Assembly (NCBI GenBank): GCA_934394515.1
Contig: CAKRRU010000006.1
Coordinates: 1-41,512 of the forward strand
From: an uncultured Acetatifactor sp.
GTDB lineage: Bacteria; Bacillota; Clostridia; Lachnospirales; Lachnospiraceae
DNA: 41,512 nucleotides
Reading direction: 5' to 3'
Every line of letters starts with the position of its first letter. Positions within the stretch are counted from its first letter, which is position 1. Under the pieces are notes generated by a model, which saw only the letters and a list, made by a program, of their open reading frames with translations, did no database searches and was not told the DNA's origin. Shown here piece by piece: positions 1 to 41,512 of the stretch. The position numbers and the translations under genes are program-made.

Positions 1-1
1 G

Positions 2-916
2 CTGACCATGAGAACCTTCCATAGTGGTGGTGTCGCAGGTGACGATATCACACAGGGTCTTCCCCGTGTCGAGGAGTTGTTCGAGGCCAGAAAGCCGAAG
101 GGACTTGCAATCATTGCTGAGTTCGGCGGTAAGGCTGAGATCCGTGATACCAAGAAGAAGCGTGAAGTGGTAATTACCAATGAAGAGACCGGGGAATCCA
201 AGGCATACCTGATTCCTTACGGTTCCCGTATCAAAGTAGTAGACGGACAGGTACTGGAGGCCGGTGATGAGCTGACCGAAGGTAGTGTAAACCCTCACGA
301 TCTGCTGAAAATCAAGGGCATCCGTGCCGTACAGGATTACATGCTTCGTGAAGTACAGCGTGTATACCGCTTACAGGGTGTAGATATCGCCGATAAGCAT
401 ATTGAAGTCCTGGTACGTCAGATGCTGAAGAAGGTTCGTATCGAGAACAACGGAGATACCGAGTTCCTGCCCGGAACCCTGGTAGATGTTCTGGATTTCG
501 AAGAAATGAATGAGAAGCTGACCGCAGAAGGCAAAGAACCTGCAGAAGGTAAGCGTATCATTCTGGGTATTACCAAGGCAGCTCTGGCAACCGAGTCCTT
601 CCTGTCAGCAGCATCCTTCCAGGAGACCACTAAGGTCCTGACAGAGGCTGCAATCAAGGGTAAGGTCGATAACCTGATCGGTCTGAAGGAGAACGTTATC
701 ATCGGTAAGCTGATTCCTGTAGGAACCGGTATGAAGAGATATCGTAACACCAGACTGAGCACTGATGCCGTAGAGACCATTGATTTCAGTGGAGATATGT
801 ACGGTGACGATGCAGAGCTGAATCTGAGTGACGGAACTGATTCCGATGCAGAAAATGCAGAACTGAATGAAAATGCAGAGACTGCAACGGTAGGAGCAGA
901 TTCCGACAACGAATAA
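2..916 (+). CDS. rpoC: RNA polymerase beta' subunit, C-terminal part (5' truncated by window)
   Basis: This is the last ~304 codons of the beta' subunit, the catalytic clamp/jaw subunit of core RNA polymerase. The frame is already open at the first complete codon (position 2), so the gene begins outside the window. The block [20 protein letters not shown] followed by FEARKPKG is the highly conserved beta' C-terminal region around the trigger-loop/switch segment, and the later ILGITKAAL and [19 protein letters not shown] blocks are equally diagnostic. The last ~35 residues are a variable acidic tail rich in Asp, Glu, Asn and Ala. Codon use (many cgt, gta, aag) differs from the cgg/ccg/gga-rich polysaccharide genes downstream. 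A strong hairpin terminator follows, so it does not share a transcript with the next gene. Confidence 0.98.
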
Positions 917-952
917 ATAAATTCACAGAGTTTTACAGAATGAAAGAAAAGG

Positions 953-982
953 GGGTCCCCATATTGTGGGGACCCTTTTTTT
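953..982 (+). terminator. Rho-independent terminator of the rpoC transcript
   Basis: A perfect 9-bp stem (GGGTCCCCA at 953-961 with TGGGGACCC at 967-975) and a 5-nt loop are followed by seven T residues. It sits 37 nt after the rpoC stop codon and separates the RNA polymerase operon from the accessory genes. Confidence 0.93.
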
Positions 983-1001
983 AGTTATTTGCAGTGAAAA
1001 C

Positions 1002-1030
1002 TTGACAGGGGAAATAGGAAAAGAGATAAT
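1002..1030 (+). promoter_or_regulatory. Sigma-A promoter of the chemotaxis receptor gene
   Basis: Consensus TTGACA (1002-1007), a 17-nt spacer and GATAAT (1025-1030). The start site would be near 1037, leaving a ~50-nt leader with ribosome binding site AAGGGGTGG just before ATG 1090. It is not the flagellar sigma-D type (no TAAA-N15-GCCGATAT), so this receptor need not be tied to the flagellar regulon. Confidence 0.8.
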
Positions 1031-1089
1031 AACATTATATAAAACATACAAAAGTATATAAAAAACACATAAGTAAGGGGTGGAAATTT

Positions 1090-2574
1090 ATGATAATCGA
1101 CGGACATGGAAAACTCACCGAGAAAAGAACTGTTAACAGATGTGTTTTGATCGCATACTCATTTATTGCATTTGTGCTGGCAGCAGCTTATCTGGTGGAA
1201 TTTGTGAAGGGAAACCGTACCGGAGAATACACAGCGGTATTTTTATTATTGCTGTTACTGCCTGTGGCAGTGGATCTGATCTTACAGAAAAAGGATCCGG
1301 AATCGGAGGCGGTGAAATACCTTTTGCCGATCAGTTATTTTGTGGTGTATATCTTTGTTCTGTTCACCGGGAATACTACGATGACATACGTATATATGAT
1401 TCCTATCCTGATGATATTTCCCCTGTTCCATAAATGGAAATACACAACCTTTTACAGCATCGGTGTTATGGCCTGCAATATCGTATATCTCGGATATGCA
1501 AAAGCAACCGGAGCTTTGGAAGCAGTGCCGATGATCGATATCGAGATCCAGCTTGCCGCAGTATTTTTGGTATCTTTGTACGGCAGTCTGATCAGTTACA
1601 TAGATGCCGGTATGACGAAGCGGAAGATGGATGAGATCGAAACCGCACAGGAACGCCGCAAGGCAGTACTGGAACAGATTAAGAAGGTGGCGGAGAATAC
1701 CGCAGAAAATTCGGAAAAGATTCTGGAGAAGACAGAGAATCTTCGTACAGCGTCCGTTTCTTCCACGGATGCCATGGAACAGGTATGTGAGGGAACAGGC
1801 GCCACCGCAGAGGCTGTTCAGGAAGAAAGCGGATACATTGACACCATGAGCCGGGATATTGATTCCATCCGTGAGACGGTAGACGGTTTCCATAACAGCC
1901 TCGGGGATACGCTGGAGGCAATTGAAAACGGTACAAAGAATGTGGAGCAATTAGGAGATTCCGCAAAAGTAACTGCGGAGACTTCCACCTCGACCACCGA
2001 GGCAATGGATGATCTTATGGAGAAGATTCATAATGTGAATCAGATCGTAGGATTGATTGACAATATTTCCAGACAGACGAATCTGCTGTCACTGAATGCC
2101 AGTATTGAAGCAGCCCGTGCAGGTGAGGCGGGACGAGGCTTTGCGGTAGTGGCGGGAGAGATCAGGGATCTTTCCGAGCAGACAAATGATTCTCTGGAGA
2201 AGATCCGCAAAGAGATTCAGGGAATCAATGACGGTTCACAGAAAGTGACCGATAATATGAATCAGCTGACAGAGGTTTTTGCAAGACAGAACAGCCTGGT
2301 GGAAGATACCGGAAGATTGTTTACAAAAATTACGGAGACTTCCGAGGCAATGGACTCTGATTACCGGAAGATCGAACAGTCTATCAGCGAAATTCAGAAA
2401 TCCAAAAAAGCACTGGTGGATTCCGTAAGTTCCATCAGCGCATCCACGGAAGAAGTAACTGCGAATGCGCAGAATACATTAGAGCTGAACCAGAGAAATC
2501 TGGATTATCTGAAGGAACTGAACGAGGATATCCGGAGACTTTTCCAGACTGTGGAAGAATTGAATCAGGGATAA
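1090..2574 (+). CDS. Membrane methyl-accepting chemotaxis protein
   Basis: A transmembrane receptor that would signal to CheA/CheW. Residues ~18-172 contain about six hydrophobic segments with short connections and no large extracellular sensor domain, unlike the classical two-TM receptor with a periplasmic-type domain; no HAMP domain is evident. From ~175 on the protein is a long coiled coil. The conserved signalling hairpin tip lies at about 317-370 ([20 protein letters not shown], then [18 protein letters not shown]), which binds CheA and CheW. The start is ATG 1090 behind AAGGGGTGG. It appears monocistronic, with its own promoter and a palindromic stem after the stop. What it senses cannot be read from the sequence; a six-TM input suggests a membrane or small-molecule signal. 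No other chemotaxis gene is in the window. Confidence 0.93.
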
Positions 2575-2610
2575 TATTATTAAGAAAAATGAAAAAGCAG
2601 TAAATAAGAC

Positions 2611-2640
2611 AATAGAGCATGCCTTAAGGCATGCTCTATT
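2611..2640. terminator. 30-bp perfect palindrome between convergent genes
   Basis: Positions 2611-2640 form a perfect inverted repeat (13-bp arms AATAGAGCATGCC/GGCATGCTCTATT around TTAA). It lies between the plus-strand receptor gene and the minus-strand pseudopilin operon, and its right end overlaps the last codon and stop of the minus-strand gene. There is no clean T-run on either side, so a bidirectional terminator is the likely but not certain role; a protein-binding palindrome is the alternative. Confidence 0.55.
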
Positions 2641-3052
2641 GCAGTTCGCCAATATTCAACACCTGCCAGGCAGTGATTTTATAAAAGGAATCTTCTGCGG
2701 TCCCGGGATATAGAATTTCTATCGTGACCTGCAGAGACTGTAGATCGGAAATCGGAATCACATAAGATTTTCCGTGACCGACGGAAGCAAAATAAGCCTC
2801 CTCACTGTCAGAGGACTCATAGATACGGCGTAAGGTATGATCCATACCGGCCAGAGACTGCTCAGCCTGATTGCAGGCGGTATAATAAGCAGTGGTACGT
2901 TCCAGTACGCGGGTACTGAGTTTGCTGTCGGCATTGGCGCTGACAATAGAGAGCACGGCAAAGGATACCAGACAGAGGATCACAAAGACCAGCAGGATGG
3001 AAGCGGACCCGATATTCATACCGAATTGCTTTTTCTTAGAAGAATTACGCAT
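2636..3052 (-). CDS. Single-pass protein of the pseudopilin cluster (138 aa)
   Basis: Last gene of the minus-strand run. The start is taken at ATG 3052 because AAGGAGGG lies directly upstream; it overlaps the end of the preceding gene by 8 nt, which suggests translational coupling. Residues ~1-12 are basic and polar, ~13-38 form one hydrophobic segment (around GSASILLVFVILCLVSF), and the rest is a soluble domain predicted to be exported. The shape resembles a minor pseudopilin or a pilus assembly protein, but the canonical Gly-Phe-Thr-Leu-Ile-Glu prepilin start is absent. No function is recognised beyond membership in this cluster. The last codons are part of the 2611-2640 palindrome. Confidence 0.75.
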   Translation of the reverse strand: MRNSSKKKQFGMNIGSASILLVFVILCLVSFAVLSIVSANADSKLSTRVLERTTAYYTACNQAEQSLAGMDHTLRRIYESSDSEEAYFASVGHGKSYVIPISDLQSLQVTIEILYPGTAEDSFYKITAWQVLNIGELQ

Positions 3053-3497
3053 GGGAATCCCTCCTTTCTGCTGTGTGGTGCATGACAGAAAGCGTATAAA
3101 CAGGAGATTCCGGGGCGGAGATGTCATATACGGTGATCACGGCCTCCATAATACCGTTCTCGCCGGCCGGAGTATGATGAAGTTCTGCAAGAAAGCGGGT
3201 GCTGTCACCATCGGCACACAGATTCCAGTCGCTGTCAAAGGCAAGATGCAGGGTGTTATCATCACTGAGCTGCGAAGGAGAAAATAACGCCTGCATGGCA
3301 GTTACATCACCATCCAGAGCCAGATAAGACTCTGCCAGATTCTGTACCCGGATCACGGCCTGATTTTGGTTTACCGTCTGTGTACTCAGAAGGTGTGACT
3401 TGGCAAATAACTGGATACAGACGGCACTGGCCAGTGAGAAAAACAGAATTGCTATGATCATTTCCATTAAAAATAAACTGGATCTGGAATGTTTCAT
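3045..3497 (-). CDS. Prepilin-like minor pseudopilin (150 aa)
   Basis: A short polar N-terminus (MKHSRSS) leads directly into a hydrophobic helix containing FLMEMIIAILFFSLASA, with a glutamate in the position of the conserved Glu5 of type IV prepilins. The Gly at -1 of a classical class III signal is replaced by Ser/Leu, so cleavage by a prepilin peptidase is uncertain. The remaining ~110 residues form a soluble domain with no family I recognise. Ribosome binding site AAAGGA precedes ATG 3497. It lies between a DUF4860-like gene and the 138-aa gene, all co-directional and closely spaced, which supports a role as a minor subunit of a type II secretion/type IV pilus-like filament. Confidence 0.72.
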   Translation of the reverse strand: MKHSRSSLFLMEMIIAILFFSLASAVCIQLFAKSHLLSTQTVNQNQAVIRVQNLAESYLALDGDVTAMQALFSPSQLSDDNTLHLAFDSDWNLCADGDSTRFLAELHHTPAGENGIMEAVITVYDISAPESPVYTLSVMHHTAERRDSHA

Positions 3498-3527
3498 AAT
3501 AGATTCGGAATCCTTTCTGTTTGGTTT

Positions 3528-4022
3528 TTATTCTGCAGTATTGCAATGTACATGGACATAAAAGGTGTGAACTTCTCCGGAAGCAGTCTGCAGGGACACT
3601 CTTATCAGATCGTCCGCAGCATAGGATAATTCCAGGTCTTGTAATTCCATGATATCCGTACCTGCAGGCAATACCTGTCCGCCGAGGGAAGTTCCTTCAC
3701 GCATAAATAATTCCTTTAAATGCCCGTCATAGAGATAAAGGTAAGTGCAATAAGTATCTTCCTCAATCTGCGAAAGCATACGGAGTGCCGGGACATCGTC
3801 AAGAGTAGTCAGGGAGATGCTGCCGGCAGTATCATTCTGCCGGACTTTTTCCATGATATAGGACACGGCAGTCCTGCTTTCGTAATTGACACTCATATCC
3901 TCCACGGTGTGCTGGTATACATCTGCCCCTATCGTGACCAGAGCCAGTGCGGAGACAGCAAATACACCGAACAACGCCAGAACGAACAAGATATCCACAA
4001 TAAAATGTTTTTCCTGTTTCAT
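3528..4022 (-). CDS. DUF4860-like membrane protein of the pseudopilin cluster (164 aa)
   Basis: Start chosen at ATG 4022, behind AAAGGAG; the longer open frame to 4130 overlaps the upstream gene and lacks a binding site. After a short hydrophilic start (MKQEKHF) there is one hydrophobic helix (IVDILFVLALFGVFAVSALA), then a soluble domain with YESRTAVSYIMEKVRQND and YCTYLYLYDG. From memory this pattern matches the DUF4860 family, which in Lachnospiraceae accompanies GspF-like and prepilin-like genes. The VDILFVLALF helix lacks Glu5, so it may be a pseudopilin-like or anchoring component rather than a processed pilin. Biochemical function is unknown. Confidence 0.75.
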   Translation of the reverse strand: MKQEKHFIVDILFVLALFGVFAVSALALVTIGADVYQHTVEDMSVNYESRTAVSYIMEKVRQNDTAGSISLTTLDDVPALRMLSQIEEDTYCTYLYLYDGHLKELFMREGTSLGGQVLPAGTDIMELQDLELSYAADDLIRVSLQTASGEVHTFYVHVHCNTAE

Positions 4023-4038
4023 ATTGTCAGAAACTCCT

Positions 4039-4377
4039 TTAGTGGGCACCGGTCCTGCGAAGTACTGTGACTTCCGGAAGCAGGTTGCTGCCATAGTATT
4101 CATAGTCAACGAAGAAGCTGTCTTCGTCATACAACAGTCCGTAATGCTGTTCCAGATATTCCAGAGAGGGAGGATAAGAACCCTCTACAGCGTAGCATTG
4201 GGAAATGCTGCGCTCCAACGCAGTCTCCAGACTTTCCTGCTGCTTGCTCAGAGTGGATTCACTGACAGAGCCGATTCCCTGTAAAAAAAGAACAAACAAT
4301 ATCAGGAAAGCCAGAACAGGAAGCAGATAGATCAGCCTGCGACCGAAAGATAGTTTCTTTTGCTCAAAACGATTCAT
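4039..4377 (-). CDS. GspG-like short membrane protein (112 aa)
   Basis: A basic N-terminus (MNRFEQKKLSFGRR), one hydrophobic helix at ~14-34, and a soluble C-terminal part in which CYAVEGSYPPSLEYLEQHYG resembles the C-terminal region of GspG-type major pseudopilins (residues fitting a Y-x-x-x-x-G-x-Y-P-x-x-L pattern). The prepilin cleavage motif is not visible, so it may be an unprocessed pseudopilin relative. AGGAG lies before ATG 4377. It is 12 nt downstream of the GspF-like gene, so the two are almost certainly co-translated. Confidence 0.72.
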   Translation of the reverse strand: MNRFEQKKLSFGRRLIYLLPVLAFLILFVLFLQGIGSVSESTLSKQQESLETALERSISQCYAVEGSYPPSLEYLEQHYGLLYDEDSFFVDYEYYGSNLLPEVTVLRRTGAH

Positions 4378-4389
4378 AGTATCGCACTC

Positions 4390-5442
4390 CTATCCGATGC
4401 TGGTCATGATACCCATAAGCGGCAGAATGACAGATAACAGGATCAGACCGACGATCACTGACAGAATGATGACAAGTGTCGGTTCCAGGATGGCAATGAT
4501 AGACTGTAATCTGCGGTTGGTATTCTCTTCATAACGATCCGCTATTTTTTTCAGGACCACGTCCACGTTACCGCTGCGGAAACCAACGGATACCATCTGG
4601 GAATACAGATGATTGAAAATACCTGCGCCGCTCAGTGCTTCCGAAAAATTGGCACCGGCATTAATGGCTTCTTTACAGCTTAGGATTTTTTGCTTCATTT
4701 TCTCATTGCCTACCAGATCGGCGACCATGTCCAGGCTGGAATAGGTGTCCATGCCGCTGCTTAAAGTCAGCGCCATACCGCTGGCAAAGCGTTCGCAGGC
4801 CACACTTTCGTAGAAGCGTCTGGTGAGAGGAAACCAGTTCAGAAAGCGGGCAGTCGTACGTCTGCCGGTCTGGGTCCTGGTAGCGAAAATGTACAGTAAT
4901 AATATTACGCACAAAATACTTACAAGGATAAAGGAATAGCGGTTCAGATGGTTGCCGAGACGTAGGAGGGATGCGGCGAAGCCGGTCATCTCACTGCCTA
5001 GCTCCACATATACCTGCTCAAAGATCGGCATGACACGGCTGACCAGTACCACAATGACGGCGGCCATCATAGCGATCATGATAAAGGGATAAGTCACGGC
5101 ATCCCGGATGCTTCCCGCGATAGCATCTTCTTTTTCATAATAATCCGCCAGAGAATTCATGCATACATCGAGATTACCGGATTCTTCACCCAGCGCGATC
5201 ATATGCAGGCAGTAATCGGGAAAAACTTCCGTAGCTTCCAGAGCCTTATGAAAACTCTCTCCCTGTCTGCATACGGCAAGGATCTCGTCAAAGATCGCCC
5301 TGCCTTCGGGAGACTGCGCATCACTCTGCAGGATCGCCATGCCTTCCACAGGGGGGATACCTGCCTGAAACAGCATGGCAGCCTGACTGCAAAAAGAAGC
5401 GATCTCTTCATTGGAAAGTAGTTTTTTTTCAGTAGTTTTCAT
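4390..5442 (-). CDS. GspF/PilC-family inner-membrane platform protein
   Basis: Type II secretion system F / type IV pilus assembly C family protein, which in characterised systems couples the cytoplasmic ATPase to pilin assembly. ATG 5442 is preferred over the upstream ATG at 5511 because AAAGGGAAC precedes it and the longer frame would overlap the lipoprotein gene. The 350-residue product is slightly shorter than the usual ~400. It shows two related T2SF halves, with repeats of the Q-A-A-M-L-F-Q-A-G-I-P and F-A-S-G-M-A-L-T-L-S-S-G-M type, and membrane helices at about 119-138, 169-187 and 322-345. EESGNLDVCMNSLADYYE and FRSGNVDVVLKKIADRYEE are the matching conserved segments. The partner ATPase (GspE/PilB) is not in the window. 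Confidence 0.92.
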   Translation of the reverse strand: MKTTEKKLLSNEEIASFCSQAAMLFQAGIPPVEGMAILQSDAQSPEGRAIFDEILAVCRQGESFHKALEATEVFPDYCLHMIALGEESGNLDVCMNSLADYYEKEDAIAGSIRDAVTYPFIMIAMMAAVIVVLVSRVMPIFEQVYVELGSEMTGFAASLLRLGNHLNRYSFILVSILCVILLLYIFATRTQTGRRTTARFLNWFPLTRRFYESVACERFASGMALTLSSGMDTYSSLDMVADLVGNEKMKQKILSCKEAINAGANFSEALSGAGIFNHLYSQMVSVGFRSGNVDVVLKKIADRYEENTNRRLQSIIAILEPTLVIILSVIVGLILLSVILPLMGIMTSIG

Positions 5443-5473
5443 GTCGTTTTGTTCCCTTTCATTTCTTGGCTGA

Positions 5474-6508
5474 TCAATACATTTTCTGGAGAATATAATT
5501 GCTGCCGTCACCGATGAACTTTTTCAGGGTCTTGTCATCCGTGTTGGCACCGAAAGTAGGATCCACCAGGGTCCATACGCTGCCGTCGAATTCTATGATG
5601 CCGTTTAACCACCCGGTATCAGCGGTGTAAACACTGATCCAGGCATGGTAGGCATCCTGGGCATAACCGACTTCCAGACGGGTCGGAATCCGCTGACTTC
5701 GCAGCATACTTGCCATTACAGCGGCATAATCCAGACAGATGCCGGTGCCGGAAGCAAGAATGGCATCCACATCGGAGGTGTATCCGGTGGGAGGATCCGA
5801 AGCCTTGTCATAGTCATAGGTAATATTCCGGGTAATATAGTCATAGACCCGTGTGATCACATCCAGATCCGAGGAGGCACCCTCGGCAAGCTCCTGCCCC
5901 TTGGCAACTACTTTGCTGTCAGCCGTAAAATTCACGTATTGGTTGGGGTAGAGAAAAGGACCGAATTCATCTGTGATCGTTACATCCAGGTCAGCGTACA
6001 GACAGGTAGCATAATTTGTACCGGAAATATTTTCATAGATCGTAACGTCATAATATCCGTCCCCGGAGGACAGAGGAAAGGTCTCATAGCCGCCTCCGTG
6101 CAGATCGTAAGTGTAGACAACGGTGTCCGGACCGGTGATCCGCAGTTTGACTTTGGGGCAGGTGCCGGTATAATTGGCACAGATATAACCGTCAGACATA
6201 TGGGAATAGTCAATGACAGCCACGTCATTGGAAGCTGTTGCCGTCCCGTCAGCCTGAGGCACAAGACAGACAGGAGTAGCATCCCGCAGAGGAACAGCGG
6301 GGGTCTCCATCTCTTCGGAAACGTCAGACCGGGCAACATCCGCATCGGGTGACGCCTGGGACACAGGGGACTGTTCCGTTACAGCCTCCGCTGCCGGCGC
6401 GGTCACGGCGGTGTTGCCGGAGTCGGATCCGCAGGCACACAGACCGGCAGTCATACAATATGTAATTAGCAAAATGCGCAGCCGCGCAGATAATTTTGAT
6501 ATCCGCAT
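5474..6508 (-). CDS. Transglutaminase-like lipoprotein
   Basis: A 344-residue exported protein with a hydrophobic signal segment ending in a lipobox-like LCAC (Cys26 as lipidated residue), a Ser/Thr/Glu/Pro-rich spacer to ~95, a beta-rich middle region, and a C-terminal transglutaminase-core domain. The triad residues are visible: Cys258 in GTGICLDYAAVM, His288 in YHAW and Asp316 in DPTFG. Domains of this type act as proteases, peptide ligases or peptidoglycan-related enzymes; here an extracellular membrane-anchored role is inferred. It lies 31 nt upstream of the GspF-like gene and 21 nt downstream of the 170-aa membrane protein, inside the same run as the sigma factor, so it may act on the surface or filament proteins of this locus. 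Ribosome binding site is weak (AGGATG). Confidence 0.85.
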   Translation of the reverse strand: MRISKLSARLRILLITYCMTAGLCACGSDSGNTAVTAPAAEAVTEQSPVSQASPDADVARSDVSEEMETPAVPLRDATPVCLVPQADGTATASNDVAVIDYSHMSDGYICANYTGTCPKVKLRITGPDTVVYTYDLHGGGYETFPLSSGDGYYDVTIYENISGTNYATCLYADLDVTITDEFGPFLYPNQYVNFTADSKVVAKGQELAEGASSDLDVITRVYDYITRNITYDYDKASDPPTGYTSDVDAILASGTGICLDYAAVMASMLRSQRIPTRLEVGYAQDAYHAWISVYTADTGWLNGIIEFDGSVWTLVDPTFGANTDDKTLKKFIGDGSNYILQKMY

Positions 6509-6529
6509 AGAAATCGTTACATCCTGTTG

Positions 6530-7042
6530 TTATTGTTCCATGCCCGTTACATTATCGGGAGTAAAAAGCAGGTGGAGAGTTTCTCCGTTCTTTACGGGAA
6601 TATAAATATTGGCTTCCTCGGAAAGAAACGGGAAATTGATCACGCTCTTGGAGGCGTCTACGGAGAGCGGTTCTATGATCTCTCCCGATATAGTCTCCAT
6701 AAAGGCTTCCTCGTAGAGAATATTGTCACCGGTGAATTTAAGACTCAAAATATCATTCTCCACATAATCCAGTGCAAGCACCGCCGGTGCGGGGGCAAAC
6801 AGCTTCTCGTTCATCTCAGAGAGAGGGACGATCGCAAGCGGTGACAAAAAGGTCAGTACGAAGATCACCGCCGTGGCTATGATCAGCCGGGTGTAGGAGG
6901 CGGCATTTACTTTTTTACGCAGCACCAGCTTGTCGAAAGGGATGGTATTGACCGGCTGGTTGCAGGTGGACAGGATATTCTGCAGGGCGTTGTTGGCAGT
7001 CGTCATGTCCAATTCATAGCGGTTCTTTTTATGAAAAAACAT
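6530..7042 (-). CDS. Single-pass membrane protein, probable anti-sigma or sigma partner
   Basis: This 170-residue protein has a cytoplasmic N-terminal part of ~50 residues, one membrane helix at ~55-77 (IIATAVIFVLTFLSPLAIV), and an extracytoplasmic beta-rich C-terminal part. It starts only 7 nt after the ECF sigma gene, the usual place for a membrane anti-sigma factor, and its topology fits. The zinc-binding H-x3-C-x2-C motif of ZAS anti-sigma factors is absent, so assignment rests on position and topology. A short GGAT precedes ATG 7042. Confidence 0.65.
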   Translation of the reverse strand: MFFHKKNRYELDMTTANNALQNILSTCNQPVNTIPFDKLVLRKKVNAASYTRLIIATAVIFVLTFLSPLAIVPLSEMNEKLFAPAPAVLALDYVENDILSLKFTGDNILYEEAFMETISGEIIEPLSVDASKSVINFPFLSEEANIYIPVKNGETLHLLFTPDNVTGMEQ

Positions 7043-7049
7043 AATTCTG

Positions 7050-7613
7050 TTATCCTTTCATACTTTCTTTCAAATGTTCCTGTCCGGAGGAAATGTATCT
7101 TTTTACGCTGCTGCGGCTGATTTCCATAGCGGCAGCAATCTCTTCCAGTTTCATATCGTTATAGTAACGCATGATCAGTACCTGTTTTTCGTTAAAGGGT
7201 AACTGCTCTAAGGCTTCCGTCAGACGGGAATGTTCATCCTTCTGCTGGTAGTGCAGTTCCGGATTGGTATCCGGGTGAGGATCCTGAATAATGTCCAGAA
7301 TCTCCTGGTTTAACACCTGACAGTCGTTCTGCGGCCGGTTTTTCTGGGTCATGTCATAGCAGACGTGGAAGCAGATGCGGTTCAGCCAGGCGATAAAAAC
7401 CGTGGGATCATTCAGTTTTCCGATGTTTTTCAGAGCCAGTATGTAAACCTCCTGCATGGCGTCCTGGGCGAGAAAGTCATCCCGCAGATAATGCCTGGTG
7501 TAGTTGTACACTTTGTTATAGGTAAGAGCATACAATTCCGCAAAGGCATCCGAGTCGCTATGCTGGGCACGGATCACAAGACCGGCAATGTAAGGAATAT
7601 TCAAGTCTTTCAT
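7050..7613 (-). CDS. ECF-family RNA polymerase sigma factor
   Basis: At 187 residues it has the length and two-domain layout of ECF sigma factors. Region 2 is at about 20-90 (YNYTRHYLRDDFLAQDAMQE, then WLNRICFHVCYD), which binds core polymerase and the -10 element. Region 4 is at about 130-185 (LPFNEKQVLIMRYYNDMKLE followed by the helix-turn-helix IAAAMEISRSSVKRYISSG), which reads the -35 element. It lies between a GGDEF protein gene (32 nt gap) and a probable anti-sigma gene. Three sites in the window carry TGA(A/G)CC-N18-GTCTT, an ECF-type promoter layout, and are the best candidates for its targets. None was found directly upstream of its own operon. Confidence 0.93.
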   Translation of the reverse strand: MKDLNIPYIAGLVIRAQHSDSDAFAELYALTYNKVYNYTRHYLRDDFLAQDAMQEVYILALKNIGKLNDPTVFIAWLNRICFHVCYDMTQKNRPQNDCQVLNQEILDIIQDPHPDTNPELHYQQKDEHSRLTEALEQLPFNEKQVLIMRYYNDMKLEEIAAAMEISRSSVKRYISSGQEHLKESMKG

Positions 7614-7645
7614 GTATTCGTCTCACTGTTGTGTTAACGGGTTCC

Positions 7646-8350
7646 TTAGGCGTGCAGCTTGTTGTAGGTCTCTGTGAGTAAGGTGGAAAAATATTCGGCG
7701 TGTGACTCTTCGTTCAAAATATAAGCATATTGAATCCGGATCGGGGCATTGCTGTGCTCATCATTGTATTCTTTTAATTGCTGATCCAGGCTTTCGATGA
7801 AATATTCCATGGTATTATGGGAGCCGTGATTGACGATCATTAAGAATTCGTTGCCGCCGTTACGACCGACGACTCCGAAAGCGTCACCGACACTTTCCAG
7901 AATACCGGAAAAATCTTTTAACATCTGGTCGCCGACGACGTGTCCCATGGTCTGGTTGATTTCTTTCAGATTGGCGATGGTCACCATATAGCAGGCTACA
8001 TGAGCCAGGGATTCCGGAGAGTCGTAGGTCTCAAAGACTACATCCAGGCCGTGGCGGTTGGGGATGCCGGTCAGATGATCCAGAAAGGCCGCACGGTTCA
8101 GGGCGTGGCTCTCTTCGGCAAAGGTACGTAATTTATAGAAATCGTATAATAACCATATCAGATTAAACAATGCAAGGATCCAGGAAAGTGTGCATAAGAT
8201 AAACAGAGTCCGGTCTTCAAAAAGCCGGGTGCCCAGTGCAGGATGCAGGGTCAGGACCAGAACATATGCAGTCTCCAGCAGAAGCAGGAGAACCAGCTGT
8301 ACGGTTTTCGTATTGCGGAAGGTTTTTACGAATTTCTTTTTCTGTATCAT
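7646..8350 (-). CDS. Membrane GGDEF-family protein with a degenerate active site
   Basis: Two hydrophobic helices near the N-terminus (~13-35 and ~47-69) are followed by a GGDEF-type domain from ~90 (FLDHLTGIPNRHGLDVVF is the typical entry motif). The signature is GGNEF instead of GGDEF/GGEEF, replacing the acidic residue that coordinates metal and supports catalysis, and there is no RxxD inhibitory site upstream of it. Diguanylate cyclase activity is therefore doubtful; it may bind nucleotide or serve as a regulatory pseudo-enzyme. It is the first gene of the minus-strand run (sigma factor next), behind AAAAGGAG. A PilZ protein is encoded at 35263, which keeps a c-di-GMP connection possible. 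Confidence 0.87.
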   Translation of the reverse strand: MIQKKKFVKTFRNTKTVQLVLLLLLETAYVLVLTLHPALGTRLFEDRTLFILCTLSWILALFNLIWLLYDFYKLRTFAEESHALNRAAFLDHLTGIPNRHGLDVVFETYDSPESLAHVACYMVTIANLKEINQTMGHVVGDQMLKDFSGILESVGDAFGVVGRNGGNEFLMIVNHGSHNTMEYFIESLDQQLKEYNDEHSNAPIRIQYAYILNEESHAEYFSTLLTETYNKLHA

Positions 8351-8420
8351 ATATGTATACTCCTTTTGTGGTTAGTGTCAGTCAAATGTTCACAAACACG
8401 CACTGCGCATGTCTATACTT

Positions 8421-8429
8421 ATTGTACCA
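8421..8429 (-). promoter_or_regulatory. Candidate extended -10 promoter of the GGDEF/sigma operon
   Basis: On the minus strand this reads TGGTACAAT, an extended -10 (TGn plus TACAAT). A good -35 is not visible at the right spacing (only a T-run), which is acceptable for extended -10 promoters. The transcript would start near 8414 and have a ~64-nt leader. The rest of the 311-nt gap 8351-8661 holds the ECF-type promoter and attenuator-like hairpin listed separately, plus a TATAAT at 8529-8534 on the plus strand without a convincing -35. Confidence 0.42.
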
Positions 8430-8461
8430 CAGAAGAGGGCAGAAAAAAAGATAACAAATGT

Positions 8462-8490
8462 TGAGCCGTTTTGCTTCCGGGCACCGTCTT
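8462..8490 (+). promoter_or_regulatory. ECF-type promoter upstream of the polysaccharide operon
   Basis: TGAGCC (8462-8467), exactly 18 nt, then GTCTT (8486-8490). The same layout with TGAACC and the same 18-nt spacing occurs at 35165 and 39800. The match to the 39800 site extends to TGA(A/G)CCGTTT and GTCTTT. It lies ~170 nt upstream of the first gene of the polysaccharide operon. It is the weakest of the three copies because of the A-to-G change in the -35 element. Confidence 0.6.
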
Positions 8491-8587
8491 TCCCTATAGA
8501 AGCGCTTTTTGGGTGCATGGACAATTTATATAATTTATACAGGCTGATACATAAGAAGAAAGCGGACAGGCAAATGTCCGGAGAATG

Positions 8588-8626
8588 ATATCCATCAGGG
8601 AATTCCCTGGTGGATATTTTCATTTT
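8588..8626 (+). terminator. Attenuator-like hairpin in the polysaccharide operon leader
   Basis: Arms ATATCCATCAGGGAA (8588-8602) and TTCCCTGGTGGATAT (8603-8617) pair with a single G-U-type exception and run into TTTTCATTTT. It lies between the candidate promoter and ATG 8662, so it could terminate the leader transcript unless antitermination occurs. Control of long polysaccharide operons by processive antitermination is known in Firmicutes; no antiterminator gene is present here. Confidence 0.55.
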
Positions 8627-8661
8627 GAGGAAAAGCAGAATTTGTCGAAAAGGAGAGGACA

Positions 8662-10065
8662 ATGTTGGAAACGATCTTGAATAATTTTCATCTGGAGAAG
8701 ATCCTGTGGATCCTGCGAAAAAGAATCGCATATATTATGATCCTGGGGGTACTGGGCGGTATGGCCGGAGGCGCTTATGCGTATCTGACCGACAGCACCC
8801 TGTACCGTGCGGAGGTATCATTTTATGTCTACAGCGACCCGGATTATGTGTATGATTCTTCAATCAATATCTCGAATTCCGAATTTACACAGGCTAAGAA
8901 TCTGGTACAGAGCTACATATTAATTCTGAAGAGTAACACGGTCCTGGAGAAGGTAAGGGAGGAAATCGGGTCAGACTACGGGCCGGAGACACTTTCAAGA
9001 ATGATCGGTACCGGCATGGCAGAGAATACGGCGGTCTTTTATGTCTATGTGTATGACAGTGATCCTTACCGGGCCATGGAACTGGCCAATGCCATAGGCA
9101 GGGTGGCTCCGAAGGAGATCGGCCGGATCGTGAAGTCCGGCGGTATTGAAGTGGTCGATTATGCCACATTGCCGGAAGCGCCCTACAGTTCCACCGGCCT
9201 GACCAAATATGCGCTGCTCGGTTTTGCCGGGTGCTTCGGGGCATCCTTTGTATTGTTTCTGCTGGCAGGACTGATGGACACCACGATCCGCAGGCGTTAT
9301 GAGCTGAAACTGGCATTCCGGATTCCCGTGCTGGGAGACATTCCCCAGATCCAGGCGCCGGATCGGAAGAGTAAGCCCGTTCTGGTGCTGGGAGAGAACA
9401 GTTCCTTCGCCGTCAAAGAATCCTACAATACCATCCGGGCCAATCTGCTGTTCACGGGAAAGGGAGAACGCTGTCCGGTCTATGCCGTTACCAGCGCAGA
9501 TCAGAATGAAGGGAAGACCTTAAACAGTGTCAACATTGCCATCAGCTACGCACAGCTTGGGAAAAAGGTACTGCTCATCGACGGAGACATGCGGAATATG
9601 TCGGTAGCTTCCCTGTTAAAGCTCCGGGGCAGGCTGGGGCTGAGCCAGTATCTGGCGGGACTGCGGGAGACTCCTCAGATTCTGGAATACCGGGAAAATC
9701 TGGATGTGCTGGTAGGGGGAGAGAATCCGCCGAATCCTTCCGAACTGTTGGGAGGAGAGCGGATGAAGGAACTCCTGCTCGGGCTGCGGGAGCAGTACGA
9801 TTGTATCATTATCGATCTGCCGCCGGTCGGGATCGTTACGGACGCCCTGCTGCTGTCCCATGAGGTTACCGCATATCTGCTGGTAATACGGGCCGGTGTC
9901 AGTCATATGAGCCGGGAAAAGACGGCGGTGACATTGCTTGAGCAGGTGGACGCTGATATCTGCGGAATCCTGTTTAACGGTCTGCCGCCGAGATCCAAAG
10001 ATTGTAACTATAGATTGCAGGAATATTGGAAAGAATATAAGCAGCAAAACGGAGAGGCAGTGTGA
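8662..10065 (+). CDS. Fused Wzz-type chain-length regulator and BY-family tyrosine kinase
   Basis: First gene of the polysaccharide operon. Residues ~10-205 form a Wzz-type module with membrane helices at ~26-46 and ~175-205 and an extracellular coiled-coil region. The C-terminal part is a bacterial tyrosine kinase: Walker A TSADQNEGKT (~278-287), Walker A' LLIDGDMR (~302) and Walker B IIIDLPPVG (~383). The C-terminus has a small tyrosine cluster (NYRLQEYWKEYKQQ) as expected for autophosphorylation sites. In many Firmicutes the two modules are separate genes (CpsC/CpsD-like); here they are one chain, as in Gram-negative Wzc. It controls polymer length and export. AAAAGGAGAGG precedes ATG 8662. 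Confidence 0.94.
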   Translation: MLETILNNFHLEKILWILRKRIAYIMILGVLGGMAGGAYAYLTDSTLYRAEVSFYVYSDPDYVYDSSINISNSEFTQAKNLVQSYILILKSNTVLEKVREEIGSDYGPETLSRMIGTGMAENTAVFYVYVYDSDPYRAMELANAIGRVAPKEIGRIVKSGGIEVVDYATLPEAPYSSTGLTKYALLGFAGCFGASFVLFLLAGLMDTTIRRRYELKLAFRIPVLGDIPQIQAPDRKSKPVLVLGENSSFAVKESYNTIRANLLFTGKGERCPVYAVTSADQNEGKTLNSVNIAISYAQLGKKVLLIDGDMRNMSVASLLKLRGRLGLSQYLAGLRETPQILEYRENLDVLVGGENPPNPSELLGGERMKELLLGLREQYDCIIIDLPPVGIVTDALLLSHEVTAYLLVIRAGVSHMSREKTAVTLLEQVDADICGILFNGLPPRSKDCNYRLQEYWKEYKQQNGEAV

Positions 10066-10523
10066 CAGGTATGAAGATATGTTTTGCCGCATCGTCCGGC
10101 GGCCACTTTGAACAGCTGATGATGTTAAAACCCTTGATGGAAAAATACGAAAGCTTTGTGGTGACGGAGAAAACGGGCTATGAGGTAAAGACACCTGTAA
10201 AATGCTACTATCTGCATCAGGTGAACCGCAGACAGTGGTGCTGTCTGTTATATCTGTTGAAAAACAGTTTATATTCTCTCCGGCTGCTGCACAGAGAACA
10301 GCCGGATGTGGTGGTATGCACCGGGGTACTGGCCATGATCCCTCTGTGCATGGAAGCCAAACTTTCCGGCAGGAAGCTGATCTACATCGAATCCTTTGCA
10401 AAGGTGACTTCGGCCACTCTGACGGGAAAGCTGTTATATCATTATGCGGATCGTTTTTATGTTCAGTGGGCGCAGATGAAGGAAATCTATCCGGATGCGA
10501 TCTGCCTGGGAGGAATTTATTAG
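10062..10523 (+). CDS. Alg14/PssD-like glycosyltransferase subunit
   Basis: A 153-residue protein beginning MTGMKICFAASSGGHFEQLM; SSGGH is the conserved glycine-rich start of Alg14/CpsF/PssD proteins. In such systems the Alg14-type subunit is the membrane recruiter and acceptor-binding half, and forms one enzyme with the Alg13-type half encoded by the next gene. The GTG at 10062 overlaps the upstream stop in a GTGA arrangement, indicating translational coupling; an ATG at 10071 is an alternative start. It probably adds the second sugar to the lipid-linked repeat unit. Confidence 0.9.
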   Translation: MTGMKICFAASSGGHFEQLMMLKPLMEKYESFVVTEKTGYEVKTPVKCYYLHQVNRRQWCCLLYLLKNSLYSLRLLHREQPDVVVCTGVLAMIPLCMEAKLSGRKLIYIESFAKVTSATLTGKLLYHYADRFYVQWAQMKEIYPDAICLGGIY

Positions 10524-10524
10524 G

Positions 10525-11040
10525 ATGATTTTTGTAACGACCGGATCTCAGAAGTTCCAGTTCAATCGATTGTTACAAAAGATAGACCGCCTGATTGAGG
10601 AAGGTGTCATTCAGGAGGAGGTATTTGCACAGGTCGGGGAGAGCGATTACCGGCCGGCACATTACGAATACTGCCGATTCCTGGACAGGGAGAGCTTTGC
10701 CGGGAAGCTGCGGGAATGCCGGATGGTCATTACCCACGGAGGCACCGGAGTGATCATCGGTGCAGTAAAACAGGGGAAAAAAGTCATAGCAGTGCCCAGA
10801 CTGTCCGGGTACGGTGAACATGTGGATGATCATCAGGTACAGCTGCTTAAGGAATTCGACGGGATGAATCTGATCTGTGCCTGCTATGACAGTGAGAAGC
10901 TGGGGGATTGTATTCTGGACAGCAGTAGCAGGGAATTTGCCGGATATCATTCCAATACCCGGCGGATATTGACAGACATAGAGAATTTTTTAATTGCGGA
11001 AGAGGGGGAGAATCATGGAAAACATTCAAAAATTTCGTAA
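10525..11040 (+). CDS. Alg13/PssE-like glycosyltransferase catalytic subunit
   Basis: A 171-residue protein starting MIFVTTGSQKFQFNRLL, a classic start of the GT28 C-terminal/Alg13 family. The nucleotide-sugar-binding segment ITHGGTGVIIGAVKQGKKV is present. The start at 10525 lies one base after the stop of the Alg14-like gene, with GGAGG at ~10510. Together the two genes make a bipartite glycosyltransferase. The donor sugar cannot be deduced; related pairs transfer galactose or glucuronic acid. Confidence 0.9.
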   Translation: MIFVTTGSQKFQFNRLLQKIDRLIEEGVIQEEVFAQVGESDYRPAHYEYCRFLDRESFAGKLRECRMVITHGGTGVIIGAVKQGKKVIAVPRLSGYGEHVDDHQVQLLKEFDGMNLICACYDSEKLGDCILDSSSREFAGYHSNTRRILTDIENFLIAEEGENHGKHSKIS

Positions 11041-11818
11041 AAAGGGAAAAAAACTGGGAGAGTATATGCTGACAAAGCTGCGTCTGCTGCGGAATCAGAA
11101 AAAATACCGTTCCCGGGGAGTTACATTAAAATACATGCTGGACCGTGCAGATTCCGAAGATCTGGTCATCGTCTTCAGTTCCTGCACACGAAAGGGGATC
11201 CGGGCGAGGTACAACTATGTCCGGACATTGAAGGGGGTATCCTGCAATAAGCTGTTCCTGCTGGATGATTTTGCCTCGGATCACAGAGGCTCCTTTTATC
11301 TGGGCAGTAACATGAGATTCGAAGAAGCTGCCACGGTAAAGGAGCTGATCGACCGGGTACGGGAACAGACGGGAGCCAAAAGGCTGATCTTCTGCGGTTC
11401 CAGTAAGGGCGGCTATACAGCTCTGAATTTCGGGCTGGATTATCCGGGCAGCTATATGGTCGTGGGAGGCCCGCAGTATTTTCTGGGACAAAGCCTGCTG
11501 GATACCGGCAATATCGAGGCCTTGAAACATATTGCTGGACAGGTCTGCAAGGAAAAGGTCGATTTCCTGAACCGGTATTTGCCGAAGAAAGTAGCGGATA
11601 ACCGGTATGTGCCTTCCCAGAGGATCTATCTGCATTATTCCGACAGTGAACATACGTATGAAGAACATATCCGTTATCTGCGCAGGGATCTGACGGAAAA
11701 GGGATATCGCTACAGCGAAGATGTGGCCCATTACAAAGAGCATGGGGAGATCAGTCTGTACTTCCCGGAATTCTTATTACATAGCGTGGAGGAGATATTA
11801 TGCCGTCAGTCAGCGTGA
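11015..11818 (+). CDS. Alpha/beta-hydrolase-fold protein (XcbB/CpsF- or Asp2-like)
   Basis: Start taken at ATG 11015 behind AGGGGGAG; it overlaps the Alg13-like gene by 26 nt. After a basic N-terminus, residues ~45-75 begin an alpha/beta fold (DLVIVFSSCTRKG), and CGSSKGGYTALNFG carries a GxSxGG nucleophile elbow. A later HYKEHGEIS may provide the histidine. The pattern resembles XcbB/CpsF capsule proteins and Asp2-type acyltransferase relatives, so a sugar O-acetyltransferase or esterase acting on the repeat unit is an inference. No signal peptide, so the action would be cytoplasmic. Confidence 0.7.
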   Translation: MENIQKFRKKGKKLGEYMLTKLRLLRNQKKYRSRGVTLKYMLDRADSEDLVIVFSSCTRKGIRARYNYVRTLKGVSCNKLFLLDDFASDHRGSFYLGSNMRFEEAATVKELIDRVREQTGAKRLIFCGSSKGGYTALNFGLDYPGSYMVVGGPQYFLGQSLLDTGNIEALKHIAGQVCKEKVDFLNRYLPKKVADNRYVPSQRIYLHYSDSEHTYEEHIRYLRRDLTEKGYRYSEDVAHYKEHGEISLYFPEFLLHSVEEILCRQSA

Positions 11819-12735
11819 TCGTGCCGGTCTACAATACAGAAAAGTATCTGGAGGAATGTATCCGTTCCCTGACGGAACAGACACTGCCGGATCTGGAATT
11901 GATCTTCGTGGATGATGGCTCCACGGATACATCCGCGCAGATCCTGGAGAAGTACCGTGCTTTAGATCCGGCACGTATACGGGTCATCACACAGAAAAAC
12001 GGCGGACAGGGGAAAGCCAGAAACGCAGGGCTTGCAGCCGCTAAAGGGGAGTATGTGGGCTTTGTGGATTCGGATGACTATGTGGACAGGCGGATGTATG
12101 CTGCCATGTATACCCGGGCAGAATCGGAGAATCTGGATCTGGTGGAATGCGATTTTCATTATGTGAAGGAAGATGGAAGGAAAATGCGGGCCTACGGATC
12201 CGCTGCACCGTGGAATAAGCTGATCCGCAGACAGCTGCTTACGGATCACGGCATTCTCTTCCCGGAGGGTTATATCTATGAAGATACGTCCTTTTATCTG
12301 AAACTCAGACCCTACGTGAAAAGACAGGCCAGGATGCTGGGCGTCTATGTATATCACCGGGACAGAGGGGATTCTGCCATGAACGAAAACAAAAGCGGAC
12401 GTGTGGGGAATATCTTTCCGGTACTGCGGGATGCCTGTTTGTTTTATCGGGAAAAAAATCTCATGGAAGCTTACGGAAAAGAACTGGAATATTTCTGCAC
12501 GAGAATCCTGCTGTGCAGTTCCATGGGACGGATCTGTAGAGTAAGAGACCGGAGACTGCGGAGAATTCTGCGGGAGGAGACTTTCGCATTCCTGCGGGAA
12601 AATTTCCCGGAGTATCGTAAGAATCCGTATCTCGGCAGGGGAATTCGGGGACAGTATCTGCGGATCGCCACACCGGGGCTGTGCGGGATCTGTGGGGGGC
12701 CGATCGCCAGATGCAGACCGGGGAAGCTGTCCTGA
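11800..12735 (+). CDS. GT2-family glycosyltransferase
   Basis: A 311-residue GT-A enzyme. MPSVSVIVPVYNTEKYLEEC is the family start, VDDGSTDTS binds the nucleotide, and GFVDSDDYVD holds the DxD-like metal site. NKLIRRQLL and YIYEDTSFYLKLRPY are typical acceptor-side segments of GT2 enzymes in capsule loci. It overlaps the preceding gene by 19 nt, with GGAGG before ATG 11800. It adds one sugar of the repeat unit; the specificity is not readable. Confidence 0.93.
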   Translation: MPSVSVIVPVYNTEKYLEECIRSLTEQTLPDLELIFVDDGSTDTSAQILEKYRALDPARIRVITQKNGGQGKARNAGLAAAKGEYVGFVDSDDYVDRRMYAAMYTRAESENLDLVECDFHYVKEDGRKMRAYGSAAPWNKLIRRQLLTDHGILFPEGYIYEDTSFYLKLRPYVKRQARMLGVYVYHRDRGDSAMNENKSGRVGNIFPVLRDACLFYREKNLMEAYGKELEYFCTRILLCSSMGRICRVRDRRLRRILREETFAFLRENFPEYRKNPYLGRGIRGQYLRIATPGLCGICGGPIARCRPGKLS

Positions 12736-12770
12736 CAGGCATAAGCGGACAGAGAGAAAAAGGGGAAAAT

Positions 12771-13700
12771 ATGCGGATATCAGTAGCACTGGCAACCTAT
12801 AACGGAGCCAGATTTATAACAGAACAGATGGATTCCGTCAGGCAGCAGAGTCTTCCGGTAGATCAGGTGATCCTGCGGGATGACGGTTCCTCGGATCAGA
12901 CAACAGAGATCGTCAGGGAATATCTGGATACATATGGTCTGATACCGGCATGGCGGATCACGCAGAATGAGAAGCGGCGGGGATATGCGGAGAACTTTAA
13001 GGCAGCGGTGGAGGAGACCGACGGTGATTATGTATTTTTCTGTGATCAGGACGATATCTGGGAGAAGGACCGTGTAGAAAACATGGTAAAACAGATGGAA
13101 GAGCACCGTAAGATTCAGGTACTTGGTTCGGAATTTATACCATTTACTGTGGAGCCCGATGCCCCGTCCGTCAGCCGCCGGGTACTGAAAAGCTTTCGGG
13201 GGGACGGAACCCTGGAGCATGTCACCTGGAGCCCGGCGAACATTTTTATCGGCAGTGAGGGATGTACCATGTGTCTGCGCCGGGAGTTCCTGGAACAGAC
13301 AAAGGAGTATTGGTATCCCGGCTGGGCTCATGATGAATACGCCTGGAAACTGGCGCTCTGCATGGACGGCTGTTATATTCTCCACAGTGTCACCCTGCGG
13401 AGGAGAATGCATTCTGGGAATGTGTCCAAGCGCAAGATGCGGGATCTGGACAAACGTGTCGCCTTTTTCAGGGAACTGCGGAAAAGTCATGAAGCCACCT
13501 TGCGCTTTGCCGAGGATCTGGGAATGCCGGAGGAAGCAAAGGAACTGCTGCGTCGAAATATCCGGGCGACAGCGCTGCGTATCGAGCTGATGGAACAGCG
13601 GAAATTATGGAATATTGTGCCACTGGCATGGAAATACCGGGACTGTTATCACAGTAAAAAATCGCTGCCGGTGGAATTTGCCCTGGCACTCAGAGGTTGA
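12771..13700 (+). CDS. GT2-family glycosyltransferase (rhamnosyltransferase-like)
   Basis: Start at ATG 12771, matching the family start MRISVALATYNGARFITEQM. RDDGSSDQT binds nucleotide and FFCDQDDIWEKDR is the DQDD form of the metal site, typical of RgpB/WsaF-like rhamnosyltransferase relatives. The EYAWKLALCMDGCYILHSVT segment supports the same family. rfbD at 40422 would supply dTDP-rhamnose, but a rhamnose specificity remains inference. 35 nt separate it from the preceding gene, and the polymerase gene starts 4 nt after its stop. Confidence 0.9.
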   Translation: MRISVALATYNGARFITEQMDSVRQQSLPVDQVILRDDGSSDQTTEIVREYLDTYGLIPAWRITQNEKRRGYAENFKAAVEETDGDYVFFCDQDDIWEKDRVENMVKQMEEHRKIQVLGSEFIPFTVEPDAPSVSRRVLKSFRGDGTLEHVTWSPANIFIGSEGCTMCLRREFLEQTKEYWYPGWAHDEYAWKLALCMDGCYILHSVTLRRRMHSGNVSKRKMRDLDKRVAFFRELRKSHEATLRFAEDLGMPEEAKELLRRNIRATALRIELMEQRKLWNIVPLAWKYRDCYHSKKSLPVEFALALRG

Positions 13701-13704
13701 GACA

Positions 13705-15099
13705 ATGAGCAGATATCTGGTGGAAAAAAGGGGAAATGTGAGGGCAGGATGGCAGAGCGGCAGCCGTTATTTCGAAAACTGCGGGGAATGGAGTCTGGGC
13801 CGGTTTTTGGCGGTGTGTTTTCTCATTACCTATTATATTCTGCCGCAGTACTTCGGGATCCGGCTGCCGGGCTTTGACCTGACGGCACAACGGCTGCTTA
13901 TAACGATCCTGTGCCTCTTTATCCTGAGTAAGGAATCCCGTAAAAAGGTATTCCGGGAGGGAATCAGAAGCTGTAAGCTGTGGCCGCTCATGGCAGTCTA
14001 TCTGGGCATCTGTTTCTATACCGCTGTGTTTCGTTTCCATGTCGGCACTTTGCTGTATCCCCTGATCGAACTGCTGGGAGCGTTTCTGGTGATCTATGTA
14101 CTGCGGGAGTATCTGGGAAGTGACGGCTTCCTGGTGCTTTTCCGGCGGATGCTTTTGGTCCTGTGTCTGCTTGGGATCGTGGAAGCGGTTATGAGAAAGA
14201 CACCGTTTGCTTATCTTGAGACTATCAAAGGGCTTTATACCGGAGGCATGATCCGTTCCGGCTCTTACCGGATCATGGGACCTGCCAATCATTCGCTGGC
14301 TTACGGGCTGATCCTGATCTCCGGACTGCCGTTATTGTGCATCGATGAGCGGGAACACAGCTTCACTTTGTTTAAACATCTGCCGCTTTTATTGCTGGTA
14401 CTGGTGAATGTGTTTCTGACGGGATCCCGTTCCACCCTGGCGGTGATGGGACTGGAGCTTTTGCTGCTGACGGTACTGGCACCGGGAGCACAGAGGAAGA
14501 AACTGTTGTTTACGGTGGTGCCGGCGGGGCTGTTGATCCTGCTGGCGGCAATCTTATTCCCCGATTCCCCACCGGGGCATTATATCCTGATGCAGCTTTG
14601 CACGGTAATGGATGAACTGCTGGGAACTTCTTATGCGGTGCGCTACGGTGTGGACAGTACCTCTCTTGCCAACAGTGCTTCCTATCGGGATGCCCTGCTG
14701 GATATTTTTACGGTAAACTGGCTGAATCCCTGGCTGGGGCAGGGATCCGGATATCATTTTTCCTGGTATATCCCGGGCGGGGCTACGATCCGTTCCATTG
14801 ACAATTTCTATGTGGCTAATTATATCCGTTATGGTTATCCGGGGCTGGCGGTCTACAGCCTGCTGATCCTGCAGGCGGTGGGAGAGATGCTTGGAAGCGG
14901 CATCCGCCGGAAGGACAGGATGATGCTGTGTATGGCACTGGCAGTCTGTGGGTACTTTCTAAATCTGTGGTGGATGGATACGCTGCAGACCATTAAGTAT
15001 GCGTATCTTCCCATTGCCCTGTTTCAGGTGAGCTCTGTAGAAGTCCGGGAAAATAAGTCGGATTTACAACACAAAGCGGAGCACAGATACATAAGGTAA
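13705..15099 (+). CDS. Wzy-like polysaccharide polymerase (O-antigen polymerase/ligase family)
   Basis: A 464-residue, strongly hydrophobic protein with about eleven to twelve membrane helices. Start at ATG 13705 preceded by AGAGG; longer open frames upstream lie inside the previous gene. The RIMGPANHSLAYGLILISG and FLTGSRSTLAVMGLE segments and the large loop with GQGSGYHFSW are typical of the Wzy_C/O-antigen ligase family. It would polymerise flipped repeat units outside the membrane. It is the only polymerase candidate in the locus. Confidence 0.87.
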   Translation: MSRYLVEKRGNVRAGWQSGSRYFENCGEWSLGRFLAVCFLITYYILPQYFGIRLPGFDLTAQRLLITILCLFILSKESRKKVFREGIRSCKLWPLMAVYLGICFYTAVFRFHVGTLLYPLIELLGAFLVIYVLREYLGSDGFLVLFRRMLLVLCLLGIVEAVMRKTPFAYLETIKGLYTGGMIRSGSYRIMGPANHSLAYGLILISGLPLLCIDEREHSFTLFKHLPLLLLVLVNVFLTGSRSTLAVMGLELLLLTVLAPGAQRKKLLFTVVPAGLLILLAAILFPDSPPGHYILMQLCTVMDELLGTSYAVRYGVDSTSLANSASYRDALLDIFTVNWLNPWLGQGSGYHFSWYIPGGATIRSIDNFYVANYIRYGYPGLAVYSLLILQAVGEMLGSGIRRKDRMMLCMALAVCGYFLNLWWMDTLQTIKYAYLPIALFQVSSVEVRENKSDLQHKAEHRYIR

Positions 15100-15116
15100 A
15101 GAAAAAGGGTAAAATT

Positions 15117-16283
15117 ATGCGAAAAATATTTATGCTTCTTGGAATATGCCTGTGTATGATACCGGGGATCCGGGTGCAGGCGGCGCCGAGAGAGATCCCG
15201 GACCGTTTCAACACCGGTGTGGACGCGGATACGGAGCTGACTAAGATCGTGGAACCGGGCACTTATGAGGGTATCTCATATAAGGTCGGGGCAGGCGGAC
15301 AGCTGGCTTTGGATCTGGTCTACAGCAACCGGCAGGCAGGGAAGGAGATCGAGATCCGGGATACGGATTTTTCCGGGTATGCATTGCTGATGGTCAATGA
15401 GAGCCGGATCGTGGAGGAGACCACTGTAACGTTTCGAAACTGTAAATTCGATGCAGTGACGACCGGACGGGAGGATGCCCGGATCGCTTATTATTTTGAG
15501 GATTGTACGTTACGCAATTTTCAGGGAAGTAATGCGGGGTTTACCCGGTGCCGTCTGGGCGGCAGCAGTGGAGATGCCCTGAATCCGTATCGGAATGTGA
15601 CACTGAGAGACTGCTATATTGCGGATCTGGCGCATCCGGACAGCGGTGAAAAGGTACATTCCGACGGCGTGCAGATCTTCGGTTATCCATCCCTTCCGGC
15701 AGAGAATATTTCTTTCGACAATTGCAGATTCGAAGTACCGGCGATCCCGGGAGGCGAAAGCTATGTGAATGCCTGTCTCATGATTGCTCCGGAGAAGAGC
15801 GGTGCCAAAGGCATCTATTTTACCAACTGCATCCTAAACGGCGGAGGGTACAGCATTTATACGCTGGTGAAAGAAGGGTTTTCACTGGAAGATGTAATAC
15901 TGTGCAACATTGCGGTAGGGGAGGCAGCCCGGTACGGGACCTTTTATCACCGTAATGTCACGGAAGGGGTCACCATGGAGAATATCCATGCGACGGACAC
16001 TCTGTATGTGGGCAGCAGGTTTGTTGACGAACAGGGACTGATTCATTTCAGTGTGACCAATGATACGGCAAAGGAGAGAATACTGATGATCGTAACCCCC
16101 GGACAGACCATAACACTGCCTGTCAGGGCCTGTCCGGCTTATGAGGACAGAACAGCAGATATGACTTTTGAGGATTTTCCGTTTGATATTGATGTGGCGG
16201 TGCCGGGAACACAATGGGCAGTATGCTATGACATTACGGACGGGTGCAGACAGATCGCATTGTATGCGGAAAGGAAGAGATGA
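15117..16283 (+). CDS. Secreted right-handed beta-helix-like protein
   Basis: A 388-residue exported protein. The N-terminus is a Sec signal peptide (basic MRK, hydrophobic core, likely cleavage at VQA-AP). The body shows repeating short strands with asparagine- and cysteine-containing turns (RNCKF, EDCTL, RDCYI, DNCRF, TNCIL) spaced about 20-25 residues apart, as in parallel beta-helix proteins of the pectate-lyase superfamily. Catalytic residues cannot be named. In an exopolysaccharide locus such a protein could be a polysaccharide lyase, epimerase or binding protein. It starts 17 nt after the polymerase gene. Confidence 0.8.
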   Translation: MRKIFMLLGICLCMIPGIRVQAAPREIPDRFNTGVDADTELTKIVEPGTYEGISYKVGAGGQLALDLVYSNRQAGKEIEIRDTDFSGYALLMVNESRIVEETTVTFRNCKFDAVTTGREDARIAYYFEDCTLRNFQGSNAGFTRCRLGGSSGDALNPYRNVTLRDCYIADLAHPDSGEKVHSDGVQIFGYPSLPAENISFDNCRFEVPAIPGGESYVNACLMIAPEKSGAKGIYFTNCILNGGGYSIYTLVKEGFSLEDVILCNIAVGEAARYGTFYHRNVTEGVTMENIHATDTLYVGSRFVDEQGLIHFSVTNDTAKERILMIVTPGQTITLPVRACPAYEDRTADMTFEDFPFDIDVAVPGTQWAVCYDITDGCRQIALYAERKR

Positions 16284-16285
16284 CC

Positions 16286-17440
16286 ATGACGGAAGTACTG
16301 TATATATGTCTGTGGTACAAGGATAAGAAGAGAACCTGGTCGGGAACGGCCTGGTCGCTGCGACAGGCTTTTGAACCCTATATGCAGATACGGGATCTGG
16401 CACTTTCGGATCCGGTGTACCGCAAGGTGATCCGGAGACTGCAGAGGAAAAAAGGACTGGTGCCGGAGCCTGTCTTAAGAGACCGGTTGCGGCTGGCGGA
16501 GCGGTATATAACGTGGAGACACAGGTACAGAACGGCCCGTGAAATGCCGACGTTCCAGTTTGGCGGCTGGCCGTCGGGAGCGCGGTTTTCATCCTATCTC
16601 TATCAGGATCTCTCGGTGGCTGCGATCCTTTGGCTGCAAAAAGAAGATCCGACCGGCTACCGGTACTGTGAGTACGCACGGGTGCCGCAAAAAGTTTTGG
16701 AACGCAGGGCGGAGCGGCAGCTGGGACAATATCGGCAAAGTAAAGCAATATTTACCATGAGCAGGTGGCTCAGAGAGTTCCTGGTCCGCGAATGTGGGCT
16801 GCCGGGGGAAAAGGTTCATGCGGTAGGAGGCGGTATCAATGTGGATGCCGCCCGGATCCGACCGGGACAAAAGGAGGGCCGGAGGATCCTGTTCGTGGGA
16901 CGGAACTTCGTGCGAAAGGGCGGACCACTGGTAGTACAGGCATTCGGTATCCTGAGAGAGAAATATCTGCCGGAAGCGGAGCTGTATCTGGCAGGGGCGC
17001 CGGAGACGGACATCCGGGCGGCTCTGCGGGAAAGGAAGATAGCGGTAGGAGAGGCAGACCGGCAGCAGATCCACCTGTTGGGAGATCTGAGTGCGGAGAA
17101 ACTGGCGGACTGTTATAACCTGTGTGATGTCTTCTGCATGCCGTCCTATTTTGAGGCTTACGGACTGGTATTCGCGGAGGCACTGGCCTACGGACTGCCC
17201 TGTATCGGCAGGGACAAGTTCGCCATGCCGGAGATTATTGAGGATGGCTGTACCGGGAAGCTGTTCTCCGGGGAGGATGCGGAGAGACTGGCAGAGGATA
17301 TGTGGGAGCTGTTACGGGATCCGGGATACCGGGAGGAAGTGGCAAGGCGCAGAGAGAGGTATCTGACAGAGTATTCCTGGGACACAGTGGCACAGAGAAT
17401 CAGCAGTGTGATGGAGAAAAATGAGAGAGACAAAAATTAG
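16286..17440 (+). CDS. GT4-family glycosyltransferase
   Basis: A 384-residue GT-B enzyme. The C-terminal half carries RRILFVGRNFVRKGGPLVVQ (nucleotide-sugar region), CMPSYFEAYGLVFAEALAYG with the E-x7-E motif, and IIEDGCTGKLF, all diagnostic of GT4. ATG 16286 is preferred over ATG 16280 because AAGGAAG at 16271-16277 is better spaced. The W at the start (YICLWYKDKKRTWSGTAW) suggests donor or acceptor recognition like group-1 transferases of capsule loci. It overlaps the next gene by 20 nt. Confidence 0.92.
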   Translation: MTEVLYICLWYKDKKRTWSGTAWSLRQAFEPYMQIRDLALSDPVYRKVIRRLQRKKGLVPEPVLRDRLRLAERYITWRHRYRTAREMPTFQFGGWPSGARFSSYLYQDLSVAAILWLQKEDPTGYRYCEYARVPQKVLERRAERQLGQYRQSKAIFTMSRWLREFLVRECGLPGEKVHAVGGGINVDAARIRPGQKEGRRILFVGRNFVRKGGPLVVQAFGILREKYLPEAELYLAGAPETDIRAALRERKIAVGEADRQQIHLLGDLSAEKLADCYNLCDVFCMPSYFEAYGLVFAEALAYGLPCIGRDKFAMPEIIEDGCTGKLFSGEDAERLAEDMWELLRDPGYREEVARRRERYLTEYSWDTVAQRISSVMEKNERDKN

Positions 17441-18425
17441 TATCGTAGTGCCGGTATATAACGCGGAAAAAGAATTGCAGCGCTGCGTGGACAGTATTTT
17501 CCGGCAGAGCTTTTCGGACTGGGAACTGCTGCTCATAGATGACGGCAGCAGTGACAGCTCACCGGCTCTGTGTGACCGGCTGGCGCAGCGGGATCCCAGG
17601 ATCCGGGTATATCACAAGGAGAACGGCGGCGTCAGCAGTGCAAGGAATCTGGGAATATGCGAAGCGCAGGGAACGTATCTTGTGTTTGCAGACAGTGACG
17701 ACACCCTGTTCCCGGATGCCCTGGAGACTCTGCATCGTAAGGCGCAGGAAACGGATGCGGACTATCTGGTGTGCGGTTTCACCTATCTGGTGGAACAGAA
17801 TGGGAAATGTGTGGATAATTTTCCGGAAAAAGCGTTCTGCGGTGGAGGAAAAGAGTATCTGAAAGAGCGGTTTTTATCGGACTTTAGGCGGGAACTTTTC
17901 AATCCGCCATGGAATAAACTGATCCGCAGGGAACTGCTTTTAAAAAATGACATCCGCTTCGGAGAAGAATTTGCCATCTGCGAGGATATGGCTTTTTCCA
18001 TGCAGGTGATGGAGAAATGTACGGGAATCTGTGTGATCCCGGAGACCTTATACTGTTATCACTATAAGGAAGCGGATAATCTGGTGAACCGGTTTCATGA
18101 GAACTACTATGAGGCATTGCTGTATTTCAGAGACCGTGCCCTGCAGTGTTTCCGTACGCTTCATGCCAAACCGGAGCTGTATGAGGAGATTAATGACTAT
18201 TTTGTGGGGAAGAGTCTGATGTTTCTGCATAAAATATACCGGGATTCCGGCTATGAAGAGACAAAAAAGTATACGGAACTGCAGCGGATCGGCGGTTCTG
18301 CGTCTCTGCAGAGTGCTCTGCGGGAATATCGGGTATTCCGGGTATCCGGGAAGCGCCGGCTGCTGAGGGAGCTGCTTCTGCGGAGAAAATTCCGGCTATT
18401 GGACAGTCTGTACCGGTGGAGGTAG
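17421..18425 (+). CDS. GT2-family glycosyltransferase
   Basis: A 334-residue GT-A enzyme starting MRETKISIVVPVYNAEKELQ. DDGSSDSSPALCDRLAQRDP binds the donor nucleotide and FADSDDTLFPDAL holds the DxD site; WNKLIRRELLLKNDI and FAICEDMAFSMQVM are typical acceptor-side motifs of the EpsJ-like group. The start lies inside the end of the GT4 gene (20-nt overlap), so the genes are translationally coupled. Sugar specificity is unknown. Confidence 0.93.
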   Translation: MRETKISIVVPVYNAEKELQRCVDSIFRQSFSDWELLLIDDGSSDSSPALCDRLAQRDPRIRVYHKENGGVSSARNLGICEAQGTYLVFADSDDTLFPDALETLHRKAQETDADYLVCGFTYLVEQNGKCVDNFPEKAFCGGGKEYLKERFLSDFRRELFNPPWNKLIRRELLLKNDIRFGEEFAICEDMAFSMQVMEKCTGICVIPETLYCYHYKEADNLVNRFHENYYEALLYFRDRALQCFRTLHAKPELYEEINDYFVGKSLMFLHKIYRDSGYEETKKYTELQRIGGSASLQSALREYRVFRVSGKRRLLRELLLRRKFRLLDSLYRWR

Positions 18426-18445
18426 GACGGAGGAAGGAGAGAGGA

Positions 18446-19294
18446 TTGGAACTGACAAAACAGATCGGCGCATTACGCAACCGGAAAACATTGGACGGAA
18501 GAAAAGCAGACAGAAACAGGGTAAATCTGGAGTATTGGAATTTTAACGAGAATCTGGGGGATCTGCTGGCACCGGTGGTGACACAGTGGATGCTGCACCG
18601 CCTGGGGCTGGATCTGTCGAGGGAGGCGGAAAGACCCTGCCATCTGATGACGATCGGATCCGTTCTGGGACTGGGGGCCTTCGATGCGGTGATCTGGGGC
18701 AGCGGTATCAATTCATTCACCCATGTGGGACGGGTGACTACACAAAGGGGATACCGGAAACTGGATATCCGGGCAGTCAGAGGTCCCATCACCGCGCAGG
18801 TACTGAGGGAGAACGGGTATACCTGTCCGCAGGTCTATGGGGATCCGGCGATCCTGTTACCCATGATCTATCCCGGCAGACGACCGGAGAAAAAGACAAA
18901 ATATGTAGTGATCGATCATTATATGAAGCGAAAAGCGACAGGAGATGACAGACTTTCTATACGAACCGGAGATTACCGGACCTTCCTCGACAAAATTCTG
19001 GAGGCGGAAGTGGTATACTCGTCTTCGTTACACGGGATCATTCTGGCGGAAAGCTATGGAATCCCGGCGGTATTCTTACGACAGGGGATGGAAGAAGAAC
19101 TGCTGAAATATTATGACTGGTATTTTGCCACCGGCAGATATGAAGTACGGTCGGCGGCTTCTCTGGCGGAAGCGAAGGAGACGGAACCAATGGAACTGCC
19201 CTGCCTGGAAGGGCTGCGGGAAGGCCTTCTGCAGAGCTTCCCTTACGATCTGTGGATCGGGCAAAAGACCGGGACAGGAAGGAGAACGGAATGA
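18446..19294 (+). CDS. Polysaccharide pyruvyltransferase family protein
   Basis: A family (PF04230-type) that transfers pyruvate from phosphoenolpyruvate to make pyruvate ketals on sugars. WNFNENLGDLLAPVVTQWML at the N-terminus, WGSGINSF, VRGPITAQVL, VYGDPAILLP and SSLHGIILAESYGIPAVFL are the characteristic motifs. The start is taken at TTG 18446 because AAGGAG ends 6 nt before it; a GTG at 18416 inside the preceding gene is the alternative (292 aa). It points to an acidic, pyruvylated polysaccharide. The stop overlaps the flippase start (ATGA). Confidence 0.9.
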   Translation: MELTKQIGALRNRKTLDGRKADRNRVNLEYWNFNENLGDLLAPVVTQWMLHRLGLDLSREAERPCHLMTIGSVLGLGAFDAVIWGSGINSFTHVGRVTTQRGYRKLDIRAVRGPITAQVLRENGYTCPQVYGDPAILLPMIYPGRRPEKKTKYVVIDHYMKRKATGDDRLSIRTGDYRTFLDKILEAEVVYSSSLHGIILAESYGIPAVFLRQGMEEELLKYYDWYFATGRYEVRSAASLAEAKETEPMELPCLEGLREGLLQSFPYDLWIGQKTGTGRRTE

Positions 19295-20961
19295 GAAGGA
19301 CCCGGAACGCTGTCAGAAATGTGATCTTCGGCGGATTTCTGAAAGGGTATCAGATACTGGTCCCCTTTCTCATGCGGACACTGCTGATCCGGTATCTGGG
19401 AATGGAATATCTGGGGCTGAACAGCTTGTTTACTTCTGTGCTGCAGATACTGAATCTGGCAGAGCTGGGAGTGGGCAGTGCACTGGGATACAGTATGTAT
19501 GCCCCGGTCGCAGAGGGAAAGACGGATGAAATCTGTGCACTTCTGTCATTGTATCGAAGCTATTACCGCCGCATCGGTCTGGTGATTCTGGTGCTTGGAA
19601 TGGTGCTTTTACCGTTTCTGCCTTCTCTGGTGCGGACGGACAGCATTCCGCAGGATGTGAATTTATATGTATTGTATCTGTTACATCTGGGCACCTGTGT
19701 CATCAGCTACTGGCTGTTCGGTTACAAAAACAGTCTGCTGGCGGCCCATCAGCGGAGTGACCTGGCAAGCAAGACGGATCTGGCGGTGCGGACACTGCAA
19801 TATCTCATACAGTCAGGTTTATTGATAATGTTCCGGAACTATTACTGGTATCTGCTGGCGGCGCTGGCGGCCCAGATCCTGACGAACCTGTGTACTGCCC
19901 GGGTGGCGAAGCGGTATTATCCGGAGTATGTTCCCCGGGGAAACGTAGGAGAGCAGACCGGGCGGCAGATCAGGAATAAGATCCGTGACCTGTTCACCTC
20001 CCGGGTGGGAGCGGTTATTGTGAATTCCGCGGATACACTGGTCATTTCGGCATTTCTGGGATTGACGGTGCTGGCGGTCTATCAGAACTATTATTACATA
20101 GTGACTGCACTGACCGGTATGGCAGGCGTGATCTTTACCTCCTGCCTTGCAGGGATCGGCAACAGTCTCCTGACGGAGAGCAGGGAGAAAAATTACGGTG
20201 ATTTTGAGAAATTCACGCTGCTGACAGCCTGGATCGCAGGCGTTGGTGCATGTGGCCTGCTGTGTCTGTTCCAGCCTTTTATGAAGGTCTGGATCGGAGA
20301 GCAGGGACTGCTGCCGGGGCAGATCGTGATCTGTCTGTGCGTTTATTATTTTATCTGTGAGTTTAATCAGTTGTTCAATGCCTACAAGGATGCTGCCGGG
20401 ATCTGGCACAGGGACCGTTTCCGGACGTTAGTGACGGCGGGAGTGAATCTGACGCTGAATCTGTTGCTGGTAAAGCCCTGGGGGCTGTATGGAGTGATCC
20501 TGTCCACGGTGGCAGCTACTGCGGTCGTGGGGATGCCATGGCTGTTACATAATCTGTTTACGACACTGTTTGACGGGGAAGACCGGCGCAGTTATCTGGG
20601 GACGATCCTCTTCTATGGGGTTGTGACTTTTTTAAACTGTATTCTGACATACCGCGTATGCAGCCGGATAACAGCGGAAGAAATCCCGGGACTGGCGCAG
20701 CGGGCAGCGGTATGCCTGTTATTTTCCAACGGAATGTTTCTTCTGTGCTGCGGAGGCCGGAAAGAATTCCGGGCATTACTGTCAATGGCGAAGAAATTCC
20801 TGCCTGAAATACATCATGAGAAAACGGCACCGGAAAATAAACGGTCCGCAGAAAAGACAACACAGGGATGGAAACAGGAGGAAGATGATGATACGAATTG
20901 CGGTAGCGGGAACCGGGTATGTGGGACTGTCCATGGCAGTCCTGCTGGCCCAGAATCATGA
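19291..20961 (+). CDS. Wzx-like polysaccharide flippase
   Basis: A 556-residue MATE/MOP-superfamily exporter with about 12-14 membrane helices ([15 protein letters not shown] start; [20 protein letters not shown] is the typical first-helix region; [18 protein letters not shown] fits the family). It moves the undecaprenyl-linked repeat unit across the membrane. ATG 19291 overlaps the upstream stop as ATGA, with GGAAGGAG upstream. The last ~25 residues are charged, non-membrane and read through the start of the next gene (74-nt overlap), so the C-terminus may be an untypical extension caused by loss of an earlier stop. Confidence 0.92.
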
Positions 20962-22120
20962 AGTGACGGCGGTGGATGTGATACCGGAGAAGGTAGAACT
21001 GTTAAAAAAAGGGAGATCCCCAATCCGTGACAAAGAGATCGATGAATATTTACAGGGAGGCCGGCTGCATTTACAGGCGACGCTGGACGGAGAAGCAGCT
21101 TACCGGGAGGCGGAGCTTGTGATCATCTCCACCCCCACGAACTATGACCCGGCGCTCCATTCTTTTGACACCGGTTCGGTGGAAACAGTGGTGGAAACGG
21201 TGCGGAGAGTGAACCCGGTCGCTGTGATCGTGATCAAGAGTACGGTGCCGGTTGGCTACACTGTTTCCCTGATGGAAAAATATCACACGGACCGGATCCT
21301 GTTTTCTCCGGAGTTTTTAAGGGAAGGACATGCACTGTATGACAACCTGTATCCCTCCCGGATCATCGTGGGAGCGGACCCGAAATCCGGTGAGATGGCA
21401 GGATATGCCGGACGGTTTGCCGGGCTTCTGTGTGAGGGCGCAGAAAAGCGGGAGATTCCCTGCCGGATCATGGCTCCCACGGAAGCGGAGGCGGTGAAGC
21501 TGTTTGCCAATACCTATCTGGCGCTCAGGGTCAGCTTCTTCAATGAACTGGACACCTATGCGGAGATGCGGAATCTGTGCAGCCGTAACATTATCGAAGG
21601 GGTCTGTCTGGATCCCCGGATCGGTATGCAGTACAACAATCCCTCCTTTGGTTACGGAGGCTATTGCCTGCCGAAGGATACGAAACAGCTGCTGGCCAAT
21701 TACGAGAACATTCCCCAGAATCTGATCCAGGCCATCGTGTCTGCCAACAGTACCCGCAAGGATCACATCGCGGACAGTATTCTGGAAAAGGCGGGATTTT
21801 ATCAGGGGAGTCAGGGCAGAGGCGGTATGCCGGGGCGGAAGGTCGTCATCGGGATCTACCGGCTCATTATGAAATCCGGATCGGATAATTTCCGCCAGTC
21901 CAGTATCCAGGGTGTCATGAAACGGATCCGGGCCAAAGGGGCACAGATCCTGCTGTATGAGCCGGAACTTTCGGAGGAGGACTTTTTCGGGAGCCCCGTC
22001 ATACGGGATCTGGAAGCCTTTAAGGAAAGGTCGGATGTGATCGTGGCGAACCGGTATCACTGTGATCTGGAGGACGTCAGGGAGAAGGTATACACCAGGG
22101 ATATTTATTACAGGGACTAA
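20888..22120 (+). CDS. ugd: UDP-glucose 6-dehydrogenase
   Basis: Oxidises UDP-glucose to UDP-glucuronic acid with two NAD+. [20 protein letters not shown] is the Rossmann GxGxxG start; STPTNYDP and SPEFLREG are family motifs; the catalytic Cys260 sits in [14 protein letters not shown]. At 410 residues it has the short bacterial form. ATG 20888 is preferred over ATG 20885 because AGGAGG is better spaced from it. It provides the uronic acid for the polysaccharide and starts inside the end of the flippase gene. Confidence 0.96.
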
Positions 22121-22132
22121 GTGAGGGAAGAA

Positions 22133-23905
22133 ATGGATACCGGGAAAAGAACAGGGGAACGAATAGGAATCACACTGGCACTGCTGGCCTGTGTGGGATT
22201 TTCAGCCTTTTTGATCGGACTGCAGAGGAAGCAGGAGACGGACAGACAGCAGCTGACCGAACAGATGCGGGAGAGACAGCAGGCGGAGCGGACGCAGGAC
22301 ACCGGGGAGATCACGGTGCGGAGCCGTATCGTGCAGAGACGGTCGGAGGATGGACCGGTATTTTCACTGCCGGGAGGATTTTATCCGGAAGACATCACAG
22401 TGGAGATCACGGCACCGGAGGGAAGCCGTATCTATTACACGCTGGACGGCACGGTGCCGGATGCGGAGAACGGGATCCTCTATGAGACGCCGTTGACGGT
22501 GACGAATATCTGCGGAAGTCCCAATGTCTATTCCGCGATCTCCACGGTGTCGGCCTATCAGGAATATGCACCGCTTGCCATTGTGGATAAAGCAGTAGTC
22601 TTGCAGGCGGTGGCCATAGATGCCAGAGGGGAGAAAAGCAGGATCACCTGCGCCAGCTATTTTGTAGCCATGGAATCCGGGGCGATGTACCGGGATCTGC
22701 CGGTGCTGTCGCTGATCACGGATCCAGTGGGATTGTTTGACTATTTTGAGGGCAATTATGTCACGGGTGTGGACTATGAGAATGCGCTGGCAGCGGATGA
22801 TCTGCGCTTTGATTCCGCCAATTATTACCGGGGCGGAGAGGTGCCTGTCCACATGGAGTATTTCGAAGCGGACAGATACCTGACCTATGAGGGCGATGCA
22901 ACGTTACGCCTGCGAAAGGACGGGAGTATCGACTACGGGCAGAAAAGCTTTTTACTGACGGAAGCGGATCCCGTGCCGGAGAGCACCTGTGAACTGTATG
23001 ATCTTTTCCGGGACGGTACGTTGTTGTTATATGCGGGCGGTACAGATTATGCGGCAAAGAGCAGACAGTATCTGGAGGAAAAGCTGCTGAAAGACACAAC
23101 AGATTTTACTTTGGGAGAGCGGAAGGGCTGCATGGTATTTGTGGACGGGGAATTCTGGGGCCTGTATCTGGCAGGCAGAGAGAATACGCAGGAGACCTAT
23201 GCCCGGATCTGCGGTGTGACTCCGGAGGAGATCTGTATGGTAGAGAACCGTTATCCTTCCGGGATCGCACCGGAGTACGGAGACCTGTACCGCCTGGTGA
23301 CGGAGGGGGGAGTCTTACACCCCGGAACTTATCAAAAAATCCTGGAACAGATGGATACGGACAGCTATCTGGATTATTACTGTGCGAATCTTTATTTCGG
23401 CAATCCACAGTTCGATTCTTTTTCCACCACACTGTGGAGACAGGCGGCAGAGGGAGAATCGGGGAAATGGCACTGGGAATTCTCTGATGCAACGGATACT
23501 CTGGGACGGGATAGGGTCAGCAATTACAGTGTGAATACGTATCTGTGTCCCGGAGTGTCAGGGGACCGGTTCTTGCGGAGTTTATTAAAAAATCCGGAGT
23601 TCGCGGCAGCATTCCGCCAGAGGATGCGGGAATATGCGGAACAATTGACAAAGGAGAAAGCGGAAGCGTACCTGACACCGTTTCTGGAGAACCACAGGGT
23701 GGCGGTGACTGCCACGGCGGAACGCTACGGACTGCGACAGACCGAGGAAGGTTATCTGGCAGATGGGGAAAAGATACTGGAATATTTTGCTGCAAGGGGA
23801 GAATATATTCTGCGATATACGGAAGAGTTTATAATGCTTTCGGGGCAGGAAAAGCTTCCTTACGGGGAAGGGGAAACTGCCACGGAAAGCGGAAACGGAG
23901 AATAA
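22133..23905 (+). CDS. CotH-like kinase-family exported protein
   Basis: A 590-residue membrane-anchored protein with a hydrophobic signal-anchor helix at ~13-30, a Gln/Arg/Glu-rich stalk to ~65, a chitobiase-C-type beta domain (RIYYTLDGTVPD, then YETPLTVTN), and a CotH-like region with VFVDGEFWGLYLAGRENTQE and a later KWHWEFSDATDT. CotH proteins are atypical kinases that phosphorylate surface or coat proteins. The expected DxD-type metal segment after the WxW is degenerate here (EFSDATD), so activity is uncertain. ATG 22133 follows GAGGGAAGA; a GTG at 22121 is an alternative. It is the last gene of the polysaccharide operon and is 19 nt from the lasso genes. Confidence 0.85.
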   Translation: MDTGKRTGERIGITLALLACVGFSAFLIGLQRKQETDRQQLTEQMRERQQAERTQDTGEITVRSRIVQRRSEDGPVFSLPGGFYPEDITVEITAPEGSRIYYTLDGTVPDAENGILYETPLTVTNICGSPNVYSAISTVSAYQEYAPLAIVDKAVVLQAVAIDARGEKSRITCASYFVAMESGAMYRDLPVLSLITDPVGLFDYFEGNYVTGVDYENALAADDLRFDSANYYRGGEVPVHMEYFEADRYLTYEGDATLRLRKDGSIDYGQKSFLLTEADPVPESTCELYDLFRDGTLLLYAGGTDYAAKSRQYLEEKLLKDTTDFTLGERKGCMVFVDGEFWGLYLAGRENTQETYARICGVTPEEICMVENRYPSGIAPEYGDLYRLVTEGGVLHPGTYQKILEQMDTDSYLDYYCANLYFGNPQFDSFSTTLWRQAAEGESGKWHWEFSDATDTLGRDRVSNYSVNTYLCPGVSGDRFLRSLLKNPEFAAAFRQRMREYAEQLTKEKAEAYLTPFLENHRVAVTATAERYGLRQTEEGYLADGEKILEYFAARGEYILRYTEEFIMLSGQEKLPYGEGETATESGNGE

Positions 23906-23924
23906 AGGGAAAGGGGAACCACAC

Positions 23925-25103
23925 ATGGATACAATGGCAGAATATCTGGCGGAACTGGTGAGAGCCGGATTGGAGGACAGGAAAGCGGCACCTCTGCCGG
24001 AGGGAATCTCTGTGGAGGAGATCGTGAGGATCTCCGGGGAGAATCATATGGATTACCTGCTGTTAGGAGCCCTGCTGAAGACGGAAGGGCTTTCGGAGAA
24101 AGAAAAAGAACTCCTGCGGGAAAAAGTACTGGGCAGTATGCTTTTTACCGGCGTGCAGCTGCAGGAATTGCAGGCGCTGGAACAACGGATGGAACGGGCG
24201 AAGATCCCGTGCCAGCCCATGAAGGGTGCCCGGATGAAATTCTATTATCCCTCGCCGTTTCTGCGGGAAATGAGTGATATTGATATTCTGATCCACGGGG
24301 ATTTTACAGAGCAGGCGGCTACAGAACTGGAAGCCATGGGATATGTCCTGCAGCAGAAGATCAAACACCATGATATTTACCGGAAAGCACCGGGGATCGT
24401 GGTGGAAGCCCACAGAGCCATGTACGACCGGACAGTGGATGAGAAGCAGTATGCTTATTTCTCGGATCTGTCCCGGGCGGTGCGGAGAAAAGGCTTTCTG
24501 TATATTTATGATTTTGAGCCGGAAGACTTCTATATTTATATGATAGCTCATATGGCGAAACATTTTTACAAAAGAGGCTGCGGCATCCGCAATCTGGTGG
24601 ATATTTATGTATTCCGGCAGCGGTTCGGGGCGCAGATGAAGAGCAACTATCTGGAAAAGCAGTTTGCGGGTCTGGGGCTGACGGCTTTCGTGAAGCATAT
24701 GGAGAAACTGACAGGCATCTGGCTGCGGGGAGAGAGCGGCGGAGAATTCTACCGGCAGCTGTTTGATTATATGCAGGGCTGCGGGATCTACGGCAAGGAT
24801 GAAAACGGTATCTGGAACCGGTTCTGCGATGCAAAACCGGAAAAGGGTAAAAGCGGACGCAGAGCCCTGAAACGCTGGTACCGTTTTCCGCCCTATGAAT
24901 ATATGGTGCTGTATTATCCGTGGCTTGGAAAAAATCGCGTTATCGGGAAACTCCTGCTTCCGGCGGTCTGGGGGATCCGGGCAGTCCGGGGCGTGGCCTG
25001 CGGCAGAGGAAAATACAAACGGGAGATGCTGAGACAGATCGATGAGTCACAGATTGGTGTCCGGCAGGATATATACCGCAGACTGCAATTACGGTTTCGT
25101 TAG
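23925..25103 (+). CDS. Nucleotidyltransferase-family protein (NTP_transf_5 type), lasso cluster
   Basis: A 392-residue protein. MKGARMKFYYP and REMSDIDILI (D-x-D metal site) match the uncharacterised nucleotidyltransferase family PF14907, and VVEAHRAMYD adds a family-type segment. Such genes accompany paeninodin- and pseudomycoidin-type lasso clusters, where one (PsmN) is known to add hexoses to a phosphorylated C-terminal residue of the lasso peptide. Together with two HPr-kinase-like genes this points to tailoring of a phosphorylated peptide. It begins 19 nt after the CotH-like gene and may be co-transcribed with the polysaccharide genes. Confidence 0.85.
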   Translation: MDTMAEYLAELVRAGLEDRKAAPLPEGISVEEIVRISGENHMDYLLLGALLKTEGLSEKEKELLREKVLGSMLFTGVQLQELQALEQRMERAKIPCQPMKGARMKFYYPSPFLREMSDIDILIHGDFTEQAATELEAMGYVLQQKIKHHDIYRKAPGIVVEAHRAMYDRTVDEKQYAYFSDLSRAVRRKGFLYIYDFEPEDFYIYMIAHMAKHFYKRGCGIRNLVDIYVFRQRFGAQMKSNYLEKQFAGLGLTAFVKHMEKLTGIWLRGESGGEFYRQLFDYMQGCGIYGKDENGIWNRFCDAKPEKGKSGRRALKRWYRFPPYEYMVLYYPWLGKNRVIGKLLLPAVWGIRAVRGVACGRGKYKREMLRQIDESQIGVRQDIYRRLQLRFR

Positions 25104-25141
25104 GCAGTGGTCATGAAATATGGATAGGAGTGTAAAAAGCT

Positions 25142-25591
25142 ATGAAAAGTCCGTGGGGATTTCTTCGGAAAAATCCCTGGAAACAGGAGACCTTACTTAC
25201 CTATTATTATTCCGCGGTCTTTCGGATGCAGCTGCTGCTCCTGCCGCCCGGGAAAATGCGGAAATCCTGGGGCAGGGAAAACGGGGAGTCTGCCGGAATG
25301 CAGACACCGGAAGAATACCGGCAGGCGGCGATAATCTCCCGAATCGTAGGAAAGGTCTGTGATAAGACGCCATGGGAGAGTAAATGCCTGGTGCGGGCAC
25401 TGGCGGCACAGAGACTTTTATATCGCCGGGGAATGTCTTCCACGCTGTATCTGGGATGCGGCATGGAAGAAGGAAAAATGGTGGCACATGCATGGCTGCG
25501 CTGCGGGGAAATATATGTCACCGGCGGAGACGGAAGCTCCTATACCACAGTCGCCCGGTTCTGCAAGGATGTGCCGGAGAAAAGGGGATAA
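25142..25591 (+). CDS. Lasso peptide leader peptidase, B2 (transglutaminase-like)
   Basis: This is the B2 half of a split lasso B enzyme, which cleaves the leader after binding by B1. The 149-residue protein carries Cys82 in ESKCLVRALA, His116 in VAHAWLRCG and Asp130 in VTGGDG, the catalytic triad of the PF13471 transglutaminase-like family. The start at ATG 25142 follows AGGAG; another ATG at 25120 is out of frame with these motifs. It is 2 nt upstream of the cyclase gene. The matching B1 (PqqD-like) gene is at 28750. Confidence 0.93.
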   Translation: MKSPWGFLRKNPWKQETLLTYYYSAVFRMQLLLLPPGKMRKSWGRENGESAGMQTPEEYRQAAIISRIVGKVCDKTPWESKCLVRALAAQRLLYRRGMSSTLYLGCGMEEGKMVAHAWLRCGEIYVTGGDGSSYTTVARFCKDVPEKRG

Positions 25592-25593
25592 GT

Positions 25594-27372
25594 ATGTCAG
25601 CAATCTGGGGAATTGTGGATCTGTATTCCGGATCGTGCGATGACCGGCAAGAAAACCGTTCCGGGAGTCTGCGGGAAGAGGCTCTGCGGATGCGGCAGGC
25701 CTATGGGACGAGCTGTCTGGACCGGATACAGGAGAAGACGGAAGAAGAATATTATCTGGCCTGCGGGGTACAGAACGTCACGAAGGAAGCGGCCGGAGAG
25801 AATTTTCCATATGAGAGAAAAGGGAAATTCGGGAGCCTGTTCGTGGCAGATGTGATCCTGGATAACCGGGCAGAGCTGGTACACAGTATCGTCGGAAGGC
25901 CGGATCTGTACAGCCGTCCGGATGGCGAGATCCTGTATGAAAGCTTTTGCAGACAGCCGGAGCAGACACTTACCGAGGCCGGAGGAGCTTATGCCTGTGC
26001 GTATCTGGAGCCGGGGAGAAGAGCCCTTACCCTGTTTAATGATGCGGTGGGAAACCGCTCGGTCTATTATTTCCGGGACGGAGAAAGAGTCTATTTTTCC
26101 ACGCTGCTTGCGGGGATTACCTGTCAGCGGGAGAAATGGGCGGAAAATACGGCATGGTTTGACCGGTTTTACGGGATCCCGGATCTGCGGGCAGTGTCGG
26201 AGCCCAGAGAGACTCCTTATGAGGGAATCCTGCGGCTGGCTCCGGGCGAGATCGTGGTATTTACCGAAGAAGGAATCCGCAGAAGGTACTACTGGGATCC
26301 TTTTGCGGGAAGAAAACTGCTGACAGGGAAGACGGAGGCTGAGTATCGGGAACTTGTGACCACGGTATTTCGTCGCTGCGTGGAGGATGTGGTCCGGGGG
26401 GAGAAGGAGACCGGGATCCTCTTAAGCGGCGGGCTGGATTCCAATGCGGTGGCGGCATACGCGGCACCGTATCTTGCCCACCGGGGGAGAAAGCTGTATT
26501 CCTTTACCTCGGTGCCGGAGGAGAAGGAAAGGTATCCGGTCAGGGGGCAGTTCGCCGTGGAGGATGAAAGAAGCTATGTGGAACGGGTACGAAGCTTTCA
26601 TGGGAACCTGGAACCGGAATATCTGGCGACGAACCGGGGAGACCTGCTGGCAGAGAACCGGAGGCTCCGGGAGCTGCTGGAGGTCCCCTGCAAAGCGGTA
26701 TTAAATCTGCCATGGATGTATGAAAGCTACAGACGGGCAGCAAGGAAGGGCTGTGGGATCCTGCTTTCGGGACAATACGGGAACATCACCATATCGTATG
26801 GGGATTTTGGCAGCCTGTTTCTGACACTCCTCCATCAGGGGAGATTAAAAAGTCTGGTACGGGAGATCAATGCCTACAGCAGAAAGTACCGCCGGAGCCG
26901 GAAATGGATCTGGAGAGATCTCCTTACGGCGGGAGCCGGACAGGATCATGACCGGGTGTCACGTTACATGTATGACAAAAATGCGCTGCGGCAGATCGGA
27001 GAATATGAGGTGAAACTGTCCCTGGCTACCGGGGTGGTACCGCGGGATCCTACCAGGGACAAGCGGCTGATCGCACTGGTGTTAAGCCTTCCTGTAGAGC
27101 AGTTCACCCATGACGGACAGGAGAGACGACTGGTAAGGCAATATCTGCGGGGAAAGATCCCGGCGGAGATCCTTGCGGATGAATTTCATAAGGGAAGACA
27201 GGGCGTGGGATGCAGGGAATTACTCGCCGCGCAATGGGAACGGATCTGTGAGGAGCTGCCCGTAACGCCTATAGAGGCTGCGGCCCGGGAAGACGGATCA
27301 GGCGGGGAAGGTATGGTGCGAGGGTTCTATGTGGGACTGGCACGGGAATATCAGAGAAGGTTTGAGGTATGA
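25594..27372 (+). CDS. Asparagine-synthetase-like lasso cyclase (C protein)
   Basis: A 592-residue protein with an asparagine synthetase fold. It starts MSAIWGIVDLYSG, so the N-terminal nucleophile Cys2 of true glutaminases is replaced by Ser2, as is common in lasso C proteins, which do not use glutamine. The ATP pyrophosphatase loop is SGGLDS at 278-283. Such enzymes adenylate the side-chain carboxylate of Asp/Glu and close the macrolactam on the new N-terminal amine. Its start is 2 nt after the B2 stop and its end overlaps the kinase gene (ATGA). This is the key biosynthetic enzyme of the cluster. Confidence 0.93.
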   Translation: MSAIWGIVDLYSGSCDDRQENRSGSLREEALRMRQAYGTSCLDRIQEKTEEEYYLACGVQNVTKEAAGENFPYERKGKFGSLFVADVILDNRAELVHSIVGRPDLYSRPDGEILYESFCRQPEQTLTEAGGAYACAYLEPGRRALTLFNDAVGNRSVYYFRDGERVYFSTLLAGITCQREKWAENTAWFDRFYGIPDLRAVSEPRETPYEGILRLAPGEIVVFTEEGIRRRYYWDPFAGRKLLTGKTEAEYRELVTTVFRRCVEDVVRGEKETGILLSGGLDSNAVAAYAAPYLAHRGRKLYSFTSVPEEKERYPVRGQFAVEDERSYVERVRSFHGNLEPEYLATNRGDLLAENRRLRELLEVPCKAVLNLPWMYESYRRAARKGCGILLSGQYGNITISYGDFGSLFLTLLHQGRLKSLVREINAYSRKYRRSRKWIWRDLLTAGAGQDHDRVSRYMYDKNALRQIGEYEVKLSLATGVVPRDPTRDKRLIALVLSLPVEQFTHDGQERRLVRQYLRGKIPAEILADEFHKGRQGVGCRELLAAQWERICEELPVTPIEAAAREDGSGGEGMVRGFYVGLAREYQRRFEV

Positions 27373-28280
27373 TGAAATATTTTTACAGAATCTATGGACT
27401 ACGGGTGCAGTCGCAGATCCCATTTTCGCAGGCACAGCCGGATGCGGAAGGAAAGGAGGATGTCCGGATCGTATTCGGAAGAGTCCCGGATTTCCTGCGG
27501 GAGGCGGCACGGAAAGGCTACGGAACCTGGACAAATGGCTTCACCTCGGCATGGTTCAGAGTGCGGGACGGAACACAGGTCTATGTGGAGAATGGCAGGA
27601 GGATAACGGTGGAACTTTCTAAGGAGCCGCACCTGCCGGACATTACTTCTTTGTTACTCAGTGCGGGGATGGCGTTGATCTGCCTGCAGAGAGGAGAACC
27701 TTTTTTCCACGGAAGTGCACTGTATCAGGGAGAACAGGCTTTTCTGCTCTGCGGGGAGAGCGGCGCAGGCAAGTCTACGGTGACCATGGAACTGCTGCGG
27801 AGAAAGTCAGGGTTTCTGGCTGATGATACGGTGAGAGTACATCCGGGAAAACAGGGAATGCTGGCGGAACCTTCCTATCCGCAGCAGAAGCTCTGCCGTG
27901 ATATGGCTCTTAGGTGCGGCAGACCGTTGGAAGAACTGATCTATATCGATGAGGAACGGGACAAATATGCATTGCACCGTCAGGACTGCTACGGAAAACA
28001 GGCGGTGCCTCTGAGAGGGATCTTCCTGTTGCGGAAGACGGCAGGAGGATCCGGAGAGCAGCCGGTGCGCATCCGGAGCATTACGGGAAAGGAAGCATTG
28101 GAGGCACTCAGCGGGCAGTTGTATCTGGCGGATACTTACCGGTACAGCACCGGAATCCCGTATCCTTTGATGGAGCAGCTGGTCCGGATCGCAGGACAGG
28201 CAGGAATCTATGAAGTGACCAGACCGGAGAGCAAAGATACGCTCCGTGAGGTCGTAACGAAAATCTTACAGTTTTGTTAG
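27369..28280 (+). CDS. HPr-kinase-like lasso peptide kinase, copy 1
   Basis: This 303-residue protein has the HPr kinase C-terminal fold: Walker A GESGAGKST at 129-137, the upstream FHGSAL with His114, and YIDEERDKYAL plus a KLCRD segment later. In paeninodin-type clusters such kinases (PadeK) phosphorylate the C-terminal serine of the precursor. ATG 27369 overlaps the cyclase stop; ATG 27372 is an equal alternative. A second, clearly related kinase is encoded at 30705. The adjacent precursor A1 ends in Gln, not Ser, so its substrate is not obvious. Confidence 0.88.
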   Translation: MMKYFYRIYGLRVQSQIPFSQAQPDAEGKEDVRIVFGRVPDFLREAARKGYGTWTNGFTSAWFRVRDGTQVYVENGRRITVELSKEPHLPDITSLLLSAGMALICLQRGEPFFHGSALYQGEQAFLLCGESGAGKSTVTMELLRRKSGFLADDTVRVHPGKQGMLAEPSYPQQKLCRDMALRCGRPLEELIYIDEERDKYALHRQDCYGKQAVPLRGIFLLRKTAGGSGEQPVRIRSITGKEALEALSGQLYLADTYRYSTGIPYPLMEQLVRIAGQAGIYEVTRPESKDTLREVVTKILQFC

Positions 28281-28308
28281 AAAGAGGGTATTTTGAAAGG
28301 GGAATCAC

Positions 28309-28314
28309 TATAAT
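28309..28314 (+). promoter_or_regulatory. Candidate -10 element upstream of precursor A1
   Basis: A TATAAT lies 42 nt before the precursor start, in the 75-nt gap after the kinase gene. No -35 element is visible at 16-18 nt, so a promoter here is tentative. With the terminator at 28575 it would define a short separate precursor transcript. Confidence 0.35.
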
Positions 28315-28355
28315 TAAAAATGTAGTTACCAAAAATATATAAGGAGGAACGGAAA

Positions 28356-28532
28356 ATGAAAGCATGGAGTCAGCCCGCAGTAGAGGAACTGAACGTAAGA
28401 GCAACGGCTTACAGCCCTAAGGGAGGTCTGATCGAGGACGGCGTATACCAGTCCGATGACGGAAAGTATACACTCCCTACCTATGGTCCTTCTTCCGGCA
28501 ATTCCGGAGAGCCTACCGTAGATGTACAGTAG
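28356..28532 (+). CDS. Lasso peptide precursor A1 (58 aa)
   Basis: Starts MKAWSQPAVEELNVRATA with AAGGAGG directly upstream. The W-x-Q-P-x-x-x-E-L-x-V leader resembles the Y/W-x-x-P-x-L leader recognised by PqqD-like B1 proteins, and the Thr at position 17 is the expected penultimate leader residue. Cleavage after Ala18 would give a 40-residue core starting YSPKGGLIEDGV. Glu27 is then residue 9 of the core, the right place for a nine-residue macrolactam ring on Tyr1. The tail of ~31 residues is longer than in most known lasso peptides, and an N-terminal Tyr is unusual. The end is TVDVQ. It lies between the kinase gene and B1 in a complete lasso gene set. Confidence 0.85.
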   Translation: MKAWSQPAVEELNVRATAYSPKGGLIEDGVYQSDDGKYTLPTYGPSSGNSGEPTVDVQ

Positions 28533-28574
28533 TTTCTGAACGCTGTATCGGGGAAAAGCCTAAAAGGATCAGGG

Positions 28575-28600
28575 AAGCTCATGGTTACATGGGCTTTTTT
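28575..28600 (+). terminator. Terminator after precursor A1
   Basis: AAGCTCATG (75-83) pairs with CATGGGCTT (88-96) around GTTA with one G-U pair, followed by a run of T to 28600. It lies 43 nt after the precursor stop and would let A1 be made in excess over B1, the exporter and the second kinase, a common layout for peptide precursors. No strong promoter is seen between it and B1. Confidence 0.8.
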
Positions 28601-28651
28601 GGTGTATGGGAGTATAGAGTGTATTTAGAAAGCTTGGCAGAAGGGAGCATA

Positions 28652-28746
28652 GTGTGAAAAATAAATTTTTCACACGCGAGATTTGTGTCTGCGCGCACTT
28701 GACACAAACTTGTTATGCGCAAAGGGCGTGCGCAGAAATGAGGATT
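28652..28746 (+). repeat. Three-hairpin leader element upstream of B1
   Basis: Three inverted repeats follow each other: GTGTGAAAAAT/ATTTTTCACAC (28652-28675), TTTGTGTC/GACACAAA (28682-28708) and TGCGCA/TGCGCA (28716-28734). They are followed by CAGAAATGAGGATT (28733-28746), which contains the ribosome binding site. The leader of the response regulator gene (33474-33580, minus strand) has the same three-hairpin-plus-14-mer design and the same 14-mer. This looks like a dispersed palindromic element or a shared regulatory leader. Confidence 0.6.
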
Positions 28747-28749
28747 AAA

Positions 28750-29049
28750 ATGGACAGAATGGCAAACATCCGGATGAAACGGCAAGGAAACGTGACCGAC
28801 CTGGCAGGAGAGAAGGTCATGGTGGATTTCGAACAGGGAAAGTATTTCTGCATTAAAGGCGTGGGAAATGACATCTGGGATATGCTGGCGGAGCGGGAGC
28901 CCGAGGACGGAAGACCGGGAAGCATGGCGGTGGATACGATACTGCGGAAACTCACGGAAGAATATGAAGTGACGGAAGAGGTCTGCGAAAAAGAGGTGCT
29001 GGCATTCCTGGATAAGCTGAAGCATGCGGGGATCCTGGAAGAGGTGTAG
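28750..29049 (+). CDS. Lasso peptide B1 / PqqD-like leader-recognition protein
   Basis: A 99-residue PqqD-like (RiPP recognition element) protein that binds the precursor leader and delivers it to the B2 peptidase. VDFEQGKYFCIKGVGNDIWD and the C-terminal helix with FLDKLKHAGILEEV are the family pattern. ATG 28750 is chosen because GAGG sits 6 nt before it; an in-frame ATG at 28738 and a start at 28654 would add unlikely N-terminal residues encoded by the hairpin element. The exporter gene starts 6 nt after its stop. Confidence 0.9.
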   Translation: MDRMANIRMKRQGNVTDLAGEKVMVDFEQGKYFCIKGVGNDIWDMLAEREPEDGRPGSMAVDTILRKLTEEYEVTEEVCEKEVLAFLDKLKHAGILEEV

Positions 29050-29055
29050 GCACGC

Positions 29056-30735
29056 ATGGAGAAAATAAGAGGAAGAGATTATGCAGCCTGGCTGTGGCAG
29101 TACACGGCACCGTATGCGGGCAGGGTCGGTCTTTTGTTATTGCTTGGTCTGCTGGAGACCTTTGCGTCACTTGCCATGGTGCAGATCACCAAGGAGATCA
29201 TCGATCATGCCACGGAGGGAAGCGGTTTCGGCCGTCTCCTGGCGGGGTATGTGCTGCTGATGCTGGGAATGCAGGGGATCTCCGTTATGTCGGCACTGCT
29301 TACGGCGCTGGTGACGGAGCGGTTCTCCTTCGGGATAAGACGGCAGATCTATGAGAAGATCCTGCGTTCCGGCTGGCGGGAAGTGACGGCTTACCATACC
29401 GGTGATCTGATGACGCGTCTGACCAGTGACGCAGGCAATGTGGCGGACGGCATCGTGGGGACGATCCCCAATATCTTACAGCTGGGGATCGAACTGGTAT
29501 CGGTATTTTTGATGTTATTTTACTATTCGCCGCTGTTAGCGGTGTTTGCTCTGCTGGTGGCTCCGGTGGCGGCGCTCTGTTCCTGGTGGCTGGGGAAACG
29601 TCTGAAGCGTCTCCAGGGCAGGGTGCAGGAGAGCGAGTCGGCGTACCGGTCTTTTTTACAGGAAAGTCTGGCGAATCTTCTGATCGTAAAATCCTTTACC
29701 GGAGAGGACCGGGCGGTGGAACGCCTGACAAAGCTGCGGGAGGAAAGGTTTTACTGGGTATATCGTAAGACCGGACTGGGAACAGCAAGCTCTGCGGTGA
29801 TGGCTCTGGCATTCCAGGGAGGGTACCTGACCGCATTTTCCTATGGAGCATGGCAGCTGTCGAGGCAGCAGATCACCTACGGCACGATGTCGGTATTTTT
29901 GACACTGGTGAACCGGGTGCAGGCGCCGATCCTCGGACTGGCGCAGCAGATCCCCCGGATCATCGCATTGCTGACCTCTGCGGGAAGGATCATGGAGCTG
30001 CAGCGAATCCCCGGGGAGAAAAGGGGATCCGGGGAGATCCGGGGACCCGGGATCGGAGTGGAGCTTCGGAATGTATGCTTTGGATATACCGCAGAGCCGG
30101 TGCTGAAGCATGTGGACCTGAAGATCCTGCCAGGGGAATTCGTAGCGATCGTAGGAAAATCCGGTATCGGCAAGACCACGCTGATCCGCATTCTGCTGGC
30201 TTTTCTGGAAGCGGGAGAGGGAACGGTGGATTTCTATAACAGTATCGGACAGCATCAGGAGACCGGAGCATATGTGCGGGAGTTTATCGCATATGTTCCC
30301 CAGGGAAATACGCTGTTCAGCGGAACCGTCCGGGAGAATCTGCGGATGGGAAAAGAGGATGCAACGGAACAGGAGCTGTGGGAGGCACTGCAGCTGGCAT
30401 CCGGTGAAAAGTTCGTACGGGAACTGCCCGGGGGACTGGATACGGTCATCGGGGAAAGAGGACACGGTCTGTCGGAGGGACAGGCACAACGGATCGCCAT
30501 CGCCAGAGCTTTTCTCAGAAGAGCTCCGTTTCTCATTCTGGATGAAGCGACATCGGCGCTGGATGAAGATACAGAGCTTGCTGTATTGCAGGGATTGCGG
30601 GCATTGGAACCGAGACCGACCTGCCTGCTCATTACGCACAGAAAAGGTGTATTGAAATATTGTGACCGGGAACTCAGGATCCGGGAAGGGAGTGTGACGG
30701 AAGAATGCAGTACAATTACGACATGTACGGCATGA
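29056..30735 (+). CDS. Lasso peptide ABC exporter (D protein)
   Basis: A 559-residue half-transporter with an N-terminal six-helix exporter domain (to ~310) and an ATPase domain with Walker A GKSGIGKTT (~366), signature LSEGQ (~472), Walker B FLILDEATSALDED (~490) and a switch histidine in LITHRKG. It would secrete the mature peptide and confer self-immunity, as D proteins do in lasso clusters. There is no C39 peptidase domain, consistent with leader removal by B1/B2. It overlaps the second kinase gene by 31 nt. Confidence 0.94.
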   Translation: MEKIRGRDYAAWLWQYTAPYAGRVGLLLLLGLLETFASLAMVQITKEIIDHATEGSGFGRLLAGYVLLMLGMQGISVMSALLTALVTERFSFGIRRQIYEKILRSGWREVTAYHTGDLMTRLTSDAGNVADGIVGTIPNILQLGIELVSVFLMLFYYSPLLAVFALLVAPVAALCSWWLGKRLKRLQGRVQESESAYRSFLQESLANLLIVKSFTGEDRAVERLTKLREERFYWVYRKTGLGTASSAVMALAFQGGYLTAFSYGAWQLSRQQITYGTMSVFLTLVNRVQAPILGLAQQIPRIIALLTSAGRIMELQRIPGEKRGSGEIRGPGIGVELRNVCFGYTAEPVLKHVDLKILPGEFVAIVGKSGIGKTTLIRILLAFLEAGEGTVDFYNSIGQHQETGAYVREFIAYVPQGNTLFSGTVRENLRMGKEDATEQELWEALQLASGEKFVRELPGGLDTVIGERGHGLSEGQAQRIAIARAFLRRAPFLILDEATSALDEDTELAVLQGLRALEPRPTCLLITHRKGVLKYCDRELRIREGSVTEECSTITTCTA

Positions 30736-31667
30736 AAGTGAGATCGGATCTGGATTTTCCACAGTTTGAGCCTGTGAGATCCCAGGAAAAGGATGGAGAT
30801 CCCGTCGGGGGAAAAGTCCGGATCCGTAGGATGAACACAGAGGAAGAAGCAGGGTTTCGCAGAGAACACGGTGGATGCACCTGCGGCAGTGGGCTGGGGA
30901 CGGAAGAGAGCTGGCTGTGTAACCGTACTCTTGAGATGAGCGCAGAACGTGGAACGCAGATCCGCTACCACATAAGAGAAGGAGGAGATCCGGGGGCGGT
31001 GCGGACTTACCTGGCGGGCTTCGGGATGGCAATGCTTGCGCTGCAGCAGGGAAGGTTACCGTTTCATTGCAGCGCACTGGAGTCTCCCGGAGAGAAAGGT
31101 GTGCTGATCGCCGGAGAGAGCGGTGCCGGAAAATCTACCCTGACGGCAGAGCTGCTGGAGAGGGGCTACCGGTTCCTGGCTGATGATATGGCAGTGGTGG
31201 ACGTCTCCGGGGAGGACGGAGTATGGGTGTATCCGTCATATCCTTATATGAAGCTGTGCCGGGATGCGGTGGCAAGACAGGGATATGCTCCGGAAAAACT
31301 GCTGTACATTGATGAAAAAAAGGACAAATTCCTGGTACCGTGTACTGAAAAATTCCAAAGAAAAAAGGTACGGCTGGAAAAATTTGTTTTTCTGGGAATA
31401 CTGCCGGAAGGAGAACGGACAAAAGAGCGGTCCGGTAAAATAAGAGTGGAGAGAATTACGGGACCGGACAGTATGATCGTGTACAAAGACAATCTGTTTG
31501 TAAGACATCTGTGGAAGGGACGGGATCCGGGAAGGGAAATCTGGCAGAACTGCCTGAGAATGGCACAGAAGATACCGGTTTATTCCGTAAAGAGACCGGC
31601 AGCAGGTGATTCCACTGCCGAAGTTGCAGCGGAAGTACACGAACTGCACAGCGTTGTGTCAGCTTAA
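30705..31667 (+). CDS. HPr-kinase-like lasso peptide kinase, copy 2
   Basis: This 320-residue protein is related to the 27369 product: FHCSAL (His121), Walker A GESGAGKST (137-145), YPYMKLCRDAV and LLYIDEKKDKFLV align with its counterparts. It starts inside the exporter gene (31-nt overlap) and its 3' end overlaps the convergent A2 gene by 9 nt. Two kinases for a cluster with two precursors suggests one kinase per peptide, or a heteromeric enzyme; A2 ends in Ser, the residue type phosphorylated in paeninodin. Confidence 0.88.
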   Translation: MQYNYDMYGMKVRSDLDFPQFEPVRSQEKDGDPVGGKVRIRRMNTEEEAGFRREHGGCTCGSGLGTEESWLCNRTLEMSAERGTQIRYHIREGGDPGAVRTYLAGFGMAMLALQQGRLPFHCSALESPGEKGVLIAGESGAGKSTLTAELLERGYRFLADDMAVVDVSGEDGVWVYPSYPYMKLCRDAVARQGYAPEKLLYIDEKKDKFLVPCTEKFQRKKVRLEKFVFLGILPEGERTKERSGKIRVERITGPDSMIVYKDNLFVRHLWKGRDPGREIWQNCLRMAQKIPVYSVKRPAAGDSTAEVAAEVHELHSVVSA

Positions 31668-31838
31668 GAATTCTTCCGGTTCTTCGGAAGGCTGCGGAGG
31701 CTGACATCCGCCTCCGCCGGGATGGTGTCCGGGATGATGTCCGCCTCCGCCGGGATGGCCGGGGTACCAGGGAAACCACCCACAGGCGGTCTCGGATACT
31801 TTCAGTTCCATCAGTTCAGGTTGTGCCCAATGCTTCAT
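31659..31838 (-). CDS. Second precursor-like peptide A2 with Gly/His/Pro-rich core (59 aa)
   Basis: Starts MKHWAQPELMELKVSETA, matching the A1 leader at M-K-x-W-x-Q-P-x3-E-L-x-V-x-x-T-A. The ribosome binding site AAAGGAG sits 6 nt before ATG 31838. The predicted core begins CGWFPWYPGHPGGGGHHPGH and contains two copies of an 11-residue repeat (HPGGGG at core 10-15 and 21-26). It then reads CQPPQPSEEPEEFLS. There is no Asp or Glu at core positions 7-9, so a classical lasso ring cannot form; the acidic residues are only near the C-terminus. It has two Cys and five His (possible metal binding) and ends in Ser. It is downstream of a two-component system on the same strand. Product class is open. 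Confidence 0.78.
   Translation of the reverse strand: MKHWAQPELMELKVSETACGWFPWYPGHPGGGGHHPGHHPGGGGCQPPQPSEEPEEFLS
31707..31758. repeat. Direct repeat inside the A2 core
   Basis: A 19-nt sequence, TCCGCCTCCGCCGGGATGG, occurs at 31707-31725 and 31740-31758, a 33-nt period (11 codons). It encodes the duplicated HPGGGG unit of the A2 core and indicates expansion by tandem duplication. Confidence 0.85.
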
Positions 31839-31852
31839 ATATACTCCTTTCC

Positions 31853-31869
31853 GTCTGCTCTGCGCAGAC
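31853..31869 (-). promoter_or_regulatory. Hairpin next to the A2 ribosome binding site
   Basis: GTCTGC and GCAGAC pair around GCAGA, ending about 4 nt before the GGAAAGGAG of A2. A second small hairpin (CAGGG/CCCTG) lies just upstream in the same leader. They could modulate A2 translation or be incidental. Confidence 0.4.
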
Positions 31870-31901
31870 CTGTGAGACAGGGAATGCCCCTGTGTGGTTA
31901 C

Positions 31902-31930
31902 AGCATAGTAGACACCGGGGCACAAGTAAA
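31902..31930 (-). promoter_or_regulatory. Promoter candidate for A2
   Basis: On the minus strand TTTACT (31925-31930), 17 nt, TATGCT (31902-31907). Both hexamers match four of six consensus positions at ideal spacing. It overlaps the end of the histidine kinase gene region and would give A2 its own transcript besides read-through from the two-component operon. Confidence 0.5.
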
Positions 31931-31938
31931 GAAATGTA

Positions 31939-32775
31939 TCAATTTTGTAAGAACTTTGCGGGAAGTGTCATATAGAAGGTACTGCCTTTGCCTAGAGTAC
32001 TTTCGCAGGATACGGTACCGCCGTGGCGTTCTGTGATAGCTTTTACAATGGCAAGTCCCAGACCGCTGCCGGTGGCGGAACCGGGAGTTCTGGCGCGGGA
32101 GACAGTATAAGTACGGCAGAAGATCCGGTCGATGTCTTCCGGGGGTATGCCGGGTCCCTCGTCGCTTACGGAAATCCGGAGCGTGGATGCACCCTTGCAA
32201 GACGCAGCCGCCAGAGTGATCGTTGTGTGGGCGGGAGCGTATTTCGCAGCATTGCCGAGCAGATTATCCAGAACCCGTACTAATTTATCCGGATCCGCCC
32301 AAAGGGTCACGTGCAGATCAGGCGAGACACAAAAGCGCAGATTGTGCCCGGCATAGCGGCTGTCCGGAAGGGCGGTACAGAAATATTCTTCCAGAAAGGA
32401 AAGAGCATCCAGCTTCCGGAACGAAAATCCATGGGAAGGATCTTCCAGAAGAAAAAGCTCATACATATCCCGGATCAGATGTTCTAAAGTCTCTGTACGG
32501 TGGTCGATCAGGGAAAGGGCACCTGCGATATCCTGTGAAGACAGAGTCTGACCGGAGGTGAGATAATCCACGGCACTGCGGATGGCAGTGAGAGGAGCCC
32601 TCAGATCATGGGAGAGGTTAGCCAGCATCTCCGTGCGTTCCCGCTGCATATGCTGCAGGGAACGATTGGTGGCATTGAGCTGCGCCGTGACCTTAAGAAG
32701 CCTGCGGGACAGCTCTTCCGCGGTCTCCTGTTCCAGACAGGGCGAACGGAAGACAGAGCGTGATCCGGAATGCAT
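31939..32775 (-). CDS. Soluble sensor histidine kinase
   Basis: A 278-residue HisKA/HATPase_c kinase. The phosphoacceptor is His56 in NLSHDLRAPLTA, with N box LLGNAAKYAP, D/G1 box DEGPGI and G2 box GSGLGLAIV. The N-terminal ~50 residues are a short coiled coil with no membrane helix and no recognisable sensor domain, so it must receive its signal through a partner protein or intracellularly. AAAGGAGGG (inside the end of the response regulator gene) precedes ATG 32775, so the pair is translationally coupled. Location between the TCS promoter and A2 suggests control of the peptide locus. Confidence 0.93.
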   Translation of the reverse strand: MHSGSRSVFRSPCLEQETAEELSRRLLKVTAQLNATNRSLQHMQRERTEMLANLSHDLRAPLTAIRSAVDYLTSGQTLSSQDIAGALSLIDHRTETLEHLIRDMYELFLLEDPSHGFSFRKLDALSFLEEYFCTALPDSRYAGHNLRFCVSPDLHVTLWADPDKLVRVLDNLLGNAAKYAPAHTTITLAAASCKGASTLRISVSDEGPGIPPEDIDRIFCRTYTVSRARTPGSATGSGLGLAIVKAITERHGGTVSCESTLGKGSTFYMTLPAKFLQN

Positions 32776-32777
32776 AG

Positions 32778-33470
32778 TCAGATCCCTCCTTTCAGAAAGC
32801 GATACCCTTTGGACCAGACCGTTTCGATACGGTTCTCCAGCTCGTAATTGCCTTCGAAACGCTTGCGGAGACGGCTGACATTGACCATGACACTGCGCCT
32901 GTCGCTCTCCCGGTAGACACCGAAGAGTGCCGTTCCCAGTTCTTCGAAAGTGACGTCCCGGTCCGGATGCTCTGCCAGATATAGAAGCACTTCATATTCC
33001 CGGTTGGCCAGCCCCAGATCCTGTTCCAGATAAAAAGCTTTGTGGGCAACCTTGTCAATGGAGAGGTTTCCGATGGACAACACAAGATTGGAGGAAACCT
33101 GCACCAGCTGTCTGCGACGGCGGATCAGAAGATCCACACGGGCTTTCAGCTCCCGGAGACTGTAGGGCTTGATCAGGTAATCGTCTCCGCCGCAGGTAAG
33201 CCCCTTTACCACATCTTCCTCGGAGCCTCTGGCAGTGAGAAACAGGATCGGCACCGTGGAAAAGGAACGGATATAGCGGCACACCCGGTAACCATCGGCT
33301 TCCGGCAGACAGACATCTAATAAAATGCAATCCGGAAGGTTCTTTTGTATGGATAACACGCCTTCCCTGGGGGAAACGGCGGTATACACGGTGAATCCCA
33401 CACCGGTGAGATACTTTTGATTGATCGAAAGCACCTCGGCATCATCATCGATCATTACTAGCTTGGACAT
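32778..33470 (-). CDS. OmpR-family response regulator
   Basis: A 230-residue regulator starting MSKLVMIDDDAEVLSIN. Receiver acidic residues are Asp8-10, the phosphoacceptor is Asp52 in ILLDVCLPEADG, and GDDYLIKPYSL carries the conserved Lys-Pro. The C-terminal winged helix is typical OmpR/PhoB (LANREYEVLLYLAEHPDR, then VNVSRLRKRFE and a KGYRF end). ATG 33470 follows GAGGA in the shared CAGAAATGAGGATT sequence. It is cotranscribed with the histidine kinase gene that starts 2 nt after its stop. Confidence 0.95.
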   Translation of the reverse strand: MSKLVMIDDDAEVLSINQKYLTGVGFTVYTAVSPREGVLSIQKNLPDCILLDVCLPEADGYRVCRYIRSFSTVPILFLTARGSEEDVVKGLTCGGDDYLIKPYSLRELKARVDLLIRRRRQLVQVSSNLVLSIGNLSIDKVAHKAFYLEQDLGLANREYEVLLYLAEHPDRDVTFEELGTALFGVYRESDRRSVMVNVSRLRKRFEGNYELENRIETVWSKGYRFLKGGI

Positions 33471-33473
33471 AAA

Positions 33474-33580
33474 AATCCTCATTTCTGAGCGACTTTGTCG
33501 CGAAGAGGCGAAGTGAAATTCGCATAGGCGATTTCATTTCTGCCATCAAAGCTATTTGCTTTCGCTCGGAAGCAAATAGC
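33474..33580 (-). repeat. Three-hairpin leader element upstream of the response regulator
   Basis: Reading on the minus strand: GCTATTTGCTT pairs with AAGCAAATAGC (33551-33580); an imperfect stem covers 33510-33540 (one bulge, one G-U); GCGAC/GTCGC forms 33489-33501; then CAGAAATGAGGATT (33474-33487) with the ribosome binding site. The design and the 14-mer equal those upstream of lasso B1 at 28652-28746. The hairpins lie within the predicted 5' untranslated region of the two-component operon. Confidence 0.65.
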
Positions 33581-33600
33581 CGTGTGCTGTTATTGGTGAT

Positions 33601-33629
33601 ATTTTAGCATGTGGGAAAAATGGTGTCAC
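33601..33629 (-). promoter_or_regulatory. Sigma-A promoter of the two-component operon
   Basis: On the minus strand GTGACA (33624-33629), 17 nt, TAAAAT (33601-33606), with an upstream TG that makes an extended -10 (TGCTAAAAT). The start would be near 33594, giving a ~124-nt leader that contains the three-hairpin element. Confidence 0.72.
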
Positions 33630-33712
33630 CAAAGGAAGGTCGACAGAGAAGGACAGAAGAGAACAAAAAACCGGAGACCGGAGGAAAAAGCGACACGAAA
33701 AGGGGGAGAAAA

Positions 33713-35122
33713 ATGAATCGGTCAAATGCGGGTGCGAATAAGGACATTACACAAATGATAGGAGATCTGCTGCTTTTGGCAGCGGCATATGCGGCGTCTG
33801 TAATTTTTGCGGCAATCGGGACGGGAATCGGAAATATCCGCGGGACGACGGTGCTTGCGGCTGTGTTTATTCTCATCTATATTTTAGCGAACGGAGAACA
33901 ATATTTATATAATGTAACGATGTTCAAATATCCGGACAGAATACTTCGCAGGAGAACAGGGTCTTTTCTGCTGGCATGCATTCCCACTGTGCTGCTGCTC
34001 CCTCTGGTCACGGAAAAACAGAGCGGCTATTATCTGTTCCTGATCACAGCATATCTCCTGGAAAGCGTGAAAATATTTCTGACGGGACGAAGGGAGAGAG
34101 GAGACGGACGGGAGCACGGGGAGATTCCCCGTACCGCATTTGTGGGGAAAAGGGCACAGTACAACAAATTCCGATATTTTCTGAAAAAGACCCGGATCCG
34201 GATGGAGCTTGTGGGATATATTGCAGCCTCGGAAGGGGAACTTCAGTCCGTCCCGGAAGGCGATGCGGGGGAATATCTGGGCAGTCTCGAACATTTGGAA
34301 AAACTGATCAGACAGCATCATCTGGATCGTATCTATATCCTGCAGAAGAAAGAAGAACAGCTCTCTGCCATGCAGAAATATGTGGATCTGTGTATTGATA
34401 TGGGGGTAACGGTATGCATGGTCGTTGACTTTTATAAAAAACGCAGGGCAGACAGTTTTGTAAGCTGCGTGGGAACTTATCCGGTGATCACGTATCATAC
34501 GGTGACACTGAATACCGGAGAACAGGTTGTGAAACGCATCATGGATATCGTAGGAGGACTGGCCGGAATACTGCTGTTCTCTCCGGTGATGGCAGCCACC
34601 GCACTGGCTATTAAGCTGGATTCGCCGGGACCTGTGATCTTCCGGCAGACCAGAATCGGTAAAAACGGCAGGCAGTTCCAAATCTACAAATTCCGCAGTA
34701 TGTATATGGATGCAGAGGAGAGAAAGGGAGAGCTGCTTTCGCAGAATGAGATCGCCGGCGGTGTGATGTTCAAAATGAAAGAGGATCCACGCATCACCCG
34801 TGTGGGAAAGGTGATCCGGCGCTTGAGCATCGACGAACTGCCGCAGTTTTTTAACGTCCTGGGCGGTTCCATGAGCCTGGTGGGAACACGTCCGCCGACA
34901 CCGGATGAAGTGGAGAAATATGATAAAAAGCAATGGCGCCGCATCAGCATCAAACCGGGACTGACGGGAATGTGGCAGGTAAACGGCAGGAGTCTGGTGA
35001 CGGATTTTGAGAAGATCGTGGAGATGGATGTGGAATATATTGATAACTGGTCCCTTATGGAGGATATCCGGATCCTGTGTAAGACGGTGAGAGTGCTGTT
35101 AAAGCATGCGGATGCGTATTGA
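33713..35122 (+). CDS. Priming undecaprenyl-phosphate sugar-1-phosphate transferase (WbaP/CpsE-like)
   Basis: A polyprenyl-phosphate phosphosugar transferase that starts repeat-unit synthesis. Start at ATG 33713 behind AGGGGGAGA; 469 residues. About four N-terminal helices (~10-150) are followed by a cytoplasmic region and the catalytic C-terminal domain: KRIMDIVGGLAGILLFSP helix, GPVIFRQTRIGKNGRQF, KFRSMY, SIDELPQFFNVLGGSMSLVG with the Asp-Glu dyad and TRPPTPDEVEKY. It is separated from the rest of the polysaccharide genes by the lasso cluster and the two-component system. The 33471-33712 gap holds the TCS promoter and hairpin element; no clear plus-strand promoter is seen. Confidence 0.95.
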   Translation: MNRSNAGANKDITQMIGDLLLLAAAYAASVIFAAIGTGIGNIRGTTVLAAVFILIYILANGEQYLYNVTMFKYPDRILRRRTGSFLLACIPTVLLLPLVTEKQSGYYLFLITAYLLESVKIFLTGRRERGDGREHGEIPRTAFVGKRAQYNKFRYFLKKTRIRMELVGYIAASEGELQSVPEGDAGEYLGSLEHLEKLIRQHHLDRIYILQKKEEQLSAMQKYVDLCIDMGVTVCMVVDFYKKRRADSFVSCVGTYPVITYHTVTLNTGEQVVKRIMDIVGGLAGILLFSPVMAATALAIKLDSPGPVIFRQTRIGKNGRQFQIYKFRSMYMDAEERKGELLSQNEIAGGVMFKMKEDPRITRVGKVIRRLSIDELPQFFNVLGGSMSLVGTRPPTPDEVEKYDKKQWRRISIKPGLTGMWQVNGRSLVTDFEKIVEMDVEYIDNWSLMEDIRILCKTVRVLLKHADAY

Positions 35123-35164
35123 AAAAAGTTTCTGACGAAAAAAATGTAAAAATTTTTATTTTTT

Positions 35165-35193
35165 TGAACCTTTTTTATGAGACGGACAGTCTT
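35165..35193 (+). promoter_or_regulatory. ECF-type promoter of the PilZ/surface-protein operon
   Basis: TGAACC (35165-35170), 18 nt, GTCTT (35189-35193). The spacer ends in GGACA exactly as in the 39800 site, and both continue (A/T)ATAG(G/A)TA. The start site would be ~70 nt before ATG 35263. No terminator hairpin is obvious after the priming transferase gene, only an A/T-rich stretch. Confidence 0.75.
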
Positions 35194-35262
35194 AATAGGT
35201 AAGATGAAATAAAAAGGGGCGTTTTAACAGGCATCTCTGGAAGAAAGGAGCAAAAGGGCACG

Positions 35263-35598
35263 ATGGAAGAACGAAGACGGATTGACCGTGTGAACTATCA
35301 GGCGAAGAGCGTTATTGTAGTATGCGATACGGGAGAGAGCTTCTTTGTGGAGACCCGGAATGTCAGTCCGCTGGGAATCGCTTTTACCATGCCGGCGGGA
35401 TCACCGCAGCTGATCGGGAAAGATATCATTATCGTAGCGGATACGATGATCATGTATGCGGATGTCACGAGACAGGAAGCACAGGAAGACGGAAGTTTCA
35501 AGGTAGCGATCTCTGCCAGAAAGTTCACGCCGGAAGTATTGAACTATTTATTTGAACATATCACAGAAAACAAGATGATGATCGAGGAGGAGCAATAG
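35263..35598 (+). CDS. PilZ-domain protein (c-di-GMP receptor-like)
   Basis: A 111-residue single-domain PilZ protein. The c-di-GMP-binding residues are visible: R5-x3-R9 in RRRIDR and N33-x-S35-x-x-G38 in NVSPLG. Such proteins bind c-di-GMP and control motility, pili or polysaccharide synthesis. AGAAAGGAG lies before ATG 35263. The large surface protein gene starts right after its stop, so it probably shares the ECF-type promoter. It gives the region a c-di-GMP input, while the only GGDEF protein here appears catalytically degenerate. Confidence 0.88.
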   Translation: MEERRRIDRVNYQAKSVIVVCDTGESFFVETRNVSPLGIAFTMPAGSPQLIGKDIIIVADTMIMYADVTRQEAQEDGSFKVAISARKFTPEVLNYLFEHITENKMMIEEEQ

Positions 35599-38500
35599 AT
35601 GAGAAAGAACATTAAGAACGATAAAGTGATCCGTGCCATGGCAATCGGTATCTCCGCAATGCTGATGGCATCGTCCCCGCTGACCGCACTGGCAGCAGAG
35701 GGAGAGGGCACTATTCCGGAGGGCAATGATGATAACAATATTACCGTAACTCCGGAAGCAGGTATTGCTGACCAGGCACAGGAAGCTGCCGGTAAGGCTG
35801 CCACAGAAGCGAAAAAGGCAGAAGATAAGGCATATGAAGTAAAAGGTGAGGTGCAGGAAGGCACCAAGGATGCGGAAGCGGAAGTCGGCAAAGAACTGGC
35901 AGATGATATCCGGGGGGCAAATGCCAATATAGAAGCTGCTACCTCAAAGGATGGTGCGTCCATTAATAATGCCGGAACAGATATTACAAATGCAAATACC
36001 GCACTGGGTGTTGCTGAGGCAAACGATAAGATCTCCGATGCAGAACTGAATAAGGCAGCCGATGCAGCAGACAAAGCAGGTCAGATTGCCGAAGAAGCTA
36101 AAGATGCCATGAAGGATGCACAGGACAAGATCGACGGACAGATCGAGGACATCAAGGGTGCGTCTACCATTGAGGATGCAAACGCAGCTTACGAGGAAGC
36201 ACAGAAGACCGCAGACCAGGCACAGGCAGATTTCGATGCAAAGCTTGCGGAGTATAATAATGCAAAGACAGCTTACGATGAGGCGGCAGAGAAGCTGGCA
36301 GCTTCCGAAGAGGCATATGAGGCTGCAATGAATAGTGCGGATGCAAATGCAGCGGCAGCGGCAGCAGAGCTTGCAAAGGCACAGGAGAATGCAAAAGCAC
36401 TTGCAGATGCTCTGAGTGCGGCTAAGAAGGCAGTAGATGATTCCGCAGCCGGTGCAATGGATATCGTAGAGAAGGAAGAACTGACACAGAATGACAATGG
36501 ACTGAACTGGAGAAATGAGGATAAACTCTTCATCTCCATTATGAAGAATTATTATCTGCCTGAGGAACTGGGAATCAAGGGTGATACCACTGTTGTCCGT
36601 AAACAGGGCAAAGATAATAATACCATGAATTACTTCGAAGTAACCTATACGGATGAAAACGGAGCAACGCAGAAGAAGTATTATAACTTCCTGATGGATG
36701 ACAAGGATGCAAAGGGTGACCAGAAGGATCAGGATAATATCGTGATCTTCGAGAAGAGACTTGTAGAGATCAACTGGGAAGAGGAACAGGAGAAGAATCC
36801 GGATCAGTATGTGGTAAAAGAAGAGATTGACGGAAAAGAAGTCACCAGCGTAATCAGCAAAGATGATTTGCAGGCAGGTATTGTGGACGGTAGTATTGTA
36901 AAAGTGACGGATGATGCCGGTAAAGAAACGTATGTTAAGAAGAATGCGTTGACCGGAAGTGAGACTTTTGTTTCTGACAGCGAGATCACCGGTACCAGCA
37001 CAGAAGATGTTACCGTGGATAAGGATAGCCGGAAGGAATCCTGGTCTCTGGATGAAACAACCGGTAACCTGATCAAGACCGTTACCGCAGATGTGACCAC
37101 CATTACGTATACTGATGCGAAGTTTAATTCTGCAGACAATAACGAGTATTATGATACTGAGGAAGCGAGCAGAGCCGCAGCAGAAGATAAGAAGAAAGAA
37201 TTGGCACCTGCCACATCCGGCAAGGATGCAACGATTGATGTTACAGATAAGACCGACTACACCTATACTGCAAGCGGAACCTATATTCCTACCTTTACCA
37301 AGACGGTGGATGTAAAGAATGAAGAGGTTGAATGGAAGCATACAGATAAAAAGACGGATTATGGTGTAAGAACAGAGGAAGAAGCAGTAGCAAAGGTTAC
37401 GAAAGAGCAGGAGAAGGCGTTAAGCGACAAGATTAACGATGATGACGACTTATACCTGATCGGTGTAAGCAGTGATCTTAAGGTGACCGGCTATACAGAA
37501 GATCACTGGTATGATGATTCCGACTTCCTCGTATCAGGCAAGGTATCCGCAACCTACGCCAAGGTAACCAAGAAGACCGTTGACCAGAGCACACTCGGGG
37601 CTATCTGGGATGACATCAAAGCATTGTTCGGCAAAGGAGAGACTGCCAACAAGAAGCTGGAGGATGCAGCAAGAGCAGCTGTAGAAGCAGATGGCGGTAT
37701 CTTCGTCAGTGCAAACTGGGATGACTGGAAGCTTGGCAAGGCAACCATCCGTTATGTTGCAGGCGTCAAGAAGACTTCCACAGAGGAAAAGACGGATGCC
37801 AAGGATGCAGAGAGTGCACTGAAGGAAGCTATGCTGGCAGAGGCAAAGAAGAGCGGTGCTACCGGCATTTACAATGTAAATACCAATACCGATGAAATTG
37901 TACACACCAGCTATTCCTATACCATTGATTATCTGAAGCAGAATCCTAAGTCTACAGAGAATCAGGTAATTGCAACCGAGACTTATGCAGATGCAGCAGT
38001 ACTGACCGGTCAGATCATCCAGAACCTGAATTACTATGAAAATCGTATTGACCTGACCCAGAAGGATGAAAAATATCGTCAGTTTATAGAAAATGCCAAG
38101 AATCTCACTGAGAAATATCAGAAACTGCTGACAGAAGCAGAGGCAGCTCAGGCAGAAGTAGAAGATGCCCAGAACGCAGTAGATACATTGAAGGATGAGA
38201 TCAAGAAGCTGAAAGAGAGCAGAACCGGTAACCTGGATGCATTGACCGAGCTGGAAGCAAAACTGACGGTAGCTGAGCAGAACAGACAGGCTGCGGAAGA
38301 TTCTCTGAATGATATCAACAAGAAGCTGGACGAGGCAGGCGGAGAACTGGAGAAGGTAATTGATCGTCTGACTCCTGCACCTACCCCTGAGAATCCCAGC
38401 GGAGGTGAAGGCGGAACAGACAATGGTGGTGCCGGAACTACGGAAGGCGGAACAAATAACGGCGGTGCCGGAACTACCGAAGGCGGAACAGATAACGGCG

Positions 38501-38970
38501 GTGCCGGAACTACCGCAGGCGGAACAGGTAATGAAGGCACCGGAACTGATGATGCCGGAGAGAATGATGACAACGACGATGATAACGGTGAAGTGGCAGC
38601 TGTAGCAGCTCCTGAGGTTCTTGCCCCTGCACCGGTCGCACAGGCAAATGTAGTGGCACAGAATCAGGTCGTAGCTCCCGGAGTTGTACAGATCGCTGAC
38701 GAAGCAGCACCGCTTGCGGACGCAGCACCTGCAAATACACAGGAAACTGTTCAGGCAGGATCTGATAAGGAAGAGAACAAAGAAGCTGTTAACATTGAGG
38801 AAGAGGCTGTTCCTCTTGCAGATGTGGCAGTGGAAGATGAACATGCGAAGATGTCCTGGTGGTGGTTACTGATCGTAATGATCCTCGGTGCAACCGGATA
38901 CGAGATGTACAGAAAGCATAACGAGAAGAAACTGAAGGCACAGGCTGACGACACAGAAGACACTGAGTAA
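35599..38970 (+). CDS. Large cell-surface protein with coiled coils and C-terminal membrane anchor
   Basis: A 1123-residue exported protein. A Sec signal peptide covers ~1-33 (likely cleavage after TALA). Residues ~50-290 are Ala/Glu/Lys-rich coiled coil; ~300-830 is a beta-rich region of unknown fold; ~840-930 is a second coiled coil; 938-985 holds four 12-residue Gly/Thr/Asn repeats (GGTDNGGAGTTE type); then a Val/Ala/Pro-rich linker with IADEAAPLA (1032-1040) and EEEAVPLA (1067-1074); a membrane helix at ~1085-1104 (MSWWWLLIVMILG) and a charged tail. There is no LPxTG motif, so it is a membrane-anchored stalk-like adhesin. GGAGGAG precedes ATG 35599. Codon use resembles highly expressed genes (gca, gaa, aag) and differs from the polysaccharide genes. 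Confidence 0.9.
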   Translation: MRKNIKNDKVIRAMAIGISAMLMASSPLTALAAEGEGTIPEGNDDNNITVTPEAGIADQAQEAAGKAATEAKKAEDKAYEVKGEVQEGTKDAEAEVGKELADDIRGANANIEAATSKDGASINNAGTDITNANTALGVAEANDKISDAELNKAADAADKAGQIAEEAKDAMKDAQDKIDGQIEDIKGASTIEDANAAYEEAQKTADQAQADFDAKLAEYNNAKTAYDEAAEKLAASEEAYEAAMNSADANAAAAAAELAKAQENAKALADALSAAKKAVDDSAAGAMDIVEKEELTQNDNGLNWRNEDKLFISIMKNYYLPEELGIKGDTTVVRKQGKDNNTMNYFEVTYTDENGATQKKYYNFLMDDKDAKGDQKDQDNIVIFEKRLVEINWEEEQEKNPDQYVVKEEIDGKEVTSVISKDDLQAGIVDGSIVKVTDDAGKETYVKKNALTGSETFVSDSEITGTSTEDVTVDKDSRKESWSLDETTGNLIKTVTADVTTITYTDAKFNSADNNEYYDTEEASRAAAEDKKKELAPATSGKDATIDVTDKTDYTYTASGTYIPTFTKTVDVKNEEVEWKHTDKKTDYGVRTEEEAVAKVTKEQEKALSDKINDDDDLYLIGVSSDLKVTGYTEDHWYDDSDFLVSGKVSATYAKVTKKTVDQSTLGAIWDDIKALFGKGETANKKLEDAARAAVEADGGIFVSANWDDWKLGKATIRYVAGVKKTSTEEKTDAKDAESALKEAMLAEAKKSGATGIYNVNTNTDEIVHTSYSYTIDYLKQNPKSTENQVIATETYADAAVLTGQIIQNLNYYENRIDLTQKDEKYRQFIENAKNLTEKYQKLLTEAEAAQAEVEDAQNAVDTLKDEIKKLKESRTGNLDALTELEAKLTVAEQNRQAAEDSLNDINKKLDEAGGELEKVIDRLTPAPTPENPSGGEGGTDNGGAGTTEGGTNNGGAGTTEGGTDNGGAGTTAGGTGNEGTGTDDAGENDDNDDDNGEVAAVAAPEVLAPAPVAQANVVAQNQVVAPGVVQIADEAAPLADAAPANTQETVQAGSDKEENKEAVNIEEEAVPLADVAVEDEHAKMSWWWLLIVMILGATGYEMYRKHNEKKLKAQADDTEDTE
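38410..38553 (+). repeat. 36-nt tandem repeat, about four copies
   Basis: Four consecutive 36-nt units starting at 38410, 38446, 38482 and 38518 encode GGTDNGGAGTTE, GGTNNGGAGTTE, GGTDNGGAGTTA and the diverged GGTGNEGTGTDD. This is the flexible stalk linker before the membrane anchor and a likely site of length variation between strains. Confidence 0.92.
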
Positions 38971-39026
38971 AGTGATGTGACGTAATACAGTGTATACAGA
39001 TACTTTACAGAAAAGTTAAGAAAAAG

Positions 39027-39071
39027 GAAGGCACCGGCCTGGAAGAAAACCCAGGTTGATGCCTTCTTTTT
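39027..39071. terminator. Bidirectional terminator between surface protein and lipoprotein genes
   Basis: Arms GAAGGCACCGGCCTGG (39027-39042) and CCAGGTTGATGCCTTC (39051-39066) pair with two G-U pairs and one mismatch. Five T residues follow on the plus strand and a T-run lies on the minus side, fitting the two convergent genes. Confidence 0.85.
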
Positions 39072-39603
39072 ACTCGAAGAGTTCTTCCACCTTTTCCAGA
39101 TCACCGTCTCCGGTCAGAAGCAGTGATGCGGAAGTCCTGGCGGTGCTGATATCCGTTTTCCCTTCAACACAGAGCTCACCATCAGTATTGTAAAGTGCCC
39201 ACTGGAATTCGGTCACAGAGGAAGGCCAGTCAGCTTCCATGGAGATCGATTCTCCGTCGGACAGGGAATCCAGATTGACCTGTTCCCCAGTCACGGGATC
39301 GATCACAGCGACCATACCGATCTCAATGCCGCACATATTGACCACGGACAGTGTGAGCGTCCTGGTATCAGCATCAGCTGTTTCGCCGGAGGGAGCTTCT
39401 GCACTTTCTGCGGAAGGTTCTTGGGAGGTTTCGGCAGAGATTTTGTCGGAGGACTCCGTAGTGGCTTCGGCAGAGATGACTGTCTCTGTGGCCGGTTGCG
39501 AGACGGAATCCTGTGCGACACCGGATTGACCGCAGCCTCCGAACAACAGACAACAGGAGACCACGGTTATTGTGAAAATACGTTGCAGAATTTTTTTGTG
39601 CAT
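39070..39603 (-). CDS. Exported lipoprotein (177 aa)
   Basis: The N-terminus (basic MHKKILQR, hydrophobic core, lipobox LFGGC with Cys24) marks a lipoprotein. Residues ~25-80 are a Ser/Thr/Glu/Ala-rich linker. The C-terminal ~95 residues form a beta-rich domain (LTLSVVNMCGIEIGMVAVID) of no family I recognise; the WPSSVTEFQWALYN segment suggests a small Ig-like or beta-sandwich fold. It is convergent with the surface protein gene and has its own sigma-A-type promoter. A surface role next to the adhesin is inferred. Confidence 0.8.
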   Translation of the reverse strand: MHKKILQRIFTITVVSCCLLFGGCGQSGVAQDSVSQPATETVISAEATTESSDKISAETSQEPSAESAEAPSGETADADTRTLTLSVVNMCGIEIGMVAVIDPVTGEQVNLDSLSDGESISMEADWPSSVTEFQWALYNTDGELCVEGKTDISTARTSASLLLTGDGDLEKVEELFE

Positions 39604-39628
39604 TGTCGAATCCTTTCTTACTTAAAAA

Positions 39629-39654
39629 TTGCAAATTGATAATATCAATTGCAA
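39629..39654. promoter_or_regulatory. Palindrome in the lipoprotein leader
   Basis: TTGCAAATTGATA (39629-39641) and TATCAATTGCAA (39643-39654) are inverted repeats apart from one extra A. It lies 26 nt before the lipoprotein start within its predicted leader and may be an operator or a leader hairpin. Confidence 0.5.
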
Positions 39655-39698
39655 AAGAAGTGTTTATTGACAGCGGTACTTATGATTTTTTCTATTTT

Positions 39699-39727
39699 AT
39701 TATAACGAAAATCGCAGGAAATGTAAA
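39699..39727 (-). promoter_or_regulatory. Sigma-A promoter of the lipoprotein gene
   Basis: On the minus strand TTTACA (39722-39727), 17 nt, TATAAT (39699-39704). The transcript would start near 39692, leaving an ~88-nt leader that includes the palindrome at 39629-39654. The 257-nt gap 39604-39860 also holds the ECF-type promoter at 39800. Confidence 0.75.
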
Positions 39728-39799
39728 TTTGCGAGATGAAAAAATGCCACCGTGAAAAAACTGAAAAGATGCCGTTTTTTGAAAAAATTCACAGAAATG

Positions 39800-39828
39800 T
39801 GAACCGTTTCATGAAAGAGGACAGTCTT
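39800..39828 (+). promoter_or_regulatory. ECF-type promoter of the small membrane protein gene
   Basis: TGAACC (39800-39805), 18 nt, GTCTT (39824-39828), followed by TATAGATAG. The match to the 35165 site includes the GGACAGTCTT block, and the match to the 8462 site includes CCGTTT and GTCTTT. It would start transcription about 28 nt before ATG 39861. Confidence 0.75.
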
Positions 39829-39860
39829 TATAGATAGAAAGAAATGATGGAGGAAACGAG

Positions 39861-40196
39861 ATGAGCGGTATGCTGTATTCGGTACCTGTGATTTTGGCAG
39901 GTTATAAGATCGTACAAATTGAAGATGAAGCAACACCGTTGGCACAGGCGGTGAAAACCGGCTACTACGGTGACACTGTGGCGGGGATGCTGCTGGTCGG
40001 ACTGTTTCTGCTCATGACGGTATATATCATTTTATGCAGAAAGTATCGGAAACGTATCCATGAGCTGCGGGAGGATGCACACCCCGGCTGGAACTGCTGG
40101 AAACTCAGAAAGCAGGCGGCTGAACTGGAAGACAGGAAGGCGGAAGGCATTGTGGAAGATATCAAACGGGCGGCAAAAAGCTATATGACTGTATAA
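39861..40196 (+). CDS. Small membrane protein with DExxPLA motif (111 aa)
   Basis: The N-terminal ~38 residues (MSGMLYSVPVILAGYKIVQI, then EDEATPLAQAVKTG) are followed by a membrane helix at ~40-58 (VAGMLLVGLFLLMTVYIIL) and a basic, helical cytoplasmic tail to 111. There is no signal peptide, so the topology should be N-out/C-in. KIVQIEDEATPLAQAV closely matches GVVQIADEAAPLADAA near the anchor of the 1123-residue surface protein. Both genes follow the same ECF-type promoter. GGAGG lies 8 nt before ATG 39861. No known family; a partner or processing factor of the surface protein is one possibility. Confidence 0.78.
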   Translation: MSGMLYSVPVILAGYKIVQIEDEATPLAQAVKTGYYGDTVAGMLLVGLFLLMTVYIILCRKYRKRIHELREDAHPGWNCWKLRKQAAELEDRKAEGIVEDIKRAAKSYMTV

Positions 40197-40201
40197 CATA
40201 G

Positions 40202-40225
40202 TCCGGGGTGTATGCCCCGGATTTT
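40202..40225 (+). terminator. Terminator after the small membrane protein gene
   Basis: TCCGGGG (40202-40208) and CCCCGGA (40215-40221) form a perfect 7-bp stem with a 6-nt loop and four T residues, 5 nt after the stop codon. Confidence 0.8.
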
Positions 40226-40237
40226 GTGCTTTCTTCC

Positions 40238-40266
40238 TTGCCGATTATTGTTCGGAATGATATAAT
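40238..40266 (+). promoter_or_regulatory. Sigma-A promoter of rfbD
   Basis: TTGCCG (40238-40243), 17 nt, perfect TATAAT (40261-40266). The leader to ATG 40422 is ~150 nt and contains a CTGCCG/CGGCAG hairpin near 40330-40356 of unknown role. Confidence 0.7.
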
Positions 40267-40421
40267 CATGATTGCATATGGGGAGACTCCTCTTAATTTA
40301 ATTCGTATATCGGATGGAGCAGAGGCTGCCGGAACGTTTATGAGACGGCAGATATGGTTTTAGATTTTGCTTCTGATGTCTAAATAACGAAAATAGAAAG
40401 AAAAGGAAGGCAAAGCATTCT

Positions 40422-41264
40422 ATGAAAGTCTTGGTAACAGGTGTAAAAGGCCAGTTAGGATATGATGTGGTAAATGAACTTACAAAGCGCGGTATTGAAG
40501 CTGTCGGCGTGGATATTCAGGAGATGGATATCACGGATGCTTCCAGCGTGGAAAAAGTGATCGGCGGGGCGGCACCGGATGCAGTGGTACACTGCGCAGC
40601 ATATACCGCAGTGGATGCAGCGGAAGATAATGTGGAGATCTGTCGCAAGGTCAATGCGGACGGTACACAGAATATTGCAAATGTATGTAAGAAGTTAGAT
40701 TGCAAAATGGTCTATATCAGCACGGATTACGTGTTTGACGGTGAGGGAACCCGTCCATGGGAGCCCGATGATGAGCGTCATCCGCTGAACGTATACGGAC
40801 AGACCAAATATGAAGGTGAACTGGCAGTGCAGAATACACTGGAGAAATATTTTATTGTGAGAATTTCCTGGGTATTCGGCGTTAACGGCAAGAACTTTAT
40901 CAAGACCATGCTGAATCTGGGCAAGACCCATGATCATCTCACGGTCGTAAATGATCAGTTCGGTTCCCCTACCTATACTTATGACCTGGCAAAACTATTG
41001 GTAGACATGGTACTGACCGATAAATACGGCATCTATCATGCAACCAACGAGGGTATCTGCAACTGGTACGAGTTCGCCTGCGAGATCTTCCGTCAGGCAG
41101 GGATGAAAGTGGATGTGGCTCCTGTACCCGCATCCGAATACCCTACGAAGGCAAAGCGCCCGGAGAACAGCCGTATGAGCAAGGAGAAGCTGACCGAGAA
41201 TGGATTCGACAGACTTCCTTCCTGGCAGGATGCGCTGGAGAGATACCTGAAGGAAATTCTGTAA
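40422..41264 (+). CDS. rfbD: dTDP-4-dehydrorhamnose reductase
   Basis: The last step of dTDP-L-rhamnose synthesis. The 280-residue protein starts MKVLVTGVKGQLGYDVVNEL with the NAD(P)H-binding GxxGxxG, has the STDYVFDG block and the catalytic YGQTK (Tyr125, Lys129), and ends with the sugar-binding region (SRMSKEKLTENGF). rfbA, rfbB and rfbC are not in the window, so they must be elsewhere. AAAGGAAGG precedes ATG 40422. It is monocistronic, between its own promoter and a strong terminator, and can supply rhamnose to the polysaccharide locus. Confidence 0.96.
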   Translation: MKVLVTGVKGQLGYDVVNELTKRGIEAVGVDIQEMDITDASSVEKVIGGAAPDAVVHCAAYTAVDAAEDNVEICRKVNADGTQNIANVCKKLDCKMVYISTDYVFDGEGTRPWEPDDERHPLNVYGQTKYEGELAVQNTLEKYFIVRISWVFGVNGKNFIKTMLNLGKTHDHLTVVNDQFGSPTYTYDLAKLLVDMVLTDKYGIYHATNEGICNWYEFACEIFRQAGMKVDVAPVPASEYPTKAKRPENSRMSKEKLTENGFDRLPSWQDALERYLKEIL

Positions 41265-41328
41265 TATGCTATTTTGCGAAATTTGCAGAAGACGTTTTGA
41301 ATGATCGTCAAAATATGGGAAATACTTT

Positions 41329-41365
41329 AAGGAGCGGCGCCGGAAACGGTGCTGCTCCTTCTTTG
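41329..41365 (+). terminator. Terminator after rfbD
   Basis: AAGGAGCGGCGCCG (41329-41342) and CGGTGCTGCTCCTT (41347-41360) pair along 14 bp including G-U pairs around a GAAA tetraloop and end in CTTTG. It lies 65 nt after the stop. Confidence 0.85.
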
Positions 41366-41419
41366 AACAAAATATATGAAAAAGTCTGGAAAAAGCCTGT
41401 AAATTTCACGAAAAACCAG

Positions 41420-41448
41420 TTGACAACGCAATTCCAAACAAGTATACT
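41420..41448 (+). promoter_or_regulatory. Sigma-A promoter of the gene at the right edge
   Basis: Perfect TTGACA (41420-41425), 17 nt, TATACT (41443-41448). The 11-mer TATACTATTAA is repeated at 41479-41489, 36 nt downstream. The strength of the promoter fits a highly expressed gene. Confidence 0.85.
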
Positions 41449-41506
41449 ATTAAAGCGTGCCAGAAAAGGTGCGTCTATTATACTATTAAGAAAGAGGTGA
41501 AACAGA

Positions 41507-41512
41507 ATGCCA
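41507..41512 (+). CDS. First two codons of a gene (Met-Pro), possibly rpsL
   Basis: ATG CCA is preceded by AGAGGTG at good spacing and by a consensus promoter; the window ends here. In Firmicutes rpsL usually follows rpoC, and its protein begins Met-Pro, so ribosomal protein S12 is the natural guess. Only two codons are visible, so this is positional inference. Confidence 0.5.

What the first reader, a model, noticed from the sequence alone, without database searches (positions are those of the whole stretch)
8462..39828. Three matching ECF-type promoters linking polysaccharide, surface-protein and small membrane-protein genes
TGA(A/G)CC-N18-GTCTT occurs at 8462-8490, 35165-35193 and 39800-39828, always in an intergenic region on the coding strand and with identical 18-nt spacing. 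Further bases are shared (GGACAGTCTT in two, CCGTTT and GTCTTT in another pair). A -35 with AAC and a -10 with GTC is the standard ECF layout, and an ECF sigma factor is encoded at 7050-7613. This suggests one regulon for exopolysaccharide, the PilZ/adhesin pair and the 111-residue protein.
Basis: partly seen in the sequence, partly recalled or inferred. Interest (0 to 1): 0.8.

Follow-up and report, generated by a model that had tools for sequence, protein, structure and literature searches.

The report
Sigma-factor promoters for surface genes
Three look-alike DNA switches in a gut bacterium are most likely turned on by one regulator encoded beside them, and the same switch and regulator recur together in many related bacteria in front of cell-surface genes, suggesting an unstudied control circuit for the cell surface.

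Summary
The three sites are real, far above chance (3 found, 0.06 expected), and most likely are promoters read by the local ECF sigma factor (7050-7613). In 38 related sigma loci the strict motif occurs 24 times in 23 loci, always upstream of sigma on the divergent strand; 10 more loci carry a close variant there. A weight matrix from relatives scores the window sites 34.0, 33.0 and 22.0; the next place scores 1.4. A close relative's complete genome (GAM79) has four intergenic sites: three are orthologues of the window's, the fourth precedes two surface proteins. In most relatives the target is a small membrane protein like 39861-40196, with a motif such as IEDEATPLA before its membrane helix; the large surface protein 35599-38970 and the GAM79 pair end with it too. 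The sigma operon is a conserved module: degenerate GGDEF, sigma, putative anti-sigma, transglutaminase-like lipoprotein, type II secretion/type IV pilus F protein, pilin-like genes. The weakest site (8462, TGAGCC) may be a former promoter of the small gene, now in front of polysaccharide genes. No transcript was measured.

The parts
8462..8490 (+). Predicted ECF promoter 1 (TGAGCC-GTTTT...GTCTT), upstream of the wzz/tyrosine-kinase gene and polysaccharide genes
   Evidence: score 22.0; orthologue in GAM79 at G001:C1:3222239 with partly different spacer letters
35165..35193 (+). Predicted ECF promoter 2, upstream of PilZ and the large surface protein
   Evidence: 34.0; orthologue G001:C1:3195441
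39800..39828 (+). Predicted ECF promoter 3, upstream of the 111-residue membrane protein
   Evidence: 33.0; orthologue G001:C1:3191035
7050..7613 (-). ECF sigma factor, 187 aa; proposed reader of the three sites
   Evidence: 95% identical in GAM79
6530..7042 (-). Putative anti-sigma factor: short helical N-terminus, one membrane helix, beta-rich outer domain
   Evidence: no Pfam or NCBIfam family; no PDB fold match with E <= 0.001
5474..6508 (-). Transglutaminase-like protein with a lipobox-like N-terminus; Cys, His and Asp of the triad visible by eye
   Evidence: (Transglut_core 2.8e-19), sequence
4390..5511 (-). Type II secretion / type IV pilus inner-membrane F protein
   Evidence: (T2SSF 4.2e-49)
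3528..4130 (-). DUF4860 protein, hydrophobic pilin-like segment by eye
3045..3497 (-). Pilin-like protein (hydrophobic N-terminal helix with Glu, by eye)
   Evidence: sequence; no Pfam family
2636..3127 (-). Pilin-like protein (by eye)
   Evidence: sequence; no Pfam family
7646..8350 (-). GGDEF protein with hydrophobic N-terminal part and degenerate RNGGNEF motif, first gene of the sigma operon
8662..10065 (+). Wzz/tyrosine autokinase, first gene after promoter 1
35263..35598 (+). PilZ protein with an RxxxR and an NxSxxG motif, 111 aa
35599..38970 (+). Large coiled-coil-like surface protein; C-terminus VNIEEEAVPLA...WWWLL hydrophobic helix
39861..40196 (+). 111-aa membrane protein with VQIEDEATPLA before its membrane helix; member of the conserved divergent small-protein family

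Best explanation
The three sites are promoters of one ECF sigma regulon. The sigma factor at 7050-7613 is probably held at the membrane by the single-pass protein encoded next to it (6530-7042) and freed by an unknown envelope signal. RNA polymerase with this sigma then starts at A-tract / TGAACC-N-TTTT / N13 / GTCTT-WWTW promoters: (1) into the polysaccharide genes from wzz; (2) into PilZ and a large surface protein; (3) into a small membrane protein. Shown by comparison: the motif, its fixed spacing, its divergent place beside the sigma operon, and its targets in relatives. Inferred: that this sigma reads it, that 6530-7042 is the anti-sigma factor, and the signal. The sigma operon has no such site. 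By eye a sigma-A-type -10 box (TACAAT, TATAAT, TATACT on the minus strand, letters) lies back to back with site 1 in the window and two close relatives, so the operon itself may be driven by the housekeeping sigma factor; the automated scan did not list it.
For: Chance expectation 0.06 against 3. 24 strict sites in 23 of 38 sigma loci, none from the reversed pattern in the same loci. Other spacings from 12 to 25 give 0-5 hits: the five at 16 are antisense in rpoC (coordinates), the two at 17 are promoter-like sites of two Oscillospiraceae. T8 and T9 are invariant in 22 of 22 training sites though not selected. Window scores 34.0/33.0/22.0, next 1.4, Markov maximum 14.8 in 40 runs (the GAM79 and L034 counterparts of site 1 are in the training set). 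Sigma-motif association 7 of 17 against 11 of 282; the reversed-pattern control has, by hand count, 21 matches in 20 genomes, none of them sigma-positive, so 13 against 0 in sigma-positive genomes and 11 against 21 in the rest. Spacer and flanks diverge in part between window and GAM79 at sites 1 and 3 while the boxes stay, but for one A/G change. In GAM79 four strict hits are intergenic, three of them orthologous to the window's.
Against: No transcript data. By bare count the motif is not enriched in whole GAM79: 5 strict hits against 4 of the reversed pattern, and with the T-run and one mismatch 6 against 5 (G002 7 against 3); the case there rests on place, architecture and orthology. GAM79 has other possible ECF sigma genes (27 candidates in the first look), so another sigma could share the sites. 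The putative anti-sigma gene is not detected in 9 of 38 loci, four of them Oscillospiraceae. 10 of 17 sigma-positive genomes lack the T-run form; by the matrix five of these have a divergent site above 20 (G115 32.9, G140 31.6, G223 25.2, G087 23.5, G216 20.3) and five do not (at most 12.2) (the null was made for the window's composition only). Two sigma-negative genomes have intergenic sites, one upstream of a different ECF sigma gene. The looser pattern has no control and also gave one same-strand hit (L037). Related loci are not independent samples.
Confidence: 0.85

Rival explanations
1. The sites are ECF promoters, but another ECF sigma factor of the genome reads them, alone or as well.
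For: Several sigma-like candidates per genome in the first look; ECF regulons overlap in well-studied Firmicutes (own knowledge). In G011 a similar site precedes a different ECF sigma gene.
Against: Divergent adjacency to this sigma in 33 of 38 loci; the association across 299 genomes. Where the -10 reads CTCTT (G087, G115, G216) the sigma is among the more divergent (48-49% identity).
Confidence: 0.1
2. Site 1 (8462) is an inherited remnant of the divergent promoter of the small gene; the polysaccharide operon is no longer really in the regulon, while sites 2 and 3 are.
For: In at least 25 of 38 loci the gene at this place is the small membrane protein (one search lists 26; L037 is doubtful). 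Site 1 scores lowest, lacks AAC, and reads GTCTTTCCCTATAG where the norm is GTCTT-WWTW. 171-nt leader with a terminator-like hairpin.
Against: The boxes are kept in GAM79 (TGAGCC...GTCTT, sigma 95% identical) although spacer and flanks have partly diverged. In G002 Alg14- and Wzz-like genes also lie downstream of this promoter, after the small and the large surface gene.
Confidence: 0.3
3. The repeats are operators for a transcription factor rather than promoters.
For: The two-box layout alone would allow it.
Against: Fixed 18-nt spacing, on the coding strand upstream of the gene, no evident dyad symmetry, -35/-10-like boxes with a T-run, A-tract in front; the sigma gene is the constant neighbour.
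Confidence: 0.04

Closest known systems
ECF sigma promoters of Bacillus subtilis (sigma W, M, X, V; consensus from own knowledge)
   Same: -35 box with a conserved AAC triad followed by a T-tract that contributes to activity (T-tract: passages of PMC6056542), GTC-type -10, spacing of this class
   Different: Here TGAACC instead of TGAAAC, GTCTT instead of CGTC/CGTA, a different regulon, and no site upstream of the sigma operon itself
PEP-CTERM/EpsH (exosortase) system of Proteobacteria (PMC1569441, abstract and passages)
   Same: Exopolysaccharide genes, surface proteins that share a C-terminal signature, and a conserved promoter motif upstream of those proteins, with a regulator of matching distribution
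   Different: That system uses sigma-54 with PrsK/PrsR; the signature here is I-x-D/E-D/E-x-x-P-L-A and also occurs in genomes without this sigma; exosortase was not searched for
NCBIfam NF033073, doubled-motif LPXTG anchor domain
   Same: Weak match over the motif and membrane helix of the 111-aa protein (21.1 bits)
   Different: Below the curated cut-off of 48; matched 2 of 27 family members; the 111-aa protein and its relatives continue with a cytoplasmic tail
Type II secretion / type IV pilus assembly (GspF, PilC, ComGB)
   Same: F protein over the Pfam cut-off, pilin-like genes; in 23 of 38 loci a T2SSE ATPase is also present
   Different: No such ATPase gene in the window; an ECF sigma factor and a transglutaminase-like protein belong to the operon

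Membership tests
ECF sigma factor family | Regions 2 and 4 in a short protein of about 190 aa | tested here: met
   187 aa; Sigma70_r2, r4 and r4_2 over cut-off; TIGR02937 over cut-off
A named ECF subgroup (SigW, SigV, SigM, SigX, TIGR02954) | Score over the curated model cut-off | tested here: not met
   Of 105 matching models the best 25 are shown; all but the superfamily model TIGR02937 are under their cut-offs
ECF regulon with a cognate promoter motif | Motif adjacent to the sigma gene and co-distributed with it | tested here: met
ECF regulon with a cognate promoter motif | Transcription from the motif depends on the sigma factor | not testable with these tools
   Needs RNA or in vitro data
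Membrane anti-sigma factor (6530-7042) | Cytoplasmic sigma-binding segment, one membrane helix, outer sensor domain, gene next to sigma | tested here: inconclusive
   Topology and position fit; no family or fold match; not detected in 9 of 38 loci
Type II secretion / type IV pilus machine | F protein, E ATPase, pilins and prepilin peptidase | tested here: inconclusive
   F met; E in the locus in 23 of 38 relatives but not in the window; E and peptidase families found in 6 of 6 genomes searched; pilin-like genes judged by N-terminal sequence only
LPXTG_double anchor domain (NF033073) | Score of at least 48 bits | tested here: not met
   21.1 bits for the 111-aa protein
Active diguanylate cyclase (7646-8350) | GG(D/E)EF signature (own knowledge) | tested here: not met
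   RNGGNEF in the window; RN-x-GN-(E/D)F in 26 of 28 orthologous ORFs

The most novel reading that the evidence does not exclude
A self-contained envelope module of Lachnospiraceae and Oscillospiraceae: a pilus-like export machine, a transglutaminase-like lipoprotein and an ECF sigma/anti-sigma pair that monitors the export or anchoring of surface proteins marked by the I-x-D/E-D/E-x-x-P-L-A motif. The small membrane proteins, which are little more than the motif, a membrane helix and a tail, would be built-in reporters or adaptors: the machine acts on the motif and its state sets sigma activity, which in turn raises production of motif-bearing adhesins and of polysaccharide.
Probability: 0.2. 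Interest if true: 0.8.

Novelty: new variant of a known kind. Interest (0 to 1): 0.6.

Why it matters
If true, abundant but little-studied gut and rumen bacteria coordinate capsule, adhesin and small surface proteins through one sigma factor with a promoter code that can be read straight from genomes. That makes its regulon predictable in many species and makes the function of the adjacent pilus-like/transglutaminase module directly testable. Six searches of the open-access library asked about this regulon, its module or DUF4860; judged by the titles and abstract starts listed (lists capped at 8 to 15), none describes it. Subscription papers were not covered, and the ECF re-classification paper is not held.

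Tried and rejected
The window's own genome is not held, so whole-genome tests were made in relatives. One search used a misframed pattern for the protein motif (one base short) and is discarded; one search repeats it correctly. Idea rejected: that the I-x-D/E-D/E-x-x-P-L-A motif is specific to this sigma. One search finds its strict form in 23 of 299 genomes, 19 of them sigma-negative; many are C-terminal surface-protein signatures and some are chance matches in unrelated proteins. Idea rejected: that every motif protein of a sigma-positive genome is in the regulon. In GAM79 3 of 3 strict matches are downstream of a site, but in G033 two of five (contig C45) and in G208 one of three (contig C11) lie on contigs without the T-run form; the matrix found no good site in the stretches fetched, which may not reach the upstream end of the G208 gene. 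Idea rejected: LoaP antitermination for the wzz leader; one NusG-family match in each of two relatives. Rfam gave no match at gathering thresholds. Fold search for 6530-7042 gave no match with E <= 0.001. The ECF re-classification paper could not be read. Not done: a tree-based test of co-evolution of sigma and promoter, a second structure prediction, a search for exosortase or sortase genes. The sigma loci come from six peptide patterns and are not exhaustive; L039 (Prevotellaceae, 27%) was left out of most counts. Alignment A2 holds 26 of the 31 candidate small-gene ORFs plus the window's own; L004, L011, L029, L032 and L037 were left out. Alignment A1 holds the window's and 23 relatives' putative anti-sigma proteins. 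The matrix uses 22 distinct sites with full flanks of the 24 found.
Full report
Observation. TGARCC-N18-GTCTT occurs exactly three times in the window, at the stated places and strand; dinucleotide shuffles give 0.06 on average and 0 of 100 give three. All three sites lie between genes and point at the next one. Site 1 has TGAGCC, the other two TGAACC.

Where the window comes from. The sigma protein is 95% identical to one of Lachnospiraceae bacterium GAM79 (complete genome, L001) and 94% to one of a MAG (L034); 36 further loci are 35-70% identical and one (L039, Prevotellaceae, 27%) is remote. The window's own genome is not held.

The motif belongs to the sigma locus. In loci L001-L038 (552,445 bases) the strict motif occurs 24 times in 23 loci. 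All 24 are on the strand divergent from the sigma gene, 64 to 1,223 bases upstream of its start; the reversed pattern has no hit in the 39 loci. Other spacings from 12 to 25 give 0 to 5 hits. The five at 16 fall, antisense, inside the rpoC matches; the two at 17 are the same promoter-like element in two Oscillospiraceae, upstream of a small membrane-protein gene. Of the 15 loci without a strict site, 10 have a near-match in the divergent position (TGGACC or TGACCC with GTCTT; TGAACC with GTCAT or GTCCT; TGAGCC with spacing 17), two have under 900 bases of upstream sequence and three have none; this looser pattern has no control and gave one same-strand hit, in L037.

Motif shape. From 22 distinct divergent sites the profile is: A-rich stretch, TGAACC, W, TTTT, 13 poorly conserved bases, GTCTT, WWTW. 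The T-run was not part of the selection, yet two of its positions are invariant. A T-tract behind the AAC triad is a described feature of Bacillus ECF promoters (PMC6056542, passages). With this matrix the window's three sites score 34.0, 33.0 and 22.0, the next place 1.4, and the highest value in 40 Markov sequences is 14.8; the GAM79 and L034 counterparts of site 1 are in the training set. The sigma operon itself has no site.

Genome-wide tests. In 299 genomes of the family the T-run form occurs in 18 and a sigma relative at E <= 1e-30 in 17; both occur in 7, so 7 of 17 against 11 of 282 (Fisher 1.1e-5). The sigma-positive genomes hold 13 sites and no match of the reversed control; the others hold 11 sites and, by hand count, 21 control matches, that is, background. 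In sigma-positive genomes 12 of 13 sites lie outside frames of 150 codons or more; in the rest 2 of 11. These two are upstream of a different ECF sigma gene (G011) and of a short membrane-protein gene before rpsL (G047, no sigma relative within the 9 kb fetched). Of the ten sigma-positive genomes without the T-run form, five have a divergent site scoring above 20 and five do not.

GAM79. The strict pattern has five hits in 4.1 Mb against four of the reversed control, so the bare count is not enriched; place and architecture tell them apart. Three are the orthologues of the window's sites. One lies upstream of two surface proteins, the first with a choice-of-anchor A domain, the second with an LPXTG anchor over its cut-off. 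One is antisense inside a long frame and lacks the T-run. Allowing one mismatch in the T-run form gives six hits against five of the control: three exact ones, the site-1 orthologue, and two inside coding frames. In G002 the T-run form has three exact hits; of four one-mismatch hits one (L161) is outside long frames.

Targets. The gene under the divergent promoter is, in at least 25 of 38 loci, a small membrane protein (one search lists 31 candidate ORFs). Its typical plan, by eye, is an optional signal sequence, a short outer segment ending in a motif like VQIEDEATPLA or FVVQNNDVPLA, a membrane helix, and a cytoplasmic tail with GWN..KL or HP-(I/V)-(R/K). Five relatives without GGDEF (L006, L007, L010, L014, L017) lack the motif or were not recovered; four of these keep the helix and tail. 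The protein at 39861-40196 is of this family, which has no Pfam domain and few names in the protein collection. PilZ is under a site in the window, GAM79, G033 and L003. The large surface protein has the motif and a hydrophobic helix at its C-terminus in the window, GAM79, G033, G208 and L034, and the GAM79 surface pair has the motif near its C-terminus. The motif is wider than the regulon.

The sigma operon. By BLAST against the window's proteins, most of the 38 loci keep the order GGDEF, sigma, putative anti-sigma, transglutaminase-like, T2SSF, DUF4860, pilin-like, pilin-like; GGDEF is not detected in L005, L006, L007, L010, L014, L017 and the four Oscillospiraceae, the putative anti-sigma in 9 of 38, and several short contigs end early. 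In 23 of 38 loci a T2SSE ATPase is also present; in the window it is not. The GGDEF protein has RN-x-GN-(E/D)F in 26 of 28 orthologues, so it is probably not an active cyclase, while the PilZ protein has RxxxR and NxSxxG (the meaning of both signatures is from own knowledge). The putative anti-sigma model has a helix at 13-26, a long helix at 36-81 and beta strands at 88-160, mean pLDDT 79.7, pTM 0.48.

Reading. The most conserved target is the small membrane protein; the polysaccharide arm is the weakest, because site 1 stands where relatives keep the promoter of the small gene, but it is conserved in GAM79 and in G002 polysaccharide genes also follow that promoter. What the sigma senses, and whether the transglutaminase-like or pilus-like parts act on the motif, is not shown here.

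Novelty. ECF regulons are a known kind. This promoter code, its regulon and the attached module did not turn up in the titles and abstract starts listed by six searches. The nearest parallel in design is the PEP-CTERM system (PMC1569441, abstract and passages).

Noticed in passing
8-916 and beyond 41264; L005-L008, L010, L011, L013, L014, L017, L098, L100; L089: The sigma module, and in the window the whole polysaccharide island, lies between rpoC and rpsL: rpoC is at the left end of the window and rpsL follows rmlD in GAM79 (L089).
   Followed up: partly
8563-8618: The wzz leader holds two hairpins, the second a 14-pair terminator-like palindrome; the stretch is 91% identical in GAM79 and not found in G002, and only one NusG-family protein is found in each, so no LoaP. 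A leader attenuator is possible.
   Followed up: partly
23925-31667: A lasso-peptide-like cluster inside the polysaccharide operon: B2 protein over its cut-off, a cyclase-like asparagine synthase (below the lasso cyclase cut-off), two HprK-like kinases, an ABC transporter, a nucleotidyltransferase, and by eye a possible 58-aa precursor at 28356-28532.
   Followed up: partly
7646-8350: The GGDEF protein of the sigma operon has a consistently degenerate RN-x-GN-(E/D)-F signature in 26 of 28 orthologues, as if kept for a non-catalytic role.
   Followed up: partly
31939-33482: A histidine kinase and response regulator on the minus strand in front of the sugar-transferase gene; in G223 (L146) their relatives follow the sigma promoter and a small motif protein.
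   Followed up: no
L051, G011:C88:39852: A similar TGAACC-TTTT...GTCTT site precedes a different ECF sigma gene, perhaps an autoregulated relative.
   Followed up: no
L064, L068: In G195 and G043, sites in trans lie upstream of proteins that look like CAP/SCP-type secreted proteins by eye (second gene in G043) and carry motif-like segments (LDSEAIALS, MDDEAIALA) after the signal sequence.
   Followed up: no
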